IMG/VR virus record: IMGVR_UViG_3300007735_000680
Coordinates: 1-36,513 of that record
From: a virus
Length of the DNA: 36,513 nt
Strand: one strand, 5' to 3'
The notes under the pieces were generated by a model. The model was not told the origin of the DNA. It saw only the letters and a list, made by a program, of their open reading frames with translations, and searched no databases. Below, piece by piece: positions 1-36,513 of this stretch (position 1 is its first letter; each line of letters starts with the position of its first letter). The translations under genes were made by a program, and so were the position numbers.

Positions 1-249
1 CAGCAAACCCGGATAGTAGTCTTCCTTAAAATTATTATTTTCTGGGGTCTGTCCGGTCCCGTCCTGTCCGCCACCTGCGCCAGGAGACGGAGAGGTCCCA
101 TAACCCGCAAAATTTATCAGAATTATTGAAAGTCCGATAACCGTGGCCATCATGAGCCCGATAACCAGAGCCCAGCATAGAGTCCGATAACGGCTAGATC
201 TAATACGCTTATCAGACCCAGCCAGATCGATATTACCGGACGTCTTCAA
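1..249 (-). CDS. Partial small membrane protein, C-terminus beyond the window
   Basis: Not recognised. A frame open for 83 codons runs off the left edge. It begins at a TTG at 249 (minus strand), placed exactly 6 nt after a TAATAT -10 box like the other genes of this block. A basic N-terminal part (SDKRIRSSRYR) precedes one long hydrophobic segment (LCWALVIGLMMATVIGLSII, about residues 28-50). A Gly/Ser/Pro/Thr-rich linker and an acidic, aromatic stretch follow. Basic residues before the segment suggest the N-terminus is cytoplasmic. Caution: the DNA contains repeated GTTATCGG words and an AAATAATAATTT motif also seen in intergenic DNA, and TTG is a poor start for a leaderless message, so this could be a chance open frame. 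Confidence 0.45.
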   Translation of the reverse strand, partial: MKTSGNIDLAGSDKRIRSSRYRTLCWALVIGLMMATVIGLSIILINFAGYGTSPSPGAGGGQDGTGQTPENNNFKEDYYPGLL

Positions 250-255
250 GGTCCC

Positions 256-285
256 ATATTATGGCACCTGAGACCGGGAAGTCAA
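256..285 (-). promoter_or_regulatory. Putative early promoter of the left-edge gene
   Basis: On the minus strand TTGACT (280-285), an 18-nt spacer and TAATAT (256-261) are followed 6 nt later by TTG at 249. The geometry matches the leaderless early promoters of this block, although the start codon is not ATG. Confidence 0.45.
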
Positions 286-445
286 GTCCCATAGCTTGAT
301 TACCTGCGGCTACCTGGAGCCGGCCAGAGCCTGGAGCTCTGGCCTCTGAGACCTGAGAGAAATTATTATTTCTTGGGGTCGTCCGGGGGTTCCGTATGGG
401 GGAGCTACGTTTACCCTGGCGGGCCGTACCATCCAGACCGTCCGA

Positions 446-505
446 GCTACTATCAGGCAGTCCAATAAAATCAGGAATTTCCAAAGCGAAATTCCTGATA
501 GTAGC
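446..505. repeat. Composite inverted repeat, copy R1
   Basis: On the plus strand GCTACTATCA (446-455) is followed by a short spacer, then an inner hairpin with arms ATCAGGAATTTC and GAAATTCCTGAT, then AGTAGC. The right end TGATAGTAGC is the exact reverse complement of the left end. The inner stem and the outer arms therefore compete for the same TGAT. Five such copies occur in the left block with conserved ends and different but self-complementary inner stems. Confidence 0.85.
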
Positions 506-510
506 TAAAG

Positions 511-554
511 AAATAATAAAGCCCCGGACTGGCTCTCTCCTTCCAGTCCAGGGC
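511..554 (-). terminator. Intrinsic terminator after the VWA gene
   Basis: Hairpin arms GCCCCGGACTGG (521-532) and CCAGTCCAGGGC (543-554) are followed on the minus strand by a T-rich tract (511-520, TTTATTATTT). It lies 25 nt past the stop of the leftward gene at 579. Confidence 0.8.
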
Positions 555-578
555 CCTGGGTTGTCCTAGCTCTGCCGG

Positions 579-2762
579 TTACTTGGCGTTGCGCTCATTC
601 CAAGTCAGGCCCGGAGGCAGGCGGTACATCGCCTCGTCATCGGTGCGGAGGGGTTGTCCCGCCACGATGTCCACATACTTGGTGAGGAACACGCGGCTGC
701 TGCTGCGCTTGCCCATCGTCTTGATGAAGGTGTTCTTCACCTTGACGAACGATCCGCTGTCCGCGATGGCCTCCGAATCGTCCACCGCCTTCATGCTGCG
801 GATGACGAAGAAGGCATCGTATCCGGGGTAGGTGGACTTGGGCAGGATCAGCGCACCGTCCTTGAACTGCTCGTTGCAGGCCGCATACCGGGGGGAGGAA
901 GTCGTGGTGTCGTAGGCGTACTTCTCGCGGAACTCGCGGTACTCCTTGCGCTTCATGCAGAAGGAACGGAACAGGTGATCGTTCAGCGTCCTGCTGTTCA
1001 CCACATACATACCCACGCACCGGGCGTTGAGGGACTGCTTCAGGGATTCGATCTGCGTGGCGATCACGGCGTTGGGAATGTCGATCTCGCCGTAGTCGGA
1101 GTGGCGCAGCGTCTTGATCGTGCCGAAGATGTCGTTCTGCACCATGATCGAATTGGACTGATTGATGAACGATCCGTTGTAGTTGTGGTCGAAGGTCGTG
1201 ATGCCGTTGGGCTGTCCGTCCGTCACGATCATCAGGGTCGGGATCTGAATGCTGTTCTCCGTCACCCACTCCTTCATGCGCTGCGAGACAATCGCCACCG
1301 CCTCCACCGTGGGAGTGCCACCGAAGCGAATCGGCTGCGGAAAGAAATTGTTCGGAATGCAGTAGGTGTTGTAGAGCATGGCAAGCAGACGCTCACGATC
1401 CGATGCCTTGTCCGTGGACGAAGCCAACTGCACAAGGCGGGTCGCTCCGATGTGCAGGCTCCGGGGCTTGGGGTTCTTGGGGTTGATGTCAAGGGACGAA
1501 CGGAAGTTGTGGCCGTAGGGGTCGGTGGCGTAGTGCCTGTCGCAGTACGCCTTGCGCTCCTTCTCCACCTTCTCCTCGTTGCCCCAATAGCCCAACTCGG
1601 TGAACCCGTACACCTCAAACGGGATCTTGGCCTTCTCGCAGAACCACACCAACTGCATCACTTGGTGGATGCAATTCCCGATGGTATCACCCATCGACCC
1701 GGAGAAATCGATCAGGAACATGATGCCGTGATTCTTGCCTTCCTGCTTCACGATCTTGGAAAGGAAGATATCGTCATGGGTGCGGAACTGGTGCAGGCGG
1801 TCAAGGTTGAGCATCCCCGTCTGCTTGGGGCGCTCCTTGCGGATCTCGTCCGCTGCCTTGCGGCGCTCAAACTGCGCCACCAACTGACGCACGAACGCAT
1901 CGGACTCGCGGACGAACTTGCGGTACTCCTCAAGCCCGTTTCCAAACCTGTCCGCGCTGGCCTTGTCGTAGGCGGCAAGCACGGAGGACGAGGGAATGAT
2001 CGCGTCCTTCAGGTTGTCGATGGGACTGATGATGACGCTCTCCATGTACACCTTCTCGCCATCCTTGCGGACGAACTTGCCGCCGATGTCCGAAAGCTCG
2101 GGAGAGGTTTCTGAAGTCTCGTCCCCATCCGGGTTGCCTTCCCCGCCCTCGGAATCGCCGTTGGCCTCAAGCGCCTTCTGAATGGTGTCCTTCATGGCGG
2201 GGTGATCGTACAGCGTCTTTGCGAGGGCGAACGCCTCCTCAAAGGTCTGCACCGCGTCCACCAACGGGAGAAGTTCCTTCTCGTCATCGTTCAGGGGGAC
2301 GGTGATGAAGCCCGGAACGCCCCACTTGAAGTGACCGTTGAGGCGCGAGACAAGACCCGCCTTGTGCCACGGGAAGGACGCAAGATTGAACATATTCTTG
2401 TCGATCATCTCCTTGTAGCCGATGAAGAAGTCACGGCGGGTTCCGGGGTACTTCTGCTTCATCAACTTTTCGATGCGAACATCCTCAATGGTGTTGCAGA
2501 TGGAGTGCAGGATCTTCTTGTTGTACCCCTCGGCCTCGGCCTGCTTGAACAGCCGCTCGGACAACTCGTAGGGGGTCCACAGCGCGTGGGCGATCTCATG
2601 CGCCACAAGCATGGTACGCATGGTGTCGGACACATCCCACAGGGGCATGATGAGGTGGCGGTTCTTCACATCGAAGGATGCGGTTTCCGCCTCCGCGTCA
2701 AAGGCGAAGGTCAGGTTCTCGGAGGCGAGTGCGCGGGCGAAGATGGAGAGAGAGTCGTTCAT
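579..2762 (-). CDS. VWA-domain protein with HExxH metallopeptidase motif (CobT-like partner of the AAA+ ATPase)
   Basis: 727 residues. The N-terminal part carries an intact zinc-protease motif HEIAH (H55-H59), as in predicted metallopeptidases joined to VWA domains. A central acidic linker (about 220-245) follows. A von Willebrand A domain near residue 350 has the MIDAS motif DFSGS, a downstream GGTPT and TDGQP. Proteins of this kind pair with MoxR/CobS-type AAA+ ATPases, and such an ATPase is encoded just upstream at 3206-4480. In phages these pairs are often labelled CobS/CobT, but the HExxH motif argues for a protein-remodelling or proteolytic role; that is inference. The ATG at 2762 is chosen because a TTGACC-N16-TATAAT promoter ends 7 nt before it and no Shine-Dalgarno is present, implying a leaderless or nearly leaderless message. 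Confidence 0.8.
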   Translation of the reverse strand: MNDSLSIFARALASENLTFAFDAEAETASFDVKNRHLIMPLWDVSDTMRTMLVAHEIAHALWTPYELSERLFKQAEAEGYNKKILHSICNTIEDVRIEKLMKQKYPGTRRDFFIGYKEMIDKNMFNLASFPWHKAGLVSRLNGHFKWGVPGFITVPLNDDEKELLPLVDAVQTFEEAFALAKTLYDHPAMKDTIQKALEANGDSEGGEGNPDGDETSETSPELSDIGGKFVRKDGEKVYMESVIISPIDNLKDAIIPSSSVLAAYDKASADRFGNGLEEYRKFVRESDAFVRQLVAQFERRKAADEIRKERPKQTGMLNLDRLHQFRTHDDIFLSKIVKQEGKNHGIMFLIDFSGSMGDTIGNCIHQVMQLVWFCEKAKIPFEVYGFTELGYWGNEEKVEKERKAYCDRHYATDPYGHNFRSSLDINPKNPKPRSLHIGATRLVQLASSTDKASDRERLLAMLYNTYCIPNNFFPQPIRFGGTPTVEAVAIVSQRMKEWVTENSIQIPTLMIVTDGQPNGITTFDHNYNGSFINQSNSIMVQNDIFGTIKTLRHSDYGEIDIPNAVIATQIESLKQSLNARCVGMYVVNSRTLNDHLFRSFCMKRKEYREFREKYAYDTTTSSPRYAACNEQFKDGALILPKSTYPGYDAFFVIRSMKAVDDSEAIADSGSFVKVKNTFIKTMGKRSSSRVFLTKYVDIVAGQPLRTDDEAMYRLPPGLTWNERNAK

Positions 2763-2769
2763 GTGGTGA

Positions 2770-2797
2770 ATTATATCCGTGGGGGGTTTCGGGTCAA
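2770..2797 (-). promoter_or_regulatory. Early promoter of the VWA gene, nearly leaderless
   Basis: Minus strand TTGACC (2792-2797), 16-nt spacer, TATAAT (2770-2775), then 7 nt to the ATG. An AAAATAATTT motif lies 21 nt upstream of the -35 box, the same distance as at the 4480 promoter. Confidence 0.85.
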
Positions 2798-2845
2798 GTG
2801 GCAAGTGCGCCAGGAATCAAATTATTTTTGGGTCCTATAATCCGG

Positions 2846-2905
2846 GCTACTATCAGCCATCCAGTCCATCAAGGGCCGGCAAAGTTGCCGGCCCTTGATA
2901 GTAGC
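2846..2905. repeat. Composite inverted repeat, copy R2
   Basis: GCTACTATCA, a 13-nt spacer (GCCATCCAGTCC type), then a long GC-rich inner stem with arms ATCAAGGGCCGGC and GCCGGCCCTTGAT, then AGTAGC. Total 60 nt, the same as R1. It sits between the terminator of the CobS operon and the promoter of the VWA gene. Confidence 0.85.
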
Positions 2906-2946
2906 TAAAAGAATACCCCGCCCCGGTGTTTAGCCGGGGTCGGGGT
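2906..2946 (-). terminator. Intrinsic terminator of the CobS operon
   Basis: A GC-rich hairpin (arms ACCCCGCCCCGG and CCGGGGTCGGGGT, 2915-2946) is followed on the minus strand by a T-rich tract (ATTCTTTTAG). It lies just past the stop of the leftward gene at 2957. Confidence 0.75.
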
Positions 2947-2956
2947 TCTCCTGGAT

Positions 2957-3181
2957 TCAGACCGTGGCGGTCGTGGTGGTGAACAGACCGGAGAGGTCGT
3001 ACACACCTTTCTGCGCCGTCTTGAAATCCTTCAGCACCCAAGTCGGGATGCCCTTCATGTTGATCGCCTGCGCGACCGCGAGAAGGTCAGGCTTGGTGAA
3101 CTGCGCGTTGGAAAGATTCTTGTCCTTCGCGTAGCCCTGTGCGGCCTGAACGAAACGGTTTCTCTTGTTGAGGTAAGGCAT
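2957..3181 (-). CDS. Small protein of the CobS/VWA cluster, unknown function
   Basis: 74 residues, not recognised. Basic N-terminus (MPYLNKRNRFVQAAQGYAKD) followed by a compact domain with TKPDLLAVAQAINMKGIPTW and a Thr-rich C-terminus. Its length and helix-rich look suggest a small DNA- or protein-binding domain, but no motif fixes a role. It is the second cistron after the AAA+ ATPase, separated by 24 nt with a strong AGGAGG ribosome-binding site. This contrasts with the leaderless first cistrons around it. A hairpin terminator follows directly. Confidence 0.7.
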   Translation of the reverse strand: MPYLNKRNRFVQAAQGYAKDKNLSNAQFTKPDLLAVAQAINMKGIPTWVLKDFKTAQKGVYDLSGLFTTTTATV

Positions 3182-3205
3182 TTTGGTGTTCCTCCTTTCT
3201 TGAGG

Positions 3206-4480
3206 TTAGGCGTTGATGGCGTAGTTGGTCATACCGTCTGCGGTGCTGACGGTGGTTGCGGGAATCGGAATCGTGGCGTTCGCCTTGTCCATCCCCTCCG
3301 GGGTCGGGAGGATGGTCGGGTCGATCTTGGTGTAGAGGTTGAAGAACGCCTCCTGCGTGGCGGCATCGAACCGCGTGAGCGTCAACTTGATCGCCTTCTG
3401 CTTGTCGTTGAAGATGGCGAACGCCTTGCACACCTCCTCCAAGCGGCGGGTCGTGATGATGTCATCCAAGCCGCCCTCCTTGAAGCCCAAGCGGATCGTT
3501 TCCGCCCACTTGACGAGGTAGTTGGCAAAGTCCTTGTCCTCCTTGCCATACGCCTTCATCTTGCGGATGATGATGCGCGCCTCCACGGTGCGATCCGCGT
3601 AGTCCTGCTCAAACCAGTAGGAGAAGCGGTCAAGGTACGCTTCGTTGAGGCAGCGCGTCCCCACGAACCGATCAGACTCGCCCTTGCCCTTTGTGTTCGC
3701 GGTGGCGATCACATTGAACCCGTTGGCAGGCTTGACGAACACGCCGATCTTCTTGACGAACACGCCCTTGCCCTCAAGCACGGGCTGAAGGCACATCATG
3801 CGCTCCGTGCCAAGATCGATCTCGTCCAAGAGGAGGATCGCCCCGCGCTGCATGGCCTGAACCACGCCACCGAACACGAACTTCGTTTCGCCGTTGATGA
3901 GGCGGAAGCCACCGATGAGGTCATCCTCGTCAGTCTCGGCGGTGATGTTCACGCGGATGAGTTCCCGTCCGGTGTTGGCGCAAATCTGTTCGATCATCGT
4001 GGTCTTGCCGTTGCCCGACAGACCCGTGATGTAGACGGGAGCGAACTGCTTGCTCTTGACGATGGTGCTGATGTCATCGTAGTGTCCCCACGGAACGAAA
4101 GTGTCGTTCTTCATCGGGACGAGCGAAACATCGGAGGAGGGAGCGATGAGGTTGTAGGTGCTGCTGCTCATGGTGGAGATTGTATCGTGTGAATCGGAAG
4201 TTTCAAGAATCTTCTCTGAAGATTCCTCAACATTTTCGGTGGCATCCCCGGAGAACATCTCCGGGATCTTGTAGAGGCCACGCCCCTCGCGGCGGGATGG
4301 ATCCTGCACAAGCCATGCGGGGAGAACCTTGTAGCAGTCCTCTCCGTGAACATTGGCGGAAGTGAGGGCGGCATTGCAGTCATCACGGCTGTAGACTGCT
4401 GCCTCAACGGTGGCAGGAAGGCCAACGACTCGGGCAAGTGCGCGGAGGAAGTTCTGCTTTCGGGTGTCGATGTTGCTCAT
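3206..4480 (-). CDS. cobS: CobS/MoxR-like AAA+ ATPase
   Basis: 424 residues. Walker A GLSGNGKT (153-160), Walker B ILLLDEID (215-222) and sensor-1 ATANT (about 259-263) are all intact, in the arrangement of CobS/MoxR AAA+ ATPases. The region before the ATPase (about 70-125) is Ser/Glu/Asp-rich and probably a linker; the first 60 residues form a separate small domain. CobS-like genes are common in T4-type marine phages and are usually annotated as cobaltochelatase subunits. Beside a VWA-metallopeptidase gene, an AAA+ remodelling function is at least as likely (inference). The ATG at 4480 is chosen because TATCAT ends 6 nt before it. An in-frame ATG 18 nt upstream lies inside the -10/spacer region. 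Confidence 0.85.
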   Translation of the reverse strand: MSNIDTRKQNFLRALARVVGLPATVEAAVYSRDDCNAALTSANVHGEDCYKVLPAWLVQDPSRREGRGLYKIPEMFSGDATENVEESSEKILETSDSHDTISTMSSSTYNLIAPSSDVSLVPMKNDTFVPWGHYDDISTIVKSKQFAPVYITGLSGNGKTTMIEQICANTGRELIRVNITAETDEDDLIGGFRLINGETKFVFGGVVQAMQRGAILLLDEIDLGTERMMCLQPVLEGKGVFVKKIGVFVKPANGFNVIATANTKGKGESDRFVGTRCLNEAYLDRFSYWFEQDYADRTVEARIIIRKMKAYGKEDKDFANYLVKWAETIRLGFKEGGLDDIITTRRLEEVCKAFAIFNDKQKAIKLTLTRFDAATQEAFFNLYTKIDPTILPTPEGMDKANATIPIPATTVSTADGMTNYAINA

Positions 4481-4486
4481 GCAAGC

Positions 4487-4515
4487 ATGATACGACATTG
4501 GAGCTTTGAGGTCAA
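4487..4515 (-). promoter_or_regulatory. Leaderless early promoter of the CobS operon
   Basis: Minus strand TTGACC (4510-4515), 17-nt spacer, TATCAT (4487-4492), then GCTTGC and the ATG at 4480. An AAAATAATTT motif lies 21 nt upstream of the -35 box. Confidence 0.85.
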
Positions 4516-4604
4516 GAGGATTGGTCGGAAGATTGCAAATTATTTTTGCGTCCGATAACCAAGGGCCGGCACTCCAGGCTTACCTGCAGCTATAGGACAT
4601 CCAG

Positions 4605-4679
4605 GCTACTATCAGGAAATTATTATAAGCCATCCAATCCATCAGGATTTCCACATAAGGTGGAAATCCTGATAGTAGC
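4605..4679. repeat. Composite inverted repeat, copy R3
   Basis: GCTACTATCA (4605-4614), a 28-nt spacer ending in GCCATCCAATCC, inner stem arms ATCAGGATTTCCAC and GTGGAAATCCTGAT around ATAAG, then AGTAGC. It lies between a terminator and the CobS promoter region. Confidence 0.85.
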
Positions 4680-4680
4680 T

Positions 4681-4719
4681 CCAATAACACACAGACCCCC
4701 TAGCAGGAGGGGGTCTGTG
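4681..4719 (-). terminator. Hairpin terminator after the 4752 gene
   Basis: Perfect 11-bp stem CACAGACCCCC/GGGGGTCTGTG (4690-4719) followed on the minus strand by TGTTATTGG, a short T-rich tail. It lies downstream of the leftward gene ending at 4752. Confidence 0.7.
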
Positions 4720-4751
4720 GAAGATCTCGGAAGCGCGAAGCGCGGGGGGAA

Positions 4752-5009
4752 TTACGCTTCCGAGTTGTAGTAGGACTTGGAGGGGGTTTCTGATCTTTCG
4801 ACCATAACCTTCTCAATGTTGGAGATCCGCTTGTGAACGGACTCAAAGTTCTCGTCCATCCAATCGTTCATACCACGATTGGCTTCCTGCATCTCCTTGC
4901 GGAGATCCTGCATCTTCATCTTGATGCTGTAGTGGTACAGAATACCACCGAGGACAAGCGAGATCAACCAACCAAGTCCCGAGATGTCGTAGGTCGTTAC
5001 CGTTTCCAT
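4752..5009 (-). CDS. Small membrane-anchored coiled-coil protein
   Basis: 85 residues, not recognised. A short N-terminus is followed by one hydrophobic segment (GLGWLISLVLGGILYHYSI, about residues 11-29). A charged helical part (MQDLRKEMQEANRGMNDWMD, then SVHKRISNIEKVMVERSE) looks like a coiled coil. The layout resembles small phage inner-membrane proteins such as spanin-like or superinfection-immunity proteins, but there is no specific signature. ATG at 5009 lies 6 nt after a TATAAT box, and there is no Shine-Dalgarno. Confidence 0.7.
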   Translation of the reverse strand: METVTTYDISGLGWLISLVLGGILYHYSIKMKMQDLRKEMQEANRGMNDWMDENFESVHKRISNIEKVMVERSETPSKSYYNSEA

Positions 5010-5015
5010 GTGCAG

Positions 5016-5044
5016 ATTATACTCTCTTCCTGGGTTCGTGTCAA
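5016..5044 (-). promoter_or_regulatory. Leaderless early promoter of the 4752 gene
   Basis: Minus strand TTGACA (5039-5044), 17-nt spacer, perfect TATAAT (5016-5021), then CTGCAC and the ATG at 5009. Confidence 0.88.
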
Positions 5045-5063
5045 GTGGAAAAGAAAAAGAAAA

Positions 5064-5139
5064 TGGGAAGGGCGGGAGTTGCACCCACATGTTCACGCTT
5101 ATAAGGCATGCGCTCTAACTACTTTTCAGCCACCTTCCC
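5064..5139 (-). tRNA. tRNA-Ile(UAU)
   Basis: A 76-nt cloverleaf on the minus strand. Acceptor arms are GGGAAGG/CCTTCCC with discriminator A. The anticodon stem CATGC/GCGTG encloses loop CTTATAA with anticodon UAU, which reads AUA. T-stem GTGGG/CCCGC with loop TGCAACT. The T-loop lacks the usual TTC, and the D-arm lacks a clear GG, so the tRNA is slightly atypical. CCA is not encoded. The 3' end runs into a T-rich tract (TTTTCTTTTTC), a likely terminator. It has its own promoter at 5247-5275. Confidence 0.8.
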
Positions 5140-5246
5140 GAATGGGAAACTAATTTTACGGCTAGTTCCCAACCGTGCAACCGTAGGTTGCCTCTATGCG
5201 GTTTTTCTAAACCACCAAAACTTATAATATAATCGAATTGGTGTAC

Positions 5247-5275
5247 ATTATACACTCCTTTGTGCCGGTTGTCAA
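5247..5275 (-). promoter_or_regulatory. Promoter of tRNA-Ile
   Basis: Minus strand TTGACA (5270-5275), 17-nt spacer, perfect TATAAT (5247-5252), starting 1 nt beyond the 3' end of tRNA-Arg. About 100 nt of leader with a small GCAACC-GTA-GGTTGC type hairpin separate it from tRNA-Ile. Confidence 0.8.
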
Positions 5276-5276
5276 G

Positions 5277-5350
5277 CGTCCTCGGTTGGATTCGAACCAA
5301 CGACCTGCCGCTTAGAAGGCGGCTGCTCTATCCAACTGAGCTACGAAGAC
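5277..5350 (-). tRNA. tRNA-Arg(UCU)
   Basis: Minus-strand cloverleaf. Acceptor GTCTTCG pairs with CGAGGAC, including one G-T pair, with discriminator G. Anticodon stem GCCGC/GCGGC with loop CTTCTAA gives anticodon UCU for AGA/AGG. The T-arm has a canonical TTCGAAT loop. No encoded CCA. It supports AGA-rich late genes in a GC-rich host (inference). Confidence 0.92.
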
Positions 5351-5455
5351 AAGTCGAAGGCTACTTTACTGCACTACGATTACGAAGAATCGGACTTGGC
5401 AGACTTTCACCTTCTCAACTTGGACGGCCTTGAAGAAGAACCGTCTCTGTTTTAG

Positions 5456-5540
5456 TGGGATTGGTGGGAATCGAACCCACATGACTTTTGAGGTCGGCAG
5501 ATTTTGAGTCTGCTGCGTCTGCCTGTTCCGCCACAATCCC
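5456..5540 (-). tRNA. tRNA-Leu(CAA)
   Basis: An 85-nt class II tRNA on the minus strand. Acceptor GGGATTG/CAATCCC with discriminator A. Anticodon stem GCAGA/TCTGC with loop CTCAAAA gives anticodon CAA for UUG. Long variable arm and canonical TTCGATT T-loop. It starts 5 nt past the stop of the 5546 gene and is probably cotranscribed with it and with tRNA-Arg. Confidence 0.92.
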
Positions 5541-5545
5541 GAAGT

Positions 5546-5776
5546 TCACTCATCGTCTATGATGGTGAATCCCTTTCCAAGTCTCTCCTCCAACTCCTCT
5601 GCTGCTGCCTTCTCAAGACTCTCCTCGGTGTAGCCCGATGCACGAATGGCTACCTTGAGGCGAGTGATGGCTCCCCTGACGGTCGGATCTGTCTCGCAGG
5701 CAACTTCCAAGCCTGCCATCAGATCCGTCACATACAGCGGACTCATGCTGAATTCGATTCGCTTGTGGTCGCTCAT
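5546..5776 (-). CDS. Small acidic protein, unknown
   Basis: 76 residues, not recognised. Helix-rich and acidic; the C-terminal half (ESLEKAAAEELEERLGKGFT) looks like an amphipathic helix, and the protein ends IIDDE. First cistron with a leaderless-type promoter, probably cotranscribed with the downstream tRNA-Leu and tRNA-Arg. ATG at 5776 is 6 nt after TAAAAT. Confidence 0.65.
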   Translation of the reverse strand: MSDHKRIEFSMSPLYVTDLMAGLEVACETDPTVRGAITRLKVAIRASGYTEESLEKAAAEELEERLGKGFTIIDDE

Positions 5777-5782
5777 GTTCTT

Positions 5783-5811
5783 ATTTTAGAACAAGTCGGG
5801 AGTCGTGTCAA
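5783..5811 (-). promoter_or_regulatory. Leaderless early promoter of the 5546 gene
   Basis: Minus strand TTGACA (5806-5811), 17-nt spacer, TAAAAT (5783-5788), then AAGAAC and the ATG. The promoter lies inside the 3' end of the upstream gene, whose TAA stop (5786-5788) is part of the -10 box. Confidence 0.85.
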
Positions 5812-6073
5812 GATTTTTCTTGACATTTTGCAGACCGAACTTTGCATGAATTTCTTCATAAAATTCGGAGTTGGGAGTCACAACGGACTCATGCAGACGG
5901 TTGCCGTTGATCGCAATGCTGGCAGCATCGACCGCATCGAAGTAGGCATCGATGAGCTCCTTTGGAGGATTGGCGTTGCCTTCCATCCAATGTTCGACCA
6001 TGAGGTCGGCCAGGATTACAACCCTGTCGTACATCTGAAGGGCGAAGATCTGTTGTTCGTCAGGTGTTAGCAT
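5786..6073 (-). CDS. Small protein, unknown
   Basis: 95 residues, not recognised. Mostly helical and acidic (MLTPDEQQIFALQMYDRVVI; then KELIDAYFDAVDAASIAING). ATG at 6073 is chosen because TACAAT ends 6 nt upstream. Its last ten codons carry the promoter of the next gene and its stop codon is that promoter's -10 box. Confidence 0.65.
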   Translation of the reverse strand: MLTPDEQQIFALQMYDRVVILADLMVEHWMEGNANPPKELIDAYFDAVDAASIAINGNRLHESVVTPNSEFYEEIHAKFGLQNVKKNLDTTPDLF

Positions 6074-6079
6074 GGGTGT

Positions 6080-6108
6080 ATTGTATCGGGTTCTGTTGTG
6101 GGTGTCAA
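6080..6108 (-). promoter_or_regulatory. Leaderless early promoter of the 5786 gene
   Basis: Minus strand TTGACA (6103-6108), 17-nt spacer, TACAAT (6080-6085), then ACACCC and the ATG at 6073. Confidence 0.87.
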
Positions 6109-6124
6109 ACCAACTTGAGAGGAA

Positions 6125-6132
6125 TCTAAATA
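6125..6132 (+). promoter_or_regulatory. T4-type late octamer before the HNH gene
   Basis: TCTAAATA on the plus strand, followed after a short leader by GGAGG (6137-6141) and ATG at 6150. It is the only late-type octamer found in the early block, and it belongs to the inserted AT-rich gene. Confidence 0.55.
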
Positions 6133-6149
6133 TGTTTGGAGGTCTACAG

Positions 6150-6584
6150 ATGAATCCAGACAAACGCAAAACTTCTAATTGCCAACATTGCAAAATTACT
6201 TTTAAGTATGGTAGGAACCGTACTGGAAAGTTTTGCTCTAATGAATGTTGTGCTGCTCACAGAAAACAAAAGAATCTTGAGCAATGGTTGTCTGGATCTT
6301 CTGACGGAATCCAAATCGCTAGTAGACGGCTTTCTGTTGGTGTTCGAAACTACCTGATCGAACAAGCTGGAAATAAATGTTCACAGTGTGGTTGGGACAA
6401 AATTAACCCTGTGTCTGGAAAGTGTCCTCTGGAGGTTGATCACATAGATGGAAATTCAGAGAACTGCTCTCAAGAAAATTTAAGAGTTTTGTGCCCAAAC
6501 TGCCATGCTCTTACTCCAACCTATCGTGCCTTGAATACTGGGAAAGCAAATCCCAAAAGATTGAAATATTCAAGACTTGTCTAA
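6150..6584 (+). CDS. HNH endonuclease (probable free-standing homing endonuclease)
   Basis: 144 residues. An N-terminal zinc-finger-like part (CQHC near residues 10-13, then FCSNEC) precedes a typical C-terminal HNH domain: CSQCGW, PLEVDHIDGN, NLRVLCPNCHALT. The DHIDGN...N...LCPNCH series is the ββα-metal nuclease core. The gene is AT-rich and on the opposite strand from its GC-rich neighbours. Its stop codon abuts the 3' end of tRNA-Lys, all signs of an inserted homing-type nuclease. ATG 6150 is chosen for its GGAGG at 8-nt spacing; in-frame ATGs upstream lie at or near the late octamer. Confidence 0.88.
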   Translation: MNPDKRKTSNCQHCKITFKYGRNRTGKFCSNECCAAHRKQKNLEQWLSGSSDGIQIASRRLSVGVRNYLIEQAGNKCSQCGWDKINPVSGKCPLEVDHIDGNSENCSQENLRVLCPNCHALTPTYRALNTGKANPKRLKYSRLV

Positions 6585-6658
6585 TGGGCTCGGTGAGAGT
6601 CGAACTCACAAATCTACGCATTAAAAGTGCGTTGCATTAACCATTTTGCTACGAGCCC
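6585..6658 (-). tRNA. tRNA-Lys(UUU)
   Basis: Minus-strand cloverleaf. Acceptor GGGCTCG/CGAGCCC with discriminator A. Anticodon stem ACGCA/TGCGT with loop CTTTTAA gives anticodon UUU for AAA/AAG. T-loop TTCGACT. No encoded CCA. Transcribed from its own promoter at 6672-6701; the converging HNH gene ends at its 3' boundary. Confidence 0.92.
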
Positions 6659-6671
6659 TAACTGCTCCCCT

Positions 6672-6701
6672 ATTGTAACCGGGGGAGCACGGTGCTGTCA
6701 A
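6672..6701 (-). promoter_or_regulatory. Promoter of tRNA-Lys
   Basis: Minus strand TTGACA (6696-6701), 18-nt spacer, TACAAT (6672-6677). It lies immediately after the stop codon of the 6703 gene. The spacer holds an inverted repeat (GTGCTCCCCC and GGGGAGCA either side of the -10 box). Confidence 0.7.
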
Positions 6702-6702
6702 G

Positions 6703-7059
6703 TCACTCGTTGTCCTGCGGATGATCCTTCATCTGCGGATAGAGTTTGCTTTCGTCCTCGGATGCGAACCGCTTGCTGCTTTCGATCCTCTCCGCGAGAA
6801 CCATGCAGAAGGCGGATTCCGTGAGCGTGACCTCGGGCTCGCCACCGTCACGAATCACCTGTTCGATGTGTTCGGTGATGGATGAGAGTCCACCGCACAC
6901 CATCAGGCGCATGTGGGCGTTGCGATACCAAGTCGGGTTGAGTCCGACAAGGCGAACCAACGCCTCAAGCAGCATGCGGGGGGTCGGCTTTGCGAGGTTC
7001 ATGGCCGGGTGGTCATCTTCCTCAAAGAAGTCTTGGAAGTCGTTGCGGGGTTCGTTCAC
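6703..7059 (-). CDS. Acidic protein, unknown
   Basis: 118 residues, not recognised. An acidic N-terminus (NDFQDFFEEDDHP), a helical middle (RMLLEALVRLVGLNPTWYRN) and a charged C-terminus. The start is GTG at 7059, giving a GTGA overlap with the stop of the upstream gene, so translation is probably coupled. It has no promoter of its own. Confidence 0.6.
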   Translation of the reverse strand: MNEPRNDFQDFFEEDDHPAMNLAKPTPRMLLEALVRLVGLNPTWYRNAHMRLMVCGGLSSITEHIEQVIRDGGEPEVTLTESAFCMVLAERIESSKRFASEDESKLYPQMKDHPQDNE

Positions 7060-7286
7060 GGGAGAATCCTTTGCTTGCAGGTGGTGAAGATTTCCATGAC
7101 GAAAGTGAACTCATCTTCCGTCAGGTGTTCGGGGTTGCTCATCTTGGTGAGGATGTTGTAGCCTGCCATCATTCGGTGGATCAGGTCATCGTCATCCGCC
7201 CAATCGGGGTACTTCTCAACGCAGGAACTCATGGCGTTGAGCAGGTCGCTGACATTCGTGGTGGTTGGTGCGTGTGGTCGGTGCAT
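7056..7286 (-). CDS. Small protein, unknown
   Basis: 76 residues, not recognised; helical, acidic middle (YPDWADDDDLIHRMMAGYNI). First cistron of a two-gene unit with 6703-7059. ATG at 7286 is 6 nt after a perfect TATAAT, with no Shine-Dalgarno. Confidence 0.65.
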   Translation of the reverse strand: MHRPHAPTTTNVSDLLNAMSSCVEKYPDWADDDDLIHRMMAGYNILTKMSNPEHLTEDEFTFVMEIFTTCKQRILP

Positions 7287-7292
7287 GGGTGC

Positions 7293-7320
7293 ATTATACG
7301 GGTTGGGCGTTCTGTGTCAA
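7293..7320 (-). promoter_or_regulatory. Leaderless early promoter embedded in a gene end
   Basis: Minus strand TTGACA (7315-7320), 16-nt spacer, perfect TATAAT (7293-7298), then GCACCC and ATG at 7286. The promoter encodes the last residues (LTQNAQPV) of the upstream gene, and the TAA stop (7294-7296) is inside TATAAT. Confidence 0.9.
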
Positions 7321-7596
7321 GGGCAGAATCAGCATTTCTGCGGAGAAAGATTTGTCGCCCATGTGGTTCAGGAAGATTCGAATTTCATTCGCGGGAAGCG
7401 TGTCCGGCAGGTCAAGCTCACCGATGGTCACGCAACCACCCATCGGGGAAATGCCAATCTCAAACCGTCCCATGCCTCCCTTGGTGAAGGAGTATCGTGC
7501 CGCACGGCAAACTTTTGCATAAAGTTCGTTTGCACGGCGAACGGCCCAGGACTTGCTCTTGATGGGAGTGTGGACATGCATGGTGCGAATGATCAT
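7294..7596 (-). CDS. Small protein, unknown
   Basis: 100 residues, not recognised. Basic N-terminal half (TPIKSKSWAVRRANELYAKV) and a β-rich C-terminal half with repeated Gly and Met (FEIGISPMGGCVTIGELDLP). ATG at 7596 overlaps the upstream stop as ATGA. An in-frame upstream ATG would lie deep in that gene. Second cistron, no own promoter. Confidence 0.65.
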   Translation of the reverse strand: MIIRTMHVHTPIKSKSWAVRRANELYAKVCRAARYSFTKGGMGRFEIGISPMGGCVTIGELDLPDTLPANEIRIFLNHMGDKSFSAEMLILPLTQNAQPV

Positions 7597-7814
7597 TCGA
7601 AGTCCTCCGGGTCTACGAGTTCTGCGATATCCCCGTACCACTCATCGGGATAATCGGAAGTGTGGGCAGGCTCGTACTCATCGGGATCGTAGAAGCCCAC
7701 CATGCGCTTGGCTTGGTCGCGGGTGTAGCCTTCCTCCATGAGCATTTCGATGGCCTCCTCGGGAGTCATCTCATCGTGGTCGTCATCGTAAGCGAGTGGA
7801 TCGATTTCGTTCAT
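7593..7814 (-). CDS. Small highly acidic protein, unknown
   Basis: 73 residues rich in Asp and Glu (YDDDHDEMTPEEAIEMLMEE, then a tail ending DPEDFE). The middle (EEAIEMLMEEGYTRDQAKRM) resembles a UBA-like three-helix segment, a weak resemblance only. Such acidic early proteins can mimic DNA or bind host proteins, but nothing here proves it. ATG at 7814 is 6 nt after TATACT. Confidence 0.65.
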   Translation of the reverse strand: MNEIDPLAYDDDHDEMTPEEAIEMLMEEGYTRDQAKRMVGFYDPDEYEPAHTSDYPDEWYGDIAELVDPEDFE

Positions 7815-7820
7815 GCACGC

Positions 7821-7848
7821 AGTATACGCATCTGGGGGTTCGCGTCAA
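7821..7848 (-). promoter_or_regulatory. Leaderless early promoter of the 7593 gene
   Basis: Minus strand TTGACG (7843-7848), 16-nt spacer, TATACT (7821-7826), then GCGTGC and ATG at 7814. An AAATAATAT motif lies 11 nt upstream of the -35 box, next to repeat R4. Confidence 0.83.
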
Positions 7849-7877
7849 GGGGCAAAAACATATTATTTCTTGGGGCG

Positions 7878-7952
7878 GCTACTATCAGGCCGTCCGATAA
7901 TATGCGCGTTTCTGGGAGATCAGCCGGTCCAGGATGGACCGGCTGATAGTAG
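7878..7952. repeat. Composite inverted repeat, copy R4
   Basis: GCTACTATCA (7878-7887), a spacer starting GGCCGTCCGATAATATGC, inner stem arms ATCAGCCGGTCCA and TGGACCGGCTGAT around GGA, then AGTAGT. The last base of the right arm differs from the other copies. Immediately followed by a leftward terminator. Confidence 0.82.
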
Positions 7953-7958
7953 TCCGAT

Positions 7959-7990
7959 AAAAATAAAAATCCCCTGATAAGAATCAGGGG
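7959..7990 (-). terminator. Intrinsic terminator
   Basis: Stem CCCCTGAT/ATCAGGGG (7971-7990) followed on the minus strand by ATTTTTATTTTT. It is the left boundary of the transcription unit that includes the 8107 gene. The 116 nt between the terminator and that gene (7991-8106) hold no confident gene. Confidence 0.85.
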
Positions 7991-8106
7991 AGGAAGGCTC
8001 CAATACCTTCCACCATCTGGGGTGTAACGGGCCCAGACTTTCAGGGGCATCAGGCTAGCCGCTCCACCCCTCTCAGAGTGTGAGCTTAGCCCCCTTGGAT
8101 TTTATT

Positions 8107-8394
8107 TCACGGGTTGAAGTCGGACTCGTCCAAGTTGGACATGTTCCACTCCACGGCGTTGGACTCATGGAAACGAATCCAGCCCTTCTTCTGAATGTCC
8201 CACGCCACGATGTAGTGAGGATCTTCGGCCTTCACATACTTCGGGCGCTTGTTCACCGGGATGAAGTTTTGGTTGCGGGTGATGTACCGCTCCGTGGTCG
8301 TGTCATCGGTCTTGCGGAACTTGACGAAGCACACTCCCCCGGTGGAGAGGGCTGCGCGGATGTCACGGGCGGTTTCGATTGCTGCGGTGGTCAT
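8107..8394 (-). CDS. SH3-like β-barrel protein (WYL_2/DUF2693-type)
   Basis: 95 residues. The segment VCFVKFRKTDDTTTERYITR, then FIPVNKR, then VAWDIQKKGWIRFHESNAVEW has the pattern of a small β-barrel family frequent in T4-type phages (a VxFxKxDG-like first strand and a VWDxxKxxWRxFxxxxV C-terminal part). The same pattern occurs in the last half of the 13573-14121 protein. Function unknown; such folds often bind nucleic acid or proteins. ATG at 8394 is 6 nt after TACAAT. Confidence 0.7.
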   Translation of the reverse strand: MTTAAIETARDIRAALSTGGVCFVKFRKTDDTTTERYITRNQNFIPVNKRPKYVKAEDPHYIVAWDIQKKGWIRFHESNAVEWNMSNLDESDFNP

Positions 8395-8400
8395 GAGTGT

Positions 8401-8428
8401 ATTGTACGCTTTCTGCGTTTCGTGTCAA
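8401..8428 (-). promoter_or_regulatory. Leaderless early promoter of the 8107 gene
   Basis: Minus strand TTGACA (8423-8428), 16-nt spacer, TACAAT (8401-8406), then ACACTC and ATG at 8394. The TGA stop of the upstream gene (8425-8427) lies inside TTGACA. Confidence 0.88.
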
Positions 8429-8649
8429 GCCCGAGTTCGAATGTATTTCATGCCACCGAGAAGGAAGGTGATGACATAAACCTCAACCAAGCAGCCCACC
8501 GCACAGAAGGCGAACACCATCTTGCCGTGGTGATGGGAAGTTTCGAAGGCGATCCACCCGAACACGACAGGAGCCAGCCACATGATTGCGAGGATGGTCG
8601 CAAAGAACACACGGTTGATTCCCGACTTGAGAAGCTTGTCGTAGAGCAT
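8425..8649 (-). CDS. Small membrane protein with two hydrophobic segments
   Basis: 74 residues, not recognised. Two hydrophobic segments (FFATILAIMWLAPVVFGWIA, about 15-34; MVFAFCAVGCLVEVYVITFL, about 44-63) are joined by a short His-rich loop (SHHHGK). Both ends are basic, so both are probably cytoplasmic. ATG at 8649 lies 6 nt after TACAAT. Confidence 0.7.
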   Translation of the reverse strand: MLYDKLLKSGINRVFFATILAIMWLAPVVFGWIAFETSHHHGKMVFAFCAVGCLVEVYVITFLLGGMKYIRTRA

Positions 8650-8655
8650 GGGTGG

Positions 8656-8684
8656 ATTGTATCACACCGAGGCGGGATTGTCAA
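8656..8684 (-). promoter_or_regulatory. Leaderless early promoter of the 8425 gene
   Basis: Minus strand TTGACA (8679-8684), 17-nt spacer, TACAAT (8656-8661), then CCACCC and ATG at 8649. The -35 and spacer are coding sequence of the upstream gene, which stops immediately before the -10 box. Confidence 0.86.
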
Positions 8685-8958
8685 CCAAAGAATTCAATCT
8701 TTCTTCGATTGCCAACTTTTCTTGGTAGAGGGCGAGGGCCGTGGACATGCCGCAGATGATGTTGAACAGTTGGCGCTTCGGGATGAATCCGCACATGGTG
8801 ATGCTGTCCGCTGCGGTCGTTCCGGGAATCTTCCGCATGAGTTGGAACCCGCCGTATGCGCCCTGAACGAAGAACGCATTATCGGCGGTGTTGCCCATCG
8901 TCTTGTTGAGGACGGTGAGAGCGTGATCCAACTTCTGCTTGGTGATGATCGGTCGCAT
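8662..8958 (-). CDS. Small protein, unknown
   Basis: 98 residues, not recognised. Mixed α/β look; no catalytic motif seen (MRPIITKQKLDHALTVLNKT start; MCGFIPKRQLFNIICGMSTA central). ATG at 8958 is 6 nt after TAGAAT. Its final codons (LVDNPASV) carry the -35 box and spacer of the next gene. Confidence 0.65.
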   Translation of the reverse strand: MRPIITKQKLDHALTVLNKTMGNTADNAFFVQGAYGGFQLMRKIPGTTAADSITMCGFIPKRQLFNIICGMSTALALYQEKLAIEERLNSLVDNPASV

Positions 8959-8964
8959 GGGTGT

Positions 8965-8992
8965 ATTCTATCCTTTTTGAGTTTGGTGTCAA
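8965..8992 (-). promoter_or_regulatory. Leaderless early promoter of the 8662 gene
   Basis: Minus strand TTGACA (8987-8992), 16-nt spacer, TAGAAT (8965-8970), then ACACCC and ATG at 8958. Confidence 0.86.
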
Positions 8993-8994
8993 GA

Positions 8995-9021
8995 GGGGGG
9001 AGGGGCACCACCCCCTCCCCC
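8995..9021 (-). terminator. GC-rich hairpin between transcription units
   Basis: GGGGAGGGG and CCCCTCCCC arms (8995-9021) lie between the stop of the 9032 gene and the next promoter. There is no T-tract, so it may stop transcription weakly or protect a 3' end. Confidence 0.5.
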
Positions 9022-9031
9022 ATGCACCCAT

Positions 9032-9367
9032 TCACACCGATCCGAATTCCAGTTCGTGGAGTTCCTTCATGGCCTCGCAGATCCTGTCGCAGTTCTTCTC
9101 GCCGTTGGTGGCCAGTTCCACATACGAGATCTTCTGATCCATGATGTCCTGGAGCATCTTGGCGGGATCACCGTGCAGCTCGCGCATCACCTGCACGATA
9201 AGCATTCGCTCGGCGGTGCTGAACCAGTGAATCGGCAGTCCGGTGATGATCTCGCAGATTGCGAGTGCCGCGAGGGTTTCCTTCCGGTTGCCCTTGACCT
9301 GATTCATCACATCGGCAACGGTGGAGATAGCTTCGATCAGTTCGGTGGCCTTGTGGGTGCGCTTCAT
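9032..9367 (-). CDS. Helical protein, unknown
   Basis: 111 residues, not recognised; almost entirely α-helical in appearance (ATELIEAISTVADVMNQVKG; MLIVQVMRELHGDPAKMLQD). Second cistron of a two-gene unit. ATG at 9367 follows the upstream stop by 2 nt, with AAGGA 6 nt before it, so it uses a conventional ribosome-binding site. Confidence 0.65.
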   Translation of the reverse strand: MKRTHKATELIEAISTVADVMNQVKGNRKETLAALAICEIITGLPIHWFSTAERMLIVQVMRELHGDPAKMLQDIMDQKISYVELATNGEKNCDRICEAMKELHELEFGSV

Positions 9368-9369
9368 GT

Positions 9370-9591
9370 TCAGTCCTTGGTGGTGAGGAGTTCGGTGATC
9401 TCGGAACACTCGGGAGTTTCCTCCCGGAACTTTGCGAGGTAGGGATAATCCTTCTCGCAGTTTCGGACGATCTCAACCAGTTCGGCCTCGCGGGAGGAAG
9501 TCATCGTGAACGCCTCATAGACGAGTTCCCGACAAGCCCGAGCGTGGATGTAGAAGTGGGCGATCTCGCGCTTGGTGATGAGTGGGGTCAT
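9370..9591 (-). CDS. Small helical protein, unknown
   Basis: 73 residues, not recognised (MTPLITKREIAHFYIHARAC start). The N-terminus (PLITKREIAHF) resembles that of the 8662 protein (RPIITKQKLDHA), hinting at a shared N-terminal module. First cistron; ATG at 9591 is 6 nt after GATAAT. Confidence 0.65.
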   Translation of the reverse strand: MTPLITKREIAHFYIHARACRELVYEAFTMTSSREAELVEIVRNCEKDYPYLAKFREETPECSEITELLTTKD

Positions 9592-9597
9592 GTCCGT

Positions 9598-9625
9598 ATT
9601 ATCCCTGTTTGAAGTTTGGTGTCAA
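9598..9625 (-). promoter_or_regulatory. Leaderless early promoter of the 9370/9032 unit
   Basis: Minus strand TTGACA (9620-9625), 16-nt spacer, GATAAT (9598-9603), then ACGGAC and ATG at 9591. The TGA stop of the upstream gene (9622-9624) is inside TTGACA. Confidence 0.86.
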
Positions 9626-10020
9626 GCGGAAATCTTGGAAATCTTTTCCGCCTGACGCTGGACCAGATCCAGGAAATCCTTGGCACACCCCTTGAATGCC
9701 AGGGCCACGATGTCCTCCCCGGTAGACCCCGTGAGGATCGCATCCCCGTAGAGGTTCTGTCCCGTGAGGAGGGCAGCGCGAAGATTGAACTTCGGATTGG
9801 CGACCATCAGGCCGCAGTCATCGACCCACATGTCGGTGGGCATCCCGATGGCCCGATGAACCTCAGGGCTGACATCGGTGCGGGTGACGAACGTGCAGCC
9901 GATCATCTCGGACACCGTGAAGAGGCAATCGGTGGAGTTGGGAATCTCCACGGTGCGCATCGGCATGCTGAGGTCTGCGGGGATGAGGAGGGCGGGGATG
10001 GTGGTGGTCTTGGTGTGCAT
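9622..10020 (-). CDS. Protein of unknown function
   Basis: 132 residues, not recognised. β-rich with several hydrophobic strands (TTTIPALLIPADLSMPMRTV; DMWVDDCGLMVANPKFNLRA) and a helical C-terminus (DFLDLVQRQAEKISKISA). ATG at 10020 is 6 nt after TATACT. Single-gene unit whose stop codon is part of the next promoter. Confidence 0.65.
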   Translation of the reverse strand: MHTKTTTIPALLIPADLSMPMRTVEIPNSTDCLFTVSEMIGCTFVTRTDVSPEVHRAIGMPTDMWVDDCGLMVANPKFNLRAALLTGQNLYGDAILTGSTGEDIVALAFKGCAKDFLDLVQRQAEKISKISA

Positions 10021-10026
10021 GCGTGT

Positions 10027-10054
10027 AGTATACGCATCCCAGGTTTGGGGTCAA
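10027..10054 (-). promoter_or_regulatory. Leaderless early promoter of the 9622 gene
   Basis: Minus strand TTGACC (10049-10054), 16-nt spacer, TATACT (10027-10032), then ACACGC and ATG at 10020. An AT-rich AATTATAATAAT motif lies about 14 nt upstream of the -35 box, next to repeat R5. Confidence 0.85.
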
Positions 10055-10086
10055 GGGGTTGGTGCGAGATTATTATAATTTTTTGG

Positions 10087-10158
10087 GCTACTATCAGCGT
10101 TATCGTACCATCCTGGAGTGGGCATCAGACCGGCACATCGTGCCGGTCTGATAGTAGC
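10087..10158. repeat. Composite inverted repeat, copy R5
   Basis: GCTACTATCA (10087-10096), a variable spacer, inner stem arms ATCAGACCGGCAC and GTGCCGGTCTGAT around ATC, then AGTAGC. One extra G-C pair extends the outer arms (GGGCTACTATCA and TGATAGTAGCCC). Confidence 0.85.
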
Positions 10159-10179
10159 CCTCCCCCCTCAAACAACCTA

Positions 10180-10198
10180 GCCCCGAACGAATCGGGGC
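10180..10198 (-). terminator. Hairpin between transcription units
   Basis: Stem GCCCCGA/TCGGGGC around ACGAA (10180-10198), followed on the minus strand by TAGGTTGTTTGAGG, a weak T-rich tail. Same position relative to the repeat as the other terminators of this block. Confidence 0.6.
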
Positions 10199-10240
10199 AG
10201 GGACGAATCCTTTTCGGTTAGTTCCCGTAGACCACCACAG

Positions 10241-10489
10241 TCACCGGGAAGCGTGGTCTAGTTTGGACTGAATCCCGCGCAGGTAGTTCAGTTCTTCGAC
10301 TGTCTCCCGCTGAAACTCAGTCCCGTTCTCGTTACGCCGCGTGTAGCCGTTGAGTTCCTGCATGCAGCTTACCACGGCGCGGAACATGATGTCCTCAAGA
10401 AGTTTAATTTCTTTCGGAGAAAGTTCGATTGCCGGACGCGCCTTCTTGCGAATCCTGGGGAGGGTGGCGGTGCTCACATTTCCCCCCAT
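10241..10489 (-). CDS. Small basic/helical protein, unknown
   Basis: 82 residues from the ATG, not recognised. Basic N-terminus (RIRKKARPAIELSPKEIKLL) followed by a helical body. The ATG at 10489 overlaps the upstream gene by 16 nt. An in-frame GTG at 10477 would give a GTGA overlap with the upstream stop and has a G-rich tract just before it, so GTG is a realistic alternative start. Second cistron, no own promoter. Confidence 0.6.
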   Translation of the reverse strand: MGGNVSTATLPRIRKKARPAIELSPKEIKLLEDIMFRAVVSCMQELNGYTRRNENGTEFQRETVEELNYLRGIQSKLDHASR

Positions 10490-10794
10490 CCCGCAGACGC
10501 GAGCCAGTCGTTATCGTCCTCATAATACGGGGCCTCCGCGTCACCGATGTGCTCGTCCGTGTACGGAAGCTCCTCCTCGTACAGCTCCGGCCCGTCCTCC
10601 GGGCCTTCGGCCTCCTCGGGGCAACCACGGTCGGGATCGTAGTCGCAGTCGCGACCGCAGATGTGCTCGGGGCGCTCATCGTAGTAGGCGTTAATGTCAG
10701 CCTCGCAGTCCTCGCACAGGTCGGTGACATTGGCGAGAATCAGAACGCCGCAGGCGCGGCAGGTGCAGGGGTTGTCGGCGGGGGTGGTGGTCAT
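10474..10794 (-). CDS. Zinc-ribbon-like acidic protein, unknown
   Basis: 106 residues. An N-terminal cysteine set (CTCRACG, then CEDC about 15 residues later) looks like a zinc ribbon, with further cysteines (CGRDCDYDPDRGC) behind it. The C-terminal half is extremely acidic (EEAEGPEDGPELYEEELPYT). Function unknown. First cistron; ATG at 10794 is 6 nt after TACAAT. Confidence 0.65.
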   Translation of the reverse strand: MTTTPADNPCTCRACGVLILANVTDLCEDCEADINAYYDERPEHICGRDCDYDPDRGCPEEAEGPEDGPELYEEELPYTDEHIGDAEAPYYEDDNDWLASAGWGEM

Positions 10795-10800
10795 GGGCGT

Positions 10801-10829
10801 ATTGTACGCTTTCCTGGGGTTCGTGTCAA
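10801..10829 (-). promoter_or_regulatory. Leaderless early promoter of the 10474/10241 unit
   Basis: Minus strand TTGACA (10824-10829), 17-nt spacer, TACAAT (10801-10806), then ACGCCC and ATG at 10794. Confidence 0.87.
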
Positions 10830-10894
10830 GGGGTCAGATCGGAAATTTCTGAAATTTGTTTCGGCAGCTATCGGCCGGCCACTAGGTGGGGTTA

Positions 10895-10921
10895 GGGGAG
10901 AGGGAAACGATCCCCCTCCCC
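10895..10921 (-). terminator. GC-rich hairpin after the 10935 gene
   Basis: GGGGAGAGGG pairs with CCCCCTCCCC with one mismatch (10895-10921), 14 nt past the stop of the leftward gene. No T-tract follows; terminator role is inferred from position. Confidence 0.45.
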
Positions 10922-10934
10922 GTCCCTGACCACA

Positions 10935-11492
10935 TTAGTCGGCCTTCCCCCGGATGACGACCCACAGCAGGGCCTGCAGCGTAGCGGGAGACATGCAGAC
11001 GGCGGGAGTGAGCGCGAGCGTCCGAATCGCGTCCGCGATGGCACGGTACTCGGTCACATTCGGGGCATCCTTCCCCAGCCCAGCCGCACGGCACATCCAA
11101 ACATCCACCACCACCGCGTCCGCGTCCCCCGCGATGGCACGGGCGAACGCATTCGTCTTCGGGCCGCGCAGTCCGTTGAATCCTTCCACCACGCACCGAT
11201 CCGCAGCGACCACATGCGAACGCAGTCCGCGCGGCGTGATGCCCTGCGCATACTGCAGCGCCTTCGCCTTGTTATGGGCCCAAGTGACGCGGGGAGAGAA
11301 TGCGGAGACCACGCTAGCCGCGGTTTCCATGCTCCACTCGGGGCGGATGAGCGTCAGCGAGTAGGCGAACTCATTAGCCTCGGAGTACCAAGCCTTCGCC
11401 GCATGGTAGTCGGCAACGGTGGCACGGCGCAGCAGAGTGATGAAGTTAGCGAGCGCGAGGGATCGGACGGATTCGTAGCGGGTGGTGGTCAT
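10935..11492 (-). CDS. Conserved phage protein, possible helix-hairpin-helix glycosylase-like fold
   Basis: 185 residues. The pattern VVSAFSPRVTWAHNKAKALQ, then LRGPKTNAFARAIAGD, then AVVVDVWMCRAAG and a C-terminal LQALLWVVIRG matches, from memory, a family of uncharacterised phage and actinobacterial proteins. The SP...N.../K...F/VD.W series resembles the layout of HhH-GPD DNA glycosylases, where a conserved Asp follows the HhH. No reaction can be assigned. ATG at 11492 is 6 nt after TATCAT. It is the outermost gene of the leftward early block. Confidence 0.65.
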   Translation of the reverse strand: MTTTRYESVRSLALANFITLLRRATVADYHAAKAWYSEANEFAYSLTLIRPEWSMETAASVVSAFSPRVTWAHNKAKALQYAQGITPRGLRSHVVAADRCVVEGFNGLRGPKTNAFARAIAGDADAVVVDVWMCRAAGLGKDAPNVTEYRAIADAIRTLALTPAVCMSPATLQALLWVVIRGKAD

Positions 11493-11498
11493 GTGTGT

Positions 11499-11526
11499 AT
11501 GATACGCATACGCTGGCCCATGTCAA
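11499..11526 (-). promoter_or_regulatory. Leaderless early promoter of the 10935 gene
   Basis: Minus strand TTGACA (11521-11526), 16-nt spacer, TATCAT (11499-11504), then ACACAC and ATG at 11492. An AATAATAATAATTT motif lies 23 nt upstream of the -35 box. Confidence 0.86.
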
Positions 11527-11737
11527 TGGCTGGGGGCGCATTCGGGAAGAAATTATTATTATTGGCGAGTGGCCGGCAGTCTGGTAACCAGGAGCTGGGA
11601 CCGGCAGGTGCCAGGGAATACCAGCTGGAAGTGCAGGGAGAGAGATATTATTAGAATTAAGGTAGGGGGGGGGTGATAATGTCCAAACAGTAATTTGGGT
11701 CCCCTTGGAAATCTTAAAGAATCGGCGGGCTAGCCCC

Positions 11738-11815
11738 CAACCCCCTCAAAGTTTCTCAAAATTTTCTCCAATATTCTCAAATATCCCCCAACACTCTCCA
11801 ATACTCTCCAAGCCC
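11738..11815. repeat. Imperfect 10-11-nt tandem repeat, pyrimidine-rich
   Basis: Successive units vary around CTCCAATATT: CTCAAAGTTT, CTCAAAATTTT, CTCCAATATT, CTCAAATATC, CCCCAACACT, CTCCAATACT, CTCCAAGCCC. The period is close to one helical turn and the C/T versus A/T phasing is regular. Confidence 0.7.
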
Positions 11816-11930
11816 CCATCGTGTCCGCTCAAAAGGATTTTCTCTAAAAACTTTCAAAACCATGTGGGCTCAAAAAATTTTTTGGGGCGGAAAAGCCTAA
11901 AAAGGTTCACTATAAATTTTCATAGAAATT

Positions 11931-11959
11931 GGGTCCCCTCCGGGTCCTCTCTGGGTCCC
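11931..11959. repeat. GGGTCC motif array A
   Basis: Three GGGTCC words begin at 11931, 11942 and 11953, exactly 11 bp apart; two of them are GGGTCCC. A further GGGTCCC lies at 11697. The words are near-palindromic (GGGTCCC/GGGACCC). Confidence 0.8.
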
Positions 11960-11971
11960 CTATTGCCCTTC

Positions 11972-11988
11972 CAATCCTTCTAGGATTG
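11972..11988. other. Hairpin between the two GGGTCC arrays
   Basis: CAATCC-TTCTA-GGATTG, a perfect 6-bp stem, lies between the two arrays. Confidence 0.6.
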
Positions 11989-12015
11989 CCTGAGAGCCCT
12001 CGGACATTCTTTAAT

Positions 12016-12045
12016 GGGTCCCATGTGGGTCCCTTTTTGGGTCCC
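12016..12045. repeat. GGGTCCC motif array B
   Basis: Three GGGTCCC words begin at 12016, 12027 and 12039 (11- and 12-bp spacing), a second helically phased array 63 bp beyond the end of array A's last start. It ends about 30 bp before the late octamer of the next gene. Confidence 0.8.
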
Positions 12046-12073
12046 CTATAAGGGAATCTACATCCTATCCTGT

Positions 12074-12081
12074 GATAAATA
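12074..12081 (+). promoter_or_regulatory. T4-type late octamer before the 12102 gene
   Basis: GATAAATA followed by a 20-nt leader containing GAAAGG and the ATG at 12102. Here the message would have a normal leader. Confidence 0.6.
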
Positions 12082-12101
12082 TTGTTGAAAGGTAATTTTA
12101 A

Positions 12102-12266
12102 ATGATTACAAAAATTAAGAAAGATTTGAAGAATGTTGGTTGGTTCTGCTGGGTTACATTTGGGGTTGCTGTCGTGGCTTTGTTCATTGCCACCACACAT
12201 GCTCATCACAGAGGTCCGGGGCCAAAGGGTCCCAAGGGACCACCTGCTGCTGAAGTCGGCAAGTAA
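12102..12266 (+). CDS. 54-residue membrane protein with collagen-like tail
   Basis: Not recognised. Basic N-terminus (MITKIKKDLKNVG), one hydrophobic segment (WFCWVTFGVAVVALFIATT, residues 14-32), then a short HAHH and a Gly-Pro-Lys tail (RGPGPKGPKGPPAAEVGK) with Gly-X-Y spacing. The positive N-terminus suggests N-in topology with an exposed tail. GAAAGG lies 9-10 nt upstream of the ATG. A terminator follows within 20 nt. Confidence 0.65.
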   Translation: MITKIKKDLKNVGWFCWVTFGVAVVALFIATTHAHHRGPGPKGPKGPPAAEVGK

Positions 12267-12284
12267 AAAAATTTCCGAAAAGAA

Positions 12285-12317
12285 AAAAATCGGCTTCCAT
12301 TGCTGGGAGCCGATTTT
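12285..12317. terminator. Bidirectional terminator
   Basis: Stem AATCGGCT/AGCCGATT with A-rich left flank (AAAAAAA) and T-rich right flank (TTTCATTTC). It sits between the convergent 12102 (+) and 12342 (-) genes and can serve both. Confidence 0.8.
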
Positions 12318-12341
12318 CATTTCTGGAAGAAATGGATGGTA

Positions 12342-12860
12342 TTATTTCTTTCTGATCGTTAGCCTGTCAAGCATTCCCTTCATGTTCGGGAACATGCCGG
12401 AAGTTTCCAATGCCGATGGCTTCAAGTTTCCGGTCATTTGATTTTGTTGCTGTGCGCCTACCACTTCGCTTGAGGATCCGAGATCGTCTGCGTCTGGGCC
12501 GTCATAGACATTTGGAGTGAGGTTTCTTTCTTTTGCATCTTCGATCTTGTTTAGGTTGGCAGTCACCTTTCTTGCCTGCTCATGCTTCAACTCATGCTCC
12601 AATGCAGGTGGTCCCACTTCCTTGGCGGATGCACCGAATTTTCTTTGGGCTTGCATCATCTTCTTCCCGGCTTCTTCTGCTTGTCCGAGGTATCTCTCTC
12701 TGCGGGCAGATGCCTTTTGCTCTTCCTTCTTTAGAAGTTCTGGGTCTTCCGTCTTCAATGCCTTCTTGAGTCCACCTTCATTCAGTTGGGCCTCAAGGAC
12801 ATTGATTCTTTCCTGAAGTTGTTCGCAAAGATTCTTGTAGTAATTTGTTAGGTAGTTCAT
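12342..12860 (-). CDS. Coiled-coil protein, paralogue of the next gene
   Basis: 172 residues, not recognised. It begins MNYLTNYYKNLCEQLQERIN, nearly the same as the neighbouring 12857 gene (MNYLTNYYKNQCDILQERIN). A heptad-like helix is followed by a Lys/Glu/Ala-rich coiled coil (ELLKKEEQKASARRERYLGQ) and a Gln/Ser-rich C-terminus. Start ATG overlaps the upstream stop as ATGA, so translation is probably coupled. Probably a late product because the operon promoter is a late octamer. Confidence 0.7.
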   Translation of the reverse strand: MNYLTNYYKNLCEQLQERINVLEAQLNEGGLKKALKTEDPELLKKEEQKASARRERYLGQAEEAGKKMMQAQRKFGASAKEVGPPALEHELKHEQARKVTANLNKIEDAKERNLTPNVYDGPDADDLGSSSEVVGAQQQNQMTGNLKPSALETSGMFPNMKGMLDRLTIRKK

Positions 12861-13096
12861 AATGTGTGCATGTCCTTTTCCATGTCTTGGTCTGCCTTTG
12901 CATGGATTTTCTCGGATGGCTTTTCTATTTTCAATTCTACTTGCTGATCTTTTCTTTTCTTCTTTTCAAGAAATTCCGGATCAAGCGTTGTCTCGTCATG
13001 TGCAAGTTTCTGTTCTTTCAATGTCTTTTCCAAGAAATTTATGCGCTCTTGGAGAATGTCACATTGATTCTTGTAATAATTCGTGAGGTAATTCAT
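12857..13096 (-). CDS. Small coiled-coil protein, paralogue of the previous gene
   Basis: 79 residues, not recognised. The first 25 residues match the N-terminus of the 12342 gene; the rest is Lys/Glu-rich helix. Tandem duplication followed by divergence is likely. ATG at 13096 lies exactly 5 nt after a minus-strand TCTAAATA, so the message should be leaderless. No upstream Shine-Dalgarno. Confidence 0.7.
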   Translation of the reverse strand: MNYLTNYYKNQCDILQERINFLEKTLKEQKLAHDETTLDPEFLEKKKRKDQQVELKIEKPSEKIHAKADQDMEKDMHTL

Positions 13097-13101
13097 GAAA
13101 A

Positions 13102-13109
13102 TATTTAGA
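13102..13109 (-). promoter_or_regulatory. Late octamer, leaderless, leftward
   Basis: TCTAAATA on the minus strand, then TTTTC and ATG at 13096. T4 late octamers occupy -13 to -6, so +1 falls on the A of ATG. It overlaps the rightward octamer at 13108. Confidence 0.78.
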
Positions 13110-13115
13110 TAAATA
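13108..13115 (+). promoter_or_regulatory. Late octamer, leaderless, rightward
   Basis: GATAAATA, then CCTAC and ATG at 13121. It overlaps the divergent octamer by 2 bp, making a compact bidirectional late promoter. Confidence 0.78.
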
Positions 13116-13120
13116 CCTAC

Positions 13121-13312
13121 ATGAAATATTCGGGAAAATCTTTGGAAGACGTTATTCGTGATGTTCAAAACAAAAACAAGAATAAACCATCGCCGTTGAA
13201 ATTCTTGAATCCTGAACAACCAATCAATTTTGTACCTCAGCAAACAACTCCACCTTCAAATCCCAGACAAAGATTGGTCGGGGACTTCAAGCCGCAAAAG
13301 TACACATTCTGA
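13121..13312 (+). CDS. Small Pro/Asn/Lys-rich protein, unknown
   Basis: 63 residues, not recognised. A short helix (SLEDVIRDVQNKNKNK) and an extended Pro/Gln-rich stretch (FVPQQTTPPSNPRQRLVGDF). ATG 5 nt after a late octamer implies a leaderless late message. Its TGA stop abuts the next late octamer. Confidence 0.6.
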   Translation: MKYSGKSLEDVIRDVQNKNKNKPSPLKFLNPEQPINFVPQQTTPPSNPRQRLVGDFKPQKYTF

Positions 13313-13320
13313 GATAAATA
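13313..13320 (+). promoter_or_regulatory. Late octamer before the 13328 gene
   Basis: GATAAATA, then 7 nt (TTTAAGT) and ATG at 13328; predicted leader is about 2 nt. Confidence 0.68.
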
Positions 13321-13327
13321 TTTAAGT

Positions 13328-13573
13328 ATGATTCATAAGTATCAAAACATATACGGAATCAGTTATGTAATTATTGGCAACCCAAAAAATTCAATCGAAG
13401 AATTAAAAAAATTGGTATTGGACATAGAAGAAGACAAAAAAATTCCTTTTTCGACAGTGTATGTGAAGATGCCATCCTTCATGTTTCAAAGATTCATGGA
13501 TGCCGTCCGTGAATCATCCTTGGTTTACAAAGAAATCGAAAACAGACACGATAAATTTCTAATAAGATTCTGA
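13328..13573 (+). CDS. Small protein, unknown
   Basis: 81 residues, not recognised. Mixed α/β (YGISYVIIGNPKNSIEELKK; MPSFMFQRFMDAVRESSLVY). Its TGA stop overlaps the next ATG (TGATG), so the two genes form an operon. Confidence 0.65.
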   Translation: MIHKYQNIYGISYVIIGNPKNSIEELKKLVLDIEEDKKIPFSTVYVKMPSFMFQRFMDAVRESSLVYKEIENRHDKFLIRF

Positions 13574-14121
13574 TGCCAGATGAAAATGAAATCCTCACGC
13601 AAATGAACATGGACGGGTTTAACCGTTCTTATGGTGGGGCATACAGTGGATCAAAATTGCAAAAAGAAACTTATCAGAAACTTGAGCGAGAAGATGCGAT
13701 ATACAATCAGTTCATAAAAAACACATATGGATCATATGAAAATTTCTTGACACAGACAAAGATATTTCAAGATGTTTCTGTATATGATCCAACCACAGAT
13801 TATGTGATGGATGTGACTGTAATAACAGAAGAAGAGTCGTACAAGACGGATCATATCTCTGCACAAGAAGTGATAATGGAAGCGCTGTCTGGTGTGTGCA
13901 CAGTGGTATTCATGAAAATGGATGGTTCCGTTGGAAGAATCACGGGAACATTGGACAAAAAGGCAATGCCAACAAGCCAATACCAAACACGAACAAATTT
14001 TTTTACTCCGTTGAGTGGCGATAGAATTGTTGTGTGGGACATCAACAAGCAGGATTGGAGATCCTTCTACATGGATCGCGTGATAAGATTTGTCAGAGAC
14101 GATACGATTGCTCTTGAATAA
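13573..14121 (+). CDS. Protein with C-terminal SH3-like β-barrel (WYL_2/DUF2693-type)
   Basis: 182 residues. The N-terminal half is Tyr/Gln/Glu-rich and unrecognised. The C-terminal half (VVFMKMDGSVGRITGTLDKK, then GDRIVVWDINKQDWRSFYMD) has the first-strand VxFxKxDG and the VWDxxKxxWRSF motif of the small β-barrel family seen in T4-type phages. The early gene at 8107 has the same domain alone. Function unknown. Its TAA stop is part of the next late octamer. Confidence 0.7.
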   Translation: MPDENEILTQMNMDGFNRSYGGAYSGSKLQKETYQKLEREDAIYNQFIKNTYGSYENFLTQTKIFQDVSVYDPTTDYVMDVTVITEEESYKTDHISAQEVIMEALSGVCTVVFMKMDGSVGRITGTLDKKAMPTSQYQTRTNFFTPLSGDRIVVWDINKQDWRSFYMDRVIRFVRDDTIALE

Positions 14122-14124
14122 ATA
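14117..14124 (+). promoter_or_regulatory. Late octamer, leaderless, with embedded stop codon
   Basis: AATAAATA, then CTTCT and GTG at 14130. The TAA of the octamer (14119-14121) is the stop codon of the upstream gene. Confidence 0.72.
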
Positions 14125-14129
14125 CTTCT

Positions 14130-14315
14130 GTGCAAAACGATGATTCCAAAACCACTACTCATCTCTATGCTGTATTATTCAGAGAAGCGAAAATCATTGT
14201 TTCGAAATATGAAGAATATCTTCGGGACAAGATTACTTCTAAGGAATTGGCGCAAAAGATGATGAATCTCCGTGATGCCATTCAACGAATAGAAAATACT
14301 TTTAAAAATAGTTGA
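14130..14315 (+). CDS. Small helical protein, unknown
   Basis: 61 residues with GTG start, not recognised (MQNDDSKTTTHLYAVLFREA; then a helix with ELAQKMMNLRDAIQRIENTF). The GTG lies exactly 5 nt after a late octamer, matching the leaderless rule. The TGA stop lies in a TTGACA word. Confidence 0.6.
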   Translation: MQNDDSKTTTHLYAVLFREAKIIVSKYEEYLRDKITSKELAQKMMNLRDAIQRIENTFKNS

Positions 14316-14339
14316 CAATCTTATTTGGAGTGTTACTTT

Positions 14340-15380
14340 ATGGATGTGATTATTAATTACGAACCAAAGTTGGATTATTCTGACGTTCTTATCGTTCCGA
14401 CTCTTTCGGAGGTCAGATCTCGCAAAGAAGTTTCCCTTGAGGTTGAGACAACCTTCAAGTGCGGTACGACATGGAAAGGTGTGCCTATCATGGCATCCAA
14501 CATGTCAACCGTTGGTACTTGGAAGATGGCACAGGCGCTTTCACAATACAAGATGGTTACCTGCTTGAAGAAGGGGAATGAATATTATTCCAACTTTGTC
14601 ACTGCTTTTCCTGAATGTGAAAAGTATGTCTCGCTAACTCTTGGTCTTGATGCAGACAGCAAACTTTTTGTTGACAGCGCAATGATCAAGGAACCTACGT
14701 TTGTTTGTTTGGATGTTGCAAATGGTTACATGAAAGAATTCATAAACTTTACAAGAAAGGTTAGAGAAAAATGGCCGAAATCGATTTTGATTGCCGGGAA
14801 TGTCGTGACCCCAGAGGGGGTAGAGGAGTTGTCAAAGGCTGGAGCCGATCTAATAAAAGTGGGAATCGGCTCGGGGTCAATGTGTTTGACGAGACGGGTC
14901 GCAGGAGTGGGCTATCCCCAACTCTCAGCGGTCATAGAGTGTGCAGCAATGGCCGAAGCATTAGGTACTGGGATCGTTGCTGATGGTGGCGTAATTTATC
15001 CCGGAGATTTTGCAAAGGCTTATATCGGAGGTGCTGCATTCATAATGGCTGGAGGTGTGTTTGCTGGCCATGATGAATGTGGTGGGGAATTGAGACACGG
15101 TGAGCATGGAGAGCTTAAAATGTTGCATTATGGAATGAGCAGCAAGACTGCGAATGAAAAATACAACGGAGGACTTTCCGATTATCGTGCTTCAGAGGGA
15201 AGAACGGTGGAGGTTCCTTATCGTGGATCTGTACACAATACGGTACAAGAAGTTCTTGGTGGCATTCGCTCGGCTTGTTCTTATGTTGGTGCTTTTAACT
15301 TGCCTGAACTGTGCATGAATGCTAAACTAGTGAAAGTCAATCGTACCATCAATAACGTTTTTGAACACAACGAAATATGA
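14340..15380 (+). CDS. guaC: GMP reductase
   Basis: 346 residues, the usual GuaC length. GMP reductase converts GMP to IMP and ammonia with NADPH. The IMPDH/GMPR TIM-barrel core is complete: phosphate/nucleotide-loop segment KVGIGSGSMCLTRRVAGVGY with catalytic C182 and T184, DGGVIYPGDFAKAYIGGA, GMSSKTA, and YRASEGRTVEVPYRG with E286. The YRASEG and GIRSACSYVGA segments favour GMP reductase over IMP dehydrogenase, and no CBS domains are present. All key residues look intact. ATG 14340 is chosen for GGAG 9 nt upstream. In the phage it could recycle host guanine nucleotides toward adenine nucleotides for an AT-rich genome (inference). Confidence 0.92.
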   Translation: MDVIINYEPKLDYSDVLIVPTLSEVRSRKEVSLEVETTFKCGTTWKGVPIMASNMSTVGTWKMAQALSQYKMVTCLKKGNEYYSNFVTAFPECEKYVSLTLGLDADSKLFVDSAMIKEPTFVCLDVANGYMKEFINFTRKVREKWPKSILIAGNVVTPEGVEELSKAGADLIKVGIGSGSMCLTRRVAGVGYPQLSAVIECAAMAEALGTGIVADGGVIYPGDFAKAYIGGAAFIMAGGVFAGHDECGGELRHGEHGELKMLHYGMSSKTANEKYNGGLSDYRASEGRTVEVPYRGSVHNTVQEVLGGIRSACSYVGAFNLPELCMNAKLVKVNRTINNVFEHNEI

Positions 15381-15412
15381 ATATGTGATAAGCACATAGA
15401 AATATGTGTTTA

Positions 15413-15420
15413 TCTAAATA
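15413..15420 (+). promoter_or_regulatory. Late octamer, leaderless, before the HNH gene
   Basis: TCTAAATA, then TTTGT and ATG at 15426. A small hairpin (CACATA-GAAA-TATGTG, 15393-15408) lies just upstream and may end the guaC message. Confidence 0.75.
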
Positions 15421-15425
15421 TTTGT

Positions 15426-15920
15426 ATGAAAAAGTGTCGAAATTGTAAAACAAATAAAGAATTAAATCGTTTCCAAACATGGGTTCATCCTTCTAATAAT
15501 AAAACTTATAGAAGACACACATGTAGAGATTGTATAAACTTAAAAACAAAAAACAAACAATCTCCTGCAGATCTTAGAGCAAAAGCATTAAAAGAAAAAA
15601 GAAGAAGAGATGATCCTGCATATAGAATGTATCATGGAGCAAAACAAAGAGCCATAAAAAATAAATTGGCTTTTGATTTAGATCAAGATTATATTCGAAA
15701 TTTAATACCAACACATTGTCCTGTTTTGGGGATTCCATTAATAAATGGAACAAATATTTTTCATAACAATTCTTTGAGTCTTGATAAAATAATTCCATCT
15801 AAAGGTTATGTTAAAGGAAACGTCTGTGTTATCTCTGATAGAGCAAATAGAATAAAAAGAGATGCCACACTTGACGAACTAAAAAAAATAGTGTATTATC
15901 TAGAAACAAAAGGAACTTAA
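15426..15920 (+). CDS. HNH/endonuclease VII-like nuclease
   Basis: 164 residues. N-terminal zinc-finger-like cysteines (CRNCKTNKE; HTCRDC) and a C-terminal nuclease segment: CPVLGIPL, SLSLDKIIPSKGYVKGNVCV, then SDRANRIKRDATLDELKKIV. The DKI..GY..GNV..S..AN..K series is typical of phage HNH and endonuclease VII-like homing nucleases. Base composition is more AT-rich than guaC and the 15920 gene around it, suggesting insertion between them. The TAA stop overlaps the next start (TAATG). Confidence 0.82.
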   Translation: MKKCRNCKTNKELNRFQTWVHPSNNKTYRRHTCRDCINLKTKNKQSPADLRAKALKEKRRRDDPAYRMYHGAKQRAIKNKLAFDLDQDYIRNLIPTHCPVLGIPLINGTNIFHNNSLSLDKIIPSKGYVKGNVCVISDRANRIKRDATLDELKKIVYYLETKGT

Positions 15921-16477
15921 TGAATATTTTTGTAGTTGATCCAGACCCAGCAACTGCTGCCCATATGTTGTGTGACCGTCATATAGTTAAAATGGTTCTA
16001 GAAAGTTGCCAACTGCTTTCCACGGCACATCATGTGGTTGATGGTGAACAAATTCGCATTGAATCTGAAAAGCGCAAGTATAATTCCTATTCAAACGGCA
16101 ATACAAAAATTTGCAAGTGCACGATGATCAATCACCCTTGCACCATCTGGACACGTACTGCCCGTGACAACTACATGTGGCTTTGGAAGCATGCCTATGG
16201 CTTGTGTAAGGAATACACTCGTAGGTATGGTAAAGTCCATGTCATGGAAAAGATGCTCATGGAAGATCTCTATAATCCTCCAAAAAATATTACTAAAGGA
16301 AAGATTACACCTTTTGCTCAGGCTATGCCAGATCAGTACAAGAACGAGGATGCAGTGGTTGCCTACAGGCAGTATTACATCAACGAGAAGGCGCGGTTTG
16401 CGAAGTGGCGGTCTGGGCAGGTGCCTGAGTGGTTTGTGAAGCAAGACGCTTTCTTTGAAGTTCCGCTTCCTTTTTAA
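15920..16477 (+). CDS. Conserved T4-type phage protein, unknown function
   Basis: 185 residues. The N-terminus MNIFVVDPDPATAAHMLCDR, then HIVKMVLESCQLLSTAHH, the central NHPCTIWTRTARDNYMWLWK and the C-terminal FAQAMPDQYK...YRQYYINEKARFAKW correspond, from memory, to a protein widespread in T4-type marine phages without an assigned function. Conserved His, Cys and Trp residues suggest an enzyme. The last 98 nt overlap the convergent lysozyme gene. TAATG overlap with the upstream HNH gene. Confidence 0.8.
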   Translation: MNIFVVDPDPATAAHMLCDRHIVKMVLESCQLLSTAHHVVDGEQIRIESEKRKYNSYSNGNTKICKCTMINHPCTIWTRTARDNYMWLWKHAYGLCKEYTRRYGKVHVMEKMLMEDLYNPPKNITKGKITPFAQAMPDQYKNEDAVVAYRQYYINEKARFAKWRSGQVPEWFVKQDAFFEVPLPF

Positions 16478-17042
16478 GAGCGGTAGAAAGATTTTCCATT
16501 CTCTTGGCCACACCAGTTTTTTGAGCAACTGATTCTCTGTAATCTTTAGCGTTCAAAAATTCTTTTGAGGCTTCATCATATTGACCCTTGTTGATGTACT
16601 CAAGGGTCTTTTTTGATTTGCCCAACATTCCACGGAAATGTTCTGATGTAAGTTCACCTTGAAGTTCTCCTGAAAGTTCTTCAAACTTTGGAACTAGTTT
16701 TTTTACTTCTGGAAGACGAACACGAACATCTCTCTGCAATAATTTTTCAGCCTGATCTGATGTCAATCTTCCTTTTCCAGAAAGAACTGTTTTTCCGAAT
16801 GAAGGATCTTTCTTGTGCTCTTCTGGAAAAACTTCAGCAAAGATTGATTCTGATTTTGGTGTTACCAAGTGTCCATGACCAATTGTTGGTAAACCTTTTA
16901 CATCTTTATAGACACCGAGAATCTTTTGTTCATTTCCTGCAGATTCATATGTGCGAATCTTCTTGCAAATTCCATTAATGTCGCACTTAATTTCTGTGTT
17001 CTGTGATTTTTGTTCCGTTAAGTATTGTTTGAAATTTTTCAT
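16380..17042 (-). CDS. T4-type lysozyme (GH24 muramidase)
   Basis: 220 residues. The core carries IRTYESAG, LGVYKDVKGLPTIGHGHLVT and later helices; E33, D47 and T53 correspond to the Glu-Asp-Thr triad of T4 lysozyme. It cleaves peptidoglycan. An extra N-terminal part of about 28 residues with two cysteines (C20, C26) precedes the core, and a Thr/Gln/Ala/Pro-rich tail ends the protein. ATG 17042 (MKNFKQYLTE) is preferred. An upstream in-frame ATG at 17093 would add a hydrophobic MLRQIILCSILIASINT that could act as a signal, so secretion is not excluded. The tail overlaps the convergent 15920 gene. Confidence 0.85.
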   Translation of the reverse strand: MKNFKQYLTEQKSQNTEIKCDINGICKKIRTYESAGNEQKILGVYKDVKGLPTIGHGHLVTPKSESIFAEVFPEEHKKDPSFGKTVLSGKGRLTSDQAEKLLQRDVRVRLPEVKKLVPKFEELSGELQGELTSEHFRGMLGKSKKTLEYINKGQYDEASKEFLNAKDYRESVAQKTGVAKRMENLSTALKKEAELQRKRLASQTTQAPAQTATSQTAPSR

Positions 17043-17053
17043 GGTATTAATGC

Positions 17054-17081
17054 TTGCTATTAGAATACTGCAGAGTATAAT
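17054..17081 (+). promoter_or_regulatory. Sigma70-type promoter of the 17106 gene
   Basis: TTGCTA (17054-17059), 16-nt spacer, perfect TATAAT (17076-17081). A normal leader with AAAGGA precedes the ATG at 17106, unlike the leaderless promoters. Confidence 0.78.
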
Positions 17082-17105
17082 CTGTCTCAACATAAAGGAT
17101 TCACT

Positions 17106-17411
17106 ATGAACGTAAAAGTATTTAGACTGAACTCAGGCGAAGAAATCTTAGCTCGTTACGAAATGTCAGACACCCATGTCACCCTCAAGGATCCAGCAAT
17201 CTTGGTCCCTGTTGGTCAAGGTCAAATCGGACTGATGCCATGGATGATGTACACGAAGGCCAAGAAGGGCGTTGAAGTTCCTCTTTCTTTCGTTGCGTTC
17301 AGCGTTGAGCCTCTTGATGAACTCAAGACGCAGTATGACAATTCTTTGAACAAGGGAATCGCCACGCCCAGCAGCACCATGAAGGGTCCTGATCTGCGGC
17401 TGACGACGTGA
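17106..17411 (+). CDS. Sm/LSm-like small protein, unknown
   Basis: 101 residues. MNVKVFRLNSGEEILARYEM, then THVTLKDPAILVPVGQGQIG and LMPWMMYTK resemble the β-barrel LSm-like phage proteins found in T4-type phages (pattern KL.SGEE.IA.......L..P). A role in RNA or protein binding is possible. AAAGGA ribosome-binding site. Three nucleotides separate it from the deaminase-like gene. Confidence 0.65.
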   Translation: MNVKVFRLNSGEEILARYEMSDTHVTLKDPAILVPVGQGQIGLMPWMMYTKAKKGVEVPLSFVAFSVEPLDELKTQYDNSLNKGIATPSSTMKGPDLRLTT

Positions 17412-17414
17412 TGC

Positions 17415-17789
17415 ATGAACATTGATACTGTAATCGAAAATTACATGCCCATTGCCAAGCCGCTTTCGATGGCAATGGAAAGACAAAAAAAGCACATTTC
17501 ACTTATAATCTACAAGCGCAAGATTATCGCGGTGGGTCAGAATGTTTTTAAGACCCACCCCGATACTCTGCGCTTGGGTTATAGATGTGCAGACATGCAT
17601 TCCGAATTGGATGCATATAGAAAGATTCCAAAAAATCTTCGTGGTGAAAAACTCATACTGTTGAATTTTAGGTTCAACAGATTTGGTGATCTGAGAAATT
17701 CAAAGCCTTGCGCCGTGTGTGAAAAATGGTGTAAAGAAGTTTTTCACAAGATATATTATACACATGATGATGGTCTAAGAATGGTATAA
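17415..17789 (+). CDS. Cytidine/deoxycytidylate deaminase-like protein
   Basis: 124 residues. H62-S63-E64 and P98-C99-A-V-C102 form the HxE...PCxxC zinc site of the CDA superfamily, with E64 as the expected proton shuttle. A β-strand (HISLIIYKRKIIAVGQNVFK) precedes the first motif, as in the fold. Substrate is unknown: free nucleotide or nucleic-acid deamination are both open. Its TAA stop lies in the next late octamer. Confidence 0.75.
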   Translation: MNIDTVIENYMPIAKPLSMAMERQKKHISLIIYKRKIIAVGQNVFKTHPDTLRLGYRCADMHSELDAYRKIPKNLRGEKLILLNFRFNRFGDLRNSKPCAVCEKWCKEVFHKIYYTHDDGLRMV

Positions 17790-17792
17790 ATA
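17785..17792 (+). promoter_or_regulatory. Late promoter of the 959-residue adhesin gene
   Basis: Perfect TATAAATA, then a 23-nt leader with AAGGA and the ATG at 17816. The TAA at 17787-17789 is the stop codon of the upstream gene. Confidence 0.82.
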
Positions 17793-17815
17793 TTTTGTAC
17801 TTGTAAGGATTTTTT

Positions 17816-20695
17816 ATGCCAACAAAAACTTGTTGTTGTGGCCAAGGAAGTTATGTAGCAATTCCATGCAGATCTTGGGCATACATAAGTTTTGTTGGTT
17901 ATCAGGGATTGACTGGGATACGAGGTGCATCTGGTATTGCTGGTTATAATAATTATTTTGGTCCAAGCGGTTATTTTTCAAAAAGTAAAGGCGCTTTTGG
18001 ATTGTCCGGTCCTTGGGAAGGCTGGCATCCATTTTATAAATTTTATGAAGGTGGATTTGCGATAGGTGGTGGTGATGCTCTTCAAGCAAATCTTGCTCCT
18101 TTAAAAATAACAGGATTCACAGGATGTATAAGCACACAGCCAGGAGGACCTGCTTGGGGTGGATATGGTGGCAATGGATGTGAACAGGCTATTTTGGAAA
18201 CAGACAATGAGCGTCCTGTAATTTACAAATTGTGGGGCGCTGGTGGTGGTGGAATAAATACTGCCCTTTTTGGCGGAAACGGTGCATTTACTCAGGTAGA
18301 TGGAATATATAATTCAAATAATATTGCTTGTGTTGGTTTGGGTGGTTATGGCGAAAACCTTGGAAAAAGCGTTTGTGGTTGGACTGGCCCCTTAGATAAT
18401 TTTGAAGGAAACGGTGGACAAGGATTTCCTTGTTGGGGTGGTGGTGGTGCATATGTTTCTTCAAGATTTGAACCAAATCCATCTGCAATTGTTGGTTCTG
18501 GTGGTGGTGTTGGTTCAAGAGAAAGAAATCCGGGGCATGGAGGTGCTACATCCGGTAGAGATGCTGCAGGAAAGCAAGGTGGCAAAGGTGCACAAGAAAC
18601 GGTTCCCGGTCAAGGGGGACTTGGGGCTAGAGATGGAGAAAAGTATACTGGTGGAAGAGGATCTACCGGAAGCCCTGTAACTGTTTATGAGGGTGGAGGT
18701 GGCGGTGGTGGTGGACTCGCAGGTGGCGGTGGAGGTGGTTTGACTGGTTATGGTGGAGGAGGTGGAGACAGCACAGTTGCGAAATACGCCAGAGATGGAA
18801 CTGACAACGGCCCACCAAATATATGTGATCCATATTTTTGGGTCACATCAAGCATTAATGTGACAAAAGGAAACCCAATCTTTGCTGGCTTGGGTGGATT
18901 TGTATCGATGTCTGGTCGTGGCAGCGATCTTCCAAGAAACAATGCTGATTACGGAATGTCCGGAAAAGTTGTTACTGTATATTCATCTCTGAGATGTCCA
19001 TGTAAACCAGAATTGGACACAATTCCGGAAAAAACATATATTTGCTTAAATGAAGATCAATATCAACAAATATATACAGCAGCATTGAGTGATGGATCGT
19101 GTCCTGATGGATTGTCATTTGACTCAGGTTTATCTGCATACGGTGGATTGACGGCCAATCAACTTTTTTGGCAATATGGAAATTCTGCAGGAGAAGTTGT
19201 ACCTCCTGTATCGATAAGTTTTTATTACAATAATGAATTGTACTATATGGTAGGCAGATGTCCCGTTTTATGTGATCCAGCCTATCAAATACCTGTAGAT
19301 GCAACTTTTGCAAGCGCTTCATGCAGACAATTTGGAGATTGCTGCAAGGCATTCTTTGCTTTTCCTTATTGCAAGGTAATTGATTCAAACAATCAAACAA
19401 ACTGCTTTGATCCGGTTACATATTATTGTCCAGAAGAATGTATACCGGGAGCAACCGCAGAACCATTTTATGCATGCATAGAAGAAGGTGTAGAATATCC
19501 CGAAGGATTGTTTTGGACAAAGAAAAACAATTACTATTATCAGGTGTCCCGCATATCTGGATGGCTTCCATTTGGAGAAGATCTTTATAAAATAGACACC
19601 ATAGGAGAGATAATAGAACAGGAACCTTGTTGTTCTGAAACTCAAGAAAATTGTTATAGACCTCCCAACAAACCAACTAACCCAACAGATTGTTGTGTGG
19701 TTGTAAACAATCCATTTACAGATGCCCATCCAGGCATAGTAAACATAAATGTTACTACAAAGTTTTTTGGACCTGTCAAAGGAGATGCTGGTGGAAACTG
19801 TGTTCCTTTCGGAGGTTGCTGCATAGAAGACACAATGCATTCCGATTCTTTTTCTGCGCAAGGAATAAAAACACAAGAATATAGAACATATTCAAGCCCT
19901 CAAGTTCAAACTAGAGTAGATTATCCAGAGCTTCCCGGGGTATGTGAAACTATTGAAAATTGTCCTTTACCATATGATAAAGCTTTGTATTATTACACGG
20001 AATGGGATGGTGGACAGATTGAAAATCCATATGTTCCTATTTTTAAAATAGAAAGTTACTGCAATTGTTATCCTACATGTTTTTTACCAGAATTAATCTT
20101 AGATTCTTACGGTACATTCCCAAACTGTGAAAATTATCAAAACAGCGGTGTTCCTGTTGTGATTGTATCAGGAGGAAACATACAAAATATTGTAGATGCG
20201 TTAAATTCTGTTTCCGGTGGGAAATACACGACAACAGTAATAGATGCCAGCACACCATTTTGGTTTGGCATGAGATCCACTGAAACAAACATACCAGGAG
20301 ATGAATGGTATTATTTTGATGAAGACATTTATGATCCAGACGGCTTGGGACGTAGATGTATAAGAACTTATTATGCTAGATCGCCTTATTACACAACATA
20401 TGTTCAAACATGTGGATCACAAATAAATCTCTGTGATTGTATTTACAGACCATCGCCCGGATTTAAACACTCAAATGGACAACCTGACAACAATTATAAT
20501 CCAGGATGTGCAGTACAAACTTCTTATAAGAGATTGGTTGATTGGCAACAAACACCAAGTGCAAATATGTTTATTTCTTCAGAAATTGGAACACTTTGTG
20601 GTGATGGATTTAATATCTGCACAGGATTTTACAACCCGTGCATCGTGTCGGCTTGGAATGGAACCAATTGCACTTTAACAGCTATAGGTGGATAA
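17816..20695 (+). CDS. Glycine- and cysteine-rich virion protein, probable adhesin/tail fibre
   Basis: 959 residues. N-terminus Cys-rich (MPTKTCCCGQGSYVAIPCRS). A collagen-like Gly stretch (GLTGIRGASGIAGYNNYFGP) follows. Between about 130 and 325 there are dense polyglycine motifs (for example GGGGGGGGLAGGGGGGLTGY near 292), as in receptor-binding phage adhesins. The remaining 600 residues are Tyr/Pro/Asn-rich with several dozen cysteines, often paired (QFGDCCKAF, CCSETQENC, GGCCIEDT). Repeats of a cysteine-rich domain are likely. A late promoter and ribosome-binding site fit a structural gene. The host receptor cannot be predicted. The stop overlaps the next start (TAATG). Confidence 0.75.
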   Translation: MPTKTCCCGQGSYVAIPCRSWAYISFVGYQGLTGIRGASGIAGYNNYFGPSGYFSKSKGAFGLSGPWEGWHPFYKFYEGGFAIGGGDALQANLAPLKITGFTGCISTQPGGPAWGGYGGNGCEQAILETDNERPVIYKLWGAGGGGINTALFGGNGAFTQVDGIYNSNNIACVGLGGYGENLGKSVCGWTGPLDNFEGNGGQGFPCWGGGGAYVSSRFEPNPSAIVGSGGGVGSRERNPGHGGATSGRDAAGKQGGKGAQETVPGQGGLGARDGEKYTGGRGSTGSPVTVYEGGGGGGGGLAGGGGGGLTGYGGGGGDSTVAKYARDGTDNGPPNICDPYFWVTSSINVTKGNPIFAGLGGFVSMSGRGSDLPRNNADYGMSGKVVTVYSSLRCPCKPELDTIPEKTYICLNEDQYQQIYTAALSDGSCPDGLSFDSGLSAYGGLTANQLFWQYGNSAGEVVPPVSISFYYNNELYYMVGRCPVLCDPAYQIPVDATFASASCRQFGDCCKAFFAFPYCKVIDSNNQTNCFDPVTYYCPEECIPGATAEPFYACIEEGVEYPEGLFWTKKNNYYYQVSRISGWLPFGEDLYKIDTIGEIIEQEPCCSETQENCYRPPNKPTNPTDCCVVVNNPFTDAHPGIVNINVTTKFFGPVKGDAGGNCVPFGGCCIEDTMHSDSFSAQGIKTQEYRTYSSPQVQTRVDYPELPGVCETIENCPLPYDKALYYYTEWDGGQIENPYVPIFKIESYCNCYPTCFLPELILDSYGTFPNCENYQNSGVPVVIVSGGNIQNIVDALNSVSGGKYTTTVIDASTPFWFGMRSTETNIPGDEWYYFDEDIYDPDGLGRRCIRTYYARSPYYTTYVQTCGSQINLCDCIYRPSPGFKHSNGQPDNNYNPGCAVQTSYKRLVDWQQTPSANMFISSEIGTLCGDGFNICTGFYNPCIVSAWNGTNCTLTAIGG

Positions 20696-21264
20696 TGAAA
20701 AATATTTCTTTGAAACAATTATATTCGTGTGATGGTAAGTTTTTTAAAGAAAAAATAAATTGTAAAAATTGGTCTATTGATATCGATCAATGTAAAACAG
20801 AATGCTCTTTAAAAAAAATAAATCCATCTTGGTCAGATTGTTTTAATTGTTCTGATATAAATTATATTTTGCAACCACAAGAAATAAATGAAGAAAAATC
20901 TATAAACATAGAAGTATCAAAGAATATTTCTCCTTCTGCTTTTTTTAAAGCAAAAACATATGCTAAAGCAGAAATGTCGCAAATAATTCAAGGTAAAGTT
21001 TCAGAAGAAATATACGAAAAAAGAAAACAAATATGTTTATCGTGCGATAAAAAAATAAACAATGATCAAAATGAATCTATTGGTTGGTGTACTGCCTGTG
21101 GGTGTGGGACATCAGCAAGGGCAGCATTATCTCAAAAATTATACATTCCTTCAATTTCTTGTCCATTAAAAAAATTTGGCCCAGAAAGAGGAGATGGGTT
21201 TAACACAAAAGATGCAATAAATTCCGTAAAAGGAATAATAAACAACATAAAAGAAAATATCTAA
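20695..21264 (+). CDS. Zinc-ribbon protein, paralogue of 35973 gene
   Basis: 189 residues, AT-rich. The C-terminal half carries ICLSC, GWCTACGCG and ISCPLKKFGP, a four-cysteine zinc-ribbon pattern. The 35973 protein has a similar CGRCGCG...NCPIKMPGF. The N-terminal half has further cysteines (CKNWSIDIDQCKTEC). It is translationally coupled to the adhesin gene. Role unknown; possibly a structural accessory or chaperone. The TAA stop is part of the next late octamer. Confidence 0.65.
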   Translation: MKNISLKQLYSCDGKFFKEKINCKNWSIDIDQCKTECSLKKINPSWSDCFNCSDINYILQPQEINEEKSINIEVSKNISPSAFFKAKTYAKAEMSQIIQGKVSEEIYEKRKQICLSCDKKINNDQNESIGWCTACGCGTSARAALSQKLYIPSISCPLKKFGPERGDGFNTKDAINSVKGIINNIKENI

Positions 21265-21267
21265 ATA
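21260..21267 (+). promoter_or_regulatory. Late octamer before the 21276 gene
   Basis: TCTAAATA, then 8 nt to ATG at 21276; predicted leader about 3 nt. The TAA stop of the upstream gene (21262-21264) is inside the octamer. Confidence 0.65.
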
Positions 21268-21275
21268 TTAATACC

Positions 21276-21638
21276 ATGACATGCATAAGAGTATTAATGA
21301 ATTTCCAAAACGAACTTCGCCTCCATCACTGGGGGACTGAATCTTATTCCGCACACAAAGCATTAGGCAAAGCATACGAAGACTTAGATGGCTTGCTTGA
21401 TACCTTCGTTGAATCTTATATTGGTGTTTATGGAAAAGATGACATAAACAGCATAACTGAATTAAAATTTTTGGGTCCCCAAAAAGTGCCATCGATGGCA
21501 CTAGTTTCTTCTTTTGAAGACTATTTGATGAATGAACTTCCAAAGTCAGTAGATCCGAATCAAACAGCATTGTTAAATATACGTGATGAGATGCTTGGTT
21601 TGATCCAACAAACAAAGTATCTCCTCACACTGTCGTAA
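21276..21638 (+). CDS. Dps/ferritin-like helical protein (DUF5856-type)
   Basis: 120 residues. The N-terminal helix pattern NFQNELRLHHWGTESYSAHK...LDGLLDTFVESY recalls the HW...H...D...E arrangement of Dps/ferritin-like helical bundles and a phage family (DUF5856, from memory). Iron binding is possible but some ferroxidase ligands cannot be confirmed. Late expression is likely. Confidence 0.62.
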   Translation: MTCIRVLMNFQNELRLHHWGTESYSAHKALGKAYEDLDGLLDTFVESYIGVYGKDDINSITELKFLGPQKVPSMALVSSFEDYLMNELPKSVDPNQTALLNIRDEMLGLIQQTKYLLTLS

Positions 21639-21648
21639 GGAGACAAAT

Positions 21649-22014
21649 ATGAAAATCTCGGAGCTAGTTTACGAAGTACGAACCCTGGCCCGCAAAGAAG
21701 AAGATCCCGCAAAACGGGATCTTTTTTATCAATGCGCCAAGTCACTTGAGATTCTTGGAAACATTGCCAAAATCGCAGATCTCGCTGTTGCTGAACACAG
21801 CAGTGCAGAGAAGCCTCACATAGACAAAGACGGCAATGAAAAGTATTATGTGGATTCTCAAACACTCAATATGCTCAATGAGCACATCGATGCTTTGATT
21901 CATTACGGTTTCATGGAAAAAGACGATAGGTGGCCCTATTCAAACGAGGGAATCAAATTATTTGTATCAAAATATTTTAAATCTCAGATAGTGAAAGATT
22001 CTAAAATAGAATAG
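21649..22014 (+). CDS. Helical protein, unknown
   Basis: 121 residues, not recognised. Mostly helical (MKISELVYEVRTLARKEEDP; DLFYQCAKSLEILGNIAKIA). Strong AAGGAG ribosome-binding site 7 nt before the ATG, 10 nt after the previous stop. It overlaps the convergent metallopeptidase by 31 nt. Confidence 0.65.
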   Translation: MKISELVYEVRTLARKEEDPAKRDLFYQCAKSLEILGNIAKIADLAVAEHSSAEKPHIDKDGNEKYYVDSQTLNMLNEHIDALIHYGFMEKDDRWPYSNEGIKLFVSKYFKSQIVKDSKIE

Positions 22015-22583
22015 ATCTTTGGTGGAATTCTTTTGTGACTGAGAACTGCCATCGATGATGGCATGATTTTCAGCACTATAGGACTTCTGTAAGGACTTTT
22101 CTTGTACGCATAGAACTTACGAGTTTTTTCCATCAAGAAGTGGCTATAGATGTAGCAATTGGCACGCTTTGCGTACATCTTGGTATCTATTTGAAGATTG
22201 AACTTTTTTATTAGTTTGACTGCACGCTTTTCGCAATCACGTTCCATGGCACGAATTATGAAAAATGCTTTCTTGAGTTTGTCTTCTGGAAATTCTTTTC
22301 CAGCAAACCAACTGTCAACCATTATGATGGCTTTATCTGATTTAGTATAAATTTTTGAATTATTGATATATTGCAAAAAGTGGCAATATTCATGAACTAA
22401 AGTTTCTAAAAAGTTTGCACTATGTTGTGCAACTTTTATAATTTTTTCACCATCATTGAAAAAACCTTCACAACGGTAGCCACCACAATTTAATAATTTG
22501 CCACGGCCTATTACTAGACGCATTCCATATTGTGCCAGATGTTTTTTCACATGACTGACAAACTGACGGTTCCGAGTAGACAT
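21984..22583 (-). CDS. Zinc metallopeptidase-like protein (HExxH)
   Basis: 199 residues. ETLVHEYCHFLQY (H64-E65-Y-C-H68) is a gluzincin-type zinc motif, and the basic, Cys-containing remainder resembles SprT-like or phage-encoded peptidases. The third ligand cannot be assigned with certainty; the helix with DCEKRAVKLI contains a candidate Glu. The start ATG has GAGG upstream, and a minus-strand late octamer lies 20 nt before it. Substrate unknown. Confidence 0.7.
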   Translation of the reverse strand: MSTRNRQFVSHVKKHLAQYGMRLVIGRGKLLNCGGYRCEGFFNDGEKIIKVAQHSANFLETLVHEYCHFLQYINNSKIYTKSDKAIIMVDSWFAGKEFPEDKLKKAFFIIRAMERDCEKRAVKLIKKFNLQIDTKMYAKRANCYIYSHFLMEKTRKFYAYKKSPYRSPIVLKIMPSSMAVLSHKRIPPKIYSILESFTI

Positions 22584-22603
22584 AGGAATACCTCAGTCAA
22601 ACA

Positions 22604-22611
22604 TATTTAGT
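22604..22611 (-). promoter_or_regulatory. Late octamer of the metallopeptidase gene
   Basis: ACTAAATA on the minus strand, then a 20-nt leader with GAGG and the ATG at 22583. A leadered late message. Confidence 0.6.
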
Positions 22612-22631
22612 CTAGATAATAATATACTACA

Positions 22632-23306
22632 ATGCAAGAAATTAACAAAAATCAAAATTTGGATATGATAAAATATGGAGATTTGCTTATTACCGATAAG
22701 CAAAAAATTTCTTGCAATGATAGAATCATTCAATATTTTTTTATTACAGGATTGATGCAGCAATTTTTTAACTTGAAACCTCCTGCGAATTCCAGCCAAG
22801 AAACCTACCATGAATTAAAATATCTTGAAAAAATTACAAATTCTACAACAAAAGAAGATTTAGAATTTGCTGCCAAAGCCGACACACAAGAAGAAAGAAT
22901 GTATGTTTTGTTTTCTGAATCCATTGGTTTGCCAATAACGGAATCATTTTTCAAAGATATATTCAGTCAAATTGAACCGATCTTATTTTTATTAAAAAAT
23001 CATTTCAACCGTCCAAGACCATTTCAACTTGGGCCAATTTTAGGAATTCAAGTAGCACAAAAAGTTCCATATGATGCTTTTCACCCCGCATATCCTTCTG
23101 GCCATGCACTTGATGCTTATATTGTAGAATATGTCTTAACAAAAATTGCCCCATCTAAAGCAAAAGAAATAAAACATTTTACAACTAAAATGGCCGAGAG
23201 CAGAATCAATATTGGGATACACTATCCCTCGGATAATGTAATATCAAAAAAATTAGCAGACACAATTATAAAACACAATTTAGTTAAAGTGCCAAGTATT
23301 TCTTGA
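22632..23306 (+). CDS. Soluble PAP2-type phosphatase
   Basis: 224 residues. The three PAP2/vanadium-haloperoxidase signatures are present in order: K122-x6-R129-P130 (KNHFNRPRP), P155-S-G-H158 (YPSGHALDA) and S190-R191-x5-H197-x3-D201. Residues that bind phosphate and attack it (two Arg, Lys, two His) are all kept. No long hydrophobic segments are seen, so it looks soluble rather than a membrane lipid phosphatase. Substrate unknown. TAATAT lies 6 nt before the ATG, but no good -35 box is visible. Its stop lies in the next promoter. Confidence 0.83.
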   Translation: MQEINKNQNLDMIKYGDLLITDKQKISCNDRIIQYFFITGLMQQFFNLKPPANSSQETYHELKYLEKITNSTTKEDLEFAAKADTQEERMYVLFSESIGLPITESFFKDIFSQIEPILFLLKNHFNRPRPFQLGPILGIQVAQKVPYDAFHPAYPSGHALDAYIVEYVLTKIAPSKAKEIKHFTTKMAESRINIGIHYPSDNVISKKLADTIIKHNLVKVPSIS

Positions 23307-23330
23307 CAATCATTTTTTAAGTAGTATTAT
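23303..23330 (+). promoter_or_regulatory. Sigma70-type promoter of the winged-helix gene
   Basis: TTGACA (23303-23308), 16-nt spacer, TATTAT (23325-23330), then a 29-nt leader with AAGGAAAG. The TGA stop of the upstream gene (23304-23306) lies in TTGACA. Confidence 0.82.
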
Positions 23331-23359
23331 ATGTAAACTTCTTAAGAAAGGAAAGTTTT

Positions 23360-23596
23360 ATGGAAATTACTACAGTTGATCGTCCTACGAAGATTCAGAG
23401 AGTGTTTGATTTTATGCGTTCTGGTCGTCCACTAACAGCTGGTGCGGCACGAAAGCAATTCCGTGTTCAAAACATGCGTGCTACCATGCATGATCTTCGT
23501 GAGGCATTTGATCGATTTGACATGAACTACACTGTAGTTCGTGAGATCCGCAACGGTCGTTCGTACTACCGCGTAGCACGAAACCGTTCTCGTTAA
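23360..23596 (+). CDS. Small winged-helix/HTH DNA-binding protein
   Basis: 78 residues, strongly basic. TKIQRVFDFMRSGRPLTAGA, then ARKQFRVQNMRATMHDLREA (helix-turn-helix) and a C-terminal wing with IRNGRSYYRVARNRSR. This is the layout of small phage winged-helix regulators. Leadered, with a good ribosome-binding site, and followed directly by an intrinsic terminator: an independent unit. Target DNA unknown. Confidence 0.75.
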   Translation: MEITTVDRPTKIQRVFDFMRSGRPLTAGAARKQFRVQNMRATMHDLREAFDRFDMNYTVVREIRNGRSYYRVARNRSR

Positions 23597-23620
23597 AACT
23601 TACAACATCTCAACAAACAA

Positions 23621-23645
23621 AACCCCGAGCAATCGGGGTTTTTAT
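23621..23645. terminator. Intrinsic terminator, bidirectional
   Basis: ACCCCGA-GCAA-TCGGGGT followed by TTTTTATAT on the plus strand; on the minus strand a T-run (TTTTG) follows too. It ends both the HTH gene and the leftward 23642 gene. Confidence 0.88.
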
Positions 23646-24937
23646 ATATTAATAACCATTGTAATTGTTTGTGGTCCGATTAAACGACAATACAAAGTTC
23701 TGGGCACATCTGTTCCATTTACAATCAATACATAAGATTGATCGAAACCGGGTTTGCCAGAAATATAATAATTGTTTGAAAGAGGTATCGTGTAAGATGG
23801 ATCTGAATATATTTCAAATTCCCATCCTTGCAATGATGCGTGACTGAGATCTATTTTCAATCCTGTGGTTATTGAAAATGTCATTCTAGCAGCAGATTGT
23901 GGTGATCCTGTATAAGATCTTTGTGTAAAAACATTATATGTGAATGATTGCGTTGTGGAATTTTGATTTACTTGTGCTGATCTTGCTATGAAAAGATATA
24001 CGCTATTATCAAACAATAAATTTGAAACTTGATTTGTTGAAGAAACATCCTCTGCGTAAATGTCTTTTGGGCATGTATCACATGCAACCCAATAACCTGA
24101 GTATGTGCTTCCTAGTGTTTGTTTTCTCAAATGAACTTGATAATAATTTTGATTTTCGTAACAATTTACTATTTGATTATAGCCGTTGTGGATTCTGTAT
24201 ATTCCAAGTATATTCTGGGGTTGTTGTATTTCATCAACATCCGAAGAACCACGTATATAATGTTTTAGTTCAGTTGATGTAGTTGATAGATTTTGATTAC
24301 TTGCTGTAACTCCAAGGTACATTACTTCTGTATTATCTTTTAGAGTGGTAGTGCTGTTTATTCTCAATCTACCAAAATTATTTCCGGTTCCACCTGCAAT
24401 TTCAATATATTCCTCAAATCCCAAATCTGCCCCCAGTATACCCATTTTTTCAAATGTGGTTGTTGAAGCGTTTGGAAGAGTGTTCAAAATATAGTGATAT
24501 CCTGTTCCACCTATTCCATTGAAAACATATTGAGGTGGTGTTACAAAGTTTTCCTTGTTGTAAAATGTATATGAGTTTGCTGTTGTAAACCCAGACACCA
24601 GATTCGTAACTAATATTTTTCCGTCATTCAAGGATGATATCAATTGAAAAACACCGCTTACAGTGGTGTTGTAATCTACAACCGGATCATAATATTTTGT
24701 GCTTGATAATGAGAATGTGTTTCCTGCTGTCAGGGAACCAAATGTCTTTTTGAGAAATGTTCTATCTGAAGTGTCGTATACATGCGAATAATCAATAAAG
24801 CATGAAGATCCTATTACCGAAACATTGGGAGATGAATTTATATACCCTTTGGTTCTGGCTGGATCGTATGTATTTCCGTATATCAGAAATCCATAATTTG
24901 TATAGGATCTAACATTGTTAAGAGTTGGTAGGGGCAT
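23642..24937 (-). CDS. Probable virion protein, unknown
   Basis: 431 residues, not recognised. Rich in Ser, Thr, Asn, Tyr and Gly with few charged residues, predicted β-rich (for example NVRSYTNYGFLIYGNTYDPA, SSTKYYDPVVDYNTTVSGVF). This composition is typical of phage fibre, collar or decoration proteins. One Cys pair (CDTCPK) is present. Its start lies just after the stop of the 24939 gene (TGAAATG), so the two form a leftward operon. Confidence 0.7.
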   Translation of the reverse strand: MPLPTLNNVRSYTNYGFLIYGNTYDPARTKGYINSSPNVSVIGSSCFIDYSHVYDTSDRTFLKKTFGSLTAGNTFSLSSTKYYDPVVDYNTTVSGVFQLISSLNDGKILVTNLVSGFTTANSYTFYNKENFVTPPQYVFNGIGGTGYHYILNTLPNASTTTFEKMGILGADLGFEEYIEIAGGTGNNFGRLRINSTTTLKDNTEVMYLGVTASNQNLSTTSTELKHYIRGSSDVDEIQQPQNILGIYRIHNGYNQIVNCYENQNYYQVHLRKQTLGSTYSGYWVACDTCPKDIYAEDVSSTNQVSNLLFDNSVYLFIARSAQVNQNSTTQSFTYNVFTQRSYTGSPQSAARMTFSITTGLKIDLSHASLQGWEFEIYSDPSYTIPLSNNYYISGKPGFDQSYVLIVNGTDVPRTLYCRLIGPQTITMVINI

Positions 24938-24938
24938 T

Positions 24939-25919
24939 TCATGAAGCCATGTATGTTACAACTTGTGTACCGCTTCCGGCAACTACATAAACCTTATTTG
25001 TGTTTGAAATCTTTAATTCTGTTTCACTGCCAGGGTCAAGGGCATGTCCCGTGGAGGATCCTGTAAAGGAACCCGTATTTCCTATGTAAATAAAATCGGT
25101 ATTTGTTGACAGTGCTCTCAATTTTATTGAAGTCTGACATGTAAATCCTGAAGAATCCAGTTGTTGAACTGTTGGGAATGTTGAGGATGTTCTTCCAGTC
25201 TTGAATGTAGTTGGTACAGAAATTCCAAGAGTTCCAAGATTAGTGTTTAGTGTGGTCAACTGACCAGAAATTACTGTCATTCCAGACAGAATTGCTGTAT
25301 CGTTTATTGTTACCGTGTTACCAACAGAAACAGAGACACTTGTTCCACCGGACATTCCTTGAATTCTGAGACCATTTCCAGCAGCATCATTTGTTACACC
25401 CACTGTTGGATTTATTGTGGCATTGATGGTGGCTCCCATTATGTTCACAAAAACTGGATTTGCAGAATTTCCGAGTTCTGTGCCGGAACTGCTTACCAAT
25501 TGCGTGTATGTCCATGTATTTCCATTTGGACCAAATACGGAAACAGCATCTGTTGTTCTCTTTAGAGGAATACCACCTGTAATTTCTACTTGATATCCAG
25601 TGAAAGTTCTTACATATACCGGAGAACTTGTCAGACCTGTCGTATAAACTGTTCCGCTTACTGCTACTGGAGTTCCACCTGCTATACCTTGAACTGCTCC
25701 ACAGAAACCTACTAAATTTGCTGTTATGCCACCTGCTACCACATTGACAGGAAATGGATTGCTGCTGGATACTATAGTTGCCGATCCTGTAGGCCCATAT
25801 GCCAATTTCATGTATTGGAAGTGTGATGTGGCTCCAGAAAAAAGAATAGCATCGGTTGCTACATTGAATGTAACTCCACCTGATTCAATCTGTACATTTG
25901 GGTCTATGTCCGTTGGCAT
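24939..25919 (-). CDS. Probable virion protein with a C-terminal β-domain
   Basis: 326 residues, Ser/Thr/Gly/Val-rich, few charges. The C-terminal part (IKLRALSTNTDFIYIGNTGS, then GHALDPGSETELKISNTNKV) has the pattern of a small β-domain common in phage capsid- or fibre-associated proteins. The N-terminal part contains repeated GGT.V.VSG.V-like strands. The ATG has AAGGA 6 nt upstream and a leftward late octamer 35 nt upstream. Exact place in the virion unknown. Confidence 0.7.
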   Translation of the reverse strand: MPTDIDPNVQIESGGVTFNVATDAILFSGATSHFQYMKLAYGPTGSATIVSSSNPFPVNVVAGGITANLVGFCGAVQGIAGGTPVAVSGTVYTTGLTSSPVYVRTFTGYQVEITGGIPLKRTTDAVSVFGPNGNTWTYTQLVSSSGTELGNSANPVFVNIMGATINATINPTVGVTNDAAGNGLRIQGMSGGTSVSVSVGNTVTINDTAILSGMTVISGQLTTLNTNLGTLGISVPTTFKTGRTSSTFPTVQQLDSSGFTCQTSIKLRALSTNTDFIYIGNTGSFTGSSTGHALDPGSETELKISNTNKVYVVAGSGTQVVTYMAS

Positions 25920-25937
25920 ATTTATTCCTTAAAGTGA

Positions 25938-25945
25938 TATAAATA
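25938..25945 (+). promoter_or_regulatory. Late octamer, rightward
   Basis: Perfect TATAAATA on the plus strand, about 63 nt before the gp33 gene. It faces away from the leftward octamer at 25955. Confidence 0.65.
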
Positions 25946-25954
25946 GTTCTAGAA

Positions 25955-25962
25955 TATTTAGA
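25955..25962 (-). promoter_or_regulatory. Late octamer, leftward
   Basis: TCTAAATA on the minus strand upstream of the 24939/23642 virion operon; leader of about 35 nt with AAGGA. Confidence 0.65.
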
Positions 25963-25974
25963 TAGATTTATTTA

Positions 25975-26002
25975 TTGCTTTTTAACAAGAACAGTGTAAC
26001 AT
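25975..26002 (+). promoter_or_regulatory. Leaderless sigma70-type promoter of the gp33 gene
   Basis: TTGCTT (25975-25980), 16-nt spacer, TAACAT (25997-26002), then ACTACC and ATG at 26009. Weaker -35 box, but the same 6-nt geometry as the early promoters of the left block. Confidence 0.65.
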
Positions 26003-26008
26003 ACTACC

Positions 26009-26242
26009 ATGTATATAGACGATGCAGCAAAAGAAAGATTTTCTAGCAAGATTTTAGAAAGAGTGAAAACCACAAATTTATCTTTTATGGATTGTGTGTT
26101 AGAGCTTTCTGATGAAATGGGTCTTGATCCTTCTGCTGCTGGTAAACTTTTAACAAAACCAGTAATTGAAAAAATTGAACAAGAAGCAAAAACTTTGCAT
26201 CTTCTAAAAAAATCAAAAACTAAAAAACTCCCAGTTGACTGA
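26009..26242 (+). CDS. gp33: Late transcription co-activator gp33
   Basis: 77 residues. The pattern FSSKILERVKTTNLSFMDCV...PVIEKIEQEAKTLHLLKKSK ending LPVD resembles the short gp33 of T4-type marine phages, where EAE.LH.L and a C-terminal LP motif are typical. Gp33 binds the RNA polymerase β flap and, through its C-terminus, the gp45 sliding clamp to activate late promoters. The gene lies directly upstream of gene 32, as in T4-type genomes. It has a leaderless sigma70-type promoter, consistent with expression before the late phase. Confidence 0.78.
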   Translation: MYIDDAAKERFSSKILERVKTTNLSFMDCVLELSDEMGLDPSAAGKLLTKPVIEKIEQEAKTLHLLKKSKTKKLPVD

Positions 26243-26262
26243 TCTGGGATTGCTTATATAAT
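26235..26262 (+). promoter_or_regulatory. Strong promoter of gene 32
   Basis: TTGACT (26235-26240), 16-nt spacer, perfect TATAAT (26257-26262). The -35 box lies in the last codons of gp33. A leader of about 40 nt follows. Confidence 0.87.
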
Positions 26263-26279
26263 AACCATCAGTCATAAGG

Positions 26280-26300
26280 CCAAGGTAGATCCTTGGGGAA
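26280..26300 (+). promoter_or_regulatory. Leader hairpin overlapping the gene 32 ribosome-binding site
   Basis: CCAAGG-TAGAT-CCTTGG (26280-26296) is a perfect 6-bp hairpin. Its 3' arm shares two G residues with the GGGGAA ribosome-binding site (26295-26300), 8 nt before the ATG. T4 gp32 represses its own translation by binding a structured leader, so this is a candidate operator (inference). Confidence 0.6.
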
Positions 26301-26308
26301 AGAACACT

Positions 26309-27166
26309 ATGGGAAATTTTTCAGATTTTAAGAAGAAGAGTAAGAACTCGGTCGCACAACTTTCTGAGCGTTTGGAGAAGATGAACGCCAAGGAGAGTTA
26401 CAAGGACGAGAGGCTTTGGAAACCCGGTATTGACAAGGCTGGCAACGGTTATGCAGTTATTAGATTCCTTCCTGAGATTGAGGGCGAGGACACCCCTTTC
26501 GTGTCTGTCTACAGCCATACATTCAAGGGCAAGGGTGGATATTTTTGGGAAAACTGCCCAACCACTATTGGTGAGAAGTGCCCCGTGTGTGCTGCCAACA
26601 CGGAACTCTGGAACAGTGGTGTCGAAGACGACAAGAACATTGCTCGTCAGCGTAAGCGCAAGTTGACTTACATTTCGAATATCCTCGTCATTGAGGATCC
26701 TGCCAATCCAGAAAACAAGGGGAAGGTGTTCCTCTATCAGTATGGCACTAAGATCTTCCAGAAGATTCAAGGGCTTGCTCATCCCGAGTTTCAGGATGAA
26801 GTTGCGGTAGATCCGTTTAACTTCTGGACTGGTGCGGATTTTAAGATTAAGATCCGTAATGTCGGCGGGTATGTAAACTATGATCGCAGCGAGTTTGCAA
26901 CCCCCGCTCCACTGTTTGGTGGAGATGACAAGAAGCTTGAGGAGCTGTGGAAGAAGCAATATCCCCTCAAGCCGTTCATTGAGAAGAGCCAATTCAAGAG
27001 TTTTGATGAATTGAATGCTCGTTTCAAGAAGTCTGTCGGTGACGATATTCGCGCTCAGTTTACTGAGTCCAAGAGCATCGAAGACGATGTAGAGGAATCT
27101 TCAGTTGTGGAAAATGTTGAAGAGAAAGATCCTCTAGAATATTTCTCCGAAATGGAGAAGGAGTGA
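26309..27166 (+). CDS. gp32: Single-stranded DNA-binding protein gp32
   Basis: 285 residues. The basic N-terminus (FKKKSKNSVAQLSERLEKMN) corresponds to the cooperative-binding part of T4 gp32. The core has WKPGIDKAGNGYAVIRFLPE and the zinc ligands H70, C83, C91 and C94 (GYFWENCPTTIGEKCPVC), close in spacing to the T4 H-C-C-C set. The C-terminal tail is strongly acidic (EDDVEESSVVENVEEKDPLE), as expected for binding replication partners. It coats single-stranded DNA in replication, recombination and repair. Strong own promoter and a bidirectional terminator. Confidence 0.95.
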   Translation: MGNFSDFKKKSKNSVAQLSERLEKMNAKESYKDERLWKPGIDKAGNGYAVIRFLPEIEGEDTPFVSVYSHTFKGKGGYFWENCPTTIGEKCPVCAANTELWNSGVEDDKNIARQRKRKLTYISNILVIEDPANPENKGKVFLYQYGTKIFQKIQGLAHPEFQDEVAVDPFNFWTGADFKIKIRNVGGYVNYDRSEFATPAPLFGGDDKKLEELWKKQYPLKPFIEKSQFKSFDELNARFKKSVGDDIRAQFTESKSIEDDVEESSVVENVEEKDPLEYFSEMEKE

Positions 27167-27192
27167 AAAAGGCCCCGCAAGGGGCCTTTTTT
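27166..27192. terminator. Intrinsic terminator, bidirectional
   Basis: AAAAAGGCCCC-GCAA-GGGGCCTTTTTT, with A-run and T-run flanks. It ends gene 32 (+) and the leftward 27191 gene. Confidence 0.9.
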
Positions 27193-27628
27193 AATACCAC
27201 TCTGGGAACAAACTCATTTCATTTCTTCTCATTTCAAATATTAAATTTGTCGGTTCTGTGGTGGCTCTTTCCTCAAATTCATTTTTGTTTTCATTTGGTA
27301 TCCAAGATTTTTTCATTTCGTTGTATATGTCTGTTACGCCACCTTGGAGTTCTAATATCTTTTTCTCTAAAGTTTCAGTTCTTTTGTAGGCTTCTTCTGC
27401 TTCAACTTTTATTTGAAAGCCAACAGCACCAAATTCAGTTTTTTCAGCTTCAACTTTTGGTTCAGAAGACATATTAGATGCGGTAATTGGAACTGGGTCG
27501 GGAATCGGTATATCTTTCATCACATTGATGAATTCTATTGTTTCCGGAGTTTCACTACTTGGAAGTATTGAAACCATGTTTCTTTCCGCCACTACATCTA
27601 CTTGAAATTTATTTGTTTCTTCGTTCAT
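27191..27628 (-). CDS. Protein of the baseplate operon, unknown
   Basis: 145 residues, not recognised. Glu/Thr/Pro-rich with an internal coiled-coil-like helix (AEEAYKRTETLEKKILELQG). It is the last cistron of the leftward gp4/tail-tube/gp26 operon, with ATGA-type overlap to the previous gene, so a role in tail assembly is plausible. Confidence 0.62.
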   Translation of the reverse strand: MNEETNKFQVDVVAERNMVSILPSSETPETIEFINVMKDIPIPDPVPITASNMSSEPKVEAEKTEFGAVGFQIKVEAEEAYKRTETLEKKILELQGGVTDIYNEMKKSWIPNENKNEFEERATTEPTNLIFEMRRNEMSLFPEWY

Positions 27629-27807
27629 ATGTTAAAATAATTGTTTCCGTTAACTTTTTGTGATTCTTGTTGCTTTTTTCTCTCTTGATATTCTACTACA
27701 AGTTTTAGGTAAATATCTCTTTCCCAACAGAACATGTTTTCTATATCGTAGAGGGTCCAAGAAAAATTATTTATTAAGGTAAAGTTTGAGATGAAATAAT
27801 CTCTCAA
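27625..27807 (-). CDS. Small baseplate-hub assembly protein, gp51-like candidate
   Basis: 60 residues. The pattern NNFSWTLYDIENMFCWERDI...VVEYQERKKQQES resembles small T4-type hub assembly proteins, in which a W..DI..M...ER segment is typical. Start appears to be TTG at 27807; no ATG start is available in frame before the conserved part. It lies directly after the gp26-like gene, as hub genes do in related phages. Assignment is tentative. Confidence 0.5.
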   Translation of the reverse strand: MRDYFISNFTLINNFSWTLYDIENMFCWERDIYLKLVVEYQERKKQQESQKVNGNNYFNI

Positions 27808-27818
27808 ATCAAAAAACT

Positions 27819-28481
27819 TTACCGATAAGTAAAAAAATTTAGTAAGCCGGTTACCTCCTTCGTTCCTTCTTCAACATTCAAGGTAAGGTACAACTCTGGT
27901 TGATTTTTTGTAAATTGTTCTATTTTTGGAACTATTGATATGGGAAGATTATCTAAAAGATCTTTTATTTCTTCTGGAACAAATTTATTTGTTTTATATA
28001 TTTCGTTCTTTATTATTACTTGATCAATGTAGGCTCTAAAAATTTCTTCCTTGTCAAGACTTTGTAATTTTAATAATTGCCCTACTGTGGGTGTTTTTAA
28101 ATTCAATGAAATTGAATTTCCAATATCAATTTTTTGTTCATTGACTTGATTTCTTGGTTTTATTTGAGAAATCTCAACTTGAACTTTTTGATCATTATAA
28201 ATTAAATTTAATACTTCATCAACACTCTTAGAACGTATTTGAAGAAATAAAAACTCAGCATCAGCCAAACACAAATTTAATATGTTTGTATGGTCTGAAT
28301 ATTTTTTTATCAAATCAACCATGTTTTGTAATGCAAGTTTTTTGTTATTCTCTTGCATTATCAATGCAAGAGCCTTTGCATCTTTCACTCTAAATGGAGT
28401 AAAACAAACCCTTTCATTTGAAAAGGGAAGGATGGTTTCGTATTTTGGAATAGTTGAGTTTATTGAATCAATTATATTCAT
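27819..28481 (-). CDS. gp26: Baseplate hub subunit gp26-like
   Basis: 220 residues. PKYETILPFSNERVCFTPFR...VKDAKAL near the N-terminus and DAEFLFLQIRSKSVDEVL in the middle match the T4 gp26 family pattern (P.Y...LP......F.PF.VK..K.L; D.E.LF..IR.KS). It is expected to take part in baseplate hub assembly. The start overlaps the upstream stop as ATGA. Confidence 0.78.
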   Translation of the reverse strand: MNIIDSINSTIPKYETILPFSNERVCFTPFRVKDAKALALIMQENNKKLALQNMVDLIKKYSDHTNILNLCLADAEFLFLQIRSKSVDEVLNLIYNDQKVQVEISQIKPRNQVNEQKIDIGNSISLNLKTPTVGQLLKLQSLDKEEIFRAYIDQVIIKNEIYKTNKFVPEEIKDLLDNLPISIVPKIEQFTKNQPELYLTLNVEEGTKEVTGLLNFFTYR

Positions 28482-29053
28482 TGTCCACCAGTTATTGTAA
28501 ATTCTCTATAGTTCATCAATACTTGATAAATCAAATATTCGTTTGTTCTCACCATACTCAATTCAAGAGGAATATTTTCAATAGGAAACACTTCATAAAA
28601 AGTAAAAATTTTATTTGTATTTCCATTTGGGTCTAACAACTTGATCTGCATTTGAGTGTTGTATACGATATCGTCATAATAATTTAATTGGAATGGGGCT
28701 GAGTAATTTCCTTTTATTCTTCCACCAGAATAAATTAAATTAAACCAACTGTTAAAAAAGTCCATTATAAAATTATCATTGGTCACTGCAAAATTTAATA
28801 ATACTCCACCTACAAATTTTTGCGATCTTGGTACAACTCTACCGGGGCCGTAGCCCATTAAATTGTCTGCAATGCCTTCTATCGCCCTTGCTCCCATGGC
28901 AACACCAAGTGTCTGAAAATCATCTGCAGCAACTGCTGGCAAAGCAGAAGGCAAATTTAAAAATGACACTTGATATCTGTTATTTCTTTGTAGCCCTTTG
29001 TGTCTATCAAAAAAATCTTTTATTCCAATTATTGTGTTTTGATTAATTGCCAT
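28478..29053 (-). CDS. Tail-tube-like protein (tube or gp54-like baseplate protein)
   Basis: 191 residues. The pattern FFDRHKGLQRNNRYQVSFLN, then VPRSQKFVG...FAVTNDNFIMDFFNSW and the C-terminal YEVFPIENIPLELSMV is the T4 gp19/gp54-type tail tube fold (G..R..R...; ..F...W; ..P..I..L). The small size fits a tube-like protein. Position among gp4 and gp26 genes suggests a baseplate-proximal tube initiator such as gp54, but gp19 itself cannot be excluded. Overlaps gp4 by 11 nt. Confidence 0.68.
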   Translation of the reverse strand: MAINQNTIIGIKDFFDRHKGLQRNNRYQVSFLNLPSALPAVAADDFQTLGVAMGARAIEGIADNLMGYGPGRVVPRSQKFVGGVLLNFAVTNDNFIMDFFNSWFNLIYSGGRIKGNYSAPFQLNYYDDIVYNTQMQIKLLDPNGNTNKIFTFYEVFPIENIPLELSMVRTNEYLIYQVLMNYREFTITGGQ

Positions 29054-29465
29054 TGGCGAATATCTCTTTTTCTGTGATTAGTTTGAATTCCATTTTATTT
29101 TTTTCACAATAGCTTTTAGCCGCTTCCCATTTTGCGTTGTTTATTATCCAAGTTATTTTTTCCTTTTTGGAAGCGTTTTCTTTTAAAAAAGTTTGTTTTT
29201 TTGGCTTAACTTCAACCATCCAAGTTTTTAATTCTTCATTAATTTTGAATTGGATGACAAAATCTGGATAATAGTTGTGGTATTTTTTATCTAAAGGATT
29301 GAAATAAGGTATTATAATTTCCTCAGAAGACCATTTTAAAATACTTGGATGTTCGTCACAAAACTTGCATATGTTTCTTTCCCAAAGGGATCGGCAAGTT
29401 ATGTCCGTGGCATCACCAATATATTTATTGGTATTTTTTGGAACAAACTTGGTCTTGTATGCCAT
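29043..29465 (-). CDS. gp4: Head completion protein gp4
   Basis: 140 residues. YKTKFVPKNTNKYIGDATDI, then CRSLWERNICKFCDEHPSIL, then WSSEEIIIPYFNP, YPDFVIQF and WMVEVKPKKQT match T4 gp4 (50/65) closely. The PDF...EVKPKK part is the core of a restriction-endonuclease-like fold. Gp4 helps complete DNA-filled heads before tail joining. It is the first cistron of a leftward operon. ATG 29465 lies exactly 5 nt after a late octamer, so the message is probably leaderless. Confidence 0.88.
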   Translation of the reverse strand: MAYKTKFVPKNTNKYIGDATDITCRSLWERNICKFCDEHPSILKWSSEEIIIPYFNPLDKKYHNYYPDFVIQFKINEELKTWMVEVKPKKQTFLKENASKKEKITWIINNAKWEAAKSYCEKNKMEFKLITEKEIFANGN

Positions 29466-29470
29466 AAAAT

Positions 29471-29478
29471 TATTTAGG
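29471..29478 (-). promoter_or_regulatory. Late octamer, leaderless, of the gp4 operon
   Basis: CCTAAATA on the minus strand, then ATTTT and ATG at 29465; +1 should be the A of ATG. Confidence 0.75.
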
Positions 29479-29486
29479 TAAATTTA

Positions 29487-29494
29487 TCTAAATA
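29487..29494 (+). promoter_or_regulatory. Late octamer of the gp48 operon
   Basis: TCTAAATA on the plus strand, then 9 nt to ATG at 29504; predicted leader about 4 nt. It is divergent from the gp4 octamer, 8 bp away. Confidence 0.68.
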
Positions 29495-29503
29495 TTATTA
29501 TAA

Positions 29504-30328
29504 ATGGCATCAGAATACATATATCCATTAAATTCAGTTTACCAAGCAGAACAACCGCTTTGGATGAATTTTTATGTTGCACCTTATTCTTTGAAAAATT
29601 TTGAAAGAACTAGATCGGGTGTTGTAAATAGATCCTTTGCTCATATTCAATTGCCCATGCCAAAGGAGCCGGGATATCAATTGCAACACAATTATGGTGA
29701 AAGCAATAATAATCCCGTTGGACCTGTGTTAACGAGAGCTGGACTTGCCAATAGCGGTGGCATAAGTGAAAACGGGGTGATAAACATGCTTTCAAGAGTT
29801 TTTCAACCAGCGACATTTTATGCAGAAAGAATGTTTGCCACGTCTACTTATAGGCGTTTTAGCAACATTGCAGAAGCAACAATGATTTCTGAGGGAAGAA
29901 AACAATACTTTTTTCAATATGTTTTGGTCCCAAAAAGCGAAGCAGAATCAATACAAATAGAAGAGATAGCAGGAACTTTTAGAAAATCTTCGTATCCTGC
30001 AGTAGCATCAAATCTTCCTGAGAGATCATATCCTCAAAATCTATGGGCTCTTACGGTCACCCAAGGAAATGCACAAGCATTTGGTGGTGCTGCTAATTTA
30101 ACTGCAAATTGGTTGGGTGAGCCTTTGGTGTGTGTTTTAAATACAGTTATAGTGAAGAAAAACGACGATGCTGATACTGTTGTACGTTATTTGCCAAACG
30201 GAGCATCTTCAGTAACATTACTTGGTTTGGTTTTCACAGAATTTGAAACCGGAACTTATGTCCCAGAAGCAAATGCAACTTGGTCAAAGTCGGAAATATC
30301 CTCATATTACTTTGGCTACAACGGATAA
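29504..30328 (+). CDS. gp48: Tail tube cap protein gp48-like
   Basis: 274 residues. Opening YPLNSVYQAEQPLWMNFYVA, a LPMPKEP, and a later region RFSNIAEATMISEGRKQYFF...LVPKSEAESIQIEEIAG...KSSYPAV match T4-type gp48 (YPL...W..F; LP.P; F...LVPK...E...I..I...F). A C-terminal EFETGTYVPEA fits the same family. It caps the baseplate and starts the tail tube. First gene of the rightward baseplate operon. Confidence 0.75.
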   Translation: MASEYIYPLNSVYQAEQPLWMNFYVAPYSLKNFERTRSGVVNRSFAHIQLPMPKEPGYQLQHNYGESNNNPVGPVLTRAGLANSGGISENGVINMLSRVFQPATFYAERMFATSTYRRFSNIAEATMISEGRKQYFFQYVLVPKSEAESIQIEEIAGTFRKSSYPAVASNLPERSYPQNLWALTVTQGNAQAFGGAANLTANWLGEPLVCVLNTVIVKKNDDADTVVRYLPNGASSVTLLGLVFTEFETGTYVPEANATWSKSEISSYYFGYNG

Positions 30329-30335
30329 TTAAAAA

Positions 30336-31169
30336 ATGAAATATTTTGAAAATCTTCCAACAACTACATTTGAATCATCGATAGGTGCTTTTGATATTTG
30401 TGATTTTTTTACTTATATTGATAACTCTGCAATTCCGTTTGAAACCTCTGACATAAATGTCGATAATAAAAGCACATTGCTTGAAGCATCATATAATGTA
30501 TACAAAGATCCAAATTCTTTTTGGACATTTTTGTTGGCCAACAAACAAATAAATCCATTTACTTTACTTGCAATTAACGTTAATATTTTCGTTCAACAAA
30601 ATGAAGATAAAATAAACATGCTTGCTGTTGGAAATACTGCAGGAACTACAGCATATACATTCCCAAAAGGAAGCATAGTTTTACCTTATACTTCAAATAC
30701 TGGTGGATCGTATTCTTATTCATCTGTTGGAAATTTTAATTTAGACGGTCCACTTACTTTGATTGAAAGTGTTTCTTTTTATAATGGTCAGATGATTATA
30801 AAAAATCAAGTTGGTTCTACCTATTCGTTCATACAGGCTTTTGGATCTACAGGTCAACAATTAACAATTGTATATCCAATTGATGGTGGTACTTACGGTA
30901 TAAGAACACTTTTATATCCATATGACACCAAACCTGCGACCAAAACGGTTGTAAAAACAACTGTAACTAAAGAAGGTCTTTCAGAAGAGAGCGGTCCAAT
31001 ATACAGTGCAGGAAGTTATTCTGAAGAATCCGTCAATACTGGTTTATGTGGCGGATCGCAAATAACAGCCATAACTACAGTAGAAATAAATTCAAAAAAT
31101 ATAAAATCTTATATGCCCAGTGATTTGAGTTCGTTAAAAAGTTACTTTATAACTGCTAAATACACTTGA
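30336..31169 (+). CDS. gp53: Baseplate wedge protein gp53-like
   Basis: 277 residues. Near the N-terminus MKYFENLPTTTFESSIGAFD, then DNKSTLLEASYNVYKDPNSF and WTFLLANKQINPF match the gp53 signature (..L....Y.DP..W..LL.N...NP). The rest is Ser/Thr/Tyr-rich. Gp53 links wedge sub-complexes in T4. 8 nt after the gp48 stop. Confidence 0.75.
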   Translation: MKYFENLPTTTFESSIGAFDICDFFTYIDNSAIPFETSDINVDNKSTLLEASYNVYKDPNSFWTFLLANKQINPFTLLAINVNIFVQQNEDKINMLAVGNTAGTTAYTFPKGSIVLPYTSNTGGSYSYSSVGNFNLDGPLTLIESVSFYNGQMIIKNQVGSTYSFIQAFGSTGQQLTIVYPIDGGTYGIRTLLYPYDTKPATKTVVKTTVTKEGLSEESGPIYSAGSYSEESVNTGLCGGSQITAITTVEINSKNIKSYMPSDLSSLKSYFITAKYT

Positions 31170-31170
31170 T

Positions 31171-33090
31171 ATGCCAAATACAGATGGACCTTTTAATCCT
31201 GGTTATTCTACTATAAAAGCGATATATCTGGCAAACGATGCTGGTCTTCGTGGTACTGGATCAAATCAAGAAAAATTAAATATTTTAATTCAAAATACAG
31301 AATGTGTATTTGAAAGATTAGAACTAGTAGAAAACATAAATGATGTTGTTCCAAATGGTGTTGTTGTCGTTCGTGACATAAAAGACATAGCTTCAAGATT
31401 AAAGTTATTTGAAATCGATTCTGTTAGAATTTTATTTTTTGATGGTTCTTATTGGGATCTTTCTATAACAAGTGTAAGTTACATAAACAACGCAGCATCA
31501 GATACTGAAGAAAATTTTGTTGGAATTTATGTTTCGAACAAATATTACAAAAAAGTTCAAAACAATACTTTAAGTCAACTTTTAGGTTTAAAACAACCGA
31601 GTGTATACTTGATAAATGATTTCGTATCTGAGGTAAAAAAAGTATTTTTTGATACTACAAATGGATACTTAGACGAAACTTTTAATTATGTTCTTTACAG
31701 ACCATTAAATCCAATAGACAGCAGAATAGAAGAAGTTTCAGATAATGCTATTCAGTATTTGAATTATCTAGCATCTTATGCGGTAGACAGTGCCAACAAA
31801 CTTCCACAGTTTATGTTTTGGACAAGTCTTTCCGGGGATGTTAATTTTAAGTTTTTCAAAAGAGATGGTGGACGAGATCCATCTTATAGGACAATTGATA
31901 GAGATGTACGAAGAATAGCAGTTTTTGATGGTGATTCTGTTGTACAACAATTATCAGATGGTCTGATATATCGAAAGTGTTACTTTTACAACACGAATCC
32001 CGCATATCAATTTATATCCAAAAAATATTATTATATAAGAAAAACTCCAAAAATTTTAGATACAACTCCAACAGGGGTTAGTTTTGACAACTACATTTAT
32101 TCTGGATTGATATATCAATTCCAAGATGAAGGTCAAAAATATAATATTTCAGTGGTTGGTCTTGATGGAACTACTTTTGCTGTTCCGGGAGCAGATCAAT
32201 TAATTTATAATGGTCATTGGGGTTATTATGATGGATTAGAATCAGTGAACGATGCCTCTTACTTGACGCATTTGGGACAAAATTTTGGAACTGAAAAAAG
32301 TTTTTCAAATTTGTTTTTGATGGGAAGTTCGGGGTACATGCCTTTTGCTGATACCACTGAAATGTGGAAAAACATGTTTGACATGACTGAAATACACCCA
32401 AATTATCCAAATTCATCATCAAGAATTTCTGGAAACTCAACCAATTTACAAAAAGTGATGAATATTCGATATAAGTCGTTTTTGCAGGCTGGAGCTTGTG
32501 CATCTAGCAGATTAGAACAATTTAGAAATATTGAATTGCAAAACTTTGTTATGTATTCTTTGTGTTGTATGGGAAAAAGAGTTGGAGAAGAATCGTTTTT
32601 TGCAGTTTTAACTAAATTTGAAGAAGATAATGCTATAACACAACCAAACAACCCTGATGGTAAAATTTATAGATATCAGTGGAATAAAATTAAATTTAAT
32701 AGCAAATATAATGAAAATGGTCCAGTTGGTTCAACTGGATATAATTTCCATCAACTAGAAAAGTGGTCATTTGATGCTTTGGCCTCTTCAACTGCACAAG
32801 ACGATACATGGGCAATCAACACAAATGAAAGAGGCTTGACAGCATCATATCTTCCAGCTGGCTGGATAAGCCCAGCCCCCAGTGGATTCAAGTTGAGGCC
32901 AATTGGAGCAAATACCGATACTGTGGGTGCTACTGGAGAAATATTCCATATAGTAAAAATGAATAAAATTCCACTTGAACAACTTTTATCTGAAAGCGGA
33001 AACGAAGTTTATAAAAAATATATTGGAAAGTATCTTTACTATTTTGATGCAGAAAATGTTTTGGATGGAATCTGTGAGTCAACAGGATAA
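31171..33090 (+). CDS. Large baseplate hub protein, gp27-like candidate
   Basis: 639 residues. FERLELVENINDVVPNGVVV, DIKDIASRLKL, SVSYINNAAS and FNYVLYRPLNPIDSR resemble T4-type baseplate hub proteins with a gp27-like β-domain. The central part has YLNYLASYAVDSANKLPQFM and a FMFWTSLSG segment as in hub proteins. It sits between gp53 and gp25, and 1 nt after the upstream stop. A gp27 role is tentative. Confidence 0.58.
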   Translation: MPNTDGPFNPGYSTIKAIYLANDAGLRGTGSNQEKLNILIQNTECVFERLELVENINDVVPNGVVVVRDIKDIASRLKLFEIDSVRILFFDGSYWDLSITSVSYINNAASDTEENFVGIYVSNKYYKKVQNNTLSQLLGLKQPSVYLINDFVSEVKKVFFDTTNGYLDETFNYVLYRPLNPIDSRIEEVSDNAIQYLNYLASYAVDSANKLPQFMFWTSLSGDVNFKFFKRDGGRDPSYRTIDRDVRRIAVFDGDSVVQQLSDGLIYRKCYFYNTNPAYQFISKKYYYIRKTPKILDTTPTGVSFDNYIYSGLIYQFQDEGQKYNISVVGLDGTTFAVPGADQLIYNGHWGYYDGLESVNDASYLTHLGQNFGTEKSFSNLFLMGSSGYMPFADTTEMWKNMFDMTEIHPNYPNSSSRISGNSTNLQKVMNIRYKSFLQAGACASSRLEQFRNIELQNFVMYSLCCMGKRVGEESFFAVLTKFEEDNAITQPNNPDGKIYRYQWNKIKFNSKYNENGPVGSTGYNFHQLEKWSFDALASSTAQDDTWAINTNERGLTASYLPAGWISPAPSGFKLRPIGANTDTVGATGEIFHIVKMNKIPLEQLLSESGNEVYKKYIGKYLYYFDAENVLDGICESTG

Positions 33091-33098
33091 ATTAAATC

Positions 33099-33869
33099 AT
33101 GACCCATCAAATTAAAACTCTCGGTACAGACTATGCACAAGAAGCGTTATATTCGGTAAATAGCCGAAAAGAATACATTTGTGCAAATTCATCTATAACC
33201 AGAGGTGTAACGGGCATTCCTCAATCTTTGGAAGAATGTTTTAATAAATTTCCCGGTGTTAAAACAATTGCTACAAATTTAGGATTTGCAAGATCTATTA
33301 GTGGTGGAATAACTTATAGTTTGTTTACCGGATTTACTGCCCCCACTGTAAATTTAACAAACACATTTGCTCCTATTGATTCTCTGTTAGATAAACCTGC
33401 ATATGAATGCAATGAAATCGTATCAAAATTGGGTTCTGCGTGGCTTGGATGCTTATGGGGAACACCCGAAGCATCATTCAGTTGCACTTGTCCGGACATA
33501 GGCCCAAATTTTGAAGCATATTTAAAACTTAGATTAAATTCTGCTACATTCTGGAATACTCCAAAAAATGTTCCATGTGAAAGAGCAGAATTTTTAGATG
33601 GTTTCAAATATGGAAAGAAGGCAAATGTAACTGTTGCTGGAGATTTTAAATTAAAAATAGGCGATGTGGTAGAATTAAATGTGGATGCTTCCAGCGGTTA
33701 TCCATATTCTGCAACCAGGTCATCTTTGAATGGTGTATATTACATAATTGGAGTAAAACATGTTATTACTAACTCCGGTACACATGAAACAGCACTTTCA
33801 TTGTCTCAGATAGCCGAAAATGTAACTGCAGCACAAACTGGATCAACTTTCTCGGCTGACTATCAGTGA
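33099..33869 (+). CDS. Baseplate hub-associated protein, unknown
   Basis: 256 residues. C-terminal segment LKIGDVVELNVDASSGYPYS, then SLNGVYYIIGVKHVITNSGT and HETALSLSQI resembles the β-domain shared by hub proteins of contractile tails (GD.V.L........G.Y.I..VKH.I.......L.L). The N-terminal part is Cys-containing and unknown. Next to gp25, likely part of the hub. The stop abuts the gp25 late octamer. Confidence 0.6.
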   Translation: MTHQIKTLGTDYAQEALYSVNSRKEYICANSSITRGVTGIPQSLEECFNKFPGVKTIATNLGFARSISGGITYSLFTGFTAPTVNLTNTFAPIDSLLDKPAYECNEIVSKLGSAWLGCLWGTPEASFSCTCPDIGPNFEAYLKLRLNSATFWNTPKNVPCERAEFLDGFKYGKKANVTVAGDFKLKIGDVVELNVDASSGYPYSATRSSLNGVYYIIGVKHVITNSGTHETALSLSQIAENVTAAQTGSTFSADYQ

Positions 33870-33877
33870 TATAAATA
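33870..33877 (+). promoter_or_regulatory. Late octamer, leaderless, of the gp25 gene
   Basis: Perfect TATAAATA, then TCTTG and ATG at 33883. It follows the upstream TGA directly. Confidence 0.82.
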
Positions 33878-33882
33878 TCTTG

Positions 33883-34266
33883 ATGGATATTCAAGATTTT
33901 TCAATACTATTGGAACCTGTACAGACAACTACCTCAAAAAAGGATATTAGTATTGTCACGGGCTTTAATGCCATAAGCCAATATATTGAACATGTTATGA
34001 AAACTCAAAAAGGTGAGTTGATATCAAACATGGATTTGGGATCCGATTATTTCAGTTACATATTTGGCACTAGAGACAAGTCCGTATTGGAATTTAATAT
34101 TGCATCATATATCGAAGCAGCAATCCCACAATTAAAAAATATAAAGGTAACTTTAACATATTTTTCAGAAGACATACTTCAATTTGAAGTCAAATTTTCA
34201 ATATTTAATGGTGGCATCAAAAAACAACAAAATTCTTCTTGCTTCATTGAGGTACAAACCAGATGA
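33883..34266 (+). CDS. gp25: Baseplate wedge protein gp25
   Basis: 127 residues from the ATG. The pattern NAISQYIEHVMKTQKGELIS, then LGSDYFSYIFG and VLEFNIASYIEAAIPQLKNI is the GPW/gp25 family found in contractile-tail baseplates. An in-frame TTG lies 3 nt upstream, but the ATG fits the 5-nt late-octamer rule. Stop overlaps the gp6 gene by 4 nt (ATGA). Confidence 0.88.
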   Translation: MDIQDFSILLEPVQTTTSKKDISIVTGFNAISQYIEHVMKTQKGELISNMDLGSDYFSYIFGTRDKSVLEFNIASYIEAAIPQLKNIKVTLTYFSEDILQFEVKFSIFNGGIKKQQNSSCFIEVQTR

Positions 34267-35339
34267 CATACAATTTAAAAAATTTAAATGTTTCTTCCCT
34301 TGATTTTGATAATATAAAAGAATCTTTAATATCATTTTTAGAACAACAAAATGATTTAAAAAATTTAGATTTTAGAAACGAAGCGAGTTCGGTAAATTTA
34401 TTATTAAATATACTCGCAACTGCAACCGCCTACAATGGTGTATATGCTCAATATGGTTATGTAAACAGTTTTGCTACTACTGCAAATCTGTTGGAATCCG
34501 TACTTGGTATTGCTGCCAATAATTCAGTATTGGTTGCTCCAACATTATCTGCAAGCACCAGAAGAACAGTTACATCGGTAGGATCTACTTTATCTGCTTA
34601 CAGTACCTTTGACGCAAAATCTACAAATGGTGCCAGTATATTTTTCTTTAATTTAGAAGAGGTTCCAAAAAACACAGCCAAATCAATAGTGTTGTACAGT
34701 GGATATGAAACGGTAAGTTACACAAATTATGATTATACAACACAATCATGTGAACTTCCATACGCTGTCAACCCAGAAACTATAAGTTTTTATGTAATAG
34801 ATATTGCTACAAATAATACTGTTCAATGGACTCGCGTAGATAAAACTGCAGGAACTGTTTCCGGAAACAATACACATTTTACGGTTATAAACGGTCCTTT
34901 GGGTTATATCGTGACAAATAATTTCTCAAGTTCTCAAACTATTACCACATCATCAAAAGTAGTTGTAAAAGCAATAAATGGTAATGGTGGCTTGGGAAAC
35001 AGTGCAGAAATTTCACCACGAAGCGATGCAACATTTAATACTTCAGATAGCCCATCCGGTGGATATGACACAATAACAGTGGATAGAGCAAAATACTCAT
35101 TGCTGTTCAAAGCAACCGGGCAAGATCGTTGTGTAACCATATCTGATTATAAAAATGCTATTCTTAGTTCTGGTATAGATGGAACAGATGACGAAACTAC
35201 AATTACTGTTGCCAATGGATCATATCCTGGGCAAGTAAAAGTTTATGTAGATGGTCTTTCAAGTTCCAACCAAGCATTGCTTTTGTCATATCTTTCGGAT
35301 AGAACCCCTGCAGGTATAAGCGTAACTTATTCACTATGA
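34263..35339 (+). CDS. gp6: Baseplate wedge protein gp6-like
   Basis: 358 residues. NVSSLDFDNIKESLISFLEQ, then LKNLDFRNEASSVNLLLNIL and TAYNGVYAQYGYVNSFATTA...SVLGIA match gp6 (L.FD.IK..L..FL.......DF..S....LL..LA..T.YN..Y). It is shorter than T4 gp6. Its C-terminal part carries a J-like KATGQDRCVTISDYKNAILS. Overlaps gp25 and the next gene by 4 nt, a coupled operon. Confidence 0.82.
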   Translation: MTYNLKNLNVSSLDFDNIKESLISFLEQQNDLKNLDFRNEASSVNLLLNILATATAYNGVYAQYGYVNSFATTANLLESVLGIAANNSVLVAPTLSASTRRTVTSVGSTLSAYSTFDAKSTNGASIFFFNLEEVPKNTAKSIVLYSGYETVSYTNYDYTTQSCELPYAVNPETISFYVIDIATNNTVQWTRVDKTAGTVSGNNTHFTVINGPLGYIVTNNFSSSQTITTSSKVVVKAINGNGGLGNSAEISPRSDATFNTSDSPSGGYDTITVDRAKYSLLFKATGQDRCVTISDYKNAILSSGIDGTDDETTITVANGSYPGQVKVYVDGLSSSNQALLLSYLSDRTPAGISVTYSL

Positions 35340-35971
35340 TAATATTTTTCAATCAACAACCAATAACACCGGAAGTAAAGATAGAAAAACTCTATGCGAG
35401 AGCACAACAACTTTACGGTAGTGATTATTTTGATCAACAGGACCAATCTTGGTTGGGTGATAAACTAACAATAGAATCACTTTTTCCAAATTGGATTGTA
35501 GAAGAATATAATTCAAGACCAAATAGTGTTTTGGTGATTCCCATAATTAAAAATTATTTGCGTTGGTTGCTTTCGATAGAATATGGATATGGTGCTCAAC
35601 TTGATTGGGAAAAAATACGCGTACCCCTTTTTGCAAAATCAATATTTTTGGAAACTTACGCCGATTTTTATTTTCCCGGTGCTGATTTCAGCCAAGCACC
35701 TCTTTCAAACATTTTATCCAACATCAGACAATTTGCAATAAAAAGTGATTTAAATTATTTTAACATAAAGGGAACTCCAAATGCAATAAAATATTGCATC
35801 TGCACTCTTTTGGGATTTGCTTGGAAAAATATAACAGCAACTACTCCAAACTATGGGGTTGTTAAAATTTCAATCGTCAATTCCGATTACTCTGATTTTA
35901 TGAAATATAAAAGTTTTTTGGAGGAACATGTAATTCCAGCTGGAATGACCATTATATACGAGGCCGTGTAA
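35336..35971 (+). CDS. Baseplate protein, P2 gpI-like candidate
   Basis: 211 residues. A helical N-terminal half (KIEKLYARAQQLYGSDYFDQ) and a C-terminal segment DLNYFNIKGTPNAIKYCICT resemble tail protein I of P2-like baseplates, in which IKGTP..I is typical. Directly coupled to the gp6-like gene (ATGA). Role in wedge assembly is plausible but not shown. Confidence 0.55.
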   Translation: MIIFFNQQPITPEVKIEKLYARAQQLYGSDYFDQQDQSWLGDKLTIESLFPNWIVEEYNSRPNSVLVIPIIKNYLRWLLSIEYGYGAQLDWEKIRVPLFAKSIFLETYADFYFPGADFSQAPLSNILSNIRQFAIKSDLNYFNIKGTPNAIKYCICTLLGFAWKNITATTPNYGVVKISIVNSDYSDFMKYKSFLEEHVIPAGMTIIYEAV

Positions 35972-35972
35972 A

Positions 35973-36419
35973 ATGTTTAAACAAATGGTAATGTTTGCTG
36001 CATCTTTGGCTTCACGGGGCATTTCTGATACAAAAATTGATTTGCCAACAAAACAATTGAGAGTTCTTTCTTGTTTTGGTGACGAAACTATAAGACCATG
36101 TTCTTTTTTGAAAAAAAGCAAAAAACAAAATCATTATTATTGTGGAAGATGTGGTTGTGGTGACCATAAACACACTTGGTTGATTAAAGATGGAAACGAA
36201 TATTCAAAGTTGGACTATCCAACATTGAATTGTCCTATCAAAATGCCGGGTTTTTCAAATTATGATCCAAATTTTTATGTCAGTGAAGAAAAAGAAAGAA
36301 AAAAGACAATTGAAGATTACGACCCAGAAAAATTACAGTTTATAAAGGTAACAATAGGTCAAAGTGAAGAAAAAGAAAAAATTTTAAATGAAGTAAACAA
36401 AATTATCAATAATTCATAA
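35973..36419 (+). CDS. Zinc-ribbon protein, paralogue of 20695 gene
   Basis: 148 residues. A cysteine set RPCSFLK, then YYCGRCGCGDHKHTW, then LNCPIKMPGFSNYDP forms a zinc ribbon like that in the 20695 protein. A basic N-terminus and Glu/Lys-rich C-terminus surround it. It follows the baseplate genes by 1 nt. The TAA stop is part of the next late octamer. Function unknown. Confidence 0.65.
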   Translation: MFKQMVMFAASLASRGISDTKIDLPTKQLRVLSCFGDETIRPCSFLKKSKKQNHYYCGRCGCGDHKHTWLIKDGNEYSKLDYPTLNCPIKMPGFSNYDPNFYVSEEKERKKTIEDYDPEKLQFIKVTIGQSEEKEKILNEVNKIINNS

Positions 36420-36422
36420 ATA
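36415..36422 (+). promoter_or_regulatory. Late octamer before the right-edge gene
   Basis: CATAAATA, then 8 nt to ATG at 36431. The TAA stop of the upstream gene (36417-36419) is inside the octamer. Confidence 0.65.
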
Positions 36423-36430
36423 TTTTTATC

Positions 36431-36513
36431 ATGGCCATAACCACCCGTCAAGAATTCATAGACTACACACTTAGATATTTGGGGGCTCCAGTAATTCAAA
36501 TAAATTTGGACTG
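36431..36513 (+). CDS. Partial conserved virion protein, N-terminus only
   Basis: 27 codons, continuing beyond the window. MAITTRQEFIDYTLRYLGAP, then VIQINLD matches, from memory, the start of a protein common in T4-type marine phages (MAI.TR.EF..Y.LR.LGAPV..IN), thought to be structural (neck or baseplate region). Its position after the baseplate operon fits. Confidence 0.65.
   Translation, partial: MAITTRQEFIDYTLRYLGAPVIQINLD

Follow-up and report, generated by a model that had tools for sequence, protein, structure and literature searches.

Early and late promoters at leaderless distance from start codons in an uncultured T4-like phage lineage

Promoters in the early block of the window

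We analysed a 36,513-nt stretch of viral DNA (the window). It covers part of the genome of a T4-like myovirus whose lineage is uncultured and of about family rank. Across this lineage (window plus relatives) we found the T4 core genes gp17, gp20, gp21, gp23, gp32, gp55 and uvsW; inside the window itself the core genes are the single-stranded DNA (ssDNA)-binding protein and tail and baseplate genes, the rest being seen only in relatives, which encode the gp55 homologue (E 1e-15 to 1e-17). The early block reads leftward and has the following features (–35 box, spacer, –10 box, distance from –10 box to ATG); 'leaderless' is a predicted property throughout.

11490-11526, minus strand: leaderless promoter with ATG 11492; TTGACA, 16 nt, TATCAT, 6 nt; gene 10935-11492, DUF7178 family (PF23802)
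10792-10829, minus strand: leaderless promoter with ATG 10794; TTGACA, 17 nt, TACAAT, 6 nt; gene 10474-10794
10018-10054, minus strand: leaderless promoter with ATG 10020; TTGACC, 16 nt, TATACT, 6 nt; gene 9622-10020
9589-9625, minus strand: leaderless promoter with ATG 9591; TTGACA, 16 nt, GATAAT, 6 nt; gene 9370-9591
8956-8992, minus strand: leaderless promoter with ATG 8958; TTGACA, 16 nt, TAGAAT, 6 nt; gene 8662-8958
8647-8684, minus strand: leaderless promoter with ATG 8649; TTGACA, 17 nt, TACAAT, 6 nt; gene 8425-8649
8392-8428, minus strand: leaderless promoter with ATG 8394; TTGACA, 16 nt, TACAAT, 6 nt; gene 8107-8394, WYL_2-like (slightly below the Pfam cut-off)
7812-7848, minus strand: leaderless promoter with ATG 7814; TTGACG, 16 nt, TATACT, 6 nt; gene 7593-7814
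7284-7320, minus strand: leaderless promoter with ATG 7286; TTGACA, 16 nt, TATAAT, 6 nt; gene 7056-7286
6071-6108, minus strand: leaderless promoter with ATG 6073; TTGACA, 17 nt, TACAAT, 6 nt; gene 5786-6073
5774-5811, minus strand: leaderless promoter with ATG 5776; TTGACA, 17 nt, TAAAAT, 6 nt; gene 5546-5776
5007-5044, minus strand: leaderless promoter with ATG 5009; TTGACA, 17 nt, TATAAT, 6 nt; gene 4752-5009
4478-4515, minus strand: leaderless promoter with ATG 4480; TTGACC, 17 nt, TATCAT, 6 nt; CobS/MoxR-like AAA ATPase, 3206-4480
4169-4206, minus strand: conserved internal promoter with ATG 4171; TTGAAA, 16 nt, TACAAT, 7 nt; in-frame shorter CobS form, 3206-4171
2957-3181, minus strand: downstream cistron with a strong Shine-Dalgarno sequence, AAGGAGG
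2760-2797, minus strand: leaderless promoter with ATG 2762; TTGACC, 16 nt, TATAAT, 7 nt; CobT/peptidase-like gene 579-2762; 6 nt in relatives

An initial annotation, made from sequence alone, had listed thirteen starts with a –35/–10 pair, a 16–17-nt spacer and 6 nt from –10 box to ATG, and one gene (2762) at 7 nt; a mechanical scan reproduced every coordinate. Its TTGACR description of the –35 box held only in part, TTGACC occurring at 4480, 10020 and 2762, and its predominant –10 forms (TATAAT, TACAAT or TATACT) account for 8 of the 13, the rest being TATCAT (twice), GATAAT, TAGAAT and TAAAAT. It had missed the conserved 7-nt start at 4171, inside the 4480 gene. Shine-Dalgarno sequences at downstream cistrons 3181 (AGGAGG) and 9367 (AAGGA) were confirmed, as were the overlaps of the 7059 and 7596 starts with the preceding stop; the start placed at 10489, also described as overlapping a stop, is possibly GTG 10477, which reads as overlapping the upstream stop in the form GTGA. 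For the small early protein encoded at 10241-10489, no relative could be confirmed among viral contigs.

Over bases 1-12000 the scan returned 18 minus-strand promoter matches, against a mean of 0.25 in 200 dinucleotide-preserving shuffles; 13 lay at 6 nt, compared with none in any shuffle (binomial P about 2e-19), which excludes a chance origin of the spacing in the window. The remaining strong promoters of the block precede a tRNA or tRNA cluster (6701, 5275), the 7-nt starts (2762, 4171) or no window ORF (285). The two 7-nt starts count against a leaderless reading of the block.

The early 6-nt spacing across the lineage

Spacing was counted in ten contigs, the window included; the relatives are contigs from metagenomes, for the most part fragmentary, with genes called by ORF without curation. 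The initial annotation had held that a lack of 6-nt excess would refute it; instead the –10-to-ATG distance peaked sharply, with 141 ATG starts at 6 nt and about 3 at each other position. GTG occupied this distance 4 times and TTG never, and base –1 was C in 118 of the 141. Starts at 6 or 7 nt numbered 159 and fell into 69 protein clusters. Between homologous early starts, the six bases preceding ATG differ at 51% of positions, yet their number is constant. The first T of the –10 box thereby sits at –12, the leaderless position across bacteria (PMC3160421). A strict ATG-only rule was rejected: gp55's own gene has, read by eye, a promoter about 6 nt before a GTG in most contigs. A simple scan for intrinsic terminators before early promoters showed no enrichment (1 of 159), a structured element often lying in between.

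The 6-nt peak was absent from T4, cyanophage P-HM1, pelagiphage HTVC008M, Cr30, phiM12 and a sister contig, and is thus restricted to this lineage among the phages compared. We rejected an origin of the leaderless habit in Caulobacter or Rhizobium T4-like phages, since Cr30 and phiM12 lack both this and the late peak described below, and a cyanophage identity, given P-HM1 and the lack of psbA in all 20 related contigs (which may be incomplete; some cyanophages also lack psbA). In a CobS tree where the leaderless label required at least two 6-nt starts, three rows within the lineage went unlabelled: L003 and L042, from one contig, and L045. L003 has 6-nt starts, but under the score or length limits of the scan; L045 has a single one, under the limit of two.

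Late promoters at the matching distance

The initial annotation had confined the feature to the early programme, which proved too narrow: gp55-type late promoters also lie at leaderless distance. Late boxes of T4 type precede 84 ATG starts by 5 nt in the ten contigs. The late box of T4 spans 8 bp from a first base at –13 (PMC2988020), so this distance places +1 on the A of ATG. Examples in the window are:

13108-13123, plus strand: late box GATAAATA, 5 nt, ATG 13121; gene 13121-13312; shares bases with the oppositely directed late promoter 13094-13109
13094-13109, minus strand: divergent late box TCTAAATA, 5 nt, ATG 13096; partner of the 13121 promoter
15413-15428, plus strand: late box TCTAAATA, 5 nt, ATG 15426; endonuclease VII-like gene 15426-15920
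29463-29478, minus strand: late box CCTAAATA, 5 nt, ATG 29465; head closure gene 29043-29465
33870-33885, plus strand: late box TATAAATA, 5 nt, ATG 33883; gp25-like baseplate wedge gene 33883-34266

Start codons 13121 and 13096 are 24 bp apart, and divergent late pairs in the lineage are separated by only 22–37 bp. Terminators lie directly upstream of 18 of 105 late leaderless promoters, compared with 1.1% of random sites. At uvsW a GTG follows the late box at 4 nt, and late start points may vary. Counter-evidence comes from the major capsid gene (gp23) and some further structural genes, whose leaders contain Shine-Dalgarno sequences; leaderless use is therefore gene-specific, and the host must read both kinds of mRNA. 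Among the phages compared, the late 5-nt spacing is limited to this lineage and one pelagiphage.

Shine-Dalgarno sequences and protein N termini

Early leaderless starts show no Shine-Dalgarno excess (frequency 0.31 versus 0.27 in shuffled sequence), nor do late ones (0.07 versus 0.06), whereas other genes do (0.45 versus 0.23). The earlier statement that the thirteen starts lack Shine-Dalgarno sequences is thus supported as an absence of enrichment. Among downstream cistrons, 49% have a Shine-Dalgarno sequence and 25% start with GTG. Homologues align from the first codon in many pairs, and amino-acid identity at codons 2–6 is no lower than that further inside the protein.

A leaderless reading and its rivals

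Leaderless transcription of early and late genes is, very probably, the best reading of these data, and the initial proposal of leaderless early mRNA is supported; both remain inferences from DNA, with start points deduced from consensus positions and RNA 5' ends lacking. In this view, host RNA polymerase with a sigma70-type factor would start early first cistrons on the A of ATG; at many late genes gp55, the late factor of T4 type, would place the start likewise. The resulting mRNAs would have neither 5' leader nor Shine-Dalgarno sequence, their 5'-terminal AUG presumably being recognised by intact 70S ribosomes, a step inferred from leaderless systems already described. Conventional leaders with a Shine-Dalgarno sequence would remain at downstream cistrons and at some of the late genes, the major capsid gene among them.

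One alternative is that promoters adjoin ATG but translation proceeds mostly from longer read-through transcripts, by non-Shine-Dalgarno initiation in an unstructured leader. The early units are indeed tightly packed on one strand, some neighbours overlapping; nevertheless, we consider this very unlikely, because it leaves a fixed 6-nt spacing over 69 protein clusters without a reason and is opposed by the terminators before some late promoters and by the short DNA that divergent late pairs share. Still less likely is that translation really begins at an internal codon preceded by a Shine-Dalgarno sequence of its own, the ATG at +1 being a coincidence. A few genes do contain internal ATGs, but a Shine-Dalgarno start within codons 3–25 occurs in only 6 of 159, which does not exceed codon-shuffled controls; ATG nearly always occupies the 6-nt position, and codons 2–6 are as conserved as deeper ones. 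Chance, composition or a chimera of a GC-rich actinophage piece and an AT-rich T4-like phage is all but ruled out: GC content near 12 kb does drop, from roughly 57% to 35%, but in eight related contigs this GC-rich early island recurs within T4-like genomes, CobS and the ssDNA-binding protein co-occur on the same contigs, and the AT-rich side has late leaderless promoters.

The leaderless reading can be extended: a family-level T4-like lineage, probably infecting freshwater Actinobacteria, would have rebuilt its sigma70 and gp55 promoter classes around leaderless translation, with protein dose set by the presence or absence of a leader: none for minor virion parts and regulators, one with a Shine-Dalgarno sequence for the major capsid protein. 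We offer this whole only tentatively, the balance tipping slightly against it.

Host

The suggestion of a host of the Actinobacteria, Deinococcus or Caulobacter type was only partly supported. Two genes under leaderless-type promoters have mainly actinophages as named phage relatives: all 34 phage matches of the DUF7178 gene are in Mycobacterium phages, and 3 of 5 for a SpoU-type gene in relative G008 are in Rhodococcus phages. Together with the GC-rich codon usage of early genes, these mixed signals lean towards an actinobacterium, but WhiB was found in none of 20 related contigs, which is not decisive because many actinophages lack it. The dUTPase gave no actinophage signal, and genome contigs gave no host link, only a single off-lineage match (46% identity) in a Muricauda metagenome-assembled genome. 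The host is thus inferred and unproven.

Comparison with known systems

T4 uses sigma70 early and gp55/gp33/gp45 late (PMC2988020). The lineage resembles it in its gp55 homologue, TATAAATA-type late boxes and T4-type structural genes, but in T4 the early promoters lack a 6-nt peak and the late boxes lie mostly 12–28 nt before ATG rather than 5 nt. The T4 late architecture, with the box far upstream and room for a Shine-Dalgarno sequence, is met for gp23 and not by the 5-nt peak. HTVC008M shares the late spacing (11 of 50 motifs 5 nt before ATG, P = 1.5e-8) and has one divergent pair, 26 bp apart; it differs in lacking the early peak, and its gp23 is about 52% identical. Late promoters were not predictable in a pelagimyophage study (PMC7029224), and the 5-nt signature may help to resolve them.

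Leaderless genes of Actinobacteria and Deinococcus-Thermus carry a TANNNT motif some 12 nt ahead of the start codon (PMC3160421, PMC12340547), matching the lineage in the first –10 T at –12 and in first cistrons without Shine-Dalgarno excess; the lineage's genes differ in belonging to phages, in the strong conservation of their TTGACA –35 box and in early starts that are almost only ATG. Thermus phages P23-45 and phiYS40 have leaderless transcripts, that is, a phage programme on leaderless mRNA; they are of an unrelated type, and promoters of the lineage's consensus were not found in P23-45.

Leaderless translation has usually been studied one gene at a time. We found no report of a leaderless T4-like lineage in the open-access literature searched. 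If the reading is correct, much of this phage programme relies on a less-studied mode of translation start, and a lineage present in many metagenomes seems to base much of its development on it, with two promoter classes altered alike. It becomes possible to test if the way translation starts governs protein dosage and host range in phages, and the signature provides a start-annotation rule for related contigs and could serve host prediction.

In Shigella, a shorter form of the VirF protein is made from leaderless mRNA (PMC5101355). The genes are unrelated, but by analogy, and without protein data, the internal leaderless-type promoter at 4171 should yield a shorter CobS form; its 7-nt spacing is kept in 7 contigs.

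Early promoters abut start codons

Scanning the whole window with a promoter consensus exactly reproduced the promoters that the initial annotation had reported at 13 minus-strand starts of the early leftward block (4480, 5009, 5776, 6073, 7286, 7814, 8394, 8649, 8958, 9591, 10020, 10794 and 11492), and upheld its claims of a −10 box ending 6 nt before the ATG (13/13 starts) and 7 nt before it at 2762. An unlisted fifteenth start, at 4171, is an in-frame ATG within the 4480 gene, again with 7 nt. The check it had proposed, comparing −10-to-start distance with shuffled sequence, was passed on the window: across 200 dinucleotide-preserving shuffles of window bases 1-12000, such promoters averaged 0.25 and none had an ATG at 6 nt.

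We counted ATGs opening ORFs of at least 40 codons by their distance from the −10 box in ten contigs, including the window, and found 141 at 6 nt, 18 at 7 nt and about 3 at any other single distance, apart from 13 at 0 nt in which the −10 box itself makes the ATG (TATAATG). Non-ATG starts at 6 nt were few (GTG, 4; TTG, 0). Together, the 6-nt and 7-nt starts (159) form 69 protein clusters and are therefore not a single gene counted repeatedly. C directly precedes the ATG in 118 of the 141 6-nt starts. Shine–Dalgarno matches at these leaderless-type starts stay at shuffled level (0.31 versus 0.27); in other genes they are twice as frequent as after shuffling, and downstream cistrons have a Shine–Dalgarno in 49% and a GTG start in 17 of 69. 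Bases 4-24 of the GC-rich early genes are 77% A + C, compared with 53% at later positions, and ACC and AAC predominate there; leaderless translation is reported to be helped by CA-rich starts. Spacing, conservation and controls are computed results, and transcription start points and initiation by 70S ribosomes are inferred.

An internal promoter 7 nt before an in-frame ATG recurs in the CobS gene of seven contigs (4171 in the window), within the variable N-terminal part and directly before the conserved core. From the promoter, and with no protein data, two CobS forms would be expected; those of the window would have 424 and 321 residues.

A separate T4-like lineage

The right part of this 36.5-kb virus record carries T4-type genes (gp32-like ssDNA-binding protein, tail tube, baseplate and head-closure proteins), and the left part encodes a CobS/MoxR-like ATPase and a CobT/peptidase-like protein, both known from T4-like cyanophages. 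No close named phage was found with the three proteins compared (identities all <60%). Large IMG/VR relatives share 79–88% identity in the CobS core and 87–96% in the ssDNA-binding protein, and gp23 identity is 79–83% among compared members but ~50% to HTVC008M, P-HM1 and phiM12, which marks a lineage of its own. Eight large relatives retain a GC-rich early island inside a ~35% GC genome, ruling out that the window is a chimera. The island, window 1-12000, recurs in contigs G001-G006, G008 and G009, set in an AT-rich T4-like genome; G010 lacks it, yet has leaderless-type early starts. Habitat is only inferred: we take the origin to be freshwater, which is a guess based on IMG sample numbers.

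Late promoters show a similar arrangement

The same distance analysis of T4-type late boxes (NATAAATA or TCTAAATA) in the ten contigs, window included, placed 84 ATGs at 5 nt, 21 at 6 nt and about 6 elsewhere. In T4 the late box spans 8 bp from −13 (PMC2988020), so a gap of 5 nt would put +1 on the A of ATG; in T4 itself, by contrast, the distance is mostly 12–28 nt. Of 105 late leaderless-type promoters, 18 have an intrinsic terminator immediately before them, versus 1.1% of random sites. In divergent gene pairs only 22–37 bp separate the start codons, and the late boxes overlap or adjoin, for example:

13096 (−) / 13121 (+), divergent late pair, 24 bp apart in the window

Terminator position and pair spacing leave little or no room for a leader. 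Genes with such promoters include gp3, gp13, gp25 and gp48 homologues and head-closure proteins. The lineage encodes the late factor gp55, whose gene, read by eye, has a host-type promoter ~6 nt before its GTG in most contigs. Unlike these late genes, gp23 has a ~25-nt leader containing AGGAG, so the phage uses both modes; dosage control by presence or absence of a leader may be inferred. In uvsW homologues, the start codon is a GTG lying 4 nt after a late box in every lineage contig in which the gene was found (G001-G003, G005, G006, G009 and G012).

Distribution

In a CobS tree, every contig with early leaderless-type starts falls in one clade (support 99/96). This includes G010/L046, which is distant and low in GC; its position is less secure owing to its long branch. 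The early 6-nt peak was not found in the sister contig G011, marine T4-like contigs, T4, P-HM1, HTVC008M, Cr30 or phiM12. The pelagiphage HTVC008M (L277-L284), although it lacks the early peak, shares the late one, with a late-type box 5 nt before an ATG in 11 places (11/50 motifs, P = 1.5e-8), for which no report was found in the literature searched; the late trait may therefore be older, or have arisen twice.

Host

We lean, by inference and without firmness, towards an actinobacterial host. In favour, phage relatives of the DUF7178 gene (10935-11492) occur in Mycobacterium phages only (34/34 records), and named relatives of a SpoU-type gene in relative G008 are mostly from Rhodococcus phages. 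Also counted in favour, GC3 in the window is 0.78 in early versus 0.27 in late genes, and codons ATA, AGA, TTG and AAA, rare in early and common in late genes, are matched by phage tRNAs, as expected for a GC-rich host:

5064-5139, tRNA-Ile-UAU
5276-5350, tRNA-Arg-UCU
5455-5540, tRNA-Leu-CAA
6585-6658, tRNA-Lys-UUU

Counting against it, WhiB was not found in 20 related contigs, a search of genome contigs found no host contig, and the late trait is common to a pelagiphage.

Other sequence features

A repeated structured element of 55–104 nt ([AG]CTACTATC-stem-loop-spacer, often GGAC, then GATAGTAG[CT]) occurs in 36 copies in nine contigs, often between a unit end and the next leaderless-type promoter; stem sequences vary between copies with pairing kept. 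Window copies, in minus-strand orientation, are:

446-505 (−), structured element
2846-2905 (−), structured element
4605-4679 (−), structured element
7878-7953 (−), structured element
10087-10158 (−), structured element

Between early gene 6073 and tRNA-Lys, window 6120-6590 deviates in composition and is AT-richer. It holds an opposite-strand ORF, possibly an inserted gene:

6072 or 6150 to 6584 (+), ORF, 144 codons from ATG 6150
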